Source of the DNA: Mangrovibacter phragmitis
Lineage (GTDB): Bacteria; Pseudomonadota; Gammaproteobacteria; Enterobacterales; Enterobacteriaceae
Reading direction: 5' to 3'
Length of the DNA: 64,000 nt
Assembly: GCF_001655675.1 (NCBI RefSeq)
Contig: NZ_LYRP01000001.1
Location: 868,001 to 932,000 of the forward strand
The position numbers were made by a program, and so were the translations under genes. Under the pieces are notes generated by a model. That model was not told the DNA's origin. It saw nothing but the letters and a program-made list of their open reading frames with translations, and did no database searches. Position 1 is the stretch's first letter. Each line of letters starts with the position of its first letter. Shown here one piece after another: positions 1 through 64,000 of this stretch.

Positions 1-985
1 CCGGTGAACGTTGCGCTGCTTCTATCACACTGAGCGCAATCCCTTGTTTACGGGCCTCTTCAATAATCGCCGGGTCGTGAGGATCGAGAAAAACATCCAG
101 TTGACTTTCATAGAGTTTCTCCGGGTCTTCCACTGAAGCCGCCTGGGCGATTCTGTCGGCATCGTAAAGCAATACGCCCAGATAGCGAATGCGCCCGACA
201 CAGGTTTCTGAGCAGACCGTTGGCATGCCCGATTCAATACGCGGGTAGCAGAAAATACATTTTTCGGATTTGCCGCTTTTCCAGTTGAAGTAAATCTTTT
301 TGTACGGGCAGCCTGTCAGGCACATCCGCCAGCCACGGCATTTGTCCTGGTCAATCAGTACAATGCCGTCTTCTTCACGTTTATAAATCGCGCCGCTCGG
401 ACAGGTGCCCACGCAGGCCGGATTTAAGCAGTGTTCACACAGGCGAGGCAGATACATCATGAATGTATTTTCAAACTGCCCATACATCGCTTTTTGCATT
501 TCGCCAAAGTTGTAGTCAGCCGAACGTTTGGCAAATTCACCACCGAGAATTTCTTCCCAGTTTGGGCCGCCATTAATTTTGTCCATCCGCTGGCCTGTTA
601 TCTGCGAACGGGGCCGCGCTGTAGGCTGGTGCCGTCCTCGTTTGGCATTGTGCAGGTGTTCGTAGTCAAAGGTAAATGGCTCGTAGTAGTCATCAATAGT
701 GGGCATATCCGGGTTATTGAATAAGCGCGAGAGCACACCCACACGATTTCCCATTCTGGGTTCCAGTTTGCCTTTGATATTGCGTATCCAGCCGCCTTTC
801 CAGCGTTCCTGGTTTTCCCAGTCCGTGGGGTAACCTGTTCCGGGTTTGGTCTCTACATTATTGAACCAGGCGTATTCCATGCCTTCACGGCTGGTCCAGA
901 CATTTTTGCAGGTAACCGAACAGGTATGACAGCCGATACATTTATCCAGGTTAAGTACCATGCCGACTTGTGAACGAATTTTCAT
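1..985 (-). CDS. narH: Respiratory nitrate reductase beta subunit NarH (3' end beyond window)
   Basis: This is the iron-sulfur electron-transfer subunit of membrane-bound nitrate reductase A, passing electrons from NarI haem to the NarG active site on the cytoplasmic face. About 328 N-terminal residues are visible; the family has about 510, so the C-terminus is off the window. Ferredoxin-type cysteine clusters are clear: C16, C19, C22 and C26 near the N-terminus, a second set around CEHCLNPACVGTCP, and the CRGWRMC motif in which a Trp replaces one ligand, typical of the [3Fe-4S] cluster. The ATG at 985 overlaps the narG stop as ATGA, so the two are translationally coupled. NarJ and NarI should follow beyond position 1. 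The NarG/NarH versus NarZ/NarY paralogue choice rests on the adjacent regulatory sites. Confidence 0.97.
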   Translation of the reverse strand, partial: MKIRSQVGMVLNLDKCIGCHTCSVTCKNVWTSREGMEYAWFNNVETKPGTGYPTDWENQERWKGGWIRNIKGKLEPRMGNRVGVLSRLFNNPDMPTIDDYYEPFTFDYEHLHNAKRGRHQPTARPRSQITGQRMDKINGGPNWEEILGGEFAKRSADYNFGEMQKAMYGQFENTFMMYLPRLCEHCLNPACVGTCPSGAIYKREEDGIVLIDQDKCRGWRMCLTGCPYKKIYFNWKSGKSEKCIFCYPRIESGMPTVCSETCVGRIRYLGVLLYDADRIAQAASVEDPEKLYESQLDVFLDPHDPAIIEEARKQGIALSVIEAAQRSP

Positions 986-3900
986 TCTGGCTTCTCCTGC
1001 AGTGTTGTTGAAGAAGGATGCTGAACCACATCGTTTTTCTCGTCATCAAGCCAGTTAACCTGATGCATACGTCTGACCACCACGAATTCATCGCGGTTTG
1101 ATCCAACAGTGCCGTAGTAGTTAAAGCCATAAGCCAGTTGAGCATACCCGCCAATCATATGGGTAGGTTTGGGGCAGACACGGGTCACCGAGTTATGAAT
1201 CCCACCACGCTGCCCGGTAATTTCTGAACCTGGCAGGTTCACCAGGCGTTCCTGCGCGTGGTACATCATCACCATGCCTTGTGGGATACGCTGGCTGACC
1301 ACCGCACGCGCTGTCAGCGCGCCATTTTTATTGAACGCTTCTATCCAGTCGTTATCGGCGATACCCAGCGTTTTGGCATCGGTTTCACTTATCCAGACAA
1401 TTGGCCCGCCGCGTGACAACGTCAGCATTAACAGGTTTTCACTGTAGGTTGAATGAATGCCCCATTTCTGGTGCGGAGTAATGAAATTCAGTGCCAGCTC
1501 AGGGTTACCATTGCTCTTCGCCCCTATCATACCGGCCACACTTCGGGTATCGATGGGCGGTCGCCAGGCTATCAGGCTTTCACCGAAGTCACGCATCCAG
1601 GGGTGATCCTGGTAAAACTGCTGGCGGCCTGTCAGTGTGCGCCAGGGGATCAACTCATGCACATTGGTATAACCGGCATTGTAGGAAACATGCTCATCTT
1701 CCAGCCCTGACCAGGTAGGGCTGGAGATTATTTTGCGTGGTTGTGCCTGAATATCGCGAAAGCGGATTTTCTCTTCTTCTTTGTTACGTGCCAGATGCGT
1801 GTGATCACGCCCGGTTATCTGCCCCAACGCCTGCCAGGCTTTTACGGCAACCTGGCCGTTGGTTTCCGGCGCAAGCGTCAGGATCACTTCTGCGGCATCA
1901 ATAGCGGAATCAATTCTTGGCCGCCCCTGGCTTGCCCCTGTTTGCTGGACGTAATTGAGCTTTTTCAGCAACGCCACTTCGCTCTCTGTGTTCCAGTTAA
2001 TGCCTTTACCGCCGTTACCCTGTTTATCCAGTAATGGCCCAAGTGAAGTAAAACGCGCATAGGTAGCCGGGTAATCGCGCTCGACCGCAATCAGATGCGG
2101 GGCCGTTTTACCCGGAATGAGATCACACTCACCTTTTTTCCAGTCCTGGACGTTATATGGCTGGCCCAGTTCAGCCGGTGAATCATGCTGAATTGGCAAC
2201 GTCACCAAATCTGTTTCAACGCCCAAATGCCCCGGGCAAAGTGTTGAAAAAGCCTGAGCGATGTCTTTATATATTTCCCAGTCTGAACGCGCTTCCCAGG
2301 CCGGATCAACAGCCGCGCTGAGCGGATGAATAAATGGATGCATATCCGAAGTATTCATGTCGTCTTTTTCATACCAGGTCGCCGTTGGCAGCACAATGTC
2401 TGAGTACAGACAGGTACTGGACATACGAAAATCCAGGGTGACAACCAGATCCAGTTTGCCTTCTGTCGCGTTATCCTGCCATTCCGCCTCCTGCGGATGG
2501 CACTTGCCTTCCTCGCCTAAATCACGCCCCTGAATACCGTGTTCAGTGCCCAGCAGATACTTGAGGAAGTATTCATGACCTTTGCCCGATGACCCAAGCA
2601 GGTTGGATCGCCAGATAAACAGGTTCCGGGGGTAGTGCTGTTCCGGCTGCTCGGCAGCAAAGCGAATTGTGCCTTCTTTGAGCGCCTTCACGGTGTATTC
2701 CTGAATGGATAACCCGGCCGCACTGGCCGCACCGGCAATATGCAGAGGGTTAACATTTAATTGCGGTGAGGAGGGCAACCAGCCTAACCGTTCCGCTTTA
2801 ATATTCAGGTCAATCAAATGCGCACTGTAGCGCGTAGCGTCTGCCAGGGGAGATAACAGTTCATGTGCATTGAGCGATTCATAGCGCCACTGGCTGCTGT
2901 GGTTATAGAAAAACGAGGTGCTGTTCATATGGCGGGGCGGCTTTTGCCAGTCAAGGGCAAAAGCCAGCGGCTGCCAGCCGGTTTGTGGGCGTAATTTCTC
3001 TTGCCCCACATAGTGCGCCCAGCCGCCACCGCTCTGCCCGACACAACCACAGAACACCAGCATATTAATCAGACCACGGTAGGCCATGTCCATGTGATAC
3101 CAGTGGTTAAGCCCGGCCCCAACAATAATCATCGAACGCCCGTGGGTTTTCTCTGCGTTATCGCCAAATTCACGGGCAATACGAATGATCTCCTGACGAG
3201 GAACACCGGTAACCGCTTCCGCCCAGGCAGGAGAATAGGCTTTCATGTCATCGTAGCCAGATGCGCAGTTAGCATCATTAAAACCACGGTCAACCCCGTA
3301 GTTTGCCAGCATCAAATCATAAACACTGGTAACCAGGCCCTGTTCGCCATTGGCCAGTTCAATACGTTTTACCGGCACCTGATGAACAATGACATCGCTG
3401 AGTGCAACCGAGGTAAAATGTTCATGCTCAGTCGCGCCAAAATACGGGAAAGCGACTGCAACCTGTTCCCCAGACGCCACACCCAGTTGCAACGTAACCG
3501 GTTTTTTCTGGTGGCCGGCAGTGGCTTCCAGGTTCCATTTACCTTGTTCACCCCAGCGGTAACCGACTGACCCCTGAGGCGCGACCAGCTCACCATTGTC
3601 CTGGTTAATAGCCACTGTTTTCCATTCAGGGTTATTGGGCTCATCAAGGTTATCCACTAAGTCTGCCGCGCGCAGAAAACGCCCTGCCTGATAGACACCT
3701 TCAACTGAAGGGTCGAGCATAACCAGCATTGGCATATCTGAATAACGACGCAGATAATTCTGGAAGTACTCACTCTGGCGTTTAACGTGAAACTCACTGA
3801 GTAATACATGCCCCATAGCCAGCGCCAGCGCGCTGTCTGTTCCCTGTTGAGGACGGAGCCAGTGATCGCACAGCTTGGCGATTTCGGCATAATCTGGCGT

Positions 3901-4743
3901 TACCGCAACGGTTTTTGTGCCCTTGTAGCGAACTTCAGTAAAGAAGTGTGCATCGGGTGTACGGGTTTGCGGCACATTTGAACCCCAGGCGATGATATAA
4001 GAAGCGTTATACCAGTCGGCAGATTCAGGCACATCGGTCTGTTCTCCCCAGGTTTGCGGGCTGGAAGGCGGCAGGTCGCAATACCAGTCATAAAAACTCA
4101 GGCAGGTTCCACCAATTAATGACAGGTAGCGTGCGCCGGATGCGTAAGAGACCATCGACATCGCCGGTATTGGCGAGAAACCGGCCACGCGATCGGGCCC
4201 ATGGGTTTTCGCCGTGTACACGTTCGCCGCCGCAATGAGCTCATTCACTTCCTGCCAGTGGCTACGCACAAAACCGCCACGGCCACGCGCTTTTTTGTAA
4301 CGCGCCGCTTTTTCTGGCTGTGTGACAATCGCGGCCCAGGCATCAACAGGATCCGGATGCTGTTGTTTCGCTTCGCGCCACATTTCAATCAGGTTTGAGC
4401 GCACCATTGGGTACTTTAATCGGTTAGCGCTGTAGAGATACCAGGAATAACTTGCGCCACGAGGGCATCCTCGCGGTTCATGGTTGGGCAGGTCCGGGCG
4501 GGTTCGCGGGTAGTCGGTCTGCTGGGTTTCCCAGGTCACCAGGCCATTTTTGACATAAATTTTCCAACTACAGGACCCGGTACAGTTAACACCGTGTGTT
4601 GAACGTACTATCTTGTCATGCTGCCAGCGGTTACGGTATCCCTCTTCCCAGTCCCGGTTGACAGACAACGTCTGCCCGTGATCACCAGAAAAAGTGTCAC
4701 CCAATTGTTTAAAATAGCGAAAGCGGTCCAGAAACTTACTCAT
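982..4743 (-). CDS. narG: Respiratory nitrate reductase alpha subunit NarG
   Basis: Catalytic molybdo-bis(MGD) subunit that reduces nitrate to nitrite in anaerobic respiration. Its 1253 residues are close to the family length (1247 in E. coli). The N-terminal FS0 cluster ligands are visible as H50, C54, C58 (HGVNCTGSCSW) and C93, and the Mo-ligand Asp sits at about D223 in the YDWYCDLPP segment. The N-terminus starts MSKFLDRFRYFKQ exactly like the E. coli protein and has no export signal, as expected for a cytoplasmic-side enzyme. Its stop overlaps the narH start. A 510-bp upstream region carries FNR and NarL/NarP sites, so induction by anaerobiosis plus nitrate is expected. NarZ is the alternative name, but the upstream FNR/NarL layout favours narG. 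Confidence 0.98.
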   Translation of the reverse strand: MSKFLDRFRYFKQLGDTFSGDHGQTLSVNRDWEEGYRNRWQHDKIVRSTHGVNCTGSCSWKIYVKNGLVTWETQQTDYPRTRPDLPNHEPRGCPRGASYSWYLYSANRLKYPMVRSNLIEMWREAKQQHPDPVDAWAAIVTQPEKAARYKKARGRGGFVRSHWQEVNELIAAANVYTAKTHGPDRVAGFSPIPAMSMVSYASGARYLSLIGGTCLSFYDWYCDLPPSSPQTWGEQTDVPESADWYNASYIIAWGSNVPQTRTPDAHFFTEVRYKGTKTVAVTPDYAEIAKLCDHWLRPQQGTDSALALAMGHVLLSEFHVKRQSEYFQNYLRRYSDMPMLVMLDPSVEGVYQAGRFLRAADLVDNLDEPNNPEWKTVAINQDNGELVAPQGSVGYRWGEQGKWNLEATAGHQKKPVTLQLGVASGEQVAVAFPYFGATEHEHFTSVALSDVIVHQVPVKRIELANGEQGLVTSVYDLMLANYGVDRGFNDANCASGYDDMKAYSPAWAEAVTGVPRQEIIRIAREFGDNAEKTHGRSMIIVGAGLNHWYHMDMAYRGLINMLVFCGCVGQSGGGWAHYVGQEKLRPQTGWQPLAFALDWQKPPRHMNSTSFFYNHSSQWRYESLNAHELLSPLADATRYSAHLIDLNIKAERLGWLPSSPQLNVNPLHIAGAASAAGLSIQEYTVKALKEGTIRFAAEQPEQHYPRNLFIWRSNLLGSSGKGHEYFLKYLLGTEHGIQGRDLGEEGKCHPQEAEWQDNATEGKLDLVVTLDFRMSSTCLYSDIVLPTATWYEKDDMNTSDMHPFIHPLSAAVDPAWEARSDWEIYKDIAQAFSTLCPGHLGVETDLVTLPIQHDSPAELGQPYNVQDWKKGECDLIPGKTAPHLIAVERDYPATYARFTSLGPLLDKQGNGGKGINWNTESEVALLKKLNYVQQTGASQGRPRIDSAIDAAEVILTLAPETNGQVAVKAWQALGQITGRDHTHLARNKEEEKIRFRDIQAQPRKIISSPTWSGLEDEHVSYNAGYTNVHELIPWRTLTGRQQFYQDHPWMRDFGESLIAWRPPIDTRSVAGMIGAKSNGNPELALNFITPHQKWGIHSTYSENLLMLTLSRGGPIVWISETDAKTLGIADNDWIEAFNKNGALTARAVVSQRIPQGMVMMYHAQERLVNLPGSEITGQRGGIHNSVTRVCPKPTHMIGGYAQLAYGFNYYGTVGSNRDEFVVVRRMHQVNWLDDEKNDVVQHPSSTTLQEKPE

Positions 4744-4813
4744 CTGGCTTTCTCCGTATTGTCAGTGCCAGGCACATAGGGTTTATTGATGACGATGCCG
4801 GTGGCATGGTCGA

Positions 4814-4920
4814 TATTTTCCACATTAGCGTCTGTGAGGGTTATAAAATTGACACGGATCAAAATGAACCTGGCAGGGAAATAACGCTTCAGGTTGACTA
4901 CTCCCTTAGGGGTAGTTATT
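4814..4920 (-). promoter_or_regulatory. narG promoter region: FNR site and NarL/NarP 7-2-7 site
   Basis: On the strand reading into narG, an FNR-like box TTGACacggATCAA lies at 4849-4862 (one mismatch to TTGAT-N4-ATCAA). A plausible -10 (TAATGT) lies about 30 bp downstream, which places FNR near -41.5. Further upstream, 4899-4914 reads TACTCCC-TT-AGGGGTA, an inverted heptamer pair with the 7-2-7 spacing bound by NarL/NarP; it would centre about 90 bp upstream of the inferred start, as at E. coli narG. The consensus matches are seen; the transcription start is inferred. Confidence 0.8.
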
Positions 4921-5190
4921 TTTAATATTCAATATATTGATTTAAATGGTTTTTTTATAAAACAGATTATTTATTACACAATAAAAACACACCACAACTA
5001 TTGAGTGGTAGAACGTCTAAAAATACCACTGATTAGCCCCTGTGCATTCGCAGAGCTGAGATTATTGTGACTTCTTATCTTATTACTCATTCTTTCCGGT
5101 AATAATAATCGTATCATTCTGCAATAGAGAATCATTTTAATCCCGATGTAAAAGCAAGTTATTATTCACACGGATAATTAATACACTAAA
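4921..5190. other. AT-rich intergenic stretch upstream of the narG control region
   Basis: No gene is apparent here. The stretch is AT-rich, as expected for an upstream region that may bind IHF or other bending proteins. It contains one more perfect NarL-type heptamer, TACTCAT at 5084-5090. I see no ORF with a ribosome-binding site and no repeat of note. Confidence 0.5.
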
Positions 5191-5216
5191 AAACAAAAAA
5201 CGGGCTTTTCAGCCCG
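5191..5216 (-). terminator. Rho-independent terminator downstream of narK
   Basis: Reading leftward, a GC hairpin CGGGCT-GAAA-AGCCCG (5201-5216) is followed by a run of T broken by one G (5191-5200). It lies about 40 bp past the narK stop and should separate narK from narGH transcripts. Confidence 0.85.
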
Positions 5217-5255
5217 CTATATTTTGTCACTTTATTAATAACACAGGGTTGTGCG

Positions 5256-6674
5256 TTATGCTTTTTGTCTGGTCGCCATGCCCTGGTTGATACGCCGCCC
5301 ATATACGCACCATGTAATGACAATACAGACCACGTAAAACACCAGAAATACTTTCAACGCGCCCAGGGGAGACCCCGTCCAGCTCAGTGACAAACCAAAC
5401 GCCCGGGGAATAAAAAAGCCCCCGGCTGCGCCGATGGCAGAAATAAAGCCCAGTGCCGCCGCAGTATCGGTTCCTGCCCGGCGTGTTGCATCTTCTTCGG
5501 GCAACCCTTTATTCAGTGCATGTTGCATCACAACTCGGCGGAAAATGACTGAAATCATCTGGAATGTCGAACCACTGCCTAATCCGGCGGTAATAAATAA
5601 ACACATGAATACCGCAAAAAATAACCAAAAGCTTCCGTGTGTATTTCCCCCAGGCAAAGCAAAGAAGACCAGCCCGGTAAATAATGCCATTGCAATGAAA
5701 TTGACAGTCGTCACCTTAATGCCCCCCAGCTTATCCGATAAGCTTCCCCCTATCGGCCTGGCCAGTGCGCCAATCAATGGGCCAAAAAAGGCATAATGCA
5801 TCACCGCAATATCCGGAAACTGCGTCTTCGTCAGCATGGCAAATCCGGCAGAAAAACCGATGAATGAACCGAATGTGGCCAAATACAGAATACTCAGGAT
5901 CCACAAGTGGGGCTGTCTGAGTACCGGCAACTGTTCCACAATTGATGCTTTCGCACTGTGCAGGTCATTCATGCCAATCCAGGCCGCAATTGTCGCCAGC
6001 AGGATAAAGGGCACCCAAATCCAGGCGGCGTTTGCCAGCCAGAGGCTACCCCCATCCGCCAGCGGTGTGGCTTGAGTAAAGGAACCAAAAACCGCCACGG
6101 AGATAACCAAAGGCACCACCAGTTGCATCACGCTGACACCCAGGTTACCCAGCCCGCCATTTAACCCCAGAGCCTTACCTTGCTGGGCTTTCGGGTAGAA
6201 AAAGCTGATATTTGCCATGCTGGATGCAAAATTCCCCCCTGCCAGACCACACAACAGCGCGATGATGATAAAGGTTTGAAATGATGTCTCAGGATGCTGA
6301 ACCGCATAGCCGAGCCACAGGCAGGGTATGGCAAGAATAAAGGTACTGATAGCCGTCCAGCGGCGCCCGCCGATAAGTGGTACAACAAAGGAATAAGGTA
6401 CTCTCGCCAGAGCACCGGAAACCGAAGGTAGTGCGGTCAATAAAAACAACTGATCCGTCGTAAAGTGAAACCCGGCCCGGTTAAGATTGACGGCGACTGA
6501 AGAAAAAATCATCCAGACACAAAATGATAACAGTAAGCAGGGAATAGAAATCCACAAATTGCGGCGGGCTGTTCTTTCTCCCTGAGTTCGCCAGAATGTT
6601 TCATTTTCTGGCGCCCAGTTAGCTAAAACAGCCCCATTAGCTGACTTTTGAGTCTTAGGGGGGTTCGCTTGCAT
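5256..6674 (-). CDS. narK: Nitrate/nitrite antiporter NarK
   Basis: Inner-membrane major facilitator of the NNP family that exchanges nitrate for nitrite to feed NarGHI. At 472 residues it is slightly longer than E. coli NarK (463). Both nitrate signature segments are visible: GLNGGLGNLGVS in the N-terminal half and TDTAAALGFISAIGAAGG in the C-terminal half. The many hydrophobic stretches fit 12 membrane segments. It begins MQANPPKTQKSANGAVLANW and has a GAGG ribosome-binding site just upstream. The gene precedes narG on the same strand, as in E. coli narK-narGHJI, but a terminator and a separate narG promoter lie between them. NarU is the alternative; the upstream FNR and NarL sites favour narK. 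Confidence 0.95.
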   Translation of the reverse strand: MQANPPKTQKSANGAVLANWAPENETFWRTQGERTARRNLWISIPCLLLSFCVWMIFSSVAVNLNRAGFHFTTDQLFLLTALPSVSGALARVPYSFVVPLIGGRRWTAISTFILAIPCLWLGYAVQHPETSFQTFIIIALLCGLAGGNFASSMANISFFYPKAQQGKALGLNGGLGNLGVSVMQLVVPLVISVAVFGSFTQATPLADGGSLWLANAAWIWVPFILLATIAAWIGMNDLHSAKASIVEQLPVLRQPHLWILSILYLATFGSFIGFSAGFAMLTKTQFPDIAVMHYAFFGPLIGALARPIGGSLSDKLGGIKVTTVNFIAMALFTGLVFFALPGGNTHGSFWLFFAVFMCLFITAGLGSGSTFQMISVIFRRVVMQHALNKGLPEEDATRRAGTDTAAALGFISAIGAAGGFFIPRAFGLSLSWTGSPLGALKVFLVFYVVCIVITWCVYGRRINQGMATRQKA

Positions 6675-6699
6675 AAAGACATCCTCATAAATAGCGCAT

Positions 6700-6915
6700 C
6701 ACTTAAGCGCTTTTACGTTTATCCCGTAGCCTTTATGTTGATATGTATCAAAATCATGCCAGGCCCTGCCGGGAGCCTGCCCTGGCTCTACTCCCCATGG
6801 CTAACCACAACTTATCTTGTAACGTTATGATTTAAAACGATTATAATTTTTCAGCAGTTATCAACCTGATAGCCATTATGCCCCCTGACTTATTGGGAGT
6901 ACTCATTTAGGAGTA
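6700..6915 (-). promoter_or_regulatory. narK promoter region: perfect FNR box and distal NarL/NarP 7-2-7 site
   Basis: TTGATatgtATCAA at 6738-6751 is a perfect FNR consensus about 70 bp upstream of the narK start. At 6900-6915 lies TACTCAT-TT-AGGAGTA, a 7-2-7 inverted heptamer pair in which both halves match TACYYMT. If FNR acts at -41.5, the NarL/NarP site would centre near -204, similar to the remote sites known at E. coli narK. The motifs are seen; the start site is inferred. Confidence 0.82.
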
Positions 6916-6969
6916 GTCGACCAAAATACTCACTATTTGCGTCAGGCAGCAAAACGCCCTCTGCAGCGG

Positions 6970-8505
6970 TTATTTCAACCCAAGCCGTTTTGCCAGCCGG
7001 TGCAAGTTTGCCACATCCAGTGAAAGTGCACGGGCGGCTGCAGCCCAGTTATGCTGGTGACTATTGAGCGCCTGGCGAATAATATTGCGCTGAAAGTCAT
7101 CAGTAGCCGCGCGCAACGGGCTGCATGCTAACAATGCAGGCCCGGATGGCTCACCGAATGCGACCGCATTGGCGGGCTGGGTACTTGTTAGTGAGAAATG
7201 GGCCGGCGTGAGCATCACTTCCGCGTCACCTCGGGTGGCCCGTGCAATGAGCACGGCCCGATAAATCGCATGTTCCAGTTCACGCACATTGCCAGGCCAG
7301 GTATGAGCGCTCAGTACAGCCAGGGAATCAGGGCTTAATGCGACAGACTGCAACCCAAATCGCCCACGGCACCGCTCACAAAAAAACCCCGCCAGTAAAG
7401 CGATATCCTCACCCCGTTCCCGCAATGGCGGTACCCGTACCGGGAACACACTAAGGCGATGAAATAAATCCGCCCTGAAACGCCCGGCCAGCACTTCCGC
7501 TTTTAAATCGCGGTTTGTAGCGGCGAGCACTCTCACATCCACCCGTGAGTTTTTGTCGTCCCCGACGCGCTGAATATCGCCATATTGCAATACCCGCAGC
7601 AATTTAGCCTGCAAAGATAATGACAGCTCACCAATCTCATCAAGAAATAATGTACCGTTATTGGCCCGCTCAAATTTCCCCTGTCGGTCACTGATCGCGC
7701 CAGTAAACGCACCTTTCACATGCCCAAAGAGTTCACTTTCCGCCACACTTTCCGGTAAAGCGGCACAATTTAAATACACCATGGGCTGGTGAGCCCGGTC
7801 AGACCCTTCATGGATAGCACGCGCCACCAACTCTTTGCCGGTACCGGTTTCGCCATTAATAAGCACCGTCAGATCAGATGCCGCCACCACACTGATTTCG
7901 TGACGTAACTGAGTAACAGGTACTGAAAGCCCCACTATCTCCGTACTCTCTTCTGTGGAAGACAAGGGAGGCAGTGCTGCCTCGTTACTGCTCAGGCTCT
8001 GGCTTTCCAGTTGCTTTATTAACAAGGCATTCTTAAGTGTGTTCGCCGCCAGTACCGCAATCAGCCACAGTTCATCGTTGCTGAGGTGGTCAAAGCACGC
8101 CGCATTCATACTGTCCAGCGTCAGCGCGCCCACCAGACGTTCATCATCAAACAGAGGCAACCCGACACAGGCGTGGACTTTTAATTGTTCCTGCCCAGGA
8201 ATCAGTCCGTCATAAGGGTCGGGTAACCCGCTGTCAGCCGGAAAACGCACCACGTTCCCGGCCCGAGCTATGGCCTCAAGGCGCGGGTGGCTGGCAGGAT
8301 CAAATCGCCTGCCCAGAACATCGGGCGAAAGACCATGAATCGCCAGTGGACGAAACTGGCGATGTTCATATAACAGCAACGCACAGGCATCGCAGACAAG
8401 AACACGCTGCAGCAGGTTAACCAGCCGCTGAAAGCGTACCTCACAGGTTCCCCCCTGGTTTAACTCCCCGGCAATATCCGCTAACTGGCGAATCTGAAGC
8501 GGCAT
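6970..8505 (-). CDS. norR: NO-sensing sigma-54 activator NorR
   Basis: Enhancer-binding protein that senses nitric oxide through a mononuclear iron centre and activates norVW. The 511 residues show an N-terminal GAF domain (about 20-160), an AAA+ domain (about 190-420) with Walker A GETGTGKE and the sigma-54-contacting GAFTGA loop (265-270), and a C-terminal Fis-type helix-turn-helix ending in [10 protein letters not shown]. Residues implicated in E. coli NorR iron binding and signalling are conserved at the same numbers: R75, R81, D96, D99, C113 and D131. It is transcribed divergently from norV across three NorR sites, the standard arrangement, which also implies autoregulation. Confidence 0.97.
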
Positions 8506-8522
8506 AACAGTCTCCTGGCGTA

Positions 8523-8578
8523 GTCATTATGACAACTCATACTGTCATAATGACTTTTTAAATGATAGTCAAAAAGAC
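8523..8578 (+). promoter_or_regulatory. Three NorR enhancer sites, GT-N7-AC
   Basis: Three 11-bp near-palindromes fit the NorR core GT-N7-AC: GTCATTATGAC (8523-8533), GTCATAATGAC (8544-8554) and GTCAAAAAGAC (8568-8578). Centres are 21 and 24 bp apart. They lie 55-110 bp upstream of the sigma-54 promoter, matching the known requirement for three NorR hexamer-nucleating sites between norR and norV. Confidence 0.92.
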
Positions 8579-8631
8579 TACCCCATTGAACACTGCAAAC
8601 ACAAAAATAAATAAAAACAATAAGTTAAAAA

Positions 8632-8648
8632 TTGGCACAGGTATTGCT
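8632..8648 (+). promoter_or_regulatory. Sigma-54 promoter of norVW
   Basis: TTGGCAC at 8632-8638 and TTGCT at 8644-8648 give a -24 GG (8634-8635) and a -12 GC (8646-8647) with correct 12-bp register, an almost ideal RpoN promoter. It stands about 48 bp upstream of the chosen norV start. Confidence 0.93.
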
Positions 8649-8695
8649 ATTTATCTGGTCATAACAGACACACAATGATATTCACTGAGGGTTTT

Positions 8696-10132
8696 ATGAC
8701 TGTTCATGTAAAAAATAACATTTTTTGGGTTGGTCAACGGGACTGGGAAGTCCGTGATTTTCACGGCACGGAATACAACACCACCAAAGGCAGTAGTTAT
8801 AACAGTTATCTGATTAAAGAAGAGAAAACCGTGCTGATTGACACGGTTGATCATAAATTCAGCCGGGAGTTTGTACGCAACCTCCAGACTGAGACAGACC
8901 TGCGTTCTCTGGATTACATCATTATTAACCATGCTGAAGAGGATCATGCTGGCGCACTCACTGAGCTGATGGCTCTGATCCCTGACACACCTGTCTACTG
9001 TACCGCTAATGCAATTGATTCTATTAATGGCCACCATCACCACCCGGAATGGCATTTCAACGTCGTCAAGACAGGCGATACGCTGGATATTGGCAATGGT
9101 AAGCAACTGGTGTTTGTTGAAACCCCGATGCTGCACTGGCCTGACAGTATGATGACTTACCTGACTGGCGATGGGGTGTTATTCAGTAATGATGCTTTCG
9201 GCCAGCACTACTGTGATGAACATTTGTTTAATGATGAGGTGGATCAAACTGAGCTGTTTGAACAATGCCTGCGTTATTTTGCCAATATCCTGGCGCCGTT
9301 CAGCCGCCTTGTTGCGCCTAAGGTAACAGAGTTGTTGGGATTTAACTTACCCGTCAACATGATAGCAACCTCACACGGCGTGATTTGGCGCGATAACCCG
9401 GCACAAATTATCGAACAGTATCTGCAATGGTCTGCCGATTTTCAGGAAGACCGCATTACGCTGTTTTATGACACCATGTCCAACAATACCCGCATGATGG
9501 CGGATGCCATTGCTCAGGGGATCCACGAAGCTGACCCGCGTGTAACCGTCAAAATTTATAATGTTGCCCGCCACGATAAGAATGAAATTCTGACCAGTTT
9601 ATTTCGCTCCAAAGGCATCCTGGTAGGCTCCTCCACCATGAATAACGTCATGATGCCCAAAATCGCCGCAATGCTGGAAGAAATCACCGGGTTACGATTC
9701 AGAAACAAGAAAGCTTCCGCTTTTGGCAGTTATGGCTGGAACGGTGGCGCAGTGGATAGAATTCAGACCCGGTTGACAGATGCCGGTTTTGAAACTGCAT
9801 TATCCTTAAAAATCAAATGGCGCCCTGATGACACTCTGCTGGAAACCTGCCGTGAACATGGGCGCAAACTTGCTCACTTATGGGCACTTTCCCCCCTACC
9901 GTCCAGGGAATCCGCCCCCCTGGACAGCGCGCTGACTCCACAGCAAACAGAAGAAAATAGCACCTGTATGCAATGCAGTGTTTGCCAGTGGATTTACAAC
10001 CCCCGACTGGGTGAACCCGTGCAAGGCATTGCGCCAGGAACACCATGGGACCAGGTACCCGAAACCTTTCTCTGCCCGGAATGTGGGCTGGGGAAAGCCG
10101 TATTTGATGAGCTCTGTGTGGAGGCGTTATGA
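8696..10132 (+). CDS. norV: Flavorubredoxin NorV (anaerobic NO reductase)
   Basis: Reduces nitric oxide to nitrous oxide under anaerobic conditions using a di-iron site. The 478 residues contain a metallo-beta-lactamase-like domain with the di-iron ligands HAEEDH, HWPDSM, NDAFG and ATSHG, then a flavodoxin domain (about 255-395, [13 protein letters not shown] for FMN), then a C-terminal rubredoxin with paired cysteines (CMQCSVC and CPEC). I chose the ATG at 8696, which gives MTVHVKNN matching E. coli MSIVVKNN and has a GAGG ribosome-binding site 5 bp upstream. The ATG at 8675 would add seven non-conserved residues. It overlaps norW by ATGA. Confidence 0.97.
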
Positions 10133-11265
10133 GTGACAATGTCGTCATTATTGGCTCCGGTTTTGCCGCCAGACAACTGGTCAAACACATTCGTAAGCTT
10201 GATGCTCATCTGCCGGTAACACTGATTGCCGGCGACAGTGCTGACGAATACAACAAACCCGAGTTAAGTCATGTTATTAGCCGTGGGCAACACGCCGATG
10301 ATTTGACGCGCCAGACAGGTGCGGCATTTGCCCAGGCCTTTAACCTTACACTGCACGCCCACACCCAGGTGACAAGCCTCGATCCGCAACGAAAAACGGT
10401 GAGTGGTGGCGGGCAAACCTGGGCGTACAGTAAGCTGGTGCTGGCAACAGGCGCCAGGGCGCGAATCCTCCCGGTGCCTGGCGGTGAGGACATGATAACG
10501 CTGAATAGCCAGGCTGAATTCCGTCGTTACGCAACACGGCTCTTTGATGCCCGGCGCATATTGGTAGTCGGAGGAGGATTAATTGGTTGTGAGCTGGCAA
10601 TGGATCTGTGCCGCGCCGGTAAGCAGGTGACCCTGGTTGATAAAGCACCGTCGATACTGCCTGCGTTACTGCCCGTTCACCTGAGCGCCCCGCTTCACTG
10701 TGCACTGACGAAAGCCGGAGTCACAGTGCTCACCGGGCAACAATTACACTGTATTGAGCCGCATGCCGACGGGCTTCGAATAAGCCTGGAAAAGGGGATT
10801 CAGTTTAGCGTTGACGACGTTATTTCCGCGACCGGGTTGCAGCCTGAAACAACACTCGCCAGGCAAGCGGGTTTAGCGGTTAATCAGGGCATTCAGGTCA
10901 ATCAAAAATTGCAAACCAGCGACCCGGCTATTTTTGCTCTTGGCGACTGCGCGGAAATCAATGGGCAGTGCCTGCCCTACCTCCAGCCAGGCCAACTCAG
11001 CGCACTAACCCTGGCTCAAAACCTGACAGGTCAGGATGTGGCGCTTTCCCTGCCACCAGCGCTGGTGAAGGTAAAAACGCCGTTGTTACCATTACAGTTA
11101 GCCGGGCAGCCATTACGGGAAGATTTGCACTGGAAAATTGCTGTCACAACCAACGGGATGGCTGCACAAGGCTACGATAACGATGAAACCCTGTGTGCTT
11201 TTGTCGCCAGCGAGGAACGGATACCTGAATCCTTTGGCTGGTTACGTCAACTGGCTGGTGCATAA
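10129..11265 (+). CDS. norW: NADH:flavorubredoxin reductase NorW
   Basis: FAD-dependent reductase that passes electrons from NADH to the rubredoxin domain of NorV. At 378 residues it has the family length (377 in E. coli). The N-terminal FAD dinucleotide fold is [13 protein letters not shown], and a second fold for NADH is [14 protein letters not shown] at about residues 143-156. The GDCAE motif near residue 270 is the second FAD contact. It overlaps norV by four bases and shares its sigma-54 promoter. No cysteine disulfide motif is expected or seen. Confidence 0.96.
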
Positions 11266-11308
11266 ACCACGAGCGTTCACCACGCAATGCAAAAACGTTA
11301 AATATACT

Positions 11309-11337
11309 CAGTGGGCAGGGATTGGCCTGCTCCACTG
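11309..11337 (+). other. Imperfect hairpin after norW
   Basis: CAGTGG/CCACTG and CAGG/CCTG arms form an 11-bp stem with one bulge and a six-base loop. No T-run follows, so it is not a classical terminator; a factor-dependent stop or transcript-end stabiliser for norVW is possible. Confidence 0.35.
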
Positions 11338-11499
11338 GGTGAGCCCCTGACTGCGGATGCAGGGTACCGCACTGGGGTAAACATCGGACTTTTTACGCCC
11401 GCGCTTTTTTACCCCACGCCGCCATAATCCATTTGCCGCAAAGCTGACATTCCGCTAAAGTCCTGCCCCTTCTTCACTGGCATGGGGATAATGAGACAT

Positions 11500-12852
11500 A
11501 TGTTTATTGGTTTTGATTACGGTACAGCGAACTGCTCCGTGGCGGTGATGCGTGATGGCAAACCCACAATGTTAAAACTGGAAGGCGACAGCGCTTTATT
11601 GCCTTCTATGTTGAGTGCGCCAGCACGAGAAGCCGTCAGTGAATGGCTCTATCGCCACCAGAATGTGAGCTTTGAAGACGCAGAGTCTGCGGCTTTGTTA
11701 CGCCGGGCTATCAGTGCCAACCGCTTAGAAGATATCGAAGTGACTGCGCAGAGTATTCAGTTCGGGCTGACATCACTGCGCCAGTATATAGAAGACCCGG
11801 AAGAAGTCTGGTTTGTCAAATCACCCAAGTCATTTCTTGGCGCAAATGGGTTAAAACCCCAACAAGTCGCGTTTTTTGAAGATCTGGTGTGCGCCATGAT
11901 GTGCCATATACGCCAGCAGGCCGAAAGCCAGCTACAGGAAACGGTCAGCCAGGCCGTGATTGGACGCCCGATTAACTTCCAGGGGTTGGGTGGTGAAGAA
12001 GCCAACCAACAGGCTCAGGGTATTTTGGCCCGTGCAGCGGCGCGTGCTGGTTTCAGCGATGTTGAATTTCAGTTTGAGCCTGTTGCCGCCGGGCTCGATT
12101 ATGAAGCCTCACTGAACCATGAACAGCGCGTGCTGGTCGTGGATATTGGTGGAGGTACCACCGACTGCTCTTTCCTGTTAATGGGCCCGCAATGGCACAA
12201 CCAGTCTGCGCGTGAATCCAGCCTGATTGGGCACAGTGGGTGCCGCGTTGGGGGCAATGATCTGGATATCATGCTGGCATTTCGCCAGTTAATGCCCGCT
12301 TTGGGAATGGGTGGGCTCACCGAAAAAGGCATTGCGCTGCCCATTCTGCCCTGGTGGAATGCCGTTGCGATAAACGATGTTCCGGCACAAACAGAGTTCT
12401 ACAGCAAAGAAACCGGGCGTCTGTTGCAGACCCTGATTCGTGATGCCCGCGAACCTGAACAGGTTACTCGCCTGTTGAAGGTGTGGCGCAACCGCCTGAG
12501 TTACCGCCTGGTGCGCAGCGCGGAAGAAGCAAAAATAGCCCTTTCCCAGACTGATGAAACCGGTACAACACTGGACTTCATCGCCAACTCGCTGTCTGTG
12601 GGCACCCATAAAACCGAACTGGAAAATGCGATAGAACAACCGCTGCAACGGATCCTTGAACAAGTCAACCTGGCGCTTAGCCAGGCTGATACGCAACCGG
12701 ATGTGATATACCTGACTGGCGGCAGCGCACGCTCGCCCATTATTCGCCAGGCGCTGCAACAGGCACTGCCGGGCATTGCCATTGTGGGTGGCGATGACTT
12801 TGGCTCTGTGACAGCCGGCCTTGCCCGTTGGGCAGGGGTTATTTTCCGCTAA
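11500..12852 (+). CDS. yegD: YegD, Hsp70/actin-fold ATPase-like protein
   Basis: Hsp70-related protein with only the actin-like ATPase half; its cellular function is not established. The N-terminal phosphate 1 motif is FIGFDYGTANCSVAV and the phosphate 2 motif is VVDIGGGTTDCS near residue 210; an adenosine-type motif TGGSARSP lies near residue 405. There is no substrate-binding domain. I chose the ATG at 11500, giving 450 residues that begin MFIGFDYG, exactly the E. coli length; an in-frame ATG at 11482 would add six residues. It sits upstream of mdtABC, as in E. coli, but an inverted repeat and 245 bp separate them. Confidence 0.93.
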   Translation: MFIGFDYGTANCSVAVMRDGKPTMLKLEGDSALLPSMLSAPAREAVSEWLYRHQNVSFEDAESAALLRRAISANRLEDIEVTAQSIQFGLTSLRQYIEDPEEVWFVKSPKSFLGANGLKPQQVAFFEDLVCAMMCHIRQQAESQLQETVSQAVIGRPINFQGLGGEEANQQAQGILARAAARAGFSDVEFQFEPVAAGLDYEASLNHEQRVLVVDIGGGTTDCSFLLMGPQWHNQSARESSLIGHSGCRVGGNDLDIMLAFRQLMPALGMGGLTEKGIALPILPWWNAVAINDVPAQTEFYSKETGRLLQTLIRDAREPEQVTRLLKVWRNRLSYRLVRSAEEAKIALSQTDETGTTLDFIANSLSVGTHKTELENAIEQPLQRILEQVNLALSQADTQPDVIYLTGGSARSPIIRQALQQALPGIAIVGGDDFGSVTAGLARWAGVIFR

Positions 12853-12865
12853 GTGCCCTGCCCCC

Positions 12866-12897
12866 GGCCCGGAGAAAGCTAATCCGCTCTCCGGGCC
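12866..12897 (+). terminator. Strong hairpin after yegD
   Basis: GGCCCGGAGA (12866-12875) pairs perfectly with TCTCCGGGCC (12888-12897) over a 12-base loop, 14 bp past the yegD stop. The T-run is missing, so termination is likely but not certain. Confidence 0.5.
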
Positions 12898-13012
12898 TGA
12901 AATACACTCACCGTTATGCATTTTGGGCTGCCAGCAATGCGTTTTGCGAGCCAGGCCGACTCTATTTTTGTGATATAAAACTGTGTTCCAGACTGTTCCA
13001 TACAGTCTTCCA

Positions 13013-13058
13013 TTTTTCCTTCATTTTTATAGGTTCCCGGCTCTTTAAACTAGTATGA
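13013..13058 (+). promoter_or_regulatory. Candidate BaeR-box and promoter of mdtABC-baeSR
   Basis: TTTTTCCTTCATTTTTATAGG at 13013-13033 resembles the BaeR motif known from E. coli mdtA (TTTTTCTCCAT followed by an AT-rich half ending near GGC). A -10-like TATGAT lies at 13053-13058. The mdtA start is about 40 bp downstream. The similarity is partial and judged by eye. Confidence 0.5.
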
Positions 13059-13096
13059 TTAACGCCCACTGGTTTTAAGGAAGAGACAACGATTTC

Positions 13097-14350
13097 ATGA
13101 AGAGCGCGACAAAAACACGCTGGTATTTTGGTGCAGGACTAATTTTTGCCATTATTATTGCAGCCGTTTGGTACAACCGGCATGAAACAAATACCCATGG
13201 AGAGACCGGGGCTAAAACCAGCCAGTCACGCCCGGGGAGTAATGGGCGCCATGGCATGCGCCCTCTTGCCCCTGTACAGGCGGCAACCGCGCAAAGCAAG
13301 GCAGTTCCCCATTACCTGAGCGGCCTTGGAACCGTAACTGCCGCTAATACCGCAACAGTGCGCAGCCGGGTAAATGGGCAGTTAATTGCCATTTATTTTA
13401 AAGAAGGCCAGCAAGTGAAAGCGGGCGACCTGCTGGCAGAAATTGACCCGAGTGAATTTACCGTTGCACTGGAGCAGGCTGAAGGCCAACTGGCAAAAGA
13501 CCAGGCAACGCTGGCAAATGCCCGGCGTGACCTGGCCCGTTACCAGCAACTGGCAAAAACCAGCCTGGTTTCCCGCCAGGAGCTGGATACCCAACAGGCA
13601 CTGGTTGCAGAAAGCGCCGGTACGGTAAAAGCAGACCAGGCCGCGGTTGACAGCGCCCGGTTACAACTGAGCTGGAGCAAGATAACGGCCCCAATATCCG
13701 GGCGCGTTGGCCTGAAACAGGTGGATATCGGTAACCAAATTTCCACCAGCGATACCAGCGGCATTGTGGTTATCACCCAAACCCACCCCATTGATGTTAT
13801 TTTCACGCTCCCGGAAAGCGATATTGCGCAAATTGTCGCCGCACAACATGCAGGTAAAACCCTTGAAGTGGATGTGTGGGATCGCACGAACACCCGAAAG
13901 ATTGCCAGTGGCGAATTGCTGAGCCTTGATAACCAGATTGATGCCACGACAGGCACTATCAAACTCAAAGCCCGTTTTACTAACAGTGACGACGCCTTGT
14001 TTCCCAACCAGTTTGTCAACGCACGCATGCTGGTCGCTACTCAGCAAAATGCGGTTGTTATTCCGGTTGCCGCCCTGCAAATGGGCAATGAAGGCAATTT
14101 TGTATGGGTGCTGAACAGTGAGAATAAAGTCAGTAAACACCTGGTCACACCAGGGATTCAGGATAACCAGCAGGTGGTGATTACTGCCGGGCTTTCTGCC
14201 GGAGACCGGGTGGTAACAGATGGCATTGACCGGTTGACGGAGGGTGTCACAGTTGAAGTGGTCGCCCCGCAAACCACCACACAGGAAAACGCCACACAGG
14301 CTGAAACCAGAAAAGCGCACTCAGGCCAGCATAAAGGAGCGCGTTCCTGA
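13097..14350 (+). CDS. mdtA: MdtA, periplasmic adaptor of the MdtABC efflux pump
   Basis: Membrane-fusion protein linking the MdtB/MdtC inner-membrane transporters to an outer-membrane channel such as TolC. The 417 residues match E. coli MdtA (415). An N-terminal membrane anchor (about residues 8-25) precedes a small basic linker, then the lipoyl-like half motif [20 protein letters not shown], a coiled-coil hairpin rich in Q and A (about 115-185), the second lipoyl half [12 protein letters not shown], and beta-barrel and membrane-proximal domains. The stop overlaps the mdtB start (TGATG), giving coupled translation. The operon is expected to respond to envelope stress through BaeSR. Confidence 0.96.
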
Positions 14351-17300
14351 TGCAGGTATTACCACCCAGTACTACCGGAGGCCCTTCCCGGCAGTTTATT
14401 CTGCGCCCGGTCGCCACCACGCTGTTTATGGTAGCAATATTGCTGGCCGGGATAATTGGTTACCGTTTTCTGCCGGTTTCTGCGCTACCAGAAGTGGATT
14501 ACCCCACTATTCAGGTGGTCACACTCTACCCGGGTGCCAGCCCGGATGTTGTGACATCGGCGATTACTGCGCCACTGGAGCGGCAATTTGGGCAAATGTC
14601 TGGCCTGAAACAGATGTCATCGCAAAGCGCCGGGGGCGCTTCAGTAGTGACATTGCAGTTCCAGTTAACGCTACCGCTTGATGTCGCGGAGCAGGAAGTT
14701 CAGGCCGCAATTAACGCCGCAACCAGCCTGCTGCCCAGCGACCTGCCCAACCCACCGGTTTACAATAAAGTTAACCCGGCAGACCCACCAATAATGACAC
14801 TGGCGGTAACTTCTTCTGCCCTGCCCCTGACTCAGGTGCAGGATTTGGTGGAAACCCGTATTGCCCAAAAAATTGCTCAGATAAATGGCGTAGGTATGGT
14901 CGGGGTGTCTGGCGGGCAACGCCCGGCGGTGCGGGTTAAACTCAATGCCCAGGCGCTGGCCGGGCTGGGTATCAGCACAGAAACCGTGCGCAGCGCTATC
15001 AGCAATGCTAACGTGAATTCTGCCACTGGTAGTCTGGATGGCCCGGAGCGTGCAATTACTCTTTCCGCCAACGACCAGATGAAAACGGTACAGGAATACC
15101 GCGACCTGATTATTGCCTGGGTTAACGGGGCGGCCGTGCGCCTTGGCGATGTCGCCACCGTTGAACAGGGGCCAGAGAATGCCTGGCTGGGCGCATGGTC
15201 AAACCATGAACCGGCTATTGTCATGAATGTTCAGCGCCAGCCCGGTGCCAATATTATTGAAACCGCCGACAGTATTCGCGCACTGCTGCCCGGCCTGAAA
15301 GAAAGCCTGCCTAAATCTGTTCACCTCGCGCTGATAGCCGACCGTACCAATAATATTCGGGCTTCAGTTGAGGATACCCAGTCGGAGCTGATGCTGGCAA
15401 TTGCGCTGGTTGTCATGATTATCTACCTGTTTTTGCGCAATGTTCCGGCCACCATTATTCCTGCAGTAGCCGTACCACTTTCCCTCGTGGGGACTTTCGC
15501 GGTCATGGTGTTTCTCGATTTCTCCATCAACAACCTGACACTGATGGCACTGACCATCGCTACCGGGTTTGTGGTGGATGACGCAATCGTGGTGATTGAA
15601 AACATTTCCCGGTATATCGAGAAAGGCGAAAAGCCACTGGCTGCGGCACTGAAAGGCGCCGGGGAGATAGGCTTTACCATTATCTCTCTCACTGTGTCAT
15701 TGATTGCGGTACTCATTCCATTACTGTTCATGGGCGACATCGTTGGGCGGTTATTTCGGGAATTCGCCATCACCCTCGCAGTGGCAATTTTAATTTCGGC
15801 GGTGGTTTCACTGACCTTAACGCCGATGATGTGCGCCCGAATGCTCAGCCATGAATCCCTGCGTAAACAAAACCGTTTTTCGCTGGCCTGCGAGCGTTTT
15901 TTTGAATGGGTTATTGCCGGTTATGGCCGTGGTCTTAACCGGGTGTTACAACACCCCTGGCTCACATTGGGTGTGGCATTTGGTACCCTGGCGCTGACCA
16001 TTTTACTGTGGATCCTGATACCTAAAGGATTCTTCCCGGTGCAGGATAACGGTATTATCCAGGGTACCTTGCAGGCCCCACAGTCGTCTTCTTTTGCCAG
16101 TATGTCGCAGCGCCAGGCACAGGTGGCAGACCTGTTGTTGAAAGACCCGGATGTGGCGAGCATGACCAGTTTTATCGGGGTGGATGGCACCAACCCGGCG
16201 CTGAACAGCGCACGCATTCAGATAAACCTGAAGCCGCTCAGTGAGCGTGATGACAGAGTTTCAGAAGTGATTCAGCGCCTGCAGAATAAAGTAGCAACAC
16301 TGCCTGGTGTCACGCTGTACCTGCAACCGGTACAAGACCTGACCATTGATACCACCGTCAGCCGCACGCAATACCAGTTTACCCTGCAGGCCAACACGCT
16401 GGATGCGCTGAGCACCTGGGTGCCCAGGCTGATGGCTAAACTCAAGACACTGCCTGAACTGGCCGATGTCAGCAGTGACTGGCAGGATCAGGGCTTACAG
16501 GCCATGGTGAAAGTGGATCGCGACAGCGCAAGCCGCCTGGGTATCTCGATGGCAGATGTAGACAATGCACTGTACAACGCCTTCGGCCAGCGCCTGATAT
16601 CCACTATTTATACCCAGTCGAACCAGTATCGTGTTGTGCTTGAACATGATACCCACAACACACCAGGCCTGGATGCGCTCAACGGTATCCGCCTGGAGAG
16701 CAGTAATGGCGGAATGGTGCCGCTGAGCGCCATTGCTCAGGTTGAGCAACGTCATATGCCGCTGACCATTAACCACCTGGATCAGTTTCCTTCCACCACT
16801 ATCTCTTTTAATGTGGCAAAAGGCTCCTCATTAGGTGAAGCCGTGGATGCCATACAGGCCGCGGAAAAAGGGATGGATTTCCCGGCGGACATTATGACTG
16901 CATTCCAGGGCAGTACACTGGCGTTCCAGGCGGCACTGAGCAGCACGGTGTGGCTGATTATTGCCGCCATTGCCGCAATGTATATTGTGCTGGGTATTTT
17001 GTACGAAAGCTTTATTCACCCAATAACGATACTGTCCACTCTGCCTACCGCCGGGTTGGGCGCTTTGCTGGCGTTTCTGGTTTCAGGTTATGAACTGGAT
17101 GTCATTGCGATAATCGGCATCATTTTGCTGATTGGTATCGTGAAGAAGAACGCCATCATGATGATAGACTTCGCCCTGGCGGCGGAGCGTGAGCAAGGCA
17201 TGGCTCCACGCGAGGCTATTTACCAGGCCTGCCTGTTGCGTTTTCGCCCTATTCTGATGACCACGCTCGCTGCACTGCTTGGCGCGCTACCGCTGATGCT

Positions 17301-17469
17301 CAGTACCGGCGTAGGTGCAGAACTGCGCCGCCCGCTGGGAATAGGTATGGTGGGTGGTTTGCTGGTCAGCCAGGTGCTGACCCTGTTTACCACCCCGGTT
17401 ATCTATTTGCTGTTCGACCGCCTTTCTCACTGGCTGCGTAGCCGTTTGCCGCGCCACGAGGAGGCCTGA
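14350..17469 (+). CDS. mdtB: MdtB, RND multidrug efflux transporter
   Basis: Proton-driven inner-membrane RND pump subunit that forms a heterotrimer with MdtC; in E. coli the complex exports bile salts and novobiocin among others. The 1039 residues equal the family length. The N-terminus [16 protein letters not shown] is the first membrane helix; the proton-relay acidic pair lies in [13 protein letters not shown] at about residues 405-417, and the conserved [12 protein letters not shown] helix is near residue 932. Two large periplasmic loops follow helices 1 and 7. It is followed without a gap by mdtC. Confidence 0.97.
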
Positions 17470-20400
17470 GTGCGCTTTTTTGCTCTGTTTATCTACCGCC
17501 CTGTTGCCACCATTCTGATTTCGGTGGCAATAACGCTGTGTGGGGTTCTCGGGTTTCGGTTGTTGCCCGTCGCCCCTCTGCCACAGGTGGATTTCCCGGT
17601 CATTATGGTGAGTGCATCACTGCCGGGCGCATCACCAGAAACCATGGCATCGTCGGTAGCCACACCACTGGAACGCTCATTAGGCCGGATAGCCGGCATC
17701 AACGAAATGACGTCCACCAGCTCTCTGGGTAGCACCCGAATCATCCTGCAATTTGAACTCAACCGGGATATTAACGGTGCGGCACGGGATGTACAGGCAG
17801 CGATTAATGCCGCTCAAAGCCTGCTGCCAACCGGCATGCCTTCACGGCCAACTTACCGCAAAGCTAACCCGTCAGATATGCCCATTATGATTCTGACGCT
17901 GACGTCCGACACGTTGTCGCAAGGGGAGTTATATGATTTTGCTTCCACACAACTGGCGCAAAATATTGCCCAGACAGATGGCGTTGGCGATGTAGATGTG
18001 GGCGGCAGCTCACTGCCTGCGGTGCGGGTGGATTTAAACCCGCAGGCACTGTTTAACCAGGGGGTTTCACTGGATGCCGTGCGTAAAGCTATCAGTAACG
18101 CCAATGTGCGCAAACCTCAGGGCGCAATTGAAGACAACACCCATCGTTGGCAGTTACAAACCAATGATGAACTGAAAACTGCCGCTGAATATCGCCCGCT
18201 GATTATTCATTACAACAATGGCGCAGCTGTGCGGTTAGGTGATGTGGCAAATGTGACTGACTCCGTGCAGGATGTACGCAATGCCGGGATGACCAACGCT
18301 CAGCCCGCTATATTGCTGATGATTCGTAAACTGCCTGAAGCCAATATTATTCAGACGGTTGACCGAATTCGCGCCCGCCTGCCTGAACTGGAGCAAACCA
18401 TTCCTGCGGCGATTAAGGTTCATATAGCCCAGGATTCCTCTCCCACGATTCGTGCTTCACTTGCCGAAGTGGAGCAGGCGCTGTGTATCTCGGTAGCGCT
18501 GGTTATCCTGGTGGTATTCCTGTTCCTGCGCTCCGGCCCGGCAACATTAATTCCTGCTGTGGCGGTGCCTGTCTCCCTGATAGGCACCTTTGCGGCGATG
18601 TACTTGTGCGGTTTTAGCCTGAACAACCTCTCGCTGATGGCGCTTACCATTGCGACCGGGTTTGTGGTGGATGATGCCATTGTGGTGCTGGAAAATATTT
18701 CCCGGCACCTGGAGGCTGGGGTTAAACCGTTACAGGCTGCGTTGCAGGGCGCTCGTGAAGTGGGTTTCACCGTGCTTTCCATGAGTGTCTCGCTGGTCGC
18801 TGTGTTCCTGCCATTATTACTGATGGGCGGGTTGCCCGGCCGGTTATTCCGTGAATTCGCCGTCACACTTTCGGTGTCTATTGCGATTTCGATGGTCGTT
18901 TCCCTGACACTCACCCCCATGATGTGCGGGTGGCTGCTTAAAAACCCTAAACCGGGTGCCAAACAGCAAGGTGCCGGGCGCCTGATGCTGGCTGTGCAGG
19001 GTGGATACGCCCGCTCGCTCGCGGTGGCACTGAAATACAAACGCCTGGTGGGTATTGTGCTGCTGGCAACTATTGGGCTCAATATCTGGCTGTATATCGC
19101 CGTGCCCAAAACCCTGATGCCGGAACAGGATACCGGGAGAATAATGGGGAATATTCGCGCCGACCAGAGCATTTCGTTCCAGGCAATGCGCGGCAAACTG
19201 CAGGACTTTATGAAAATCATCCGTGAAGACCCGGCTGTGGATAATGTGACCGGTTTTACCGGGGGTTCCCGGGTTAACAGCGGTATGATGTTTATCTCGC
19301 TCAAGCCACGCAGTGAACGCAAAGAAACCGCGCAACAGGTGATTGACCGCCTGCGGGTAAAACTGGCGAAAGAGCCAGGGGCCACGCTGTTTTTGATGGC
19401 AATGCAGGATTTAAGAGTCGGTGGGCGCCAGGCAAATGCCAGCTACCAGTATACGCTTTTGTCAGATGACCTCAGCGCCCTGCGCACCTGGGAGCCGAAG
19501 ATTCGCCAGGCACTGGCCGCCCTGCCAGAACTCACGGATGTCAATTCAGACCAACAGGATAAAGGTTCAGAGCTGGCGCTAACCTATGACCGGGCAACGT
19601 TATCGCGGCTGGGGATAGACGTGGCGGATGCCAATAACCTGCTTAACGATGCCTTCGGGCAACGCCAGATTTCAACCATCTACCAGCCGATGAACCAGTA
19701 CAAAGTGGTGATGGAGGTTGATCCTCGCTATACCCAGGATGCAAGTTCACTGGATAAAATGTTTATTATCAACAGCGAAGGCAAGCCGATTCCACTGTCC
19801 TGGTTCGCCAAATGGTTGCCTGCCAATGCACCGTTGTCGGTAAATCACCAGGGGCTTTCAGCTGCTTCAACCATCGCCTTTAACCTGCCCGATGGCGTAT
19901 CGTTATCACAAGCCAGCGATGCCATTGAACGTACCATGACAGCACTGGGTGTACCGTCCAGTGTGCGCGGCACCTGGGCAGGGACGGCGCAAATATTCCA
20001 GCAAACAATGAACTCCCAGCTCATTTTGATTCTGGCCGCAATTGCCACTGTCTATATTGTGCTGGGTATGTTGTATGAAAGTTATATCCACCCACTCACG
20101 ATTCTTTCTACGCTACCTTCCGCCGGAGTCGGCGCATTGCTGGCTCTGGAGATGTTCAGCACGCCTTTCAGCCTGATTGCGTTAATTGGCATTATGTTAC
20201 TGATTGGTATCGTCAAGAAGAACGCCATTATGTTGGTTGATTTTGCCCTTGAAGCCATGCGTAACAGCGATATTTCCGCGCAGGAGGCTATTTTCCAGGC
20301 CTGCCTGCTGCGTTTCAGGCCGATTATGATGACCACACTGGCATCTATTTTGGGTGCACTGCCTCTGGTGCTGGCAACCGGTGATGGTGCTGAATTACGC

Positions 20401-20550
20401 CAGCCGTTGGGGATGACCATTGTCGGTGGTCTGGTAGTCAGCCAGCTATTAACACTGTATACCACCCCGGTGGTGTTTTTGTTTTTTGACCGTTTGCGGC
20501 CTGGTAGCCGGGCACGAGAAGACCGACATGTACAACTGGCTGGTGAGTAA
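17470..20550 (+). CDS. mdtC: MdtC, RND multidrug efflux transporter
   Basis: Second RND subunit of the MdtABC heteromultimer. The 1026 residues start from a GTG placed directly after the mdtB stop, giving [17 protein letters not shown] as in E. coli. The proton-relay segment [13 protein letters not shown] is near residue 395-407, and [12 protein letters not shown] near residue 917. It is the last pump gene: mdtD, which follows mdtC in E. coli, is absent and baeS starts 65 bp later. The short gap holds a small hairpin (ACGGCG/CGCCGT at 20570-20586). Confidence 0.97.
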
Positions 20551-20615
20551 CTCTGGCCTTTTCACCCGCACGGCGTGTAACGCCGTAGCGGATTAAGACT
20601 TAACTGGAGCCCTGT

Positions 20616-22211
20616 ATGAAGTTCTGGCGCCTGGGTATTACTGGCAAATTATTTATTGCGATTCTGTCCACCTGCATTCTGTTGCTTATCACAATGCACT
20701 GGGCAGTACGTGTCAGCTTTGAACGGGGTTTTATTGATTATATTAAGCACGGTAACCAACAGCGGCTGGTACTGCTGAGAGACACCCTGGCGGAACAGTA
20801 TGCCATTCACGGAAACTGGCGCTTCCTGCGCCACAATGACAGGTTTATGTTCCAGCTTTTGCGCTCCTTCGACCGCGATCTGAGCGGTGCGCCACTGCCC
20901 CCTCCGCGCCCCGGTGAACGGAATATGGAGCAATATACGCCTGCTTTGGAAGCCAGAAATGGCAACGAGGATGCCATGCCCGATGGCGGCGGGCCTGGCA
21001 ACATGAACATGGATCATGGGCAACCGGATCCTTTCGCACCCAACAGCGAACCACCCCAGGTGGACGATGGCGTTCACCGTGAACCGGGGCCAGGAATGGA
21101 TCCGCTCCATGGCTGGCATACACAATTTTGGGTACTGGACCAAAAAAGCCGCCTGCTGGTTGGCCCTCCCTTCCCTATTCCACCCGATAGCAACCGGGAG
21201 CCAATTAAATTCAACGATACCACTGTTGGCTGGGTGGTGGCGTCCCCCATTGAACGCCTGACCCGAACCACAGATATCAGCTTTGACCGCCAGCAACGAC
21301 GTACCAGCTGGTTGATAGTCGCACTGGCAACATTAATGGCTGCCGGAGCGACATTCCCGCTGGCCCGTGGTTTACTGGCACCGGTCAAACGCCTGGTGGA
21401 AGGAACACACAAGTTAGCAGCAGGTGATTTCAGTACCCGGGTGGAACGAAGCAGCAACGATGAACTGGGCAGGCTTGCCAGTGACTTTAACCAACTGGCC
21501 AGCACCCTTGAGAAAAACCAGCAAATGCGCCAGGCCTTTATGGCTGATATTTCCCACGAACTACGCACACCACTGGCGGTATTACGTGGCGAACTGGAAG
21601 CGATTCAGGATGGTGTGCGGAAATTTACCCCGGAATCAGTGGCTTCTCTGCAGGCCGAAGTGGCTACGCTGACCAAACTGGTTAATGACCTGCACCAGCT
21701 ATCCATGTCGGATCAGGGGGCACTTGCTTACCAGCGCCGTCATATAGAAGTGATCTCTCTGGTGGAGACGGCCACAGCTGCATTTCGCGAGCGCTTTAAC
21801 AGCCATGGGTTGAGCATCAGCCTGAGTTTACCAGACAGCGCCACATTGTTTGGCGACCCGGATCGTTTGATGCAATTATTCAACAACCTGTTGGAAAACA
21901 GCCTGCGCTATACTGACAGCGGTGGCAGGTTGACCATTACTGGCCGCATCCAGAATGGCGCACTTCACCTGCAATTCGCAGACAGTGGCCCGGGGGTAAC
22001 CGATGAACAGCTTGCACAATTATTTGAGCGGTTCTACCGTGCTGAAGGTTCGCGTAACCGGGCCAGTGGCGGTTCGGGTTTAGGTTTGTCTATTTGCCAG
22101 AATATTGTGGAAGCCCATGGTGGTAAAATTTCCGCCGGGCACGCCGCTGCCGGGGGCATCAGTATTGATGTCACCTTACCTTTAGAAAATGAAACACAGA
22201 GAAGCGTATGA
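20616..22211 (+). CDS. baeS: BaeS, envelope-stress sensor histidine kinase with enlarged sensor loop
   Basis: Inner-membrane kinase that detects envelope perturbation and phosphorylates BaeR. It has TM1 at about 11-31, a periplasmic sensor domain, TM2 at about 231-252, HAMP (253-305), a phosphoacceptor H314 in [13 protein letters not shown], and an ATPase domain with [10 protein letters not shown] (N box) and GSGLGLSI (G box). At 531 residues it is about 64 longer than E. coli BaeS (467). The excess is one block at about residues 91-158, rich in Pro, Gly, Asp, Asn and Met, inside the periplasmic domain. Flanking sequence aligns well with E. coli, so this is an insertion rather than a different kinase. 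It overlaps baeR by ATGA. Confidence 0.96.
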
Positions 22212-22930
22212 GCGAATTCCCGATTGATGAAAATGCACCACAGATCCTGATTGTGGAAGATGAGCCGAAACTGGGTCAGTTGCTTATCGATTATCTGCGG
22301 GCAGCCAGTTATGCTCCAGTTTTGGTTAACCATGGGGATCTGGTTGTGTCTTATGTGCGCCAGACTCCACCGGACCTTATTCTGCTGGATCTGATGTTAC
22401 CGGGTACTGATGGCCTGACTATTTGCAAAGAGATCCGCCGGTTTTCCGATGTGCCCATTATTATGGTTACCGCGAAAATTGAAGAGATAGACCGCCTGTT
22501 GGGGCTGGAAATTGGCGCGGATGATTATATCTGTAAGCCCTACAGCCCACGGGAGGTTGTCGCCCGGGTAAAAACTATTCTGCGCCGTTGCCAGCCCAAA
22601 GCGTTTCACAGCGACACAGATAACGGCCCATCACTGAAAATCGATGAAAGCCGTTTCCAGGCCAGCTGGAATAACAAAGCGCTGGATCTCACCCCGGCTG
22701 AGTTTCGGCTGCTAAAAACCCTTGCCCATGAACCGGGCAAAGTCTTTTCCCGTGAACAGTTGCTGAACCATCTTTATGATGATTACCGGGTGGTCACGGA
22801 CCGTACTATAGACAGCCATATCAAAAACCTGCGCCGCAAGCTGGAAGCACTGGATGAAGAACAGCCATTTATTCGTGCTGTTTACGGTGTAGGCTACCGC
22901 TGGGAAGCCTACCCCTGCCAGTTTCTGTAA
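22208..22930 (+). CDS. baeR: BaeR, OmpR-family response regulator
   Basis: DNA-binding response regulator activated by BaeS that induces mdtABC and other envelope-stress genes. The 240 residues carry a receiver domain with acidic pocket EDEP (17-20), phospho-acceptor D61 in [10 protein letters not shown], the switch T and conserved K in MVTAK, and a C-terminal winged helix with the recognition-helix segment [15 protein letters not shown]. It is the last gene of the mdtABC-baeSR operon and is followed by a hairpin terminator. Confidence 0.97.
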
Positions 22931-22935
22931 CCCCG

Positions 22936-22963
22936 CCGGGCGTACTGACGCCCGGGTTTATTT
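22936..22963 (+). terminator. Terminator of the mdtABC-baeSR operon
   Basis: CCGGGCG (22936-22942) pairs with CGCCCGG (22949-22955) over a six-base loop and is followed by GTTTATTT. It lies 6 bp past the baeR stop. Confidence 0.85.
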
Positions 22964-23022
22964 CCCCTGCCGCAAGCGCTACAATGCCCGCCCTGAAAGT
23001 GTGGCATTACGCCGCATACCTG

Positions 23023-23043
23023 CCGTTTCACCTGGTGAAACGG
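23023..23043. promoter_or_regulatory. Perfect 21-bp dyad upstream of trhP
   Basis: CCGTTTCACC-T-GGTGAAACGG is a perfect 10-1-10 inverted repeat ending 29 bp before the trhP start. The one-base centre is unfavourable for an RNA hairpin of full length, so a dimeric protein operator is as likely as a leader stem. The regulator is unknown. Confidence 0.5.
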
Positions 23044-23072
23044 TTCTGACCTGACATCAGAAAGAGCCCAAT

Positions 23073-24434
23073 ATGTTTAAACCGGAATTACTCTCTCCGG
23101 CGGGAACGCTGAAAAATATGCGTTACGCCTTCGCTTATGGCGCAGATGCCGTTTATGCGGGACAGCCTCGTTACAGCCTGCGGGTGCGTAACAACGAATT
23201 CAACCACGAAAACCTTGCCCTGGGTATAAATGAAGCCCACGCACTGGGGAAAAAGTTTTATGTCGTGGTAAATATTGCCCCTCATAACGCCAAACTGAAA
23301 ACCTTTATTCGCGACCTGAAACCCGTTGTGGATATGGGCCCGGATGCGCTCATCATGTCTGATCCTGGTTTAATCATGATGGTTCGTGAAGCCTTCCCGG
23401 AAATGGCTATTCACCTTTCCGTACAGGCGAACGCGGTGAACTGGGCAACGGTAAAATTTTGGAAACAGATGGGGCTGACCCGGGCCATTCTTTCCCGCGA
23501 GCTTTCTTTAGAAGAGATTGCTGAAATTCGTGAACAGGTTCCGGAAATGGAACTGGAAGTATTCGTACACGGTGCATTATGCATGGCTTATTCAGGCCGC
23601 TGCCTGCTTTCCGGTTATATCAACAAGCGCGACCCGAATCAGGGCACCTGCACTAATGCCTGCCGTTGGGAATACAAAGTTCAGGAAGGCAAAGAAGACG
23701 ATATCGGCAATATCGTACATGTGCATGAACCCATTCCGGTACAGAATGTTGAACCTACTCTGGGTGCTGGCGCGCCAACCGACAAAGTATTCATGATTGA
23801 AGAGAGCCAGCGCCCGGGTGAATATATGACGGCGTTCGAAGACGAACACGGCACCTATATTATGAACTCCAAAGATTTGCGCGCCATTCAACATGTTGAG
23901 CGCTTAACCCAGTTAGGTGTGCATTCGCTGAAAATTGAAGGGCGCACCAAATCGTTTTACTACTGCGCCCGTACCGCTCAGGTGTACCGCCGCGCCATTG
24001 ATGATGCCGCAGCAGGGAAACCTTTCGACCCGTCGTTACTGGAAACACTGGAAGGCCTGGCACACCGTGGCTATACCGAAGGTTTTCTGCGCCGCCATAC
24101 CCATGACAGCTACCAGAACTATGAATACGGGTATTCGGTTTCCGACCGCCAGCAGTTTGTCGGGGAATTCACCGGCGAGCGTAACGGCGAGCTTGCTGCA
24201 GTAGCGGTAAAAAATAAATTCAGTAAAGGCGACAGCCTGGAGTTAATGACCCCGCAAGGCAACATCAGCTTCACGCTGGAACATATGGAAAACGGCAAAG
24301 GCCAGCCAATGGACGTGGCGCCGGGTGATGGCTACACAGTCTGGCTGCCCGTTCCTGCGGACCTGGCGCTGGAATATGGCCTGTTGATGCGCAACCTGGC
24401 GGGGCAAACCACCCGTAATCCACACGCAAAGTAA
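23073..24434 (+). CDS. trhP: TrhP (YegQ), tRNA U34 5-hydroxylation protein, peptidase U32 family
   Basis: Prephenate-dependent protein needed for 5-hydroxyuridine formation at tRNA wobble U34 in E. coli; the historical name is yegQ, and despite the family name it is not known to act as a protease. The 453 residues equal the E. coli length and begin MFKPELLSPAGTLKNM. The U32 signature with conserved cysteines is visible (VHGALCMAYSGRCLLS, then GTCTNACRW), likely ligating an iron-sulfur cluster. It is transcribed alone after the baeR terminator, behind a perfect dyad. Confidence 0.95.
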   Translation: MFKPELLSPAGTLKNMRYAFAYGADAVYAGQPRYSLRVRNNEFNHENLALGINEAHALGKKFYVVVNIAPHNAKLKTFIRDLKPVVDMGPDALIMSDPGLIMMVREAFPEMAIHLSVQANAVNWATVKFWKQMGLTRAILSRELSLEEIAEIREQVPEMELEVFVHGALCMAYSGRCLLSGYINKRDPNQGTCTNACRWEYKVQEGKEDDIGNIVHVHEPIPVQNVEPTLGAGAPTDKVFMIEESQRPGEYMTAFEDEHGTYIMNSKDLRAIQHVERLTQLGVHSLKIEGRTKSFYYCARTAQVYRRAIDDAAAGKPFDPSLLETLEGLAHRGYTEGFLRRHTHDSYQNYEYGYSVSDRQQFVGEFTGERNGELAAVAVKNKFSKGDSLELMTPQGNISFTLEHMENGKGQPMDVAPGDGYTVWLPVPADLALEYGLLMRNLAGQTTRNPHAK

Positions 24435-24570
24435 CAACCAACGGCTGTTTATGGTTACCAGCGAGCTAACCTTAGAACTGGATCACATACGTGACGGTTT
24501 AATATGGATATTATTAGCACGCTGAAAAACATAACCCATAAATGCTAGTTGTACCAGGAACCACCTCCTT

Positions 24571-24608
24571 AGCCTGTGTAATCTCCCTTACGCAGGCTTA
24601 TTTTTTTG
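24571..24608 (+). terminator. Rho-independent terminator after trhP
   Basis: AGCCTGtGTAA (24571-24581) pairs with TTACgCAGGCT (24588-24598), an 11-bp stem with one G-T pair, followed by TATTTTTTTG. It lies 137 bp past the trhP stop. Confidence 0.88.
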
Positions 24609-25038
24609 TGTATTTCACTTAACGCCCAGATTGCTGGTACCAGGCTTTTTGTGTATAGCGTGGTGTCTCTTTGCATTTCCTGCCCTGCCCAGCCAGGTAA
24701 TGTTTCTGTCTGTTTTAAATATCAGCTGGCAATTCTGAATAGTGTTTAACGATCGATAATATGCCCTACATCTCACACCATACCAGGGATACATCGTTAA
24801 ATGCGCAACTAAAATAAAATCAACCAGTTCTCTATTTAATATACTCTCTCATACTCTGGTTGAATGATCATGATATTAATTATCATTACATGTGATATTG
24901 CAATAAAAAAGATAGTGCATTCATAATTATTCAATCTTAATGTGAGATTAATACTGAAAGAATAAATTATTTTGCATAACAGCTTTTATATATTAGTAAT
25001 GTGTGATGTTTAATCATTGTAAAAAGGAAAACTGATAT
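24609..25038. other. AT-rich intergenic region before the VIT transporter
   Basis: The composition turns markedly AT-rich here, unlike the flanking backbone, which suggests acquired DNA. Apart from the Fur-like box at 24871-24885, I see no gene, repeat or RNA. It marks the left edge of a low-GC accessory segment running to about 27600. Confidence 0.5.
24871..24885. promoter_or_regulatory. Fur-like box upstream of the VIT transporter gene
   Basis: TGATATT-A-ATTATCA matches the Fur 7-1-7 core TGATAAT-N-ATTATCA with one mismatch. It lies about 155 bp upstream of the VIT gene, in AT-rich DNA where chance matches are commoner, so it is a candidate only. Confidence 0.5.
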
Positions 25039-25728
25039 ATGCATCTGGAACTACACAGTATCGAAAGAGTGGGATGGTTAAGAGCTGCCGTATTAGGTGC
25101 AAATGATGGTATCGTCTCGACAGCGAGTCTTGTCCTTGGTATTGCCTCGGCAGGCAGCTCATCATCCGGTATTTTACTGGCAGGGATTGCCGGGCTTGTT
25201 GCCGGTGCCATGTCGATGGCGACAGGAGAATATGTCTCAGTTTCATCTCAGACAGACACGGAAAACGCCGCTCTCGCGCAGGAAAAGAAGGAGTTGATGG
25301 CTGACTATGAAGGCGAGGTTAATGAACTCACTTCTCTATATATACAGCGTGGTGTTGAGCCAGACCTGGCTCACAAGGTTGCATTACAACTTATGGAAAA
25401 GGATGCGCTGGACGCTCATTCCCGTGAAGAATTGGGAATTACAGAAACCAATGCGGCACAACCACTCCAGGCTGCAATTTTTTCAGCCGGAAGTTTTTCC
25501 GCAGGCGCAGTATTGCCTTTAATTGTTGCATGGTTAGCCCCCCCGGCACTGGTTTTTCCATTTGTCATTCTTTCCACTCTCGTTTCACTGACTTTCCTTG
25601 GATATATTTCATCCGTTGTGGGTAAGGCATCACCACTGAAAGCCATGCTCAGAATCACCTTCTGGAGCGCAATGGCAATGGCTTTATCTATGGGAGCGGG
25701 GGCACTCGCGGGGCAGGTTCTGGCTTAG
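25039..25728 (+). CDS. VIT1/CCC1-family Fe/Mn transporter
   Basis: Membrane protein of the VIT family that moves Fe2+ or Mn2+ out of the cytosol; plant and yeast members fill vacuoles and bacterial relatives are efflux pumps. The 229 residues show the family start RVGWLRAAVLGANDGIVSTASL, the motif AGAMSMATGEYVSVSSQ at the end of the second helix, a cytoplasmic acidic helical metal-binding segment (about 75-140, rich in Glu), and three C-terminal helices including PLIVAWLAPPALVFPF. An AAGGA ribosome-binding site precedes the ATG. It stands alone in AT-rich DNA with a Fur-like box upstream, consistent with iron control. The ion specificity cannot be told from sequence. Confidence 0.9.
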   Translation: MHLELHSIERVGWLRAAVLGANDGIVSTASLVLGIASAGSSSSGILLAGIAGLVAGAMSMATGEYVSVSSQTDTENAALAQEKKELMADYEGEVNELTSLYIQRGVEPDLAHKVALQLMEKDALDAHSREELGITETNAAQPLQAAIFSAGSFSAGAVLPLIVAWLAPPALVFPFVILSTLVSLTFLGYISSVVGKASPLKAMLRITFWSAMAMALSMGAGALAGQVLA

Positions 25729-26322
25729 ATATTGTTTCATCTGCAGAAGATGCCTCGAGGTATGCGTATTGTCTGATAGAAAACGAATTAATAATGCGGA
25801 TTTTTTAACAGAGCAGGCAGCATACAGGAGGATAAAAGTGTCCCCTGAGAGTAATTGGTAACTTTTTAAACCGACCATCAGGCATCTTCATGCCGCTGTT
25901 TAGCAAACGGGTTACACCTGGTTATATTAAGTTGAAATACTTTTTTTCTTGCATTCTTAGACAGTGCATTTTTTTAAAAAAAAGCAGTTTGTTAAGCTAT
26001 CGTTTAACTTTGTCACCTGTTATTTGTTGCGAATGATCTGATGGGCGAGTAGTTTATTCTGGCATGAACAATTCGTGCTTTTTAACAGGAGACACCTTCT
26101 CCATCCTCTAACTGATAATCTTATTGTTTTCTATTTTTCTGAATGTGATCAGGTAGAACAGCTTTCTGAGTATTTCAAACGCAGTATTCAGTCATAGACG
26201 GCCGAAGAGTAAATTTTTTAACAGTCTGGGAAGTATCTCCCCGTTAGGGTAGTCCATATTACAGATACTTACATTTTGTAATGTGCGGTGTGTTAATCTA
26301 TTAATCAAAGTGATAGCAAAAA
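25729..26322. other. AT-rich gap between VIT and SDR genes
   Basis: About 590 bp without a convincing gene on either strand. Reading frames are short and lack ribosome-binding sites. A homopolymer T/A tract occurs near 25967-25985. I see no terminator hairpin with a T-run and no mobile-element remnant. Confidence 0.5.
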
Positions 26323-27432
26323 ATGAGTAAATTATTGATAACGGGTTGTACCGGGTTTCTTGGTGGTTGTGTTTTAAGTTATGCACTAAAAAAATATAAT
26401 ATTAAGGATATTTTAATATTATCCAGAACAGCAGGAGACTACCAGGCATTAACACGAGTACAAGATAACCTCGCTCGTTTTGGGCTTTCTCCCGAAATAA
26501 CTGGCCAACTCACTGATAGCAATATTATTGAAGGCGATTTAGCACAGCCCGAACTGTTTCTGAATAACCCGTGTTTGAATGAAGTCACTCATGTGATTAA
26601 CTGTGCTGCAGTTGCATCATTTGGTAAGAACCCAATGATTTGGAAAGTAAATGTAGAAGGTACATTTGCTTTTGCAAAAAGAATGTCAGAAGTACCCTCG
26701 TTGCAGCGTTTTGTGCATGTTGGCACCGCCATGTCCTGCTTACCAGAACCGGGCCACAACATTAAAGAATCACTCATCACAACCGATGATTCGGAGCATA
26801 TTGTTGATTATACTCGTGCCAAAGCAGCAATTGAGCGAAAAATGCACGAAGAGTTGCCAGGGCTCCCGTTAGTTATTGCCCGCCCGTCAATTATTGTTGG
26901 TCATTCAGAGTTAGGCTGTAAGCCTTCGAGCAGTATTTTTTGGGTGTTTAAAATGGCACTGACTCTGGGTAAATTTATGTGTAATTTGCAGGATAAAATT
27001 GATGTAGTACCCGTTGATTTTTGTGCCGAAGCCTTACTGACATTAACAGAAAGTGAAAATGTAAAAAACGGTGTATACCATGTTTCTGCAGGGCCAGAAT
27101 ACAGTGTAAATTTTGCTGAAATAGACGAGGCAATGGCCCAGGCTGGGGGAACAAAACCGGTAGCAGACAGTTATAGTATGGTGGATATGGGGTATTTTAT
27201 GGGGATTCGTAAATCCTTCCCAACACTTTTTGGCGAGTGCAATGAGCGAATTATACTCAGAGCAATTAATCTTTATGGCCAGTTCTCCCGCCTGAATGTC
27301 ACTTTTGACAATACTCAACTGCTCCACCTGGGTGTTTCCGCTCCCCGGAAGTTTACATCCTACATAGATAAGTGTGTGGATTCGACTCGTGGGCAAAGCG
27401 TAACGGAAATGATGGCCTGCGATTTTAAATAA
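26323..27432 (+). CDS. Extended SDR, fatty-acyl/thioester-reductase-like NAD(P)-binding protein
   Basis: Rossmann-fold oxidoreductase of the extended short-chain dehydrogenase group, resembling the Male-sterility/thioester reductase branch (NAD_binding_4). The 369 residues begin with the dinucleotide motif TGCTGFLGG (8-16), contain INCAA at about 90, and a YTRAK active-site pair (Tyr and Lys four apart) at about 166-170, preceded by a Ser/Thr-rich strand HVGTAMSC. No carrier-protein, adenylation or membrane domain is fused. Substrate is unknown; acyl-CoA or acyl-ACP thioesters are possible. It is a lone low-GC gene with no operon partners, probably acquired by transfer. Confidence 0.75.
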   Translation: MSKLLITGCTGFLGGCVLSYALKKYNIKDILILSRTAGDYQALTRVQDNLARFGLSPEITGQLTDSNIIEGDLAQPELFLNNPCLNEVTHVINCAAVASFGKNPMIWKVNVEGTFAFAKRMSEVPSLQRFVHVGTAMSCLPEPGHNIKESLITTDDSEHIVDYTRAKAAIERKMHEELPGLPLVIARPSIIVGHSELGCKPSSSIFWVFKMALTLGKFMCNLQDKIDVVPVDFCAEALLTLTESENVKNGVYHVSAGPEYSVNFAEIDEAMAQAGGTKPVADSYSMVDMGYFMGIRKSFPTLFGECNERIILRAINLYGQFSRLNVTFDNTQLLHLGVSAPRKFTSYIDKCVDSTRGQSVTEMMACDFK

Positions 27433-27450
27433 CCGTACCTGGCTACCCGG

Positions 27451-27488
27451 CAACAGGCTACCTGCCTCTTAAGAGAGGTAGCCTGTTG
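27451..27488 (+). terminator. Long perfect hairpin after the SDR gene
   Basis: CAACAGGCTACCT (27451-27463) pairs perfectly with AGGTAGCCTGTTG (27476-27488) over a 12-base loop, 19 bp past the stop. No T-run follows on either side, so it may act as an mRNA 3' end stabiliser, a factor-dependent terminator or part of a small RNA. Confidence 0.45.
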
Positions 27489-27723
27489 AATATCTGAGTA
27501 AACCGTTGTTCAGTGCCCCTGTGCCAGTCTCGAGTGATGAAAGCATTAGTTGCAGACCAGGCAACGGCTGGAATGACCACCATTCAGGTATATTTTCTGT
27601 CAGGAATAACTAAACCCTGACACAAGCTTATTTTTCCCTCCAGTTTTCAGGCTGTTCTGACGATAACAATCTCTATATAGCACTACACTTTGGGTGTGGA
27701 GCACTTTACAGGGAATACAAGCC

Positions 27724-28623
27724 ATGAAAACACTTGCCTCTTCCATGCTAATTCTTAATGGCAAACTTGCTAATGATCCTATTTTGCGGGATACCATTCA
27801 TCAGTTTCGTGAACGAGGGTTTGATCTCCACGTCCGGGTGACCTGGGAGTTTGGAGATGCAGAGCGGTTTGTTAATGAAGCTCACAGCCTGAAAATCGAG
27901 AACGTCATTGCCGGTGGTGGTGACGGTACGCTGAACGAAGTGGTCAATGGTATTTTCAAGCTGGAAGAAAAATCACGCCCAATTCTGGGGATTTTACCGC
28001 TGGGAACCGCCAATGACTTTGCCACAGCAGCCGGGATACCCGATGCGCTGAATAATGCACTGATGCTGGCAATCAATGGTCGTCCACGCCAGATAGATCT
28101 TGTCCAGGTGAACCGTGGTCGCTGCTTTATTAATATGGCATCTGGCGGGTTTGGTACCAAAGTGACTAATGATACTCCGGAAACCATGAAAGCTACGTTT
28201 GGCGGCGTGTCCTACCTGATCCATGGGATCCTGCGGCTGGATAAACTGTCTCCGGACCATTGTGAAATTCGTAGTGGTGATTTTATCTGGGAAGGGGACG
28301 CCCTGATTGTGGGGATAGGCAATGGCCGCCAGGCCGGGGGTGGGCAGTTGCTTTGCCCCGGTGCGTTGATTAACGATGGAATGCTTAACCTGCGTATTTT
28401 TACCGGGGAGTCTTTAGTTCCCACGCTACTCAGTACCCTGGCGCGCAGTGAAGATGAAGAACACATGATAGAGGCCAGTGGCAGTTGGTTTGAGATTCGG
28501 GCTGAACACACTATGACATTCAACCTGGATGGTGAGCCCATTAGTGGCAACCAGTTCTCACTGGTTGTAAAGCCGGGCGCTGTTTTCTGCCGCCTGCCTC
28601 CGGACTGCCCGTTACTGAAATAA
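27724..28623 (+). CDS. yegS: YegS, diacylglycerol-kinase-fold lipid kinase
   Basis: Soluble lipid kinase with the DAGK catalytic domain; purified E. coli YegS phosphorylates phosphatidylglycerol in vitro, physiological role unknown. I chose the ATG at 27724, giving 299 residues as in E. coli; an upstream GTG at 27694 would add ten residues including the ribosome-binding site. Motifs are the nucleotide loop [11 protein letters not shown] (about 63-73), [12 protein letters not shown] (about 88-99), and the C-terminal NLDGEP segment. It is convergent with fbaB. Confidence 0.95.
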
Positions 28624-28632
28624 CACCCACCT

Positions 28633-28653
28633 GCCCCGGTATCTTACCGGGGC
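28633..28653. terminator. Hairpin between convergent yegS and fbaB
   Basis: GCCCCGGT-ATCTT-ACCGGGGC is a perfect 8-bp stem with a five-base loop, between the stops of yegS and fbaB. It lacks a clear T-run on either strand; a shared bidirectional terminator is likely. Confidence 0.6.
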
Positions 28654-28696
28654 GCTTTCAACAATATCACCTGTTCCGTTTTTGCGTGTGAGCAAC

Positions 28697-29749
28697 TCAG
28701 GCGATAGTGACCTGTTTACTGAGGTAAACATCCTGTACGGCATTAATCAGTTTTACCCCGTCTGCCATAGATTTTTTGAACGCCTTGCGCCCAAGGATCA
28801 GCCCCATGCCACCAGCGCGTTTGTTAATCACGGCAGTACGCACAGCATCAGCTAAGTCTGTTTCTCCACCTGCTGCACCCCCTGAGTTAATTAACCCGGC
28901 ACGGCCCATATAACAATTTGCCAGTTGGTAACGCACCAGGTCTATGGGGTTTTCCGTAGTGAGTTTGCTGTAGACACGCTCGTCGGTGTAACCGAAGTTA
29001 ACAGCTTTATAGCCGCCATTATTTTCTGCCATTTTCTGCTTAACAATGTCGGCGCCAATCGTCGCTGCGATGTGGTTTGCCTGGCCGGTAAGGTCGGCGC
29101 TGGCATGGTAATCCACACCATCTTTTTTGAAAGCAGGGTTACGCAAATACGCCCACAGCACTGTTACCATCCCCAGTTCATGTGCCCGTTCGAATGCCGC
29201 TGAGATCTCCTCTATCTGGCGGCGGGACTCTTCTGAACCAAAGTAAATCGTAGCGCCTACCGCAACAGCCCCCAGGTTAAATGCCTGCTCTACGCTGGCA
29301 TACAGAGTCTGGTCATAAGTCGTTGGGTAGCTCAGGGTTTCGTTATGGTTCAGTTTCATCAGAAACGGAATACGGTGGGCATAACGGCGGGAAACCGCAG
29401 CCAGCACGCCATAAGTCGAAGCTACGCAGTTACAACCCGCTTCAATCGCCAGTTCAACAATGTTTTTCGGGTCAAAATAGAGAGGATTGGCGGCAAATGA
29501 TGCACCAGCAGAATGTTCAATCCCCTGGTCAACCGGCAGTATCGACAAGTACCCGGTACCAGCCAGGCGGCCTGTGTTATAGAGAGTCTGCATGTTACGC
29601 AGTACAGCAGGTGAGCGGTTGTTGTCCACCATAACCCGGTCCACATAATCAGGCCCGGGCAGGTAGAGCTGTTCGGCGGAAATTGTCATACAACGGTGTT
29701 GCAACAGGCTATCGGCGTCTTTTCCAAGAAACTGAATAATATCGGTCAT
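28697..29749 (-). CDS. fbaB: Class I fructose-bisphosphate aldolase FbaB
   Basis: Schiff-base aldolase of the DhnA type that cleaves fructose-1,6-bisphosphate, used chiefly in gluconeogenesis. I chose the ATG at 29749 with a GGAG ribosome-binding site 6 bp upstream, giving 350 residues as in E. coli and the start [20 protein letters not shown]; the longer frame adds 42 non-conserved residues. Conserved segments include [15 protein letters not shown], the lysine-bearing [12 protein letters not shown] and the C-terminal phosphate site [10 protein letters not shown] with LILGRKAF. It is a single-gene unit convergent with yegS. No gat operon remnant is seen next to it. Confidence 0.97.
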
Positions 29750-29956
29750 CATACACTCCATTATTTGCCTCTGTTTGCCAGCGAATAATGCCCTGAAGCT
29801 ATCAGGCTCACCGGAGTTTACCGCGCAGAGTTCGCATAAACTCCGGGTAGCAGCCTGAGCCCGGCTATTATTCACTGAGAAATATAACCGTAGCAGATTT
29901 TTGGTGAAGCCCCTTGTGTAAAAATGACATCCAGTAACTTGCTGTTAGCCCTGGTT

Positions 29957-30478
29957 TCAGGGAGAAAATGTCACTGGCTGATGGCGAAAAGAAAAGTAGT
30001 TACGGCTGAAAAATGAATAGGGATTACGGCTGTTGACCTGAAACTCGCGTTTCTCGGCAAAAAGTGCGGTGAGCTTGTCATAAATGCCAAAACGCAAGGC
30101 CTCCGAACAGAGTTCTGTTATTTTTTCTGGCGTAAAATTCCCGGTCATCGGGCCGATGAAACTCTGCACTGGCAGCCCGGTTTTACGGCACAATTGTGCG
30201 CCAAAGGCATCATTTCCCCCATCACCCGAATAGCAGGTTAGTGTACGAATGATGGCATTTTGGTACAGCGGATAGCGTGTTTTGAGCAGCAGGCTCAGTT
30301 CCTCTGCGGAAACATGGCGTACATCATCGCCAAATCTGCCATTCTGAAAACCTGCCACCACCATGCTACCTGTTTTGCCCACCAGACACCCGTGGGCGAC
30401 CACATTCAGCCGCTGTTTCCCTTCCCACTCATCATTGAAGGTGTACATACCATTCATTAATAAATCGAGATTTTTCAT
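29957..30478 (-). CDS. Small putative caspase-clan (C80-like) cysteine peptidase
   Basis: I do not recognise a named family for this 173-residue protein. It begins after a good AGAGGAAG ribosome-binding site. The segment from NVVAHG (H29) through AGFQNGRF, an LS..L helix, to RTLTCYSGDGG (C82) has the strand-His-Gly, helix, strand-Cys layout of clan CD peptidases, and resembles in spacing the autoprocessing cysteine protease domain (C80) of large clostridial and MARTX toxins, in which His and Cys form the dyad. There is no signal peptide, membrane helix or large toxin partner. Family membership is inferred from pattern, not alignment; the role is unknown. It lies alone between fbaB and yegT. 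Confidence 0.5.
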   Translation of the reverse strand: MKNLDLLMNGMYTFNDEWEGKQRLNVVAHGCLVGKTGSMVVAGFQNGRFGDDVRHVSAEELSLLLKTRYPLYQNAIIRTLTCYSGDGGNDAFGAQLCRKTGLPVQSFIGPMTGNFTPEKITELCSEALRFGIYDKLTALFAEKREFQVNSRNPYSFFSRNYFSFRHQPVTFSP

Positions 30479-30718
30479 TTTCTTCCTCTGAAAAAGGAAG
30501 ACAGTATCGGGGTTCAGACTTTCAGGGAAAAATCGTTTTTACCAGGGGTATTAACACTATTATTTACGATTAATACCAGTTATCCCCTTCCGCGAAACCC
30601 GCCGGGTGTCATACCCGTTGGCACTGTGTTTCCACGGTAGCAACACACTTTACACCCCCCCGTCAGGGCCGGTTGGTGTACAGCAAAACTGTTACATTGA
30701 TCAAGTAATCACCACAAA
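30479..30718. other. Intergenic region upstream of yegT
   Basis: This non-coding stretch separates the divergent small C80-like gene and yegT. It contains a TGATCA-like core near 30697-30703 but no clear CRP or FNR consensus. Promoters for both flanking genes should lie here, with yegT operators just downstream. Confidence 0.4.
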
Positions 30719-30755
30719 GGTATTTTAAAGGTATTATTGAATGGTATTTTAAAGG
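30719..30755 (+). promoter_or_regulatory. Direct repeats GGTATTTTAAAGG, candidate operator of yegTUV
   Basis: The 13-mer GGTATTTTAAAGG occurs at 30719-30731 and 30743-30755, exactly 24 bp apart, ending 30 bp before the yegT start. The second copy runs on to AGTACC so that GGTA...TACC forms an inverted pair. Two same-face sites beside a GntR-regulated-looking cluster suggest an operator for YegW or activator sites. Confidence 0.5.
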
Positions 30756-30785
30756 AGTACCTTACCTGACATGAAGGATTAAACA

Positions 30786-32063
30786 ATGAAAACGAAAGTC
30801 CAACTGTCATTCATGATGTTTGTTGAATGGTTTATCTGGGGCGCGTGGTTTGTGCCGTTGTGGTTGTGGCTCAGTAAAAGCGGCTTTACTGCTGGTGAAA
30901 TTGGCTGGTCATATGCATGTACTGCTATTGCTGCAATCCTCTCGCCTATCCTGGTTGGCTCACTGACCGACCGCTTCTTCGCAGCACAGAAAGTGCTGGC
31001 AGTATTGATGTTTGCCGGTGCTGTACTGATGTACTTCGCTGCACAGCAAACCCAGTTCAGTCACTTCTTCCCGTTGCTGCTGGCCTATTCCCTGACTTAT
31101 ATGCCCACCATCGCACTGACCAATAGTATCGCTTTTGCCAACGTGGATGACGTTGAGGCCAACTTTCCACGTATCCGGGTGATGGGCACCATTGGTTGGA
31201 TAGCCTCCGGACTGGCGTGCGGTTTTCTGCCCCAGATGCTGGGCTATAGCGACATTTCAGATACCAATATTCCCCTACTGATGACAGCGGGAAGCTCCGC
31301 ATTGCTCGGAGTTTTTGCCTTATTCCTGCCGAATACACCGCCAAAGAGTACCGGCAAGCTGGATTTCAAAGTCATGCTCGGGCTGGATGCACTGATTCTT
31401 CTGCGTGACAAAAACTTTCTGGTGTTCTTCTTCTGCTCATTCCTGTTCGCAATGCCGCTGGCGTTTTACTACATCTTCGCCAACGGTTATCTCACAGAAG
31501 CAGGCATGAAAAACGCCACTGGCTGGATGACGCTCGGCCAGTTCTCAGAAATCTTCTTTATGCTGGCGCTGCCATTCTTCATCAAACGCTTTGGTATTAA
31601 GAAGGTCTTACTGTTGGGCCTTATCACTGCGGCTATTCGCTATGGTTTCTTTGTCTACGGTGGTGCAGAACACTATTTTACCTACGCCCTGCTGTTCCTT
31701 GGCATTTTGTTACACGGTGTGAGTTATGACTTCTACTACGTAACGGCATACATCTATGTGGACAAAAAATCGCCGGTACATATGCGCACTGCCGCACAGG
31801 GTTTGATTACGCTGTGTTGCCAGGGCTTTGGCAGCCTGCTGGGTTACCGCCTGGGTGGTGTGATGATGGAGAAAATGTTCGCCCTGAATCCGCCAGTAAA
31901 TGGGCAAACCTTCAACTGGGCCGGGATGTGGACATTTGGCGGCGTCATGATTGCCATAATAGCCTTACTATTTATGCTGTTTTTCCGCGAATCGGATAAA
32001 GAGATCACCGCAATTGAGGTGGTTGATGGCGATAACGCGCTGACACAAGGGGAAGTGAAATGA
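30786..32063 (+). CDS. yegT: YegT, nucleoside:H+ symporter-family permease
   Basis: Major-facilitator permease of the NHS family (NupG/XapB relatives), predicted to import a nucleoside or related glycoside. The 425 residues equal E. coli YegT and start MKTKVQLSFMMFVEWFIWGAW, the family's first helix; twelve hydrophobic segments follow. It heads a tightly coupled operon with yegU and yegV: its stop overlaps the yegU start (ATGA). An AAGGA ribosome-binding site lies upstream. The substrate is unknown; the partner hydrolase and sugar kinase suggest import, ribosyl bond cleavage and phosphorylation of the sugar. Confidence 0.94.
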   Translation: MKTKVQLSFMMFVEWFIWGAWFVPLWLWLSKSGFTAGEIGWSYACTAIAAILSPILVGSLTDRFFAAQKVLAVLMFAGAVLMYFAAQQTQFSHFFPLLLAYSLTYMPTIALTNSIAFANVDDVEANFPRIRVMGTIGWIASGLACGFLPQMLGYSDISDTNIPLLMTAGSSALLGVFALFLPNTPPKSTGKLDFKVMLGLDALILLRDKNFLVFFFCSFLFAMPLAFYYIFANGYLTEAGMKNATGWMTLGQFSEIFFMLALPFFIKRFGIKKVLLLGLITAAIRYGFFVYGGAEHYFTYALLFLGILLHGVSYDFYYVTAYIYVDKKSPVHMRTAAQGLITLCCQGFGSLLGYRLGGVMMEKMFALNPPVNGQTFNWAGMWTFGGVMIAIIALLFMLFFRESDKEITAIEVVDGDNALTQGEVK

Positions 32064-33064
32064 AACATGAACGTGTTCTCGGTGCTCTTTATGGGCAGGC
32101 GTTAGGGGATGCGATGGGTATGCCGTCTGAGCTGTGGCCAAGAAAGCGCGTTAAAGCGCACTTTGGCTGGATAGACCGTTTTTTACCGGGCCCCGCAGAG
32201 AACAATGCCGCCTGCTATTTTAACCGGGCGGAGTTTACTGACGACACCTCTATGGCGCTTTGCCTGGCTGATGCCATTATCGAATGTGACGGGCAAATCA
32301 ATGCCGATGTCATCGGCAAGCATATTTTGCGCTGGGCAGAATCCTTCGACGCCTTTAACAAAAATGTATTAGGCCCAACCTCTAAAATTGCACTTAACGC
32401 CATTCGTGACGGAAAACCGGTGAGCGAACTGGAGAACAACGGTGTGACCAACGGCGCAGCAATGCGCGCTTCACCATTGGGTTGCCTGTTACCGGCCACC
32501 CATCTGGCACAGTTTGTTGACCAGGTGGCGCTGGCCTCCAGCCCAACGCATAAATCTGACCTGGCGATTGCCGGTGCAGTGGTAGTTGCCTGGGCGATTT
32601 CCCGCGCGATTGACGGCGAGCGTTGGCAAAGCATTGTTGATGCCCTGCCCGGTATCGCCCGTTATGCGCAGGAAGCCAAACCAACTACTTTCAGCCCATC
32701 ACTGGCGGCCCGCCTGGAACTGGCACTCAAAACCGTCCGCGAAGCAGACGGCACAGAATCCGCCAGCGAGCAGGTTTATCAGTTAGTTGGTGCCGGTACC
32801 AGCACCATCGAATCCGTTCCGGCCGCCATTGCGATGGTGGAGCTGGCCGGTACCGACCCGAACCGCTGTGCAATTTTATGCGCCAACCTGGGCGGCGATA
32901 CGGACACCATTGGCGCAATGGCAACCGCCATTTGCGGCGCGTTGCACGGGGTCCAGGCGATTAACCCATCCTTCAAATCAGAACTCGACGCCGTTAATCA
33001 GCCCAATTTCACCAGGTACTGCGATGCACTGTTGCGCTATCGGGAGCAAAGGGAGGATGTATGA
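32060..33064 (+). CDS. yegU: YegU, ADP-ribosylglycohydrolase-family protein
   Basis: Predicted hydrolase of the DraG/ARH fold, which cleaves N- or O-ribosyl bonds using two metal ions. The 334 residues equal E. coli YegU. Metal-ligand motifs are GQALGDAMGMPSE near the N-terminus, FTDDTSMAL at about residue 57-65 and GGDTDTIGAMA at about residue 275-285. It overlaps yegT and yegV by four bases each, so the three are co-translated. A role on a ribosylated small molecule imported by YegT is inferred. Confidence 0.94.
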   Translation: MKHERVLGALYGQALGDAMGMPSELWPRKRVKAHFGWIDRFLPGPAENNAACYFNRAEFTDDTSMALCLADAIIECDGQINADVIGKHILRWAESFDAFNKNVLGPTSKIALNAIRDGKPVSELENNGVTNGAAMRASPLGCLLPATHLAQFVDQVALASSPTHKSDLAIAGAVVVAWAISRAIDGERWQSIVDALPGIARYAQEAKPTTFSPSLAARLELALKTVREADGTESASEQVYQLVGAGTSTIESVPAAIAMVELAGTDPNRCAILCANLGGDTDTIGAMATAICGALHGVQAINPSFKSELDAVNQPNFTRYCDALLRYREQREDV

Positions 33065-34017
33065 ATTCAGGTTTTGCCCACCAGATTGAAACATTACGCG
33101 CCATTCGACCGCTCACGGTACTGGGCGCGGCCGTGATTGACGTGATTGCAGACGCCTGGGCTTTGCCGTGGAGCGGTTGCGATATTGAGCTAAAACAGCA
33201 AGGGGTTAATATTGGTGGCTGTGCACTGAATATCGCCATCGCCCTGAAACGGCTGGGTATTGCCGCGCAAAACGCCCTGCCCGTGGGGCACGGTGTGTGG
33301 GCCGATATCATTCGCAACGCAATGGCAAAGCAGAGTCTTCATAGCGTGGTAGACGCTGAAACGGGTGATAACGGTTGGTGCCTGGCACTTGTTGAGCCGG
33401 ACGGCGAACGTACATTTATGTCCTTCAGTGGCGTAGAAAACCAGTGGCAACCAGCGTGGCTGGCTAAACTCGATGTGCCCCCAGGCAGCCTCGTCTATCT
33501 TTCCGGCTATCAGTTGGTATCGCCGTGCGGTGAACTGTTGACGAACTGGCTGGAAGGGTTGCCGGAGGTAACCGCGTTTATTGATTTCGGCCCGCGTCTT
33601 GCTGATATCTCTGATGCGCTGATGGCACGGATTATGGCCTGCCGCCCCGTGGTGTCTCTGAACCGCCAGGAGGCGCAGATTGCCGCCGGGCGACTGGGCG
33701 TGGCAGAGGAACAATTGGGAGAGGTATGGCAGCAACGGTTTGCCAGTGCATTGATTGTTCGCCATGACAAAGAGGGAGCCACCTGGTATGACGGTACTGA
33801 ATCAGGTTATGTCCCGGCATTTCAGGCGACTGTTGTGGATACTATCGGCGCAGGCGACAGCCATGCCGGAGGAACGCTGGCGGGCCTTGCCGCGGGTTGG
33901 TCTCTGGCTGATTCAGTCAGGCTTGGCAACGCAGTGGCCGCCTGGGTTGTCAGCCATCGTGGCGGGGACTGCGCTCCGACGCGTGAGGAGTTACTCCTCG
34001 CACACAAAAACGTATAG
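33061..34017 (+). CDS. yegV: YegV, PfkB-family sugar kinase
   Basis: Ribokinase-like carbohydrate kinase of 318 residues. The N-terminal glycine pair is VNIGGCALNIAIALKRLG (about 51-68) and the C-terminal PfkB signature with the catalytic base is TIGAGDSHAGGTLAG (about 260-274), where D266 is the likely base. It is the third gene of the yegTUV operon and overlaps the convergent yegW 3' end by 27 bp. The sugar substrate is unknown. Confidence 0.93.
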   Translation: MNSGFAHQIETLRAIRPLTVLGAAVIDVIADAWALPWSGCDIELKQQGVNIGGCALNIAIALKRLGIAAQNALPVGHGVWADIIRNAMAKQSLHSVVDAETGDNGWCLALVEPDGERTFMSFSGVENQWQPAWLAKLDVPPGSLVYLSGYQLVSPCGELLTNWLEGLPEVTAFIDFGPRLADISDALMARIMACRPVVSLNRQEAQIAAGRLGVAEEQLGEVWQQRFASALIVRHDKEGATWYDGTESGYVPAFQATVVDTIGAGDSHAGGTLAGLAAGWSLADSVRLGNAVAAWVVSHRGGDCAPTREELLLAHKNV

Positions 34018-34737
34018 ATCGCTGCGGCAGTAGCTGATGCTGTACTCAACCGGCCGGTGTTGCTGGTCAAGCGCCACTTGCTTAATCACCAGCACCGGTA
34101 TTTTGTCATCCATACTGATATGTTCCTGAAATTCGCTGTCCGGCATGCGGGCGCTGACGCGTGAGCGGGTGCGCTGAGGGAAAATATTCTGGCTGCGAAA
34201 ATAGTCATACAACGAAATACCAATCGCATCGGGGTCATGGATTAACCCCGCCGGCACCCAGGACTCCTCAATTGAGACAGCATCTTCATCAACATAGCGA
34301 ATACGCTTAAGCAAAAAAACATCGCTTTGCGGCGCAACCGACAACTGGCTGGCTACCTCTTCCGGGCATTTCACCACCCGCTTATTGACCCACAGAGTAT
34401 TCGGTTTCTTACCACGCAACACCACCTGCTGAGAAAAACCGCGCGCCTCTTTCAGGGAATATTCAAATATATTATTGATTTGCGTACCATAACCACGAGC
34501 ACGGGTCACCACGCCCTCTTCTTCCAGCGCCTGCATCGCTTTGCGTACTGTGATTCGCGACACCCCGGTTAACTGGCTCAGGTCACGCTCACCCGGCAGG
34601 ATATTTCCGTGCTCCAGCAGGCCACTGCGCACCGCGTTTTTGACCGTTTCGGCAAATTTAAGGTACAGCGGCGTGTTATCGGGCGCGGCAATCCGTTCAT
34701 TAAGGTGGGCAATTAACCGGGTATGCGCTTGTTCCAT
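33991..34737 (-). CDS. yegW: YegW, GntR/HutC-family transcriptional regulator
   Basis: Repressor-type regulator of 248 residues (same as E. coli). The N-terminal winged helix (about 22-95) holds the GntR signature LPGERDLSQLTGVSRITVRKAM, and the C-terminal UTRA effector-binding domain (about 100-240) begins ARGFSQQV. It is convergent with yegV, and the adjacent yegTUV operon is its most likely target, with the ligand being the transported compound; the direct repeats at 30719-30755 are candidate sites. Regulation is inferred from neighbourhood. Confidence 0.92.
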   Translation of the reverse strand: MEQAHTRLIAHLNERIAAPDNTPLYLKFAETVKNAVRSGLLEHGNILPGERDLSQLTGVSRITVRKAMQALEEEGVVTRARGYGTQINNIFEYSLKEARGFSQQVVLRGKKPNTLWVNKRVVKCPEEVASQLSVAPQSDVFLLKRIRYVDEDAVSIEESWVPAGLIHDPDAIGISLYDYFRSQNIFPQRTRSRVSARMPDSEFQEHISMDDKIPVLVIKQVALDQQHRPVEYSISYCRSDLYVFVCEE

Positions 34738-34897
34738 CTCTGTTTTTCTCTGGCCGGGGTTTCCTGCCAGTATACCCTAAATAATGCGAATTGCAGGAAG
34801 GTTGCAAGGCAGTACCCCCGGCAGCTTATATTAAGTATCTACCGGGGTGAGGTGCAGCTAACGCACCTGCAAGTTGCAACATGACAGATATATACGG

Positions 34898-35698
34898 CTA
34901 CCACCACTCATGAAAATGGTGAACCGGCCCAATCCCGTGCCCTACTTCCAGAGTATCCGCTTGCGCCAGCGCAGCGGAGAGCCAGTTTTTAGCCTGCTGC
35001 ACCGTATCTGCCCAGGTACTATGCCGTGGGCGTAACGCTGCAAGGGCGGCAGAGAGTGTGCAGCCTGTGCCATGGGTGTTTTTAGTCTGCACGCGCGGTG
35101 CAGTAAAACGCCATTCACCATCACGGGTAAAGAGCCAGTCCGGGCTTTCAACATCATTCAAATGCCCCCCTTTCATGAGCACTGCGCCGCACCCCATTGC
35201 CAGTAGCGCCTGCCCCTGCGCTTTCATTTCACCTTCAGTTTGCGCAGATGGCGCATCTAACAGTGCTGCGGCTTCTGGCAGGTTTGGGGTGATAAGCGCC
35301 ACCTGCGGCAGCAATTTTTTACGCAGTGTATCAACGGCAGAGGCTGAAAGAAGCGGGTCGCCACTTTTGGCCAGCATCACCGTATCGAGAACGACGTTGT
35401 GGTTCTGATAGCGCCGCAGTTGCTCTGCAACCGCCTCCACAATGTCAGTCTCTGCCAGCATGCCAATTTTCGTGGAGTCGATACGCACATCGCTAAGCAC
35501 TGAATCCAGTTGTGCGGCGACAAAATCCGGCTCAATGCGGTAGACCGACTGCACGCCGCGTGTATTTTGCGCCACCAGCGCAGTGATAACCGAACACCCG
35601 TAAGCTCCCAGCGCAGAAAAGGTTTTTAAATCGGCCTGGATGCCTGCCCCACCACTGGGGTCCGTTCCGGCGATTGTCAGTGCATTAACTCTTCTCAT
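34898..35698 (-). CDS. thiD: ThiD, hydroxymethylpyrimidine/phosphomethylpyrimidine kinase
   Basis: Phosphorylates HMP and then HMP-P to HMP-PP for thiamin synthesis and salvage. The 266 residues equal the family length. The substrate-site start is [23 protein letters not shown], and the ATP/catalytic motif is [16 protein letters not shown] (about 208-223), with C as the conserved cysteine of the anion hole. The ATG overlaps the thiM stop, so it is read from the riboswitch-controlled thiM transcript. Confidence 0.97.
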
Positions 35699-36483
35699 GC
35701 CAGAGCCCCTTCATTGAGGTTCCACAAGGCATCCAGCATGGCAGGAACAAAACTGCCCGGGCCCCGGCTTGCTGCAACAGCGAGCTCCCCGGCACAAGAC
35801 ATAATCCGGCACGCGCCAGCGACATTCACCAGCCTGTCACCCGGTAACGCGCAACTGGCGGCAACCACAGCAGAAAGCGCACACCCGGTGCCCACAACAT
35901 ACGTCATCAACACATCGCCTCCGGGGACAGCCAGAGTGCGTTCACCATCGGTGACATAATCCACCTCACCTGTCACCGCGACAACAGCCCCGGAACTCCG
36001 GGCAAGACGCACGGCGGCATCTATTGCCTGCTCTGCTGGCTGCAACGAATCCACTCCGCGCCCGCCTGTACCGCTACCTGCCAGCGCCATAATTTCGGAG
36101 GCATTGCCCCGTATCGCTGCCGGGCGTAATTCGCATGCCTGATGGGCAAATGTGGTACGCAACTGCAACGCACCCACCGCAACCGGATCCAGCGCCCAGG
36201 GTTTACCCGCGTTATTGGCTGCATGAATCGCTGCCATCATGCCTGCAGCTCGCGGTGTGGTGAGTGTGCCAACATTAATCAGTAAGGCATCTGCCAGGGC
36301 CGCGAATTGTGCGGCTTCCTGCTCGTCCGGCACCATCGCGGGGGACGCACGCAAAGCAAGCAAGGTATTGGCAGTAAAGGTTTGTACCACGTCATTGGTC
36401 AGGCAATGGACCAGTGGGCGGTGAGTACGGAAGTGTTGTAAAACGGTGGCGGCTTGATTGCCGCACAGCAGGTCAGGTTGCAT
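35695..36483 (-). CDS. thiM: ThiM, hydroxyethylthiazole kinase
   Basis: Salvage kinase that phosphorylates the thiazole alcohol THZ. The 262 residues equal E. coli ThiM. The family motifs are HCLTNDVVQ (about 26-34), ALDPVAVGA (about 97-105) and the C-terminal [14 protein letters not shown] (about 191-204). A TPP riboswitch with a ribosome-binding-site-masking hairpin lies directly upstream, so translation should fall when thiamin pyrophosphate is plentiful. The gene is intact although an element has inserted in its leader. Confidence 0.97.
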
Positions 36484-36490
36484 TTCAGGC

Positions 36491-36524
36491 TCCTGTCCGG
36501 CGTGAAGAAGCGATACCGGACAGG
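36491..36524 (-). promoter_or_regulatory. Expression-platform hairpin masking the thiM ribosome-binding site
   Basis: In the thiM leader, CCTGTCCGG pairs perfectly with CCGGACAGG (36492-36500 with 36516-36524). The 3' arm contains AGGA, the ribosome-binding site 8-10 bp before the thiM ATG. This fits translational control, as described for the thiM class of TPP riboswitch. Confidence 0.8.
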
Positions 36525-36528
36525 TATC

Positions 36529-36609
36529 TGACTTCCCTACGCTGGCATTATCCAGATCAGGTAATACGGGTATTTCTCAGCCCATCTATGATGGGGCACC
36601 CCGAGTCAA
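36529..36609 (-). promoter_or_regulatory. TPP riboswitch (THI element) of thiMD
   Basis: On the thiM strand the conserved features appear in order: ACTCGGGGTGCCC, the CTGAGA pyrimidine-sensor motif, ACCCGTA, ACCTGATCTGGATAATGCCA and GTAGGGAAGTCA. The closing helix P1 (TGACT with AGTCA) is complete in this copy. It senses thiamin pyrophosphate and controls thiM-thiD. The same 72 bp recurs at 39937-40008. Confidence 0.96.
36537..36608. repeat. Direct repeat copy 1 in the TPP riboswitch, probable att site of element 1
   Basis: This 72-bp segment recurs at 39937-40008 with only two mismatches (both in a stem loop near 36587-36588), offset exactly 3400 bp. Outside it the two copies diverge. The pair brackets an integrase, as attL/attR would. 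Crossover inside the segment leaves thiM with a complete riboswitch but replaces everything upstream of it. Confidence 0.85.
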
Positions 36610-36632
36610 ATAAAACAAAATCAAAAGCTTGC

Positions 36633-36687
36633 GATTAATGCTCCTCATTAATCCCTGATCAGGATAGTAATGCCAGCGGGAAGTCTT
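36633..36687 (+). repeat. Inverted degenerate copy of the 3' half of the TPP riboswitch
   Basis: On the + strand, 36653-36686 reads CCTGATCaGGATAgta then ATGCCAGCGggaagtc. This matches the riboswitch 3' half apart from one substitution, a three-base insertion and a three-base deletion. It points away from thiM, inverted relative to copy 1. A perfect 8-bp dyad (GATTAATG/CATTAATC, 36633-36653) precedes it. No 5' half is present, so it is not a working riboswitch. Confidence 0.6.
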
Positions 36688-36744
36688 GTAAACGGTAAAA
36701 GCGGCCCTTTTGGGCCATGTGTGACAGGATGTGTGACAGTTTGT

Positions 36745-36948
36745 ATGGCACAAGCAACCATCCATTATTACGGCATAACGGTTTTTGAGCAACTTGAAAA
36801 TCTGTTCCTTGACCCGCTACTCACTGCGTTAGACGAATACGGAATACCCACTCAGATCTCGACCCAGCTCAAGAACCTTATTTTGCCATCAGAACATCTT
36901 TCGGGCTCTATCTCACAGAGTAGAACAGCTCCCACTGACTGGCTTTGA
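36745..36948 (+). pseudogene. Short ORF, possible C-terminal fragment of a larger protein
   Basis: A 67-residue frame starting MAQATIHYYGITVFEQ and continuing NLFLDPLLTALDEYGIP. The LDEYGIP-type phrase gives the impression of the C-terminal end of a large DEAD-box-like or restriction-related protein, but I cannot confirm that. There is no ribosome-binding site. It lies at the left edge of element 1 and may be a scar of cargo lost earlier. A longer frame begins at 36670 but reads through the inverted riboswitch remnant. Confidence 0.25.
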
Positions 36949-37237
36949 GAAAACCTTAATGCGTTGGGCTGTGTCTGAAATGTAGCTTAATCTAATCCGC
37001 TGACCCTCTGTTTATGGCTGAGTTTTTTTTCTAACGCCTTCAAACCGTCCGTTTCTCGCTCATATCTCAGGAACACAGACGCAGAATAGACCAAAAGTTA
37101 CTGTGCCACCCGTACACTCTCCGCAGCTACTTTATTCGTTCATGTCTTACTTAAGTGGTTTCTTATAAAATCTTTTTTTGTTGTCTTCGACCTTATTGCA
37201 CGTAAAATGACCAGACATATTTATGAAAGGCGTCTTT
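36949..37237. other. Non-coding stretch before the DUF4225 gene
   Basis: No gene is visible. The region probably holds the promoter of the DUF4225 gene; TATAAAAT-like sequence occurs at about 37165-37172. No repeats are seen. Confidence 0.35.
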
Positions 37238-38047
37238 ATGGATATCGCGCTGCTCAACAGGGGCTGGAACAGAACATGGTCTGATACAATGGTGAATCTG
37301 GAAGCCCGGAAACTCGTCGAAACAGCAAACCGGCTGTCAGCATTCTATTTGCAAGATGGCCTAACACGTATCAAGTTTATCGAAGAGATAAAACAGGTCG
37401 TAGAAAAGGAGTTCGAGGCAGCACGGCGAGCTAAAACAGATGAAGAATGCATCGTATGCATCAAAAATCTGCGTGTCGAAACGGATAATCTGCACGAACA
37501 AGAACGTCTGTTAAGAACCAGAGCCGCACAGCTTTACGCGAAGGTCGAGTTTGTTAAGGAAAATAATAAAATCGTCGGTTATGTTATATCCGCTGTAAAT
37601 GTGGTGCTATCAGGCGTGGTTCTCTTTGGCGGCTTTATGATGTTATCCACTATGGGGCCGATTGGTATGCTGGCTGGGGCAGTTCTGATTGCCGATGGAA
37701 TGAACGGATTAACGAAAGAAGTGCTCAACTTTGATCAGCCAGCAGGACATAAACCCTCGCAAGGTATCATTGCTGACTCCGCGATGCATACGGCCCAGTT
37801 CATGGGATTTAATCCTAACACGGGCCTGGCTCTCTATAATGGTGTTACTCTTGGCGCCAGTCTATACAGCATTGCTGGACTAGCTCGAAAAACTGGAGCC
37901 TGGAGATTATTCCGCTGGCTTCCACACGATTACTATCGCAAAGTCAGCACAATGAGCACTCCTAAGCTAACAATGAAGATTGTCGGTTATGGCGTTAAAG
38001 CAAAAGTGATTTTCGACCTATTGACAACAGAAAATGGAACCCGTTAA
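37238..38047 (+). CDS. DUF4225-type putative toxin/effector of element 1
   Basis: A 269-residue protein resembling the DUF4225 family, members of which occur as C-terminal regions of PAAR-type effectors in enterics and pseudomonads; the activity is not established to my knowledge. I chose the ATG at 37238, which has AAAGG 7 bp upstream; ATG 37223 is the alternative. The N-terminal half is helical and charged. A hydrophobic hairpin follows at about residues 118-160 (VISAVNVVLSGVVLFGGFMM then GPIGMLAGAVLIADG), suggesting membrane action. It has no PAAR domain of its own. A small membrane protein is encoded convergently with a four-base overlap, the layout of a toxin and its immunity protein. 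Confidence 0.6.
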   Translation: MDIALLNRGWNRTWSDTMVNLEARKLVETANRLSAFYLQDGLTRIKFIEEIKQVVEKEFEAARRAKTDEECIVCIKNLRVETDNLHEQERLLRTRAAQLYAKVEFVKENNKIVGYVISAVNVVLSGVVLFGGFMMLSTMGPIGMLAGAVLIADGMNGLTKEVLNFDQPAGHKPSQGIIADSAMHTAQFMGFNPNTGLALYNGVTLGASLYSIAGLARKTGAWRLFRWLPHDYYRKVSTMSTPKLTMKIVGYGVKAKVIFDLLTTENGTR

Positions 38048-38358
38048 TCCTTGATAGTTTTTCGGTAACGCCATGATTTATAGGAAATTACCGGCGGCTG
38101 TGCGAAGGACATAATGGCAACCCCAAAGATCATCGCCAGCCCCCATGCTACTGCTCTATCAGGTGAGCTGAAGACGATAAGTAGCAGCAGGATAAAGGTA
38201 CACACAACCACCACTCCCGCCAAGGTAACAAATCGTCTAGCGAGGTCATTTATGGCCTCTCCAGGCGTTCCTCCATATTTTTCAATATTGCTTTTTATCT
38301 TCTGCAATTCGGACTGCGTAAACCCTGAACGTAACAATGCCTCGTCAGTCACTTTCAT
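38044..38358 (-). CDS. Small two-helix membrane protein, probable immunity to the DUF4225 protein
   Basis: A 104-residue protein starting MKVTDEALLRSGFTQSELQK, with an AAGGGA ribosome-binding site; a TTG start at 38406 would add 16 residues. It has two hydrophobic segments (about 46-66, VTLAGVVVVCTFILLLLIVF, and about 72-90) and a basic C-terminus. It is convergent with, and overlaps, the DUF4225 gene. Position, size and membrane topology fit an immunity protein against a membrane-acting toxin. The pairing is inference. Confidence 0.55.
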   Translation of the reverse strand: MKVTDEALLRSGFTQSELQKIKSNIEKYGGTPGEAINDLARRFVTLAGVVVVCTFILLLLIVFSSPDRAVAWGLAMIFGVAIMSFAQPPVISYKSWRYRKTIKD

Positions 38359-38496
38359 ATCGTCCCTTATCTCCCAGAAGCGTTTTCTCAATCGCTGATT
38401 GTGCAAACAATCATACTGATGAACTTTACAGCAATCCAGCCGAAACTTTGCGGCAGACTCTACCTCCCTTTCCTTAGTCCTGGTAGTACCAAGACG

Positions 38497-39850
38497 TTAC
38501 AACCAATCCAACCCATCTATCACATAACAAACTGAGCGTAACGGAAAGGTGTGCAAATAGCGTCTAGTAATACCTGAGCCACTCTTCTCATAACCAACTA
38601 CCTGTTGCAGGTGTGCCAGGTTGCCAACCCAACCAGCTAAATAGCCAGAAATCATCATATGCCGAAAGCTATGCACCAATCGCCGCTGCCCATAATCATC
38701 AAGATAAGGAATGCCAAGCTGATCTCGAACATCTGCTAAGACCTTGCCGATCTTCGGCATGTTTTGCCAGAGACAGGGGAAAAGATTTTCTCTTTCCATT
38801 GTCGATTAACGAAATCAAGAAAACCCCACTCGATCAGTTTGGGATGGATTGCCACCTGCCTTGTAGCGTTCTCGGTTTTACCCTGCCCTCCTTCCGCGAT
38901 CAGGAGTAGTGCCGCTGGCTATCTTCATCAAATTTGATCTGTGATTTCTCCAGCCTGGCGATCTCCCCTCTTCTGGCTCCCGTATACGCCAACAACAAGG
39001 TGATCCATTTCTGCCAGCCATCAGGCTGCTTGAGCGCCCACCCTACAAACTTTCTCATTTCTGCTGCACTGTAAGCTCCAAACCTCGCTTTCGACGGTGC
39101 GGCGACTACTCCATCTGTCGGAGACTTCTCCAGAATATCTTTATTATCAGTCAGGAAGGTTTTGAAGAGCGATTTGTAAATCTTTAAATGCTTGTGGATA
39201 GACTCACCGCCAACCAAATCCTCAGGTGGCACATCATCACACTCGATCAATTGCTGAACCGTCATTGACCGATAAGGCTGCACTACACGCTTAGGCAAGT
39301 TTTCAACAACTTCCATCACCTGCTTAATGTCCTGCTTGGTGATCGTCATTACATTTGTAGATGCGCCCAAGACAATCAGCAGAACTTCCATAAAGCGTTC
39401 ATTGGCCTGCGAGATTCCCTTCGTCCAATTCCGGGCCTTCTCCTTTTTGTACATATTCCAAGCGCCAGCCAGCGTTAGCACTTCTTTTGGTTCACCTTGC
39501 TCTTCTTGCTCTGCAACGATGGCAGAGGTGACCACCTCCCGATACTCCTGCACAACTAGCGGCTGGGGTTTACGGAAGTCGTCATTAAAAAATTGCTGGG
39601 TTAACCAATTTTCATTCTGTTGCTTTAAGTGGTTGCCGTATTCAGACAGGCGATCCCCAAACTGGTTCGGGTGGATGACTCCACGCTGAACCAGAGGAAT
39701 CACAGGAGAAGCAAAAGACATGAGCAACTGCGCCTGGGTGTGGCTGTCAGTCTCCAGTGATTTGCGGAAATATTTATTACCGGTCAGGCGGAAACGAACG
39801 TAATAAATCCCGTTGCGTGTGGTGGTGTGGCGTATGGTTCTGTGGCCCAT
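38497..39850 (-). pseudogene. Tyrosine recombinase (integrase) of element 1, frameshifted
   Basis: Site-specific integrase broken into three frames. The N-terminal 316 residues (39850-38900) include an arm/SAM-like region starting MGHRTIRHTTTRNGIYYVRFR and the first catalytic Arg in YTGARRGEIARLEKSQI. A middle stretch in another frame (about 38905-38800) reads GKTENATRQVAIHPKLIEWG, the usual integrase strand segment. The last frame (about 38799-38497) holds HSFRHMM (the H-x-x-R pair) and RRYLHTFP with the catalytic Tyr. At least two frameshifts are therefore present and the enzyme is probably inactive. Its start lies 87 bp from repeat copy 2, the normal position of an integrase beside its att site. 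A related remnant lies at 42246-42650. Confidence 0.85.
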
Positions 39851-39936
39851 TCTGAAAGCCTCATTGAGTAATGAACTATCAAAACAGGACGTTAAATCTA
39901 GAAATTTCTTTTGATTTTCAATGGATAACGGCCAGA

Positions 39937-40008
39937 CTACGCTGGCATTATCCAGATCAGGTAATACGGGTATTTCTCAGCCCATCATTGATGGGGCACC
40001 CCGAGTCA
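39937..40008. repeat. Direct repeat copy 2 of the TPP riboswitch segment, probable att site
   Basis: Matches 36537-36608 with two mismatches. Here the GGGA of the riboswitch 3' end is lost (GCGTAGTCTGG instead of GCGTAGGGAAGTC on the minus strand), so this copy is not a normal riboswitch, and no thiamin gene follows it. It separates the element 1 integrase from the PAAR effector gene of the second module. Confidence 0.85.
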
Positions 40009-40382
40009 TTTAGCGTAAATATCTATGCTGGTGCCAGATTAGAGGAAGAGGCTTGCTGACGCAAGCCCGCCCTCCTCGGGTATAGCTTATTCACCTTAAA
40101 AATACAGCCGACCCCTTTTTGCCCCATCCCGGACAATAAAAAAGGGCGCGATGCCACTACGCTATGAGATTTGAGGGATGAGCCGATCACAAGTTTGACT
40201 TAGGGATGATTCATTCGCTATCCAAGACCTCAATAATCATGTGACAATAGGAGACTAAAAAACAACACCAGTACAGGACGTTATGAGTAACCACTTATTC
40301 CATAGAAGAGCAAATGTGGGTGGTAACTTCTCTGGCGGTTGAAGGCGCTACATCTGCCAACAAACTACATTAAGGATGATTC
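40009..40382. other. Non-coding stretch between repeat copy 2 and the PAAR effector
   Basis: A GGCTTGC/GCAAGCC hairpin lies at about 40050-40067. No convincing gene is seen; a 19-codon frame starts at 40283 but ends at once. A GGATGA ribosome-binding site precedes the effector start. The promoter of the effector is probably within 40180-40300. Confidence 0.4.
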
Positions 40383-41780
40383 ATGGCAACTGGCTATTTT
40401 CTTCGCATCGGCGATAAAACCTCATGCGGCGGCGGCATCCTTTCAGGCTCTGTGCATCATAGCTTTGGCGATCTGCCAACAGCAAGACATGGCGATTCGG
40501 TGTCATGTGGCAAGGATGGTAAAACATACAGTATAGGTGGTGGCATACCTGATTACAGAATCAGAGGCGTTCCTGCTGCTGGAACGTTACATAGCCGCTC
40601 TACCTGTTCCTGCAATGCAAGGTTCATTTCATCACTACCAGAGGCCGAATACTGGGTAGAGGAAGAAAAAGTAGTTAAAGCCGCCCCTGTTGTAGCTCCT
40701 CTGGTTGCCGCTCCCCCTACTCCTGAACCTGCAAAGGTTGAAGAGCCTGAACAACATGCACAGGTAGCGAAGAAGAAAGTAGAAACCAGGCGCGAACCTG
40801 TTGATGCTGGTTTTTGCGTACTTCCATACGGGGCTGAAACTGGTGCCTATGAACCGTGGCTATTCGAAAGTGAACCACCAGTAGGAACACGCGAACTCTA
40901 CCGCTCGCTTAACGGTGCAGGTAAGGAATACAAAGCCGGTTCTATTCTGCTTCTGGTTGATCCTGATAAGCAGGATGACGAACAAATTGCCCACATGAAA
41001 GCAGCAAAACAGCGCATTGATACGGCACTGGAACCGCTGACACATGAGGAGGCTAACTTACTGCACAAGCATTACGCAACCATCGCTAATTTCACCAGCT
41101 ATGCTGATACAGGAATTGGTCTTGCGGCTGATCCTGTTGGAAAATACTTTGAGAATATTGAAAGAATTCTCAAAGAGATCCAGGAAACTTATAAAAATAC
41201 GTACATGACACGAGGTGCATTAATCGGCGAACAGTTTTATGTCAGACGTAGCCAATTGTTTAAAGAGCTTGAATCCATACTCAAAGTCGGTTTCCTGAAT
41301 AAGGCTATGAAATTCGGAGAGTATACCAAAATAAAAAATGCACTCGGCCTGTCCAGCAGTTCTATTACCCACAAATGGAATGAAACGGGGATCAGAGACA
41401 TTGAAGGCTATGCTACCCACATCGAACGGGCAGCTAAATACGTAAAAGCAATGCGTTACACTGGTTATTTAGGTATTGGTTTTAGCGGACTCCATTCTCT
41501 TAACGAAATTCATGAGGCGTGTTCTGTTGGTCGCGAAGCTGAATGTACCAAGAAAAAGTATACTGAGATAGGTAGTTTTGCTTTGGGTACAGGTGGCGGT
41601 GTTTTCGCTGGTGGCGGGGCTATACCATTATGCGTCGCAATCGGTGTTGGTACTGCTGGTGTTGGCGGGCTTGTTTGTACCGTTATTGCAGGTGTTGGTT
41701 TAGGGTACGCTGGTAGCACAGTGGGGAGTGCTGTTGGGGAATTAGGTGGAGAACAGTTGTATGACGTTTTCGGCAATTAA
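40383..41780 (+). CDS. PAAR-domain effector with C-terminal membrane-active region
   Basis: A 465-residue specialised effector. Residues 1-90 are a PAAR domain (RIGDKTSCGGG, HGDSVSCGKDG), the cone that sharpens a VgrG-type spike. A Pro/Ala/Glu linker (about 95-140) leads to a conserved effector middle region (about 150-300; ILLLVDPDKQDDEQIAHM, then FTSYADTGIGLAADPVGKYF) found in PAAR effectors of pseudomonads and enterics. The last 80 residues are glycine-rich hydrophobic hairpins (GTGGGVFAGGGAIPLCVAIG and following), suggesting pore formation. The gene overlaps a small membrane-protein gene by 20 bp, a typical effector-immunity pair. No T6SS gene is in the window, so delivery by a T6SS elsewhere or by the nearby eCIS is open. 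Confidence 0.85.
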   Translation: MATGYFLRIGDKTSCGGGILSGSVHHSFGDLPTARHGDSVSCGKDGKTYSIGGGIPDYRIRGVPAAGTLHSRSTCSCNARFISSLPEAEYWVEEEKVVKAAPVVAPLVAAPPTPEPAKVEEPEQHAQVAKKKVETRREPVDAGFCVLPYGAETGAYEPWLFESEPPVGTRELYRSLNGAGKEYKAGSILLLVDPDKQDDEQIAHMKAAKQRIDTALEPLTHEEANLLHKHYATIANFTSYADTGIGLAADPVGKYFENIERILKEIQETYKNTYMTRGALIGEQFYVRRSQLFKELESILKVGFLNKAMKFGEYTKIKNALGLSSSSITHKWNETGIRDIEGYATHIERAAKYVKAMRYTGYLGIGFSGLHSLNEIHEACSVGREAECTKKKYTEIGSFALGTGGGVFAGGGAIPLCVAIGVGTAGVGGLVCTVIAGVGLGYAGSTVGSAVGELGGEQLYDVFGN

Positions 41781-42183
41781 TTTTCTGATGATACATCGAG
41801 TTGAAATCGCTGGGATCTTTTTGATTCTCGGAATAATTAATTATGTTTATTCCGTGATTTATGACAAATTAGCCAAGAGAAAATTCATGACTCTCTGCTC
41901 GCTATTTGTTGAAAAGTTTGGAGCAAGGCCAGCTGAAGTCTTAATTTATCAGGATTGTGGATTCTTTTTCTCATTTATGCGCGATGCATTCTTTATTAAA
42001 GCATTATACTTTAAAGAAAACTCATTCCATACGCGAGGAATGGATAATGAACAAATACGTTTCATTAAAGAACTTCCTAATCAGTACACCGATTGGTTAC
42101 GTGTAAAAGTGCGACTTTCCATTGTCGGTATTGCTTTACTATTCATGATGTTATCAGTTTTCTATTTACCATCATTCATTTGA
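41761..42183 (+). CDS. Small membrane protein, probable immunity to the PAAR effector
   Basis: A 140-residue protein beginning MTFSAINFLMIHRVEIAG, with GGTGGAG about 10 bp upstream of the ATG at 41761. It has two hydrophobic segments (about 14-32, IAGIFLILGIINYVYSVIY, and about 115-136, VRLSIVGIALLFMMLSVFYL) flanking a cytosolic or periplasmic loop. Overlap with the effector gene, size and topology suggest an inner-membrane immunity protein protecting against a pore-forming effector. No family is recognised by name. Confidence 0.6.
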   Translation: MTFSAINFLMIHRVEIAGIFLILGIINYVYSVIYDKLAKRKFMTLCSLFVEKFGARPAEVLIYQDCGFFFSFMRDAFFIKALYFKENSFHTRGMDNEQIRFIKELPNQYTDWLRVKVRLSIVGIALLFMMLSVFYLPSFI

Positions 42184-42245
42184 CGGCAATAAAATATCAA
42201 AGTGTAAAATTTGGATATTTATTCACTCCCAATCAATTCCATCTT

Positions 42246-42650
42246 TTACATAATAAAATAAGGATAGAGTAAACGTATGCAAATAGCGTTTAGTGATCCC
42301 TGCGATTTTCTCGTGTCAGAAAGTTTGCTGTAGATGCAGAATGTTTCTCACCCACCCAACTATTGCCGAAGAGCAGACTCTATGACGAGTCGAATGCAGT
42401 AACTGCAGTTGTCCGTAATCATCCCGATAAGGGATACCAGGCTGAGCACAAAACGCAGCAAACACTTTGCCGATCTTAGCCATGTTCGTACCTTCCTCTT
42501 CTGAGAAAATCGGCTCTTTCCACTGGCGATCAAGGTCATCCCCCAAGTATGTGTCAGGATAGCTGTCACCCTCTCTGAGAAAACACCAGGGGGGTATAGA
42601 GTGACAATGAAGCGAATTTCCCTTGAACGAAAAACCAGCATACTAGCTAA
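42246..42650 (-). pseudogene. Decayed integrase remnant of a second element
   Basis: The minus strand encodes phrases parallel to the element 1 integrase C-terminus: DRQWKEPIFS, MAKIGKVFAAFCAQPGIPYRDDYGQ (compare MPKIGKVLADVRDQLGIPYLDDYGQ), HSTRHRVCSSAIVGWVRNILHLQQ, then after a frame change GITKRYLHTF with the catalytic Tyr. The N-terminal two thirds are gone, and the catalytic HSFRH has become HSTRH. It sits after the PAAR effector/immunity pair, in the same relative place as the integrase of element 1. Confidence 0.8.
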
Positions 42651-42765
42651 GGATGATGGAAACAGGTACAAAGTCATTTGATGTAGTAAAATCATCTGTA
42701 AATCAGTTATGGCTCTCTTATTCCCATTTGTATGGTCACTTTCTATTGTTAATTAGGAACATATC

Positions 42766-43344
42766 ATGCTAGACCTCTGCTTAGGGTACTTAAAAGAAAG
42801 GATGAACCAGTCAATAAAGAATGTTTTTGATTTATCAAATGATTTAGTAATTGTCTCACCGCCTGTAGATCTGGATGGTTCTAAATCACACGAAATACAA
42901 AACAAGGTCCTCATTTTCATTAGCAATATCGAAAAAGACACGTTTTCCAAAAGTTACCGTCCGGACAACAATAGCAACAGAACAACCCTCTCTTCGAAAC
43001 CACTTTTTATCACGCTGACGGTTACCATCGCCGCTAATTTTAGCTCTGCCCATTATTCAGATGGGTTAAAAGTCCTGTCGCACTTACTGGCATTCTTCAA
43101 CCGCAACAGCAATTTCACCCACCAAAACGCCCCTGATTTACCTGAAAGTATTGAACAAATTAACATGGAGCTGGAATCCATACCGGGAGAGCAATTAAAC
43201 CATATGTGGGGTGTATTCGGCTCACACTACCTGCCATCATGCGTTTACCGGGTGAGAGCACTGGTACCAGACAGTGAAGCAATTCTGTCCCAGGTGGGCA
43301 ACATTCATATTTCCAATGCAGACATCACCAAAAGGAATAACTAA
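42766..43344 (+). CDS. DUF4255-family eCIS cap/terminator protein (Afp16/Pvc16-like)
   Basis: First gene of the contractile injection system. The 192 residues fit the DUF4255 (Pvc16 N-terminal) family: KPLFITLTVTIAANFSS, then YSDGLKVLSHLLAFFNRN and LNHMWGVFGSHYLPSCVYRVRAL. In Afp and PVC the homologue caps the tube and helps set particle length. An AGGA ribosome-binding site lies 8 bp upstream of the ATG. The next gene starts immediately after its stop. The low GC here contrasts with the thi region. No promoter is obvious; the decayed integrase lies just upstream. Confidence 0.8.
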   Translation: MLDLCLGYLKERMNQSIKNVFDLSNDLVIVSPPVDLDGSKSHEIQNKVLIFISNIEKDTFSKSYRPDNNSNRTTLSSKPLFITLTVTIAANFSSAHYSDGLKVLSHLLAFFNRNSNFTHQNAPDLPESIEQINMELESIPGEQLNHMWGVFGSHYLPSCVYRVRALVPDSEAILSQVGNIHISNADITKRNN

Positions 43345-44151
43345 ATGGCAGACTATCAATCCATCTTAAGCATTAAAGTGCAGCATGAGTATTACAATTC
43401 ATTTAAAGATGAACTGGCACCTTTTGATATCATTGCGGATGAAAATACAGAAATTTTATTCAGGCAATACAGTATCCTGGTGAAATCCAGACCAGGAACC
43501 ATACAACTTGTGGTGGATGCAGAATCATTTACCGATTTAGCTGCTTTAACCCAAGAGTTTAATCTGATGTTTTACCTCGTAAGTACCGACTCTGTAGTCA
43601 GAAGCATTACCGGGATGCCGAATGCATTTGATATTGCTAGTATAAATGCTGAGTTTACACAGGGAAACTCCATGCAGATCCGTGTTGACAACTGGATTAA
43701 TTGTGACCAACTCAATGAGTTCACACAACATCAAGGAACAACCATTTATAATAAAAATTTAATCGGGATACTTAGCATTCACATCCCAAAAAAGTTATTT
43801 AACTTAGATAAAAAAACCATCACTCTTCAATTCAACACCATATCAACTTACTGGAAATATTATCTTTGCTCATTAAATTCCACAGCCAATATCAACATAG
43901 CGGGCTCATCTGGTATAGCCAGTTCGTTTACTGAACAGGCCAATGAACAGATCTTAAATCAAACTGCACGGGTTTTTATTTCAGACCACCGAATACCCTT
44001 AATGAAAGTATGTGCAGAATCTTTTTCATTGTTAAGTGACAAGAAAACAATTGTTAAGTTACTTCCACTTCCTGATGCAAATAATACCTCAATACAACTT
44101 ATTGATGGTAGCATGCGTTTAACTTCTCATATCTATGTGGCCTGTAACTAA
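43345..44151 (+). CDS. eCIS-associated protein of unknown function
   Basis: A 268-residue protein starting MADYQSILSIKVQHEYYNSF, encoded directly after the cap gene with no spacing, so certainly co-translated. I do not recognise a named family, though proteins with this kind of start (a strand ending in H-x-Y/F) accompany DUF4255 genes in Bacteroidota-type eCIS clusters as far as I recall. No signal peptide, membrane helix or catalytic motif is seen. The beta-rich pattern would fit a structural collar or cap partner. The role is inference from position. Confidence 0.6.
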   Translation: MADYQSILSIKVQHEYYNSFKDELAPFDIIADENTEILFRQYSILVKSRPGTIQLVVDAESFTDLAALTQEFNLMFYLVSTDSVVRSITGMPNAFDIASINAEFTQGNSMQIRVDNWINCDQLNEFTQHQGTTIYNKNLIGILSIHIPKKLFNLDKKTITLQFNTISTYWKYYLCSLNSTANINIAGSSGIASSFTEQANEQILNQTARVFISDHRIPLMKVCAESFSLLSDKKTIVKLLPLPDANNTSIQLIDGSMRLTSHIYVACN

Positions 44152-44663
44152 CATTTTTTATAACCAAAAAATCATAGAATAGATACCAGGGAAAGCAGGC
44201 ATTGAGTCGGCACACACCATTGAAACCGAATGGCTCAACTCAGGGGAAACCACTATTTAACGCGGAAATCATTATATCTCACTGTATTTATTTAATAATT
44301 TCATTACTGATTTGGTGTTCTGGCAACAGAATAATCATCATTGACCAACCCACAGCTAAAGTTCTGGCAGAAGCATGTAAATCTCGCCGCCCGCCAACAT
44401 TCCCCAGTAAAACCCGGTCAATATTGCCTGCCAGATAACAAAAAAATGAACCACAGGGTATTATTAAAAAATTCCAAAACCTGATTAGATTTTATTGTCA
44501 ATCGGAGTTGACAGAAAACTGAGCAGACGCTATACCATGATTGTCAATAGTAAAATACTCTTAACTTGCCTGAATGCCTTTCTTAACAGTGTATTTCACA
44601 GTGTGTTTTCCTGTGTGTTAATCATGGGCATGGTTGCCAATCAATTACATGAAGGTCCAAACT
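44152..44663. other. Long gap between the cap pair and the sheath gene
   Basis: About 510 bp inside an otherwise compact cluster. A TTG-started 78-codon frame at 44202-44438 includes a hydrophobic stretch (HCIYLIISLLIW) but lacks a ribosome-binding site; a second frame at 44495-44701 runs into the sheath gene. I regard neither as established. A main promoter for the structural genes may lie here. Confidence 0.45.
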
Positions 44664-46223
44664 ATGGGCGTAATGAAAACACCTGGCGTATATATTGTTG
44701 AGAAGAATGCATTTCCAAACTCTGTTGTGGAAGTGGCTACTGCAGTACCCGCATTTATTGGATATACAGAAAAAGCGGATAACGGTGGCAAATCGCTAAG
44801 CAATCAAGGATGGCGTATTACTTCAATGTCAGAGTATCGGCAATATTTTGGCGGGGAGCCTCAACATACATTCGAAATAGCAGAGGTACCTGAAAACCCC
44901 GATACCAATATCAGAGAGGCATTTAAACAGGCAGGAAAAGCTTACCAAATAACCCAGTCGAATACCCGCCATCACCTTTACTACAGTATGTTACTTTTTT
45001 TTCAAAATGGCGGCGGCCCTTGCTATATCGTATCAGTAGGTAGCTACGCCGATGATATCGATGCAGATGTATTAAAAAACGGTATTTTGCCTCTCATTAA
45101 AGAGGCAGAGCCCACCATGCTGCTCATACCGGAAGCAATACAATTGAAAGAAGATGACTGTATCAACGTTGAGCAAGCCATGTTGGGGCACTGTGGCGGA
45201 AAAATGAAAAACCGTGTCGCAATTTTAGATATTTGGAACGGTTACAGAGACCGCCAGCATCCCGATGGTGACTGTGTTGAAAATTTCCGGTCTAAGCTTG
45301 GTATTAACTATCTCGATTATGCTTCTGCCTACTACCCCTGGCTCAATACATCAATTGTGCAAGACAGTGATGTGAGTTTTCGCAATGTCAGCAATATAGA
45401 TAAACTGGTCGAACTCCTGAATGCCGAAGTTGCCGCCATGTTCAGTGATTTAGATGGTCTTTCCCCGGAAGAGCTCAGTACGGGAAGTAACAAGTTAAGA
45501 GCGACACGCAAACAAGGCATGCTGGACGAAATTACTAAGTTAAGCGGCACAATATCCAGTTCGGATGCCGTTCTGCTGCATAAAACGCTTTCAAACATGA
45601 GCCCGTTATATCAAACCATTATGGCGGACATCAAATTCCAGCAAAATATCCTGCCACCATCGGCTGCTATGGCGGGTATTTACACCATGGTGGACAACTC
45701 CCGTGGAGTATGGAAGGCACCCGCGAATGTCAGTGTTAATGCAGTGGTCTCACCAACCGTAAATATCAGCGACGATGAACAAGAAGATTTAAACGTGACA
45801 ACCCAGGGAAAATCGATTAATGCCATCAGGCCATTCATTGGCGAAGGTACATTAGTCTGGGGTGCAAGAACGCTTGATGGCAATAGCCTGGACTGGCGTT
45901 ATATCAACGTCCGGCGCACGATGATTATGCTGGAAGAATCTATCAAACTCGCTTCAAAAGCCTATGTTTTTGAACCCAATGTCGCCAACACCTGGGTGTC
46001 TATGGAAAGTATGCTGGGTAACTTTCTGTATGGTATCTGGAAACGCGGTGGTCTGGCAGGGGCGATTCCGGCTGATGCCTATAATGTTAGTGTGGGTCTG
46101 GGTAAGACAATGACTTCCAACGATATCTTAGAAGGTATTCTGCGTATTACCGTGCTGGTAGCGATTGTCCGGCCTGCAGAATTTATCGAAATCACCTTCC
46201 AGCAGAAGATGCAGGAATCGTAG
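44664..46223 (+). CDS. eCIS contractile sheath protein
   Basis: Phage-tail-sheath family protein that forms the contracting outer cylinder. I chose the ATG at 44664 (AAGG 8 bp upstream), giving 519 residues that start MGVMKTPGVYIVEKNAFPN, the classic sheath opening, followed by ATAVPAFIGYTEKA. Sheath C-terminal features are VWKAPANVSVN (about 355), RPFIGEGTLVWGARTLDGN (about 395-413) and the domain with WRYINVRRTMIMLEESIK. In-frame upstream starts at 44634 and 44649 are less likely. Only one sheath gene is present, whereas Afp and PVC carry three paralogues. Confidence 0.93.
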   Translation: MGVMKTPGVYIVEKNAFPNSVVEVATAVPAFIGYTEKADNGGKSLSNQGWRITSMSEYRQYFGGEPQHTFEIAEVPENPDTNIREAFKQAGKAYQITQSNTRHHLYYSMLLFFQNGGGPCYIVSVGSYADDIDADVLKNGILPLIKEAEPTMLLIPEAIQLKEDDCINVEQAMLGHCGGKMKNRVAILDIWNGYRDRQHPDGDCVENFRSKLGINYLDYASAYYPWLNTSIVQDSDVSFRNVSNIDKLVELLNAEVAAMFSDLDGLSPEELSTGSNKLRATRKQGMLDEITKLSGTISSSDAVLLHKTLSNMSPLYQTIMADIKFQQNILPPSAAMAGIYTMVDNSRGVWKAPANVSVNAVVSPTVNISDDEQEDLNVTTQGKSINAIRPFIGEGTLVWGARTLDGNSLDWRYINVRRTMIMLEESIKLASKAYVFEPNVANTWVSMESMLGNFLYGIWKRGGLAGAIPADAYNVSVGLGKTMTSNDILEGILRITVLVAIVRPAEFIEITFQQKMQES

Positions 46224-46300
46224 ATGCGTACCTGATGTCTGTATTTGGTTAGCATTTAATATCGGCGAATATAACGTGGTTAGTTATTTAGGAGAGCCCC

Positions 46301-46771
46301 ATGGCAGACGATGGTTCAGCACAATCCCAAACTGTATGGCCCATGCCCAAATTTCATTTTGAAGTGAAATGGGACGGTGGTGCAGGCGCAGGAATGGTTT
46401 CCGCATTTCAGGAAGTATCAGGGCTTGATTCGGAAGCACAACCCATTGAATATCGCGCAGGTAATAGCCCGGTATTCTCAACTATAAAAATGCCCGGTTT
46501 GATAAAAAGCGGTAACGTCACGCTTAAGAAAGGTATTTTTAAAAGTGATAATAAATTCTACGAGTGGTATGCAAAGATCAAAATGAATACCATCGCCCGA
46601 ACTGCCGTCACAATAAATTTGTTAGATGAAGGCGGCAAGCCAGTAATGAGTTGGAAATTAAAAAATGCCTGGCCAACTAAAGTCACGGGTACTGACTTAA
46701 AATCAGATGGCAATGAAGTTGCGGTTGAAACCATTGAGCTCGCCCATGAAGGATTAGAAATCTCCGTGTGA
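46301..46771 (+). CDS. eCIS inner tube protein (Afp1/gp19-like)
   Basis: Hcp/gp19-fold protein whose hexamers stack as the inner tube. The 156 residues contain the family phrases FHFEVKWDGG, SAFQEVSGLDSEAQPIEYR and SGNVTLKKGIFKSD, then INLLDEGGKPVMSWKLKNAWP. An AGGAG ribosome-binding site precedes the ATG. It directly follows the sheath, the standard order in contractile tails. It is probably the major tube subunit because it is closest to the sheath gene. Confidence 0.92.
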   Translation: MADDGSAQSQTVWPMPKFHFEVKWDGGAGAGMVSAFQEVSGLDSEAQPIEYRAGNSPVFSTIKMPGLIKSGNVTLKKGIFKSDNKFYEWYAKIKMNTIARTAVTINLLDEGGKPVMSWKLKNAWPTKVTGTDLKSDGNEVAVETIELAHEGLEISV

Positions 46772-46847
46772 TTTCTATCACTAAGCAAGGGCTTACCCGT
46801 ACTCCAGAGGCAGGACTTATTATCCCGAACGAGTGAATAGTGAAATT

Positions 46848-47318
46848 ATGGAAAAAACCATGGGAGCAACTCAAGGTGATGGCGACTGGCCTCTTCCTGC
46901 TTTCTACTTTAGTGTTTCCATCAGTGGGTGTGCCGGTGATACAGCTTTTCAGGAGGTTTCCGGGTTAGAATTCAGTATAGAAACTGAAGACTATTTTGAA
47001 GGCGGTAATAACTTAGCTTACCACTTACCGAAATCAATCAAAAATAGCAACCTGACATTAAAAAGAGCGGTAACTGAAAAGACATCTAAGTTACTCACCT
47101 GGTGTCTGGGTATTTTAGATGATCAGTTTTCCAAACCGATCCCGACGAAAAGCGTGTCGATTAATTTACTAAATGAAAATGGTGTTACCTGTAAAAGCTG
47201 GACAGCATCAAATGCATACCCGGTAAAATTGAAGATGGAACCTTTTAATTCAACAAAAAATGACATCGCAATAGAAGAAATTGAAATTTGCTTTAACCAT
47301 CTGAAAAGGAACTTATAA
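46848..47318 (+). CDS. Second eCIS tube protein (Afp5-like tube initiator)
   Basis: A paralogue of the preceding tube protein: FYFSVSISGCAGDTAFQEVS, then GLEFSIETEDYFEGGNNLAY and NSNLTLKRAVTEKTSKLLTW with SINLLNENG and WTASNAYPVKLK. I chose the ATG at 46848 (156 residues); a GTG at 46833 and an ATG at 46860 are alternatives, none with a strong ribosome-binding site. In Afp/PVC the second tube protein starts the tube on the baseplate, and the position before the LysM hub gene supports that role here. Confidence 0.85.
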   Translation: MEKTMGATQGDGDWPLPAFYFSVSISGCAGDTAFQEVSGLEFSIETEDYFEGGNNLAYHLPKSIKNSNLTLKRAVTEKTSKLLTWCLGILDDQFSKPIPTKSVSINLLNENGVTCKSWTASNAYPVKLKMEPFNSTKNDIAIEEIEICFNHLKRNL

Positions 47319-47320
47319 CT

Positions 47321-47491
47321 GTGCCATTAGAGATAAGACAACTGGTCATTAAATCAAAAACAATAAGCGACGATAGTAAAGATGACTATGCGGGTACTGA
47401 TAATCCGGACCAGGCTTCAGACCAGAGCCCGGTAGAGAAAAGTATTGTTTATCAGCTTATTGGTGCTTCTGACGAATTAAGAGAAAGGTGA
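47321..47491 (+). CDS. DUF5908-like small eCIS protein
   Basis: A 56-residue frame with GTG start, AAGGA about 10 bp upstream, lying two bases after the tube gene. It begins MPLEIRQLVIKSKTISDDSK, matching the short DUF5908 pattern (MPIEIRELVIKA...) found between tube and LysM genes of Bacteroidota-type eCIS. The middle is acidic and probably disordered, and the end is IVYQLIGASDELRER. The role is unknown. It is easily missed because of its size and GTG start. Confidence 0.75.
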   Translation: MPLEIRQLVIKSKTISDDSKDDYAGTDNPDQASDQSPVEKSIVYQLIGASDELRER

Positions 47492-47516
47492 GTGAATTAC
47501 GTTGAGGACATAGGGA

Positions 47517-48170
47517 ATGGAAAGAATTATAATAAAATCAGTTACATCAAAAGGAAGTGTCGCACAAACATTCTCAGCCACGCTGAATCCTAATAGTGTT
47601 AAACATGTTTATGGTATTTCTTATACAAATACAGGATTACAACAACAGGGTGATATCTCGCCAAAGACAGCTTTTAAAGGATATCAAAGCGAAAAACTCG
47701 ACTTTCAGTTGCTGCTGGACGGAACCGGAGTTACGGGTAAAACAAGCACTGCAACCGTGCAGAAGCAACTTGCAACACTGAAAAAAGTGGTTTACGCATA
47801 CAATGGCGAACAGCATGAACCCTACCCGGTAGTAATAACATGGGGATCATCGGTAAACTTCAGAGGCCGCTTAACATCTATAAATGTAGATTACTCACTC
47901 TTTGATTCTTCTGGCAATCCGTTACGTGCCACAGTAGCACTTAGCTTTACTAAATTTTTAACCCAAAAAGAGAAACAGGCATTAAAGAAACAGTCTTCAC
48001 CTGACCTGACTCATATTATTGAATTTAAAGCCGGGGATACTCTCCCCATGTTATGTTATAAAATTTATAATGACAGTAGTTATTACCTTGAGGTTGCACG
48101 CGCTAATAACCTAATCAGTAGCAGGCAAATAGAGCCGGGCACCAAACTGTACTTTCCACCACTTGCGTAG
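47517..48170 (+). CDS. LysM-containing eCIS hub protein (Afp7-like)
   Basis: A 217-residue baseplate-hub protein. The N-terminal part (about 1-155) resembles the gp53/Afp7 fold, with ATLNPNSVKHVYGISYTNTG and KLDFQLLLDGTGV. The C-terminal part (about 165-217) is a LysM module: IIEFKAGDTLPMLCYKIY and ARANNL...IEPGTKLYFPP. In contractile tails this adaptor binds the hub and connects tube to spike. A VgrG-like gene follows after 14 bp, as in other eCIS. Confidence 0.88.
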   Translation: MERIIIKSVTSKGSVAQTFSATLNPNSVKHVYGISYTNTGLQQQGDISPKTAFKGYQSEKLDFQLLLDGTGVTGKTSTATVQKQLATLKKVVYAYNGEQHEPYPVVITWGSSVNFRGRLTSINVDYSLFDSSGNPLRATVALSFTKFLTQKEKQALKKQSSPDLTHIIEFKAGDTLPMLCYKIYNDSSYYLEVARANNLISSRQIEPGTKLYFPPLA

Positions 48171-48184
48171 CTATCAGGCTTATT

Positions 48185-49975
48185 ATGGCAATATCTCCTT
48201 CATCCAATAGCACTGGCGTAACAACCTTTACCATTAAGGTTAATGGTAATGCAATTGACAGTTCTATTGGCATTATATCAATTCATATCCATTACAAAAT
48301 AAATCATATCGCATCTGCAGAGATAACTATTAGCGACGGTGATATAGCCTCGCAGAAATTTGATGTCAGCGATGCAGAAACCTTTAAACCAGGTTCAACC
48401 ATTTCTATTTCTGCAGGGTATGAAAGTGATGAAAAGAACATTTTCGACGGAATTATTATTGGTCATGGTATAGAAATAGCATCTGATAACAGCACATGCC
48501 TTAATATTGTTTGTAAAGATCAGGCGATTGCGATGACGATCGCCAAACATAGTCAGTGTTTTCTTGCAAAGTCTGACAGCAATATAATCAGTAGCCTTCT
48601 TGCCAATTACTCCAGTCTGACAAGTTCCGTAGGGAGTATTACTGATCCCCATGCTGAGTTGGTTCAGTTCAACAGCACTGACTGGGATTTTATTCTCACT
48701 CGTGCTGAAGCAAACGGTTTTGTTGTCACCAATCAATCCAATAAAGTGACCGTCAATAAGCCTTCGGTAAGTGGTTCAGCTGCGCTCATTGTCACATATG
48801 GAACTGATTTAATGTCATTTTCAGCAAAAGTGGACGCACGAAATCAATTGAGTAGTGTAACGGCAACCGCATGGGATTCTACCAAACAAGATATGGTTAC
48901 AGGCACAGGCCCGGTTCAATCTATTTCGGGTCAGGGTAATTTCACCAGCCAGGATTTAGCTAAAGTATTGGGTATCAGTGATTATACGTTGCAAACTGCG
49001 TCAACCATCAGTTCAGACTCGCTCACGAGCTGGGCTAATGGCCAGCAAGTGAAAGCAATGCTGAGCAAAGTACGCGGAAATGTCACTTTTCAGGGAAACG
49101 CAGACGCCAAAATTGACAGTTTAATTGAACTGGCTGGGGTTGGAGAACGTTATAATGGAACACACTATATTGGCGGTATTCACCACCGTATTGAAAAAGG
49201 CCAGTGGATTACCACGGCGGAACTGGGAATATCACCAATGTGGTCGGCAGAGCACCGTGACATTGGCGCACCACCTGCCTCGGGGTATTTACCTCCTGTT
49301 GATGGCCTGCAAATCGGGGTGGTAACTAAATTAGATGAAGACCCGGATTCAAATTACCGGGTTCAAATTAAAATACCCATATTAAATAGTGAAGCTAATT
49401 TAATATGGGCACGCTTAGCATCCTACTATGCATCTTCTGGCTATGGTAATTTTTTCATACCAGAAGTAGGAGACGAAGTTATTGTGGGCTGTATCAATCA
49501 GGACCCTGGCAATCCAATTATTCTGGGCTCACTGTACAGTAGTAAAAATAAGATGCCAGAGGATCTAACGGCTGAAAACTACATCAAGAGCATCGTAACC
49601 AAAAGCAAGCTGAAAGTTATATTTGATGATGAGAATATTGTGATGACGTTACAAACACCTAATGGCAATTCCATCGTGTTAAGCGATAAAGGTAAATCAA
49701 TCACTCTGACTGATCAAAACAGTAACTCAATTAGCTTAGGGGAAAGTGGTATTAGTATAACCAGTAGTAAAGATATCACTATCACAGCGAAGAACTCTGT
49801 CAGCGTTGAATCCACCAGTAATACAACCATCAAGGCTACTGGTGATGCACAAATATCAGGTCTTAATGTTTCAGCACAAGCCAATACGGGGTTAACGTTG
49901 AAAGGAAATGCAACGGCTGAACTATCCTGTTCGGGGATAACGACCATTAAAGGTGCGCTGGTTAAAATTAACTAA
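48185..49975 (+). CDS. VgrG-like spike protein (Afp8-like)
   Basis: A 596-residue fused hub-spike. Residues about 1-360 correspond to the gp27-like hub, an OB-fold gp5-like module follows (about 374-460: GVVTKLDEDPDSNYRVQIKI and FFIPEVGDEVIVGCINQDPG), and the last 100 residues form a repetitive beta-helix needle (SIVLSDKGKSITL, SISLGESGISIT, DITITAKNSVSV). No C-terminal effector domain is fused. The PAAR gene follows 23 bp later, so the tip and spike are made together. Confidence 0.93.
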   Translation: MAISPSSNSTGVTTFTIKVNGNAIDSSIGIISIHIHYKINHIASAEITISDGDIASQKFDVSDAETFKPGSTISISAGYESDEKNIFDGIIIGHGIEIASDNSTCLNIVCKDQAIAMTIAKHSQCFLAKSDSNIISSLLANYSSLTSSVGSITDPHAELVQFNSTDWDFILTRAEANGFVVTNQSNKVTVNKPSVSGSAALIVTYGTDLMSFSAKVDARNQLSSVTATAWDSTKQDMVTGTGPVQSISGQGNFTSQDLAKVLGISDYTLQTASTISSDSLTSWANGQQVKAMLSKVRGNVTFQGNADAKIDSLIELAGVGERYNGTHYIGGIHHRIEKGQWITTAELGISPMWSAEHRDIGAPPASGYLPPVDGLQIGVVTKLDEDPDSNYRVQIKIPILNSEANLIWARLASYYASSGYGNFFIPEVGDEVIVGCINQDPGNPIILGSLYSSKNKMPEDLTAENYIKSIVTKSKLKVIFDDENIVMTLQTPNGNSIVLSDKGKSITLTDQNSNSISLGESGISITSSKDITITAKNSVSVESTSNTTIKATGDAQISGLNVSAQANTGLTLKGNATAELSCSGITTIKGALVKIN

Positions 49976-49998
49976 CTGTTTCACAGCGGAGTTAACTT

Positions 49999-50298
49999 AT
50001 GCCTTTTGCAGCGAGAATTACCGACTTACAAATCTGCCCAATGGCAACCCCCGGGCTTCCCCCAGTGCCTCATGTTGGTGGCCCCATCATAGGACCTGGG
50101 GTACCAACTGTATTAATTGCCAACCTTCCGGCTGCAGTCCTTGGTGATAACTGCACCTGCGTGGGGCCACCCTCTACCATCATTAAAGGTTCAGCTACCG
50201 TAATGATTGGCGGCAAACCGGCTGCCCGAATGGGAGACACAACAGACCATGGGGGAACCATCACTTTAGGGTGCCCCACTGTCATTATTGGCGGTTAA
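49999..50298 (+). CDS. PAAR spike-tip protein (Afp10-like)
   Basis: A 99-residue stand-alone PAAR protein that caps the VgrG-like spike. It shows AARITDLQICPM, HVGGPIIGPG, DNCTCVGPPSTIIKGSATV and ARMGDTTDHGGTI, with the His/Cys residues expected to bind the tip metal. No effector extension is present, in contrast to the PAAR effector at 40383. It lies between the spike and gp25 genes. Confidence 0.94.
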   Translation: MPFAARITDLQICPMATPGLPPVPHVGGPIIGPGVPTVLIANLPAAVLGDNCTCVGPPSTIIKGSATVMIGGKPAARMGDTTDHGGTITLGCPTVIIGG

Positions 50299-50322
50299 AC
50301 CCCAAAAGGATGCACGCAATTT

Positions 50323-50772
50323 ATGGCAAACGACAACGCGTTTTTAGGGACCGGCTGGGCATTTCCACCCAGATTTGATGGTCCAAATCATGACGTGGTC
50401 ATGAGCTCTGATATTGAGGATATTGAACAGAGCTTAACAATTTTACTCTCCACAACCCCCGGAGAGCGCCCCATGGTGCCTGATTTTGGCTGCCGAATTA
50501 ATCAATTTGTATTTGAAGAACTCACGCAGACAGTACTGACGCAACTGGAGTCCGAAATTCGTCTGGCAATTTTATTTTTCGAATCACGTATCAATGTGGA
50601 GGATATCTATATTTTACCAGAGCAGATTTCGGGGAAATTACTCATTCAAATAGACTTTAGTGTTATCACCACCAATACGCGTAGCAACATGGTTTATCCA
50701 TTCTATTTAAACGAAGGCACATTGATATCCTCTCAATTACTGCCACTACCTGATAAATGGGATAAAGCATAA
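50323..50772 (+). CDS. gp25-like baseplate protein (Afp9-like)
   Basis: A 149-residue GPW/gp25 family protein, the lysozyme-like-fold element that joins the wedge to the first sheath ring. It contains the signature ILLSTTPGERPMVPDFGCRI followed by NQFVFEEL. Its last base overlaps the start of the baseplate-J gene (TAATG), giving coupled translation. Confidence 0.92.
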   Translation: MANDNAFLGTGWAFPPRFDGPNHDVVMSSDIEDIEQSLTILLSTTPGERPMVPDFGCRINQFVFEELTQTVLTQLESEIRLAILFFESRINVEDIYILPEQISGKLLIQIDFSVITTNTRSNMVYPFYLNEGTLISSQLLPLPDKWDKA

Positions 50773-53700
50773 TGACATCCCGACAGCAGCGGCTGGATGA
50801 TGCAATTAATGCATCTATGGTTAAACCACACGAGCTGAGTTTTGAACAGTTAATTTCCTGGGCGCAACAATTTGCTCAGCAGTTACCCTTTCGTAATCTG
50901 CGAGATCAGATTGAGGGTGACTGGGGAAGTTTATTTCAAAAAAGCGAAATTGTGGTATGTGCTGCAATATCAACCAGTAGTATCCGGCAGATTCAGGCAC
51001 AGTTTAAACATGCCATGGGCCAGAGTGAAGTCGTTACTGCTGAATTTCTGTTTGTCCTGCTAAAACGGTTACAGGCATGGTATCAGCACCTGCCTTCAAC
51101 CCCAGATACAGCATACCAGTTTAGGTACTATTTACTGCATGAATATCAATATCACCTTTCACTGCCACTTAGCCTGATGGTTAGCCGGTTGCCAGAGCAA
51201 TTCAGACACAATGTGCAAGAGCTGGATGAGTTATGGAAACTTGACCAACAAAAATTAGCTACTGCATCTCGTGCGTTGCAACATGATAGTTTTATTGACC
51301 ACATGCGCCATTGCTTTGCAAAAATAGTCTATGTCATCAAACAAATAAAAAAACACAGCCAGAAGGTATTACAAACTGCATTAATGCACCAGGATAATGC
51401 CCCACAACAGGCACTCTACTTTTCTTTTCTGAAATTATTTAAACTGGCTCAAAAAAAACTCAATACTTTTACTGAAAGACACTTGCAGTTTTATTACCAA
51501 CGAGTTCTGCAACAAGAAAAAAAACCTGCGGAAGATAATTCCATATATCTTAAGCTGTCATTAAACAGCCAAACTAAAAATACGATTAAGTTTGATCATG
51601 GAGCCGAATTCAGCCCTGGTGATGCTCCTGACTTTAGTCCAATCATTTATCGCAGTTGCTACCCGATTGAGATTACCAATGCCGAAGTATCGCATGTCTT
51701 CAACCTCACATTACAGCGTGACCCATTAGTTTCGCCCGAAAAAGAGACTGGTTTAGTGTGCGGAGTTAGTGGGCAAAAACTAAAAGTAACAGCGAACGCA
51801 ACGGGTGATAACTTCCCATTTGAACAACGCTTCAATATATTTAGCAATAAGCACAAACATGGTAATAACACACAACCAATGGGGCTTATAATTACTGACC
51901 CAATATTTTCCATGCAGCAAGGGAACCGTGTTATTAATATAGTGTTCCACCTCAAAGAGGTGCGCTCCAACATTATTTCTCAAGAATTACTGGCGGTTAG
52001 TGAAAATACTACAGAAGTATTAACAAGAGTTTTCAGTCTGTTACTCAACGTGCATGCACATCTGTTCGAAGATTGGGTAACCAGAATAAATGCCAGTAGC
52101 CTGGTAAAACAAGTTTCGGCAGAACAACTCAACGAGTTACAAAAATTAAAGCAGTCACAGAGAGTTTGGGTAGCTTATAAATTATTTTACTCACAGCTTG
52201 TACATTTTATTTGTTCAACGACAGATAAAGGCGAGCAATATGGTTTAGCTAAAATTGATTTCCTGTTTCGTGTTATTGGGCAGATAACAAGCCGGCGCTG
52301 TCTTTACAATGTTCCCTGGTTAACCGAAGCTGATATCAGTGAAATCCTCACTACTATAGAGCCACTTCTTACCGAAGAACCAACCGCTTACACCACCATA
52401 AAGGAGTTACTCAGTTACTCTCCCATTGCCGCTTTTTATCAACTCTTTCAGGGGGTATTTCAGATTGATGTTTCAACCGAAAATGGCTGGGAAACACTCA
52501 CTGACGTAGAGATTAATCCTTGCGAGTCACATGAATGCAAAATTGGATTAAAGGTAAAATGCAATATTGATACTGGCTTTAAGCCTGTCATTCCTGTGGA
52601 CGACAGTTTGCCACACAGCGCTTCACTAAAAATCACCCTGAAGCGGCAAAGTAATTGTTTCCCTTATGCAATATTCCGGGATTTTGAATTAGCAAAACTC
52701 GCAATAACAACTCAAGTGGCAGGGGTTACACAGATGCAGTTGTTTAACCCTGAAGGACAAGTGGACTCCGCACAACCCTTCTTCTTGTTTGGTTCACTCC
52801 CTTATATTGATGCTTACGCGGTAATTGCTAATGAAGAGATTGCCAGAAAAACTGTCAGCCAATTATCTCTGCACCTTGATTGGGGTGACTTGCCGCGGGG
52901 TTCAGATGGTTTTCAACAGTACTACGCTCAGTACCCTTACCATTACACTAATGCAAGTTTCCAGGTCACTCCGGAAGTGCTCAAAAATGGGCAATGGACT
53001 GAATTCGGCCCATCTCAATTACCCTTATTTACGCCCGGGAGTGGTGTGCTTCACCATGGTAGAGTTTTTCGGTTTACTAACATGAATAACTGTTATACCC
53101 CCGTTACCCATAGCTGGCCAAAAACACCTTACAGTAATCAGTCTGGCTTACGTAATGGGCTGTTTAAATTAAGGCTGACTGGCCCGGAATACGCATTTGG
53201 CCATAAAGATTATGCCCCTTTATTGAGTGACATACTGACTCATAACGTCACAAAGAAGCGTAAGAAGTCACTCCCCAACCCACCTTACACACCATTAGTT
53301 ACCCATATTTCTATAGATTATTCGGCAGAGTCAACAATTGACTTAATCAGTGCCAGTGACGATAACGCAATGCAAAGCAAAGTCGTTCATTTGCATCCTT
53401 TCGGTGAAAGGGTTATTTATCCGCGCGCGCAAACTCGCCAGCTTATGTGGCCACGATTCTTTCCTAATTATAAGGAGGACAGTCACTGCTTCATTGGCAT
53501 CACCGCCACAGAACTATCAGGCTATTTAAACCTGTTCTTTGTATTTGATGGAAGCTCAAAACTATTGATGCCTTATCCGTCAACTTCCTATACCTGGTAT
53601 TATCTGGTTGATAATGAATGGCATGCATTTAATCCTAACCAAATCATTCACGATACCACTCTCAACTTTCTTACTACCGGTATTGTTACCTTAGATATCC

Positions 53701-54737
53701 CGAGCGAAATTAATACCGGGCACAGCGTAATGCCATCGGGTTTGTTCTGGTTACGTGTCAGTACAAATAAAGGGGTTGACCATTACCCTGACTGCCTGCA
53801 TGTTGCCACGCATGTGGTGACCGTGGCTGGCAAAGGTGCGCCCCTGTCTGCGGACGGTGTCACTGTAATGCCTTTTTCTGCATGGCGCAGCACACCACGC
53901 AAGGCCAATTTGGCAACCATTGCCCAATTAAATGCAATGAAGAAAACACCTGAAATAGAAAGTGATCACGCATTTCAGGTACGCGTAAGCGAAAGTTTAC
54001 GCCATAAAGGTAAAGCCTTAACTCCCTGGGATTATGAACATCTGGTTCTGGAAAACTTCCCTGAAGTAGGATCCGTACACTGTTTTCCCACACGAACATT
54101 TTCTTCACAGTGCCCGGTGCCCGGACATGTACTCATTATCGTCACCCCGTTACATACCACTTGCGACCACTCGCCTTGTATACCAAAACAACTGGATTCA
54201 TCTTATCTTCTCAATATTCGGCGTTTTCTACTCGCCATTTCACGCCCGCAAGTACAAATAGAAGTACGGAATCCTGGATACGAAAAAATCCAGATTAGAT
54301 GCAAAGTCACCTTAAAAGAAGGTGTGAATCATGGCCCCGTATTGCGCAGGCTCGAATATGCCATAAAAACACAATTGTGCCCCTGGGAGCAGAATACGCT
54401 TAATACTGGTTTAGGATTCTGCTTATCACTCGAAAAGCTGAGTGCTTTTATACGCAGGCAAGAAGATGTTGTTGAGGTCAGTGCGTTATCAGCCCTGAAA
54501 ATCAGCGTGGATGACGATACTGACTATACATTGCTCGATAGTGCGGTAAATAGCCACCCCATCCGCGCGGCTTATCCATGGTATTTATTGATTCCTGTGG
54601 AGCATCACTACATTCAAATTTCCCCCGATAACCTTATTCATGACCCCGTGGCCGTTGGTATTGGTGAATTGGTGATCGGTGAACAGTTTATTGTCAGTAC
54701 ATCAACGACTTCGAATCAAAAAGGGACGAAAAAATAA
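50772..54737 (+). CDS. Giant baseplate-J-like wedge protein (Afp11-like)
   Basis: A 1321-residue baseplate protein. The C-terminal third carries the recognisable gpJ-like part: VSESLRHKGKALTPWDYEHL at about residue 1071-1090, LENFPEVGSVHCF and PGHVLIIVTP, then repeats of the J-type beta fold to ENTLNTGLGFCLSLEKLSAF. The N-terminal 450 residues are helical and Gln/Leu-rich without a recognised domain. It is longer than a phage J protein but of the size seen in eCIS. It overlaps gp25 and the following gene by one base each. It should form the main wedge ring with the protein at 55576. Confidence 0.85.
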   Translation: MTSRQQRLDDAINASMVKPHELSFEQLISWAQQFAQQLPFRNLRDQIEGDWGSLFQKSEIVVCAAISTSSIRQIQAQFKHAMGQSEVVTAEFLFVLLKRLQAWYQHLPSTPDTAYQFRYYLLHEYQYHLSLPLSLMVSRLPEQFRHNVQELDELWKLDQQKLATASRALQHDSFIDHMRHCFAKIVYVIKQIKKHSQKVLQTALMHQDNAPQQALYFSFLKLFKLAQKKLNTFTERHLQFYYQRVLQQEKKPAEDNSIYLKLSLNSQTKNTIKFDHGAEFSPGDAPDFSPIIYRSCYPIEITNAEVSHVFNLTLQRDPLVSPEKETGLVCGVSGQKLKVTANATGDNFPFEQRFNIFSNKHKHGNNTQPMGLIITDPIFSMQQGNRVINIVFHLKEVRSNIISQELLAVSENTTEVLTRVFSLLLNVHAHLFEDWVTRINASSLVKQVSAEQLNELQKLKQSQRVWVAYKLFYSQLVHFICSTTDKGEQYGLAKIDFLFRVIGQITSRRCLYNVPWLTEADISEILTTIEPLLTEEPTAYTTIKELLSYSPIAAFYQLFQGVFQIDVSTENGWETLTDVEINPCESHECKIGLKVKCNIDTGFKPVIPVDDSLPHSASLKITLKRQSNCFPYAIFRDFELAKLAITTQVAGVTQMQLFNPEGQVDSAQPFFLFGSLPYIDAYAVIANEEIARKTVSQLSLHLDWGDLPRGSDGFQQYYAQYPYHYTNASFQVTPEVLKNGQWTEFGPSQLPLFTPGSGVLHHGRVFRFTNMNNCYTPVTHSWPKTPYSNQSGLRNGLFKLRLTGPEYAFGHKDYAPLLSDILTHNVTKKRKKSLPNPPYTPLVTHISIDYSAESTIDLISASDDNAMQSKVVHLHPFGERVIYPRAQTRQLMWPRFFPNYKEDSHCFIGITATELSGYLNLFFVFDGSSKLLMPYPSTSYTWYYLVDNEWHAFNPNQIIHDTTLNFLTTGIVTLDIPSEINTGHSVMPSGLFWLRVSTNKGVDHYPDCLHVATHVVTVAGKGAPLSADGVTVMPFSAWRSTPRKANLATIAQLNAMKKTPEIESDHAFQVRVSESLRHKGKALTPWDYEHLVLENFPEVGSVHCFPTRTFSSQCPVPGHVLIIVTPLHTTCDHSPCIPKQLDSSYLLNIRRFLLAISRPQVQIEVRNPGYEKIQIRCKVTLKEGVNHGPVLRRLEYAIKTQLCPWEQNTLNTGLGFCLSLEKLSAFIRRQEDVVEVSALSALKISVDDDTDYTLLDSAVNSHPIRAAYPWYLLIPVEHHYIQISPDNLIHDPVAVGIGELVIGEQFIVSTSTTSNQKGTKK

Positions 54738-55567
54738 TGTCAAAACGTAATCGAAGTACGCTTAAGAACTATTTTCGTCATGGAACTATGCCGTCAGCGG
54801 AGCATTTTTCTGACTTGATTGATTCCTGTGTCAACCAAATTGACGAGGGGTTTATCAAGCCCCCAGAAACGGGGCTTCAGCTTAGAGCATTAGACCAGAA
54901 GCATCTGTTGAGCTTTTATCAACAAAATAGCCCTAATACCCCGCTATGGCATGTTGGGTTTGCCCCTCAGGATATTAATCTGCACATTTTTGCAAACCCA
55001 GAAGCCGATATAACAGATGATAACCCGGACAATACCGCGACAACACAGGCTATCAATCTCGCACTAACCCCTCAAGGTAATGTGGGAATCAATACAGCAA
55101 CCCCGAAACAAACTCTCGATGTCAATGGCACCGTTGCTTCGCAAGGAAGAATGGGCACCACACTCATTGAAACTCCTGTCCCAGCCGATGGTGAATGGCA
55201 CGACATTACTCCTGAGCTGGAAGGGTGCCATATGTTAGAAGTGGTGGCGGGAATTGGTATCCGACACAGTGGACGTTATGCGCTGGTTCATGCTGTCGCC
55301 ATTAATACCTGTGCCCCTAACAAGCACTGGTGGCAATGGCAGGATAAAAACCCCATTCATATGACGCAGGCTTACTTCCACTCTTCTGCAGATAAGATTC
55401 AATTACGCTGGCGGCAAAAAAACCATAAAGGCACAGTACGCCCCTATTTTTTACAAATTCGCACCAATACATCTTTTGGTGAAAATCAAATTATCCAGTA
55501 CCACATTACGCACTTATGGAATGACCAATTTATGCAGCGCTGCCAACAAACGGCTGCGGAGGATTAA
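54737..55567 (+). CDS. Fibre-like eCIS protein with tail-fibre motif
   Basis: A 276-residue protein starting MSKRNRSTLKNYFRHGTMPS. The first 60 residues look like a baseplate attachment helix (EHFSDLIDSCVNQIDEGFI). The phrase LTPQGNVGINTATPKQTLDVNG at about residue 111-132 is the GNVGIGTxxP-LDVNG motif common in trimeric tail fibres and adhesins. The C-terminal 140 residues (ECHMLEVVAG-like start, then HWWQWQDKNPIH) are beta-rich and could bind a receptor. No chaperone gene follows. Assigning it as the tail fibre is inference from motif and place. Confidence 0.6.
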   Translation: MSKRNRSTLKNYFRHGTMPSAEHFSDLIDSCVNQIDEGFIKPPETGLQLRALDQKHLLSFYQQNSPNTPLWHVGFAPQDINLHIFANPEADITDDNPDNTATTQAINLALTPQGNVGINTATPKQTLDVNGTVASQGRMGTTLIETPVPADGEWHDITPELEGCHMLEVVAGIGIRHSGRYALVHAVAINTCAPNKHWWQWQDKNPIHMTQAYFHSSADKIQLRWRQKNHKGTVRPYFLQIRTNTSFGENQIIQYHITHLWNDQFMQRCQQTAAED

Positions 55568-55575
55568 TCTGACGA

Positions 55576-57954
55576 ATGTCTAAGACTATTTCGAAAAAAC
55601 GCCATGGTGATAACCCGAATAGTTTTGAACATCTTTATCAACTTGGCCTGACGTATATCCAGCAGCTGAGTGGTCATATATGGACTGACTACAATACGCA
55701 TGATCCAGGTATGACTATCCTGGAGCAGGTTTGCTATACCCTGACGGACTTGATTTACCGGTGTGAGTTTGATGTCGCTGACTACCTGAGCGACACCTCC
55801 GGGAATATTGATTATCCGGCACATGGGTTAGCGTTAGCACAAGATATCATCCCGGCCTGCCCACAGCAGCCTGAGGAATACGAAGCATGGCTATTAACCC
55901 GGCTTCCTGAGCTCGACAAAGTGTGGTTTCGCTGGAGTGAAAACGCTCCGGGGCTTGGTATTTACACAATTAACGCCCAACTTAACCACTTTTACGCATT
56001 AAGCCAGTACCGTTCTGATGCCGGCAGCCATTCGTTTTATACCCAGCAACATGCCGCCCTCAGCCATATTCGCCGTGAGTTCTATCGTGTTCGTGCTCCA
56101 GGTGAAGACCTGGCAGATATTGCGTTAACCGGGCAGCGCCCCCTGACACTTACTGCAACCATTCATATTAGCGATGATGTTACTGATGTCACCTGGCTTA
56201 CTGCCAACCTCTACCACCGGATCAGCCTGTGGCTGGAATCGACTGTCCAGAACACACCTGTTTATGTGGTAAAAGAAGCGCTGCTCGCCGAAGATGGCAT
56301 TCAACAAATCGGGCAACTGCAATTTACCCAATACAACGATAATGCAGGCCACAGCACACCCATTCCTGTTGAAAATATTGCGCCCTTTTCTTATTTGAAA
56401 CTGCCGGAGTCTGCGGCTGATTCCGGTATTGAGATAATCCAGTTTCAGCACCCGGTGAATATCGACTACGCAGATCTTGCTATTCAACTTGAACAGATCC
56501 AATACTTGCGGCGTGCAGAACGGCTCAACACCACCAACGCGCCCATTCTGCCCGCGGGGCGCTATTTTGATTTCAGCCGTTATGAATCTATTCAAACCCT
56601 CTTCCCCAGAAACTACCATCTGGCACCGGGAATACCGAATCATTACAACGCGCAACAACAAGCTCAGCGCCATCAGCTACGCGGTTTTTTACTACTGTTT
56701 GACCAACTCATGGCCAATTTCTGTGATGACATAGCAGGGTTAAACACACTGTTTTCGTTGTCATTAGACTCAGAAGCAACCTACCACACGCATCTGTTAC
56801 AGGATGATGAGTTTCATAATATTGACCAGCATTATCCGCAAAATGCCCGTGCCCGGCTGGAGCACCTGCGCAAGAAATTTGATGATTACCCGGAGAGAAA
56901 AAACCGCATTTTTAATTATTTTCTTGCGCTTTACAGTGAGCGTTTTCCGGATTTTCTACACCGCCAGTTTAACCCTTATTTTTCTGCCGAAGAGGTGGAA
57001 AAACAGCTACTGAAATATAAACAGGCTTTTATCCTGAATATAACCACGATGACTAACGGCCGGGGGCTTGGTGATAATTTACTCCAGCCAGAGCACCAGG
57101 GCGGTTACAGCCAGCGCCTTTCGTTACTCATTGGGCTGTTTCCTCATGCGCTTTCACCTCTGGGCTACACCCATGCCATTACTCAGCATGCACTGGACCT
57201 GGTACCCAATGAACCCTGGTGCCAGAGTGATATTGGCAAGAAAATAGTGCAATTGCTCCCCCCAGAAATACTGGCAAGCCTGCAACCTGTGGCGGATAAC
57301 AACACGCAAGAAGGCGTGGATGAGGAGCAGGCCCGGAAAATGAAGTTAGCCATGCCCCTGTTCAGTGCGCAGACACTGCCCGACGTATTGCTGCAATTGG
57401 GTATTGACAACCGCAGGTACCGCCTGCTTCACCGTGCGGAACATAGTGATTACCAACTGTTTTTTAATGCCAGCGGTGAAGACCCACAGCAGTGGTTATA
57501 TATTGCCAGCCACAATAACAAACAACAGCTCACTCAGTTTTGCCACCAACTACAACGCTGGCTGATTCAGTTAAACCAAAACAGTGAAGGGCTGTATATT
57601 GTCGAACCTATTTTACTGCGTACCGAGGAAAATAACGCGTCATGGCGCGATTACGCCAACCGGGTAACGGTGGTATTTCCCGGCTACACCGCGCGCTTTA
57701 GTAACCTGAAGTTTCGTGAACAGGTTGAGCAATTAGTCATTGAAAACAGCCCGGCACACCTGCTGGTTCAGTGTCAGTGGCTTGATTTCTCTGCGTTCAG
57801 CCAATTTGAAACGCTGTATACCAGGTGGCGGCAGGCCAAATCCAGAGCATTGCAACGCAGAGAAAACCAACCGGAATGCGATGCCATTGCCAAACAGTTA
57901 TACCCGCTGATTCAACCCCCTCAGGATGCAACAAATGAGGCGTTGAAGATATGA
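55576..57954 (+). CDS. Baseplate wedge-like protein (Afp12-type)
   Basis: A 792-residue protein with the phrase WTDYNTHDPGMTILEQVCYT at about residue 35-54; the DPGxTxLE motif is shared with baseplate J proteins, and the following segment continues LTDLIYRCEFDVADYL. It is therefore a second wedge-type baseplate subunit, the Afp12 position. Further C-terminal parts are helical with no motif I recognise. It overlaps the tape-measure gene by four bases. Alternative roles such as fibre attachment cannot be excluded. Confidence 0.7.
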   Translation: MSKTISKKRHGDNPNSFEHLYQLGLTYIQQLSGHIWTDYNTHDPGMTILEQVCYTLTDLIYRCEFDVADYLSDTSGNIDYPAHGLALAQDIIPACPQQPEEYEAWLLTRLPELDKVWFRWSENAPGLGIYTINAQLNHFYALSQYRSDAGSHSFYTQQHAALSHIRREFYRVRAPGEDLADIALTGQRPLTLTATIHISDDVTDVTWLTANLYHRISLWLESTVQNTPVYVVKEALLAEDGIQQIGQLQFTQYNDNAGHSTPIPVENIAPFSYLKLPESAADSGIEIIQFQHPVNIDYADLAIQLEQIQYLRRAERLNTTNAPILPAGRYFDFSRYESIQTLFPRNYHLAPGIPNHYNAQQQAQRHQLRGFLLLFDQLMANFCDDIAGLNTLFSLSLDSEATYHTHLLQDDEFHNIDQHYPQNARARLEHLRKKFDDYPERKNRIFNYFLALYSERFPDFLHRQFNPYFSAEEVEKQLLKYKQAFILNITTMTNGRGLGDNLLQPEHQGGYSQRLSLLIGLFPHALSPLGYTHAITQHALDLVPNEPWCQSDIGKKIVQLLPPEILASLQPVADNNTQEGVDEEQARKMKLAMPLFSAQTLPDVLLQLGIDNRRYRLLHRAEHSDYQLFFNASGEDPQQWLYIASHNNKQQLTQFCHQLQRWLIQLNQNSEGLYIVEPILLRTEENNASWRDYANRVTVVFPGYTARFSNLKFREQVEQLVIENSPAHLLVQCQWLDFSAFSQFETLYTRWRQAKSRALQRRENQPECDAIAKQLYPLIQPPQDATNEALKI

Positions 57955-60900
57955 ACCAATTGCACAAGATTAATCAGGCCAGTATCGAATTCGACTTCAC
58001 TGAATTTTCAGATGCGGAGACTTTTGAGTTGCGCGCCGCTCAGTGGGTCACCCAACAATTACTTCCGGTAATTGAAACGATATTCGATGATGTGTGTCCT
58101 GAGCATCAAACCCTGGTTATCGACACACTGACACTCGACCTCGGTGAATTTAACTCAACAACGTTTTACACACAGGCACCTGAAAAACTCAAATATCTGC
58201 TACAAGAAAAACTGCGCGCTCAACTCAGAACAGCTACACAGAATTCCTCCAGTCTATGGACCACGAGCGCAAAAACAGGGGATAACCAGGCACACCCTGA
58301 ACCCAATACAATGGTGGTGTTAAGCCAGCAGCAACTGCGCTGGAGTGAACTCTGGCAGTTCCTCAACACGGGCATTCTGCCGTGGACTTCCAGGGGTGAA
58401 CAGTCACTGGAGTCACTCGGCCTGGTTAATGAATTGACCGGCCATATCGCGCAATTCATTCATGCACTCAATAATGCACGCCAGCCTGAACAGATACTAC
58501 GCCGGGTGGTTCTGCAATTTCCCGCCTCCTGCATTGAGGCTTTATTTGCGTCGTTAACAACCGCGTATCAGTGGGAAATAATGACGTTTTTATTAACGCA
58601 CCCCAAAAGCCTGACAGGTGAATTACACACTCGCCTGGCACAGGCCTGGTACTCTCAATTTATACAGTTGTTAGCGCAGCACAATTTAATGCCTCTTCGC
58701 CCTTATTGGGCAAAAATTATGCGCCAGTTTGCTCCACAACTGATTAACGCTCTCTGGCAACGTCACACAGACAGCCAACTGCCCGGCAACCTGGTGCGCG
58801 ATTTGAATGAAACTGAGCGCCTGTTACTGCTGAGCGTACTGACGCCGCAAGAATATCCTTTTCTGGCCGCAATATTGCAATCACCTGATTTGTGGAAAAA
58901 AACGAGCCAGCCTGGCAACAGGCAGCCCGCACACCCGCTCGCACAGGCCACAAACGCCGGTGAGCCCAACACGGCATTACCCCCATCACAAGTTCACCAG
59001 CAGGTGTGGCTTTTTACACTCCACTACCTGCTGGTTGACCGTGGCAGTGCATTCAATCGCCAAAGTTATATGTCCGGCCTGATTATCCATATGGCAAACG
59101 CACAAAATCAAAGCGCGGATACCCTGCTGGCATCGTTGATTTCCGCAATAAGCAACACCACCACAGACAGCACACTGCAAGGGCAATTACTGGATTTACT
59201 CCTGACTATTCAGCCCACAATGACTTCTCATGCAGGGTCAAAACCGCCGGAACCAGCCGAAACAATTTTACCCATTTCAGCAATTCAGGAGACAGACCGT
59301 GATAACACAAACCAGCCAATAAACGCTGACCAGTTGCACCATATCAATGAACTGGTGGTTGCGCTCTGTTCAGGTACTGAAAACCAACTTCTGCAGTTTT
59401 GGCCCGGCAACTCGCAAACATTCGCGGCCTTACTACGTTGGTGCGGACAACTTGATAATGTGCGCCGCCACTGGTCTGAAACATACCCGGATAAAACCTT
59501 ACTGGCGTTAGTGGACGTACTGGAGCCCCTTGCAACTCTGGCTGTACGTATTCTGGTTGTGGAAAAACGCCTGTTGGCAGTGAGTCAACCTGCCACCACG
59601 TCAGAGCGTGCTGCAGATGTTCGTTTATGGCGCTACACCTTCGCTTTTCTTATTGTGGAAAAAAGTGGCGCGTTTAACCAAAAGAGTTATCTCCAGTACG
59701 TAATACAGAGGATGGCAGCCCGGCTAAATGTCTCTTACACCAGCCTGTTAGCTGCGATGCTGGAAAACATAGCCACTGCCGGTGATTTCTTTCTCCCGGG
59801 CACGACAATACGCAATGTTCTGGAAGCGCTTGTTGTGGCAACTCACCCGCAAACTACAACAGACAACAGTGGTGAGCACTCCTCTCTTCTGTATTCATTA
59901 CCGCAGCCGGATTCTCTCACAGTTACACAACTGGCTGATATTGAGGACATCATCGCCACGCTGCAACGGGGTGAGCAACCCTTGTTGGGCAGTCACATTA
60001 ACCCGTGGCGACATGATTATGGCCAGCACCTGCTACAAATTATTCGCCAACAAGGGTGTAACCCTTCATTGTTGAAGCGCTGGGTAACCCATTTCGCTGA
60101 TTCAGCCTTATTCACCATTACCGCCATCCTCAACCCTCATGCCACAGAGACAGTACGCAGACTTATTGATGAGCGCCAAACAATAGACACAGCCATTCAG
60201 CATGCGTCAGGCCAGGCTGGCTCAACCCATGCCCGCAACGCGTTATGGGAGTTGACGCTACATTATTTAATTAGCCGCCGTGGTAGTGAATTTAATCAGT
60301 ACCAATTTTTACTCAGCATTACCGAACAGCTTTCCGCCCGTTACCAAATTAATGCTGAGGTATTAATTAATGAATGGCTGAAGCTGAGTGGTCGTGGTTT
60401 CTTGTGGCGCCAACAGTTGACTGCGCTTGCCACATATCACAAACACCCACCTGTAGCAGCGCCTCAACTGCTCGGGGAGATTCAATCCGCCACGCAAACG
60501 GTCTTAAGTGAGCAACAGAGAACCCTGTTACAACACTATGCCACTATCAACGCCACCAGGCTGGCAACACAATTGCAAACCTGGAATACGGCGCAGCTGG
60601 CACGCATGGTAAACCTCATGCAACCGCAGCTAAGTGAGCGTGTCATTGTTCTGCTGCCTTTGCTGCTGTCCATCGTTCATGAATTTAAACTGGCTCCTCA
60701 CTGGTTTTATCAACGGTTGTTAAGCGCCGACTGCCCCACAACACCCGAACAATGGTTGCAACGTTTATTGCACCAGATAAACAAGTACACGGCATCGCAA
60801 GACCTGGCGCATTATCACCAACTGGTACAATGCGTTCTCAGTAGTAATGACATTCATCAGGATCTGGCTGAGCGCCGTCGGTGGTTATATAGCATTGCCC

Positions 60901-62084
60901 CCGAAGAAGACATCCGGGATAAGTTACAACAGTGGCTCGATAGTAAAGCGCCAGTTCCTGAACAGGCTTTACGGGCCTGCTTAGCGTCTTCGGCTGCATA
61001 CAAACAGCCTTTGATACACTGGTTAAAGCGTATGCTGACCAACCCGCCCGTTCTACAACGCTGGCTTGATGCGTTGTCACCCGAAACGCATCAGGCACTG
61101 TTGTTACCTACTGTCACCAGCGCCACCCTCTCATTACTGGCGTTACGCCATGCGTTTTGCCAACTTTTTGAATCCCCAAAACAGGGGGAACGGCTGTTCT
61201 GGCAAACGCTTTATCGCCAGTTGTGGTTTAAAGGCGTCACATTGTCCGGCAGCGCATTAATCAACCACTTGCTGATTGAGTTAAACCAACTATGGGTCAC
61301 TCACCCGGAGCAGGGAAAAGCATTACCCTCCGCCAAAGTGGCCGGGCTGATTGAACGTTTATTGCCATCAGTATCGTCTGCCTCTTTGCGAAATACATTA
61401 ACCCAAATTGCGCGCCAGACTGAGCCTCGCACACCAGAAATACCGCTATCAGTGGCGCAATTAAATCACCAGCAACCAGAAATTAAACAGCTGGTTGATG
61501 CTCTTGAAATACCCGGCAAAACGGTGAAGAAAAGCCCGGCATTTCTCCGGGAAAAGCCCCGGGACGACGCACAAGCATGCAAGGAACCGGTGACCATACA
61601 CAATGCGGGGTTAGTCATTGCATCTACCTGGATCCCGGTTTTATTCCAGCGGATAGCGCTTACTGACGGGAATAAATTTGTTGATATTCAGGCCCAATAC
61701 CAGGGGCTGTTCTGCCTGCAGTGGATGACAAACCATACCAACAACGCGCCTGAATACCAGTTACTGCTGAATAAAGTTTTGTGCGGCATTGCGCCATCCT
61801 GGCCTGTACCGCAACAAGTCCCTTTACCAGATGGGGCAGAAACCGTTATCGACGGTTTGCTCACCGCCATCATCGCCCACTGGAAGGTCTTAGGAAACAC
61901 CTCGATAAGTGGGTTGCAATCTACCTTTATTCAACGTGAAGGTCTGCTCACTTTCACCCCCAAACACTGGCAACTGAATATCATCCCAGGCACGTTTGAC
62001 ATGCTGCTCGACCACCTGCCCTGGCGTTATCAGACCATTAAATACCCCTGGATGGACAAACCCCTGTTTGTTTCATGGCGTTAA
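57951..62084 (+). CDS. eCIS tape-measure protein built of about 207-residue repeats
   Basis: A 1377-residue protein of the contractile-injection-system tape-measure type found in Bacteroidota-like eCIS. The N-terminus shows QASIEFDFTEFSDAETFELR and IDTLTLDLGEF, followed by the FLNTGILPW signature at about residue 138. Three related blocks begin near residues 352 (WLFTLHYLLVDRGSAFNRQS), 560 (WRYTFAFLIVEKSGAFNQKS) and 766 (WELTLHYLISRRGSEFNQYQ), so the unit is about 207 residues. The protein is almost wholly alpha-helical. Repeat number may set tube length together with the cap. Confidence 0.8.
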   Translation: MNQLHKINQASIEFDFTEFSDAETFELRAAQWVTQQLLPVIETIFDDVCPEHQTLVIDTLTLDLGEFNSTTFYTQAPEKLKYLLQEKLRAQLRTATQNSSSLWTTSAKTGDNQAHPEPNTMVVLSQQQLRWSELWQFLNTGILPWTSRGEQSLESLGLVNELTGHIAQFIHALNNARQPEQILRRVVLQFPASCIEALFASLTTAYQWEIMTFLLTHPKSLTGELHTRLAQAWYSQFIQLLAQHNLMPLRPYWAKIMRQFAPQLINALWQRHTDSQLPGNLVRDLNETERLLLLSVLTPQEYPFLAAILQSPDLWKKTSQPGNRQPAHPLAQATNAGEPNTALPPSQVHQQVWLFTLHYLLVDRGSAFNRQSYMSGLIIHMANAQNQSADTLLASLISAISNTTTDSTLQGQLLDLLLTIQPTMTSHAGSKPPEPAETILPISAIQETDRDNTNQPINADQLHHINELVVALCSGTENQLLQFWPGNSQTFAALLRWCGQLDNVRRHWSETYPDKTLLALVDVLEPLATLAVRILVVEKRLLAVSQPATTSERAADVRLWRYTFAFLIVEKSGAFNQKSYLQYVIQRMAARLNVSYTSLLAAMLENIATAGDFFLPGTTIRNVLEALVVATHPQTTTDNSGEHSSLLYSLPQPDSLTVTQLADIEDIIATLQRGEQPLLGSHINPWRHDYGQHLLQIIRQQGCNPSLLKRWVTHFADSALFTITAILNPHATETVRRLIDERQTIDTAIQHASGQAGSTHARNALWELTLHYLISRRGSEFNQYQFLLSITEQLSARYQINAEVLINEWLKLSGRGFLWRQQLTALATYHKHPPVAAPQLLGEIQSATQTVLSEQQRTLLQHYATINATRLATQLQTWNTAQLARMVNLMQPQLSERVIVLLPLLLSIVHEFKLAPHWFYQRLLSADCPTTPEQWLQRLLHQINKYTASQDLAHYHQLVQCVLSSNDIHQDLAERRRWLYSIAPEEDIRDKLQQWLDSKAPVPEQALRACLASSAAYKQPLIHWLKRMLTNPPVLQRWLDALSPETHQALLLPTVTSATLSLLALRHAFCQLFESPKQGERLFWQTLYRQLWFKGVTLSGSALINHLLIELNQLWVTHPEQGKALPSAKVAGLIERLLPSVSSASLRNTLTQIARQTEPRTPEIPLSVAQLNHQQPEIKQLVDALEIPGKTVKKSPAFLREKPRDDAQACKEPVTIHNAGLVIASTWIPVLFQRIALTDGNKFVDIQAQYQGLFCLQWMTNHTNNAPEYQLLLNKVLCGIAPSWPVPQQVPLPDGAETVIDGLLTAIIAHWKVLGNTSISGLQSTFIQREGLLTFTPKHWQLNIIPGTFDMLLDHLPWRYQTIKYPWMDKPLFVSWR

Positions 62085-62095
62085 GGACGAAATCA

Positions 62096-64000
62096 ATGAT
62101 AAACCCTGAATTCAGTCTGTTATCACTTATTCGTAAACCGGTACAACAGTTCTCCAGGCGTATTCCTTTCTGGTTATTGTGCTGTGGGTTGTATGTCGGG
62201 CTGCCAGGCGGCTTCCCCATGCCCGGTTATTCGGCCCAAAACAACCTGGTCGAACCGCTGAAGGCATATAAAACATGCAGCCAGCAGTTAACACCGAATG
62301 ATGACCGTTACCTGGGGAGAGTCATTCAAACCCAGCTCGCGTCTCTTTACCAGAAAAATGAAGACTTTCAGGCGCAACTGAAAAAAAACAGCAGGCCGCT
62401 CACCGACGGCATCGTTGGCCCAACAACCCGCTACTGGCTGGACTATTTCTGCGGTGAATTTGCGTTCAGCGCGCCCGCGTCATCGACCAACCAGCACCAG
62501 TATTTTATTGAATCTTTACTGATTGACTTAAGCCGCGCAGCTCAGCTAAATACACTATTCCCGACATGGCGTACGGTAATAAAGCCGCCGGAACTGCTCC
62601 ATTTAACGTCTGCCGAAATAGTGAAAAGGCTCACCCAGAGCACGCCACATGCTGATAACGGTGGAGGGACATCCACACCCGCAACCTCACCGGGTGAGGA
62701 CAGGCCAGACAGTGATACCGAAGCCTATTATTATCAACTGACAGAAAATGATTTCGCCAGCCTGGCGTTACGCCAGACCGTGCTGGAGGAATTTGCAAAA
62801 TTAGAAAAGCAACAATTTGACCAACGCAGCCAACTTTATAATCAACTTAGTGGGTTATTTACTCAGTTGAATATTCCCATCACCCCACAACTCAATCTGG
62901 ATAATTTAATTGACTCTTACACCATAGAGGTACATCAACCCAGCACCAGTTCGACAACCAGTACCAGCACCAGCCAAATTACGAGCAGTGCTAATAATGA
63001 TGCCAGTACCGGTAATAATGACACCAGTACAGGGACTTCAGCCGCCAATACAGATAGTAAGAACACCACTGCAAACAACACATCCGGCACGACCGACAAG
63101 GTAAACGCTGACAGCAACCAGACCGGTACGGAGAATTCAAACACCACCACGCCTAATACATCCAATCAGGTGGTGGAAACCAGTACGCAAAGTAACACGG
63201 AAACAACCGCACAACAGTTAGTGTGGCAGGTGAATTCTGAAGAGCTCAGTAAAACCATCAAACAATCAGGTATTACCGCATTATCTAAAGAAGAGTTGAA
63301 AGCACTGACACCACTGCAGGATGAAGTTTTCCCCAGCCTTTATTTATTAAAAACAGCCGTAAAAGCATCAGGTATTTCACCGGCCAGCCTGCAGGACAAA
63401 GGCGTATTTACCTTAGCGCGGAAGACAGGCCTCAGCCCTGTTCATGCCATCCCTATGCAATGGGTGGCCCCTCCGGACTGTAATTGCCAGGATAGTGTCC
63501 GCTCGGTATTTAATGTGGGTACCTTTTATGGCTTTTACCCGTACTGGCAACATCTTAGTAAGGGGCAAACTCTTGATTTTAGCCGTCTGGATCGTATTGG
63601 TTATATTGGAGCGGTAATGAAGCCTGAAGGGAATGGCAATACGTTAGTGCTGCCACAAAACTGGTTGGCCGACCCAAGGTTTAGCCAGTTTATTCAAACC
63701 TCCCACCGTTATCGCACAAAACTCGATTTGGTAGTCACCACACCACGAAATTTGTCGCGAGCCCAACTGACTGCGCTTTTTACAGACGACATGGTGAAAC
63801 GCCTGGTTGCATCCGTCACTACCCCAATGGATAAATACTTAATTAACAATGTGCAACCCTGGATAAGTTTTGGCATAGAAACTGTTCCAGCCATGGCTGA
63901 TGGTATTACTTTGGATATCGACCTTTCTGTTTTAAATACTCCGGAAAGCCAGCAGGCCTTCTTTTCGTTTCTGGATAAGCTAAAGATTGCATTACGCCAG
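62096..64000 (+). CDS. Membrane-anchored protein with PG-binding-like and degenerate GH18-like regions (3' end beyond window)
   Basis: An open frame of 635 residues that runs off the window. It has a basic N-terminus and hydrophobic segment (about 25-47, signal anchor or signal peptide), then a peptidoglycan-binding_1-like stretch ending SRPLTDGIVGPTTRYWLDYF (about 100-120). A helical part follows, then a Ser/Thr/Asn-rich linker (about 281-371), and a C-terminal region starting GTFYGFYPYWQHLS at about residue 477. That phrase and DGITLDIDLS (602-611) resemble strands of the GH18 chitinase barrel, but the catalytic Glu of DxxDxDxE is Ser (S611). The start is 11 bp after the tape-measure stop with AAGGA upstream. 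Its function is unknown; cell-wall anchoring or glycan binding is plausible. Confidence 0.6.
   Translation, partial: MINPEFSLLSLIRKPVQQFSRRIPFWLLCCGLYVGLPGGFPMPGYSAQNNLVEPLKAYKTCSQQLTPNDDRYLGRVIQTQLASLYQKNEDFQAQLKKNSRPLTDGIVGPTTRYWLDYFCGEFAFSAPASSTNQHQYFIESLLIDLSRAAQLNTLFPTWRTVIKPPELLHLTSAEIVKRLTQSTPHADNGGGTSTPATSPGEDRPDSDTEAYYYQLTENDFASLALRQTVLEEFAKLEKQQFDQRSQLYNQLSGLFTQLNIPITPQLNLDNLIDSYTIEVHQPSTSSTTSTSTSQITSSANNDASTGNNDTSTGTSAANTDSKNTTANNTSGTTDKVNADSNQTGTENSNTTTPNTSNQVVETSTQSNTETTAQQLVWQVNSEELSKTIKQSGITALSKEELKALTPLQDEVFPSLYLLKTAVKASGISPASLQDKGVFTLARKTGLSPVHAIPMQWVAPPDCNCQDSVRSVFNVGTFYGFYPYWQHLSKGQTLDFSRLDRIGYIGAVMKPEGNGNTLVLPQNWLADPRFSQFIQTSHRYRTKLDLVVTTPRNLSRAQLTALFTDDMVKRLVASVTTPMDKYLINNVQPWISFGIETVPAMADGITLDIDLSVLNTPESQQAFFSFLDKLKIALRQ

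Follow-up and report, generated by a model that had tools for sequence, protein, structure and literature searches.

Mangrovibacter phragmitis probably encodes a complete contractile injection system (CIS) from the SalCis/AlgoCIS/tCIS side of the eCIS superfamily, with cargo that carries an N-terminal tag and is most likely addressed to the tube via an AAA+ ATPase. The kind of CIS is known, including structures of a close relative (SalCis), while the shared N-terminal cargo tag is new. The directly observed basis is formed by gene content, synteny, the association of the tag with the CIS, its N-terminal position, the unrelated bodies that follow it and the toxin domains present on some of them. 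The 15-gene operon supplies cap, sheath, tube, baseplate, spike and tape measure together with an inner-membrane GH18-like protein. From these data we infer that the tag would serve as a loading signal with the AAA+ ATPase as its reader, that the GH18-like protein would dock or release the particle, and, likewise, the target.

Gene content and surroundings of the locus

The window analysed covers 64,000 nucleotides. According to its open reading frame (ORF) listing, an uninterrupted plus-strand run of 15 ORFs (Table 1) begins at 42766 and reaches the window end, and the operon ends 798 bases further on. The fifteen co-directional CIS genes of the preliminary description are borne out by this run and by Pfam/NCBIfam matches, and the same order of the set is kept in five relatives (synteny comparison). 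No Pfam/NCBIfam family reaches its cut-off on three baseplate or fibre-like genes and on the 268-aa gene; the latter, the cap adaptor, shows 19–23% identity to five relatives of other families and varies more than any other operon gene in that comparison. The sheath ORF as listed opens at a TTG that is a mechanical start, its conserved part begins near 44664 in the alignment, and the start is probably an ATG inside that ORF. Of the sheath domains the C-terminal one scores above the Pfam cut-off and the middle one below it. That there is one sheath gene agrees with a genome-wide search at E<=1e-30 that gave a single match, a count for which three of seven first-look candidates were scored. Both inner tubes are of the T4 gp19 type. 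The DUF5908-like protein, also named earlier, is recognized by its PF19265 match slightly below cut-off, and the repeat-built nature of the tape measure is seen as shifted overlapping matches. The first 40 residues of the 276-aa fibre-like protein weakly resemble tCIS All3316 (E 0.004).

Table 1. Features of the M. phragmitis CIS locus (positions in the window unless a prefix is given)
Feature	Position	Strand	Supporting match or observation
Cap protein, Pvc16_N type, 192 aa	42766..43344	+	PF14065 101.6 bits; first gene in five relatives
Cap adaptor, 268 aa	43345..44151	+	Profile match PDB 9r9n_C 'SalCis16b - cap' E 2e-86; AlgoCIS cap adaptor E 2e-6
Single contractile sheath, ~519-529 aa	44634..46223	+	PF17482 over cut-off, PF04984 below; PDB 9r9h_T 1022 bits
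Inner tube 1	46301..46771	+	PF06841 166.7 bits
Inner tube 2	46833..47318	+	PF06841 120.8 bits
DUF5908-like protein, 56 aa	47321..47491	+	PF19265 26.0 bits (cut-off 27.7)
CIS_tube adaptor, 217 aa	47517..48170	+	PF19266 137 bits; LysM-like end by eye
VgrG-like hub/spike, 596 aa	48185..49975	+	PF04717, TIGR01646 over cut-off; PDB 9rce_F 1086 bits
PAAR tip, 99 aa	49999..50298	+	PF05488 85.4 bits; 74-81% identical in five relatives
Baseplate gp25, 149 aa	50323..50772	+	PF04965 79.4 bits
Baseplate J-like protein, 1321 aa	50772..54737	+	PDB 9rce_A 2289 bits; AlgoCIS 7aeb_G E 4e-65
Fibre-like protein, 276 aa	54737..55567	+	63% mean column identity, nine sequences
Second large baseplate protein, 792 aa	55576..57954	+	Weak TIGR02243 below cut-off; position kept in five relatives
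Tape measure protein, 1377 aa	57951..62084	+	PF19268 CIS_TMP 323 bits
Membrane-bound GH18-like protein, 907 aa	62075..64000, on to 64798 (L003:12076-14799)	+	PDB 9r9a_B 1276 bits
AAA+ ATPase, 462 aa	G000:C1:945124-946470		E 9e-202; one AAA domain (Pfam)
DUF4157 / eCIS_core protein	L004:12579-13025		49.8 bits, cut-off 22

Beyond the window, where the preliminary description proposed to look for an ATPase and toxins, an AAA+ ATPase, a DUF4157 protein and three cargo-like genes are all present after an 8-kb xylose cassette and convergent to the operon; a first impression of a CIS lacking an ATPase was thus wrong. Mangrovibacter plantisponsor carries the CIS at the same site without the neighbouring island, a finding that lends no support to the earlier suggestion of transfer through an adjoining island hotspot. 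The xylose cassette, missing at that site in M. plantisponsor, was rejected as a part of the CIS, and the genes at 36670-42700 probably lie outside it because they are missing there as well. A search in E. coli gave no near match to window positions 44634-50772. Two PAAR-effector genes flanking the CIS (40383-41780 and L004:15367-16971) were considered as cargo and gave no tag match in a whole-genome search; they are more likely T6SS effectors, since they are tag-free, the first of them falls in the stretch absent from M. plantisponsor and the genome contains several T6SS-type IcmF_C matches.

It is very improbable that the locus itself belongs to a T6SS or is what remains of a prophage. VgrG, PAAR and gp25 are common to T6SS, and the IcmF_C matches show T6SS genes elsewhere in the genome, but these matches are either on other contigs or ~345 and ~835 kb from the CIS on the same contig, and sheath, cap, tape measure and ATPase are all of CIS types. 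Capsid, portal and terminase are absent among the genes scanned, and no TssJ/L/M membrane complex was found at the CIS locus in a search with IcmF_C alone, so that the absence of T6SS membrane genes noted earlier extends to the neighbouring genes scanned.

Relationship to known contractile injection systems

One cluster holds the cap, sheath, tube, gp25, baseplate J, VgrG spike and tape measure by which the eCIS superfamily is recognized, and the AAA+ ATPase and the DUF4157 / eCIS_core protein are further marks of it. In a midpoint-rooted tree of 51 sheaths, that of the host groups with Mangrovibacter, Enterobacteriaceae bacterium 89, Kluyvera and Symbiopectobacterium, a group nested in a Vibrio/Marinomonas/Dickeya/Oceanospirillum clade, and four Bacteroidota branch elsewhere. 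By this tree the CIS is gammaproteobacterial, and the label "Bacteroidota-like type" finds no support in the sheath, even though the Bacteroidota CIS have gene content in common with it. On a Parabacteroides plasmid, a sheath with 54.6% identity to that of the host stands in the order cap, unknown, sheath, two tubes; as in the host, some architectures of the Bacteroidales injection systems (BIS) have a single sheath (PMC7394362). The Bacteroidota systems differ in their separate sheath branch and in the absence of the tag from the Parabacteroides and Aureibacter plasmid stretches examined.

The nearest kin are the SalCis structures, of which PDB 9R9H, 9R9I, 9R9N and 9RCE carry one same sheath sequence; the name stands on chain C of 9R9N, and 9R9A is counted with them on account of its code and its gene. 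Matches cover almost the whole of the sheath, VgrG, baseplate J, cap adaptor and GH18-like membrane protein, and the last of these together with a clade sheath marks the SalCis type. The GH18-like last gene is apparently among the solved SalCis structures, 9R9A being compared through its sequence entry. SalCis differs from the host system in sequence, probably comes from another organism and has no counterpart of the tag in PDB sequences. After SalCis, the closest solved counterparts of sheath, VgrG, baseplate and cap adaptor come from AlgoCIS (Algoriphagus) and tCIS (Anabaena). In the AlgoCIS main text the words transmembrane, glycoside and glycosyl hydrolase do not appear.

Afp/PVC systems (lineage Ia) resemble the host system in the overall machine and, on the PVC side, in having N-terminal cargo signals and a loading AAA ATPase (PMC11495950). 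They are characterized by two or more sheath paralogues, in fact three (Afp2-4, Pvc2-4), whereas the host has one. This difference, the DUF5908-like protein and the GH18-like protein support a layout distinct from Afp/PVC, as first proposed. According to the same source, Pvc15 has tandem AAA domains, in contrast to the single AAA domain of the host ATPase, and homology among signal peptides is only rare, in contrast to the conserved tag of the host clade.

A shared N-terminal tag on cargo-like proteins

The cargo-like genes of the CIS clade share a tag of about 50 residues, MYxQxEKPKENKSRxVANxxxQKK...FVDNRPEAxAQRKL, with DNR usually at residues 35-37, which was first spotted by inspection beside several CIS loci. 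At 34/35 loci its distance to the in-frame stop upstream is <=59 codons (<=4 codons at 21/35), and it coincides with a start codon or is no more than 5 residues away from one. A looser motif occurs at 19/1861 ORF starts and at 0/533,361 internal residues. Behind the tag, 46 proteins fall into 34 body clusters that are otherwise unrelated. Domains over the Pfam cut-off are present in 5/21 tagged proteins scanned (two toxin-deaminases, an AID/APOBEC-like deaminase, an NS_2 endonuclease and an M91 peptidase) and lacking in the other 16, including four of the five of the host. Several tagged genes are unlinked to the CIS: the host has five tag matches, two on another contig, and one of the two toxin-deaminases is its unlinked tagged gene (393 aa, Pfam-scanned as a full gene).

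The survey set consisted of 51 genomes with a clade sheath (the host and 50 of 80 sheath relatives). The tag is found in 34/51 at E<=0.01 and in 33/51 at E<=1e-4, the latter including 21/39 genomes that contributed no training row. In a same-family control with the host left out, of which 22/59 genomes are small (under 1.5 Mb), it occurs in 0/59 at E<=1e-4, with one internal match at 0.006. In an order sample it occurs in 8/394 genomes, all among the 14 with a clade sheath, and in 0/380 others (Fisher 2e-13, uncorrected for relatedness). A phylum sample of 299 genomes gave it only in two already known, 2/4 clade-sheath genomes there being without it, and a plasmid search with a single 51-aa tag query gave no match. 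One third or more of clade members have no detectable tag: 17/51 in the survey set at E<=0.01, a betaproteobacterial branch among them, and 6/14 in the order sample. The AAA+ ATPase (E<=1e-80) occurs in 47/51 genomes with a clade sheath, and all 4 without it are tag-negative.

PVC loading uses N-terminal signal peptides and the Pvc15 AAA ATPase (PMC11495950). The PVC-type signal is the N-terminal 50-70 residues required for loading, with which the host-clade tag agrees in position and length. Rather than loading, the tag might serve chaperone binding or regulation. If it addresses cargo to the tube, as we prefer, cargo genes may therefore sit anywhere in the genome. No report of the motif in connection with CIS was found in open-licence PMC papers.

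The GH18-like membrane protein and mode of action

The last gene of the operon, judged by three C-terminal hydrophobic segments in 7/7 homologues, encodes an integral membrane protein whose conservation goes with that of the CIS: its family occurs in 41/50 genomes of sheath relatives by profile search (some matches weak or partial). The window copy has no Pfam family match; its GH18-like identity, proposed at the outset, is upheld by a Bacteroidota counterpart of the same layout that is a Pfam GH18 at E 1e-18. The two are linked by layout, motif and operon position, and an hhalign comparison of the family with the Aureibacter protein is weak (probability 4.9%, E 0.008). A peptidoglycan-binding-like motif is visible by eye at the N-terminus. 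The GH18 motif is DxxDxDxE. Hydrolysis by the protein is doubtful, because this motif is complete in 0/7 homologues.

With a membrane protein as the last gene, the extracellular device thought likely in the preliminary description is one of two modes of action to be weighed. It comes close to an even balance that the GH18-like protein anchors the baseplate to the producer's inner membrane, the device firing from within the cell or across the cell's own envelope. This would fit the distribution and hydrophobic segments of the family, the lack of a variable fibre gene in the operon, the presence of the thylakoid-anchored tCIS among the structural kin and the precedent of Streptomyces CisA (PMC12237407); in tCIS, a fibre-like protein that has a membrane helix and an extension of the baseplate provide the anchor (PMC8894136). 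Against docking, the GH18-like profile misses 9/50 genomes, all four Bacteroidota included although a Bacteroidota counterpart exists, part of the 41 matches are weak or partial, and 9R9A is known from its sequence entry. A real possibility, somewhat short of probable, is an ordinary free eCIS assembled in the cytoplasm, released by lysis and bound to target cells by fibres, in which the GH18-like protein would only aid exit through peptidoglycan and the tag would be a quirk of a cargo family. The DUF4157 protein adjoining the ATPase, of a kind typical of eCIS toxins (PMC8213781), speaks for this, as do the GH18-like fold and the N-terminal motif; but DxxDxDxE is incomplete in all seven homologues, and the only fibre-like gene of the operon is conserved like a structural part, to the same degree as gp25 and the CIS_tube protein, whereas a receptor-binding fibre would be variable.

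A wider proposal is put forward tentatively, as rather less than probable: a single tag, from Enterobacteriaceae to Bacteroidales, Desulfobacterota and SAR324, would route many unrelated toxins (AID/APOBEC-like deaminases and far-encoded genes too) into a CIS docked on the producer's inner membrane via a non-catalytic GH18-like protein.

Guesses at CIS cargo have so far mostly relied on which genes lie nearby, and no conserved eCIS loading signal sequence was detected according to a machine-learning study of 2024 (PMC11297309). A recognizable tag allows cargo to be listed genome-wide, unlinked genes included, and makes cargo choice testable by simple deletions; likewise, free and membrane-docked action can be told apart experimentally through the conserved GH18-like membrane protein.

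Composition and descent of the injection system

The contractile injection system (CIS) of Mangrovibacter phragmitis (genome size 4.94 Mb) is encoded by fifteen genes which, as the preliminary description held, run in one direction, the last of them crossing the window end. Family scans identified a cap, one sheath, two tubes, a DUF5908-like protein, a CIS_tube protein, VgrG, PAAR, gp25 and a CIS tape measure, bearing out the single sheath and the DUF5908-like protein proposed earlier, and PDB sequence matches assigned the cap adaptor and baseplate J. The GH18-like protein, likewise anticipated, matches PDB chain 9r9a_B, apparently from the close relative SalCis (1276 bits). Five genomes, spread over four further families of the Enterobacterales, keep both gene set and order. 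The cap adaptor diverges faster than neighbouring genes (81% identity in M. plantisponsor, 45–53% in two other enterobacterial relatives and 19–23% in five others); its mean column identity is 45%, against 63% for the fibre-like protein.

In a midpoint-rooted FastTree phylogeny of 51 sheaths, the enterobacterial sheaths form one clade (support 1.0) among gammaproteobacteria and four Bacteroidota branch elsewhere, which argues against the "Bacteroidota-like type" first suggested. The closest sheath is that of M. plantisponsor (97.5%), Mangrovibacter being a genus of Enterobacteriaceae. In the CIS of Kluyvera genomosp. 1 (locus L031, 21.5 kb), which looks eroded, comparison of genes of at least 90 aa matched the sheath, one tube and VgrG only, leaving the cap and large baseplate genes unmatched; a probable PAAR is masked by an antisense ORF, and the whole genome gave zero matches for the GH18-like protein, the ATPase and the tag described below.

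The ATPase and cargo module and its surroundings

A search beyond the window for an AAA+ ATPase and toxins, as had been recommended, recovered an ATPase gene on the minus strand followed by one gene for a DUF4157 protein (148 aa) and three for cargo-like proteins (328, 240 and 437 aa); the layout is therefore one of two convergent modules. The ATPase family (E≤1e-80) occurs in 47 of 51 sheath-clade genomes. The ATPase gene is flanked by those for the tape measure and the GH18-like protein in four of five syntenic relatives and at one further locus, the sixth, whose contig is short; in genome G099 it is convergent, as in the host.

An 8-kb xylose cassette between operon and cargo/ATPase module was not present at the corresponding M. 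plantisponsor site in the locus comparison; there the GH18-like gene directly adjoins a cargo gene. Genes downstream of the module are 93–99% identical in M. plantisponsor, and a PAAR gene there 87%; the homologue of the PAAR/S-type pyocin gene appears split over two separate frames. A thiM-like gene (named by eye) precedes the operon in M. plantisponsor too, without the genes at 36670–42700, and both the PAAR pair, looking like an effector-immunity pair, and a partial integrase-like ORF seen by eye are missing from this site. Because six IcmF_C (TssM) matches exceed the cut-off, the host genome is predicted to hold several T6SS loci; two of these matches (C1:1277445 and C22:4) end at contig ends and are possibly one gene.

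Features of the CIS, its surroundings and tagged proteins (bare coordinates, window positions; L004, host stretch beyond the window; other L numbers, loci; G000, host genome)
Feature	Location	Remarks
Partial integrase-like ORF	38900-39850	
PAAR-domain protein with hydrophobic C-terminus, then 145-aa protein with hydrophobic segments	40383-42183	
CIS operon	42766-64798	+ strand
Cap adaptor	43345-44151	
Xylose cassette (xylR, xylA, XylE-type transporter, phosphoketolase)	L004:1004-8665	
AAA+ ATPase	L004:13112-14500	minus strand; E 9e-202
PAAR + S-type pyocin domain protein	L004:15059-16971; L148:13837-15528	adjoins ATPase module
IcmF_C (TssM)	G000 C12:71850, C13:7698, C9:5201, C1:75254, C1:1277445, C22:4	
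Toxin-deaminase, tagged	L149, L215 (host)	over cut-off
AID/APOBEC-like deaminase, tagged	L150:788-2356 (Symbiopectobacterium)	NAD1 37.6 bits; SNAD4 and APOBEC3 also over cut-off
NS_2 endonuclease, tagged	L030	over cut-off
M91 peptidase, tagged	L172	over cut-off

An N-terminal tag on cargo-like proteins

While cargo was being sought, a DNR motif was noticed near the start of ORFs beside CIS loci. It falls within the first 80 residues of 43 ORFs, many unrelated, and sixteen tag segments were aligned (A5), excluding the divergent ORF L104 and the DUF4157 proteins, which carry a start related to the tag. Searched against the host and 50 of the 80 relatives fetched, A5 gave 103 matches in 34 of 51 genomes at E≤0.01 and 87 in 33 at E≤1e-4, a few being partial or in stop-containing frames; among the 39 genomes without a training row (12 of 51 gave rows), 21 match at E≤1e-4.

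At 34 of 35 loci (the best 30 matches of this search and five from a family control) the tag lies at, or at most 5 residues from, a start codon and at most 59 codons past the upstream stop (at most 4 codons at 21 loci); the sole exception, a weak family-control match, lies 193 codons in. Matches at eleven order-sample loci (L203-L213) are likewise near the frame's first start. For 46 tagged proteins (a subset of the matches, with L198, L209 and L212 dropped and long proteins ending at the locus edge) the consensus is MY.Q.eKpKENkSrsVANsvsQKks..ks.f.FVDNRPEavAQRKLqe.annsp; in 39 of them an exact DNR falls within residues 1–60, and clustering at E≤1e-3 sorts the bodies, taken from residue 61, into 34 groups, of which the largest has 12 members. 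In the ORF set where the motif was first seen, a looser form occurs at 19 of 1861 starts (seven DUF4157-type) versus none in 533,361 internal residues. The tag region had no Pfam/NCBIfam match over cut-off in the tagged proteins scanned, and no PDB chain at E≤1.

The family control showed the tag in none of 59 non-host genomes (22 of them under 1.5 Mb) at E≤1e-4. In the order sample it occurs in 8 of 394 genomes, all eight with the clade sheath, a class defined post hoc (13 genomes at E≤1e-130 and the contig-end fragment of G139): 8 of 14 clade-sheath genomes versus 0 of 380 others, 13 of which have a distant sheath alone (Fisher 2.2e-13, or 6.3e-12 without the host, uncorrected for relatedness). 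What matches in G099 is a DUF4157 protein. In the phylum sample 2 of 299 genomes match, both already known; two of the four with the clade sheath are without the tag, as are 13 distant-sheath and 282 sheathless genomes. Clade members of the betaproteobacterial branch (e.g., L067, L071, L072, L065, L069, L089, L091) have a GH18-like match, mostly weak, and the ATPase in all but L072, but gave no tag match; their tag may have diverged.

Tagged genes can lie far from the CIS: in G163 they stand at 0.21 and 0.27 Mb of the contig that carries the CIS at 1.89 Mb, in G134 up to 0.85 Mb away, and in the host two are on contig C5 with the CIS on C1. One unlinked host protein (L215, 393 aa) matches the Pfam toxin-deaminase family (35.7 bits, cut-off 29.6); its gene is near proA/proB-like genes, named by eye. 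Among the 21 distinct tagged proteins scanned that lack DUF4157, five contain a Pfam/NCBIfam domain scoring above its cut-off; below cut-off are NS_2 in L203 and L205, a glycosyltransferase in L180 and GNAT in the host 437-aa protein.

The GH18-like protein and a proposed route for cargo

The GH18 active-site pattern is DxxDxDxE. In an alignment of seven GH18-like homologues a DG.T stretch is invariant, two cysteines are shared and the C-terminus is conserved; the seven carry strings such as DGITLDIDLS, and weak or no catalysis is expected from these sequences because the full pattern is missing. A simple hydropathy scan finds three C-terminal hydrophobic segments in all seven and an N-terminal one in six, the host copy falling below threshold. 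Of 50 sheath-relative genomes 41 match a profile built from the seven, some of them weakly, and a single-protein query matches 7 of 394 order genomes, host included. A plasmid CIS of Aureibacter tunicatorum encodes a protein annotated as glycoside hydrolase 18 (Pfam GH18, E 1e-18) whose layout is the same.

In the literature, Pvc15 is reported to load PVC cargo via signal peptides and homology among lineage Ia signals to be rare (Evans and Waterfield, 2024; PMC11495950), a conserved eCIS loading signal sequence was not detected (Danov et al., 2024; PMC11297309), AlgoCIS cargo proteins resemble each other in a predicted disordered N-terminal region (PMC8894135), and CisA of Streptomyces is a membrane protein outside the particle required for firing (PMC12237407); PMC7394362 served for comparison with Bacteroidales injection systems (BIS). 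No paper on the tag motif letters with CIS, or on SalCis, was found in a search of open-licence PMC papers.

By analogy with Pvc15 (PMC11495950), loading by ATPase and tag is proposed here. The AAA+ ATPase would recognise the tag on freshly synthesised cargo and thread that cargo into the growing tube, and a common tag would let cargo genes relocate within the genome. The assembled particle would then either meet the inner membrane via the GH18-like protein or leave by lysis; docking is slightly favoured, given the conservation of a dedicated membrane protein and the fact that the operon's only fibre-like gene is conserved like small baseplate parts. The targets of the deaminases and nucleases could be bacterial or eukaryotic.
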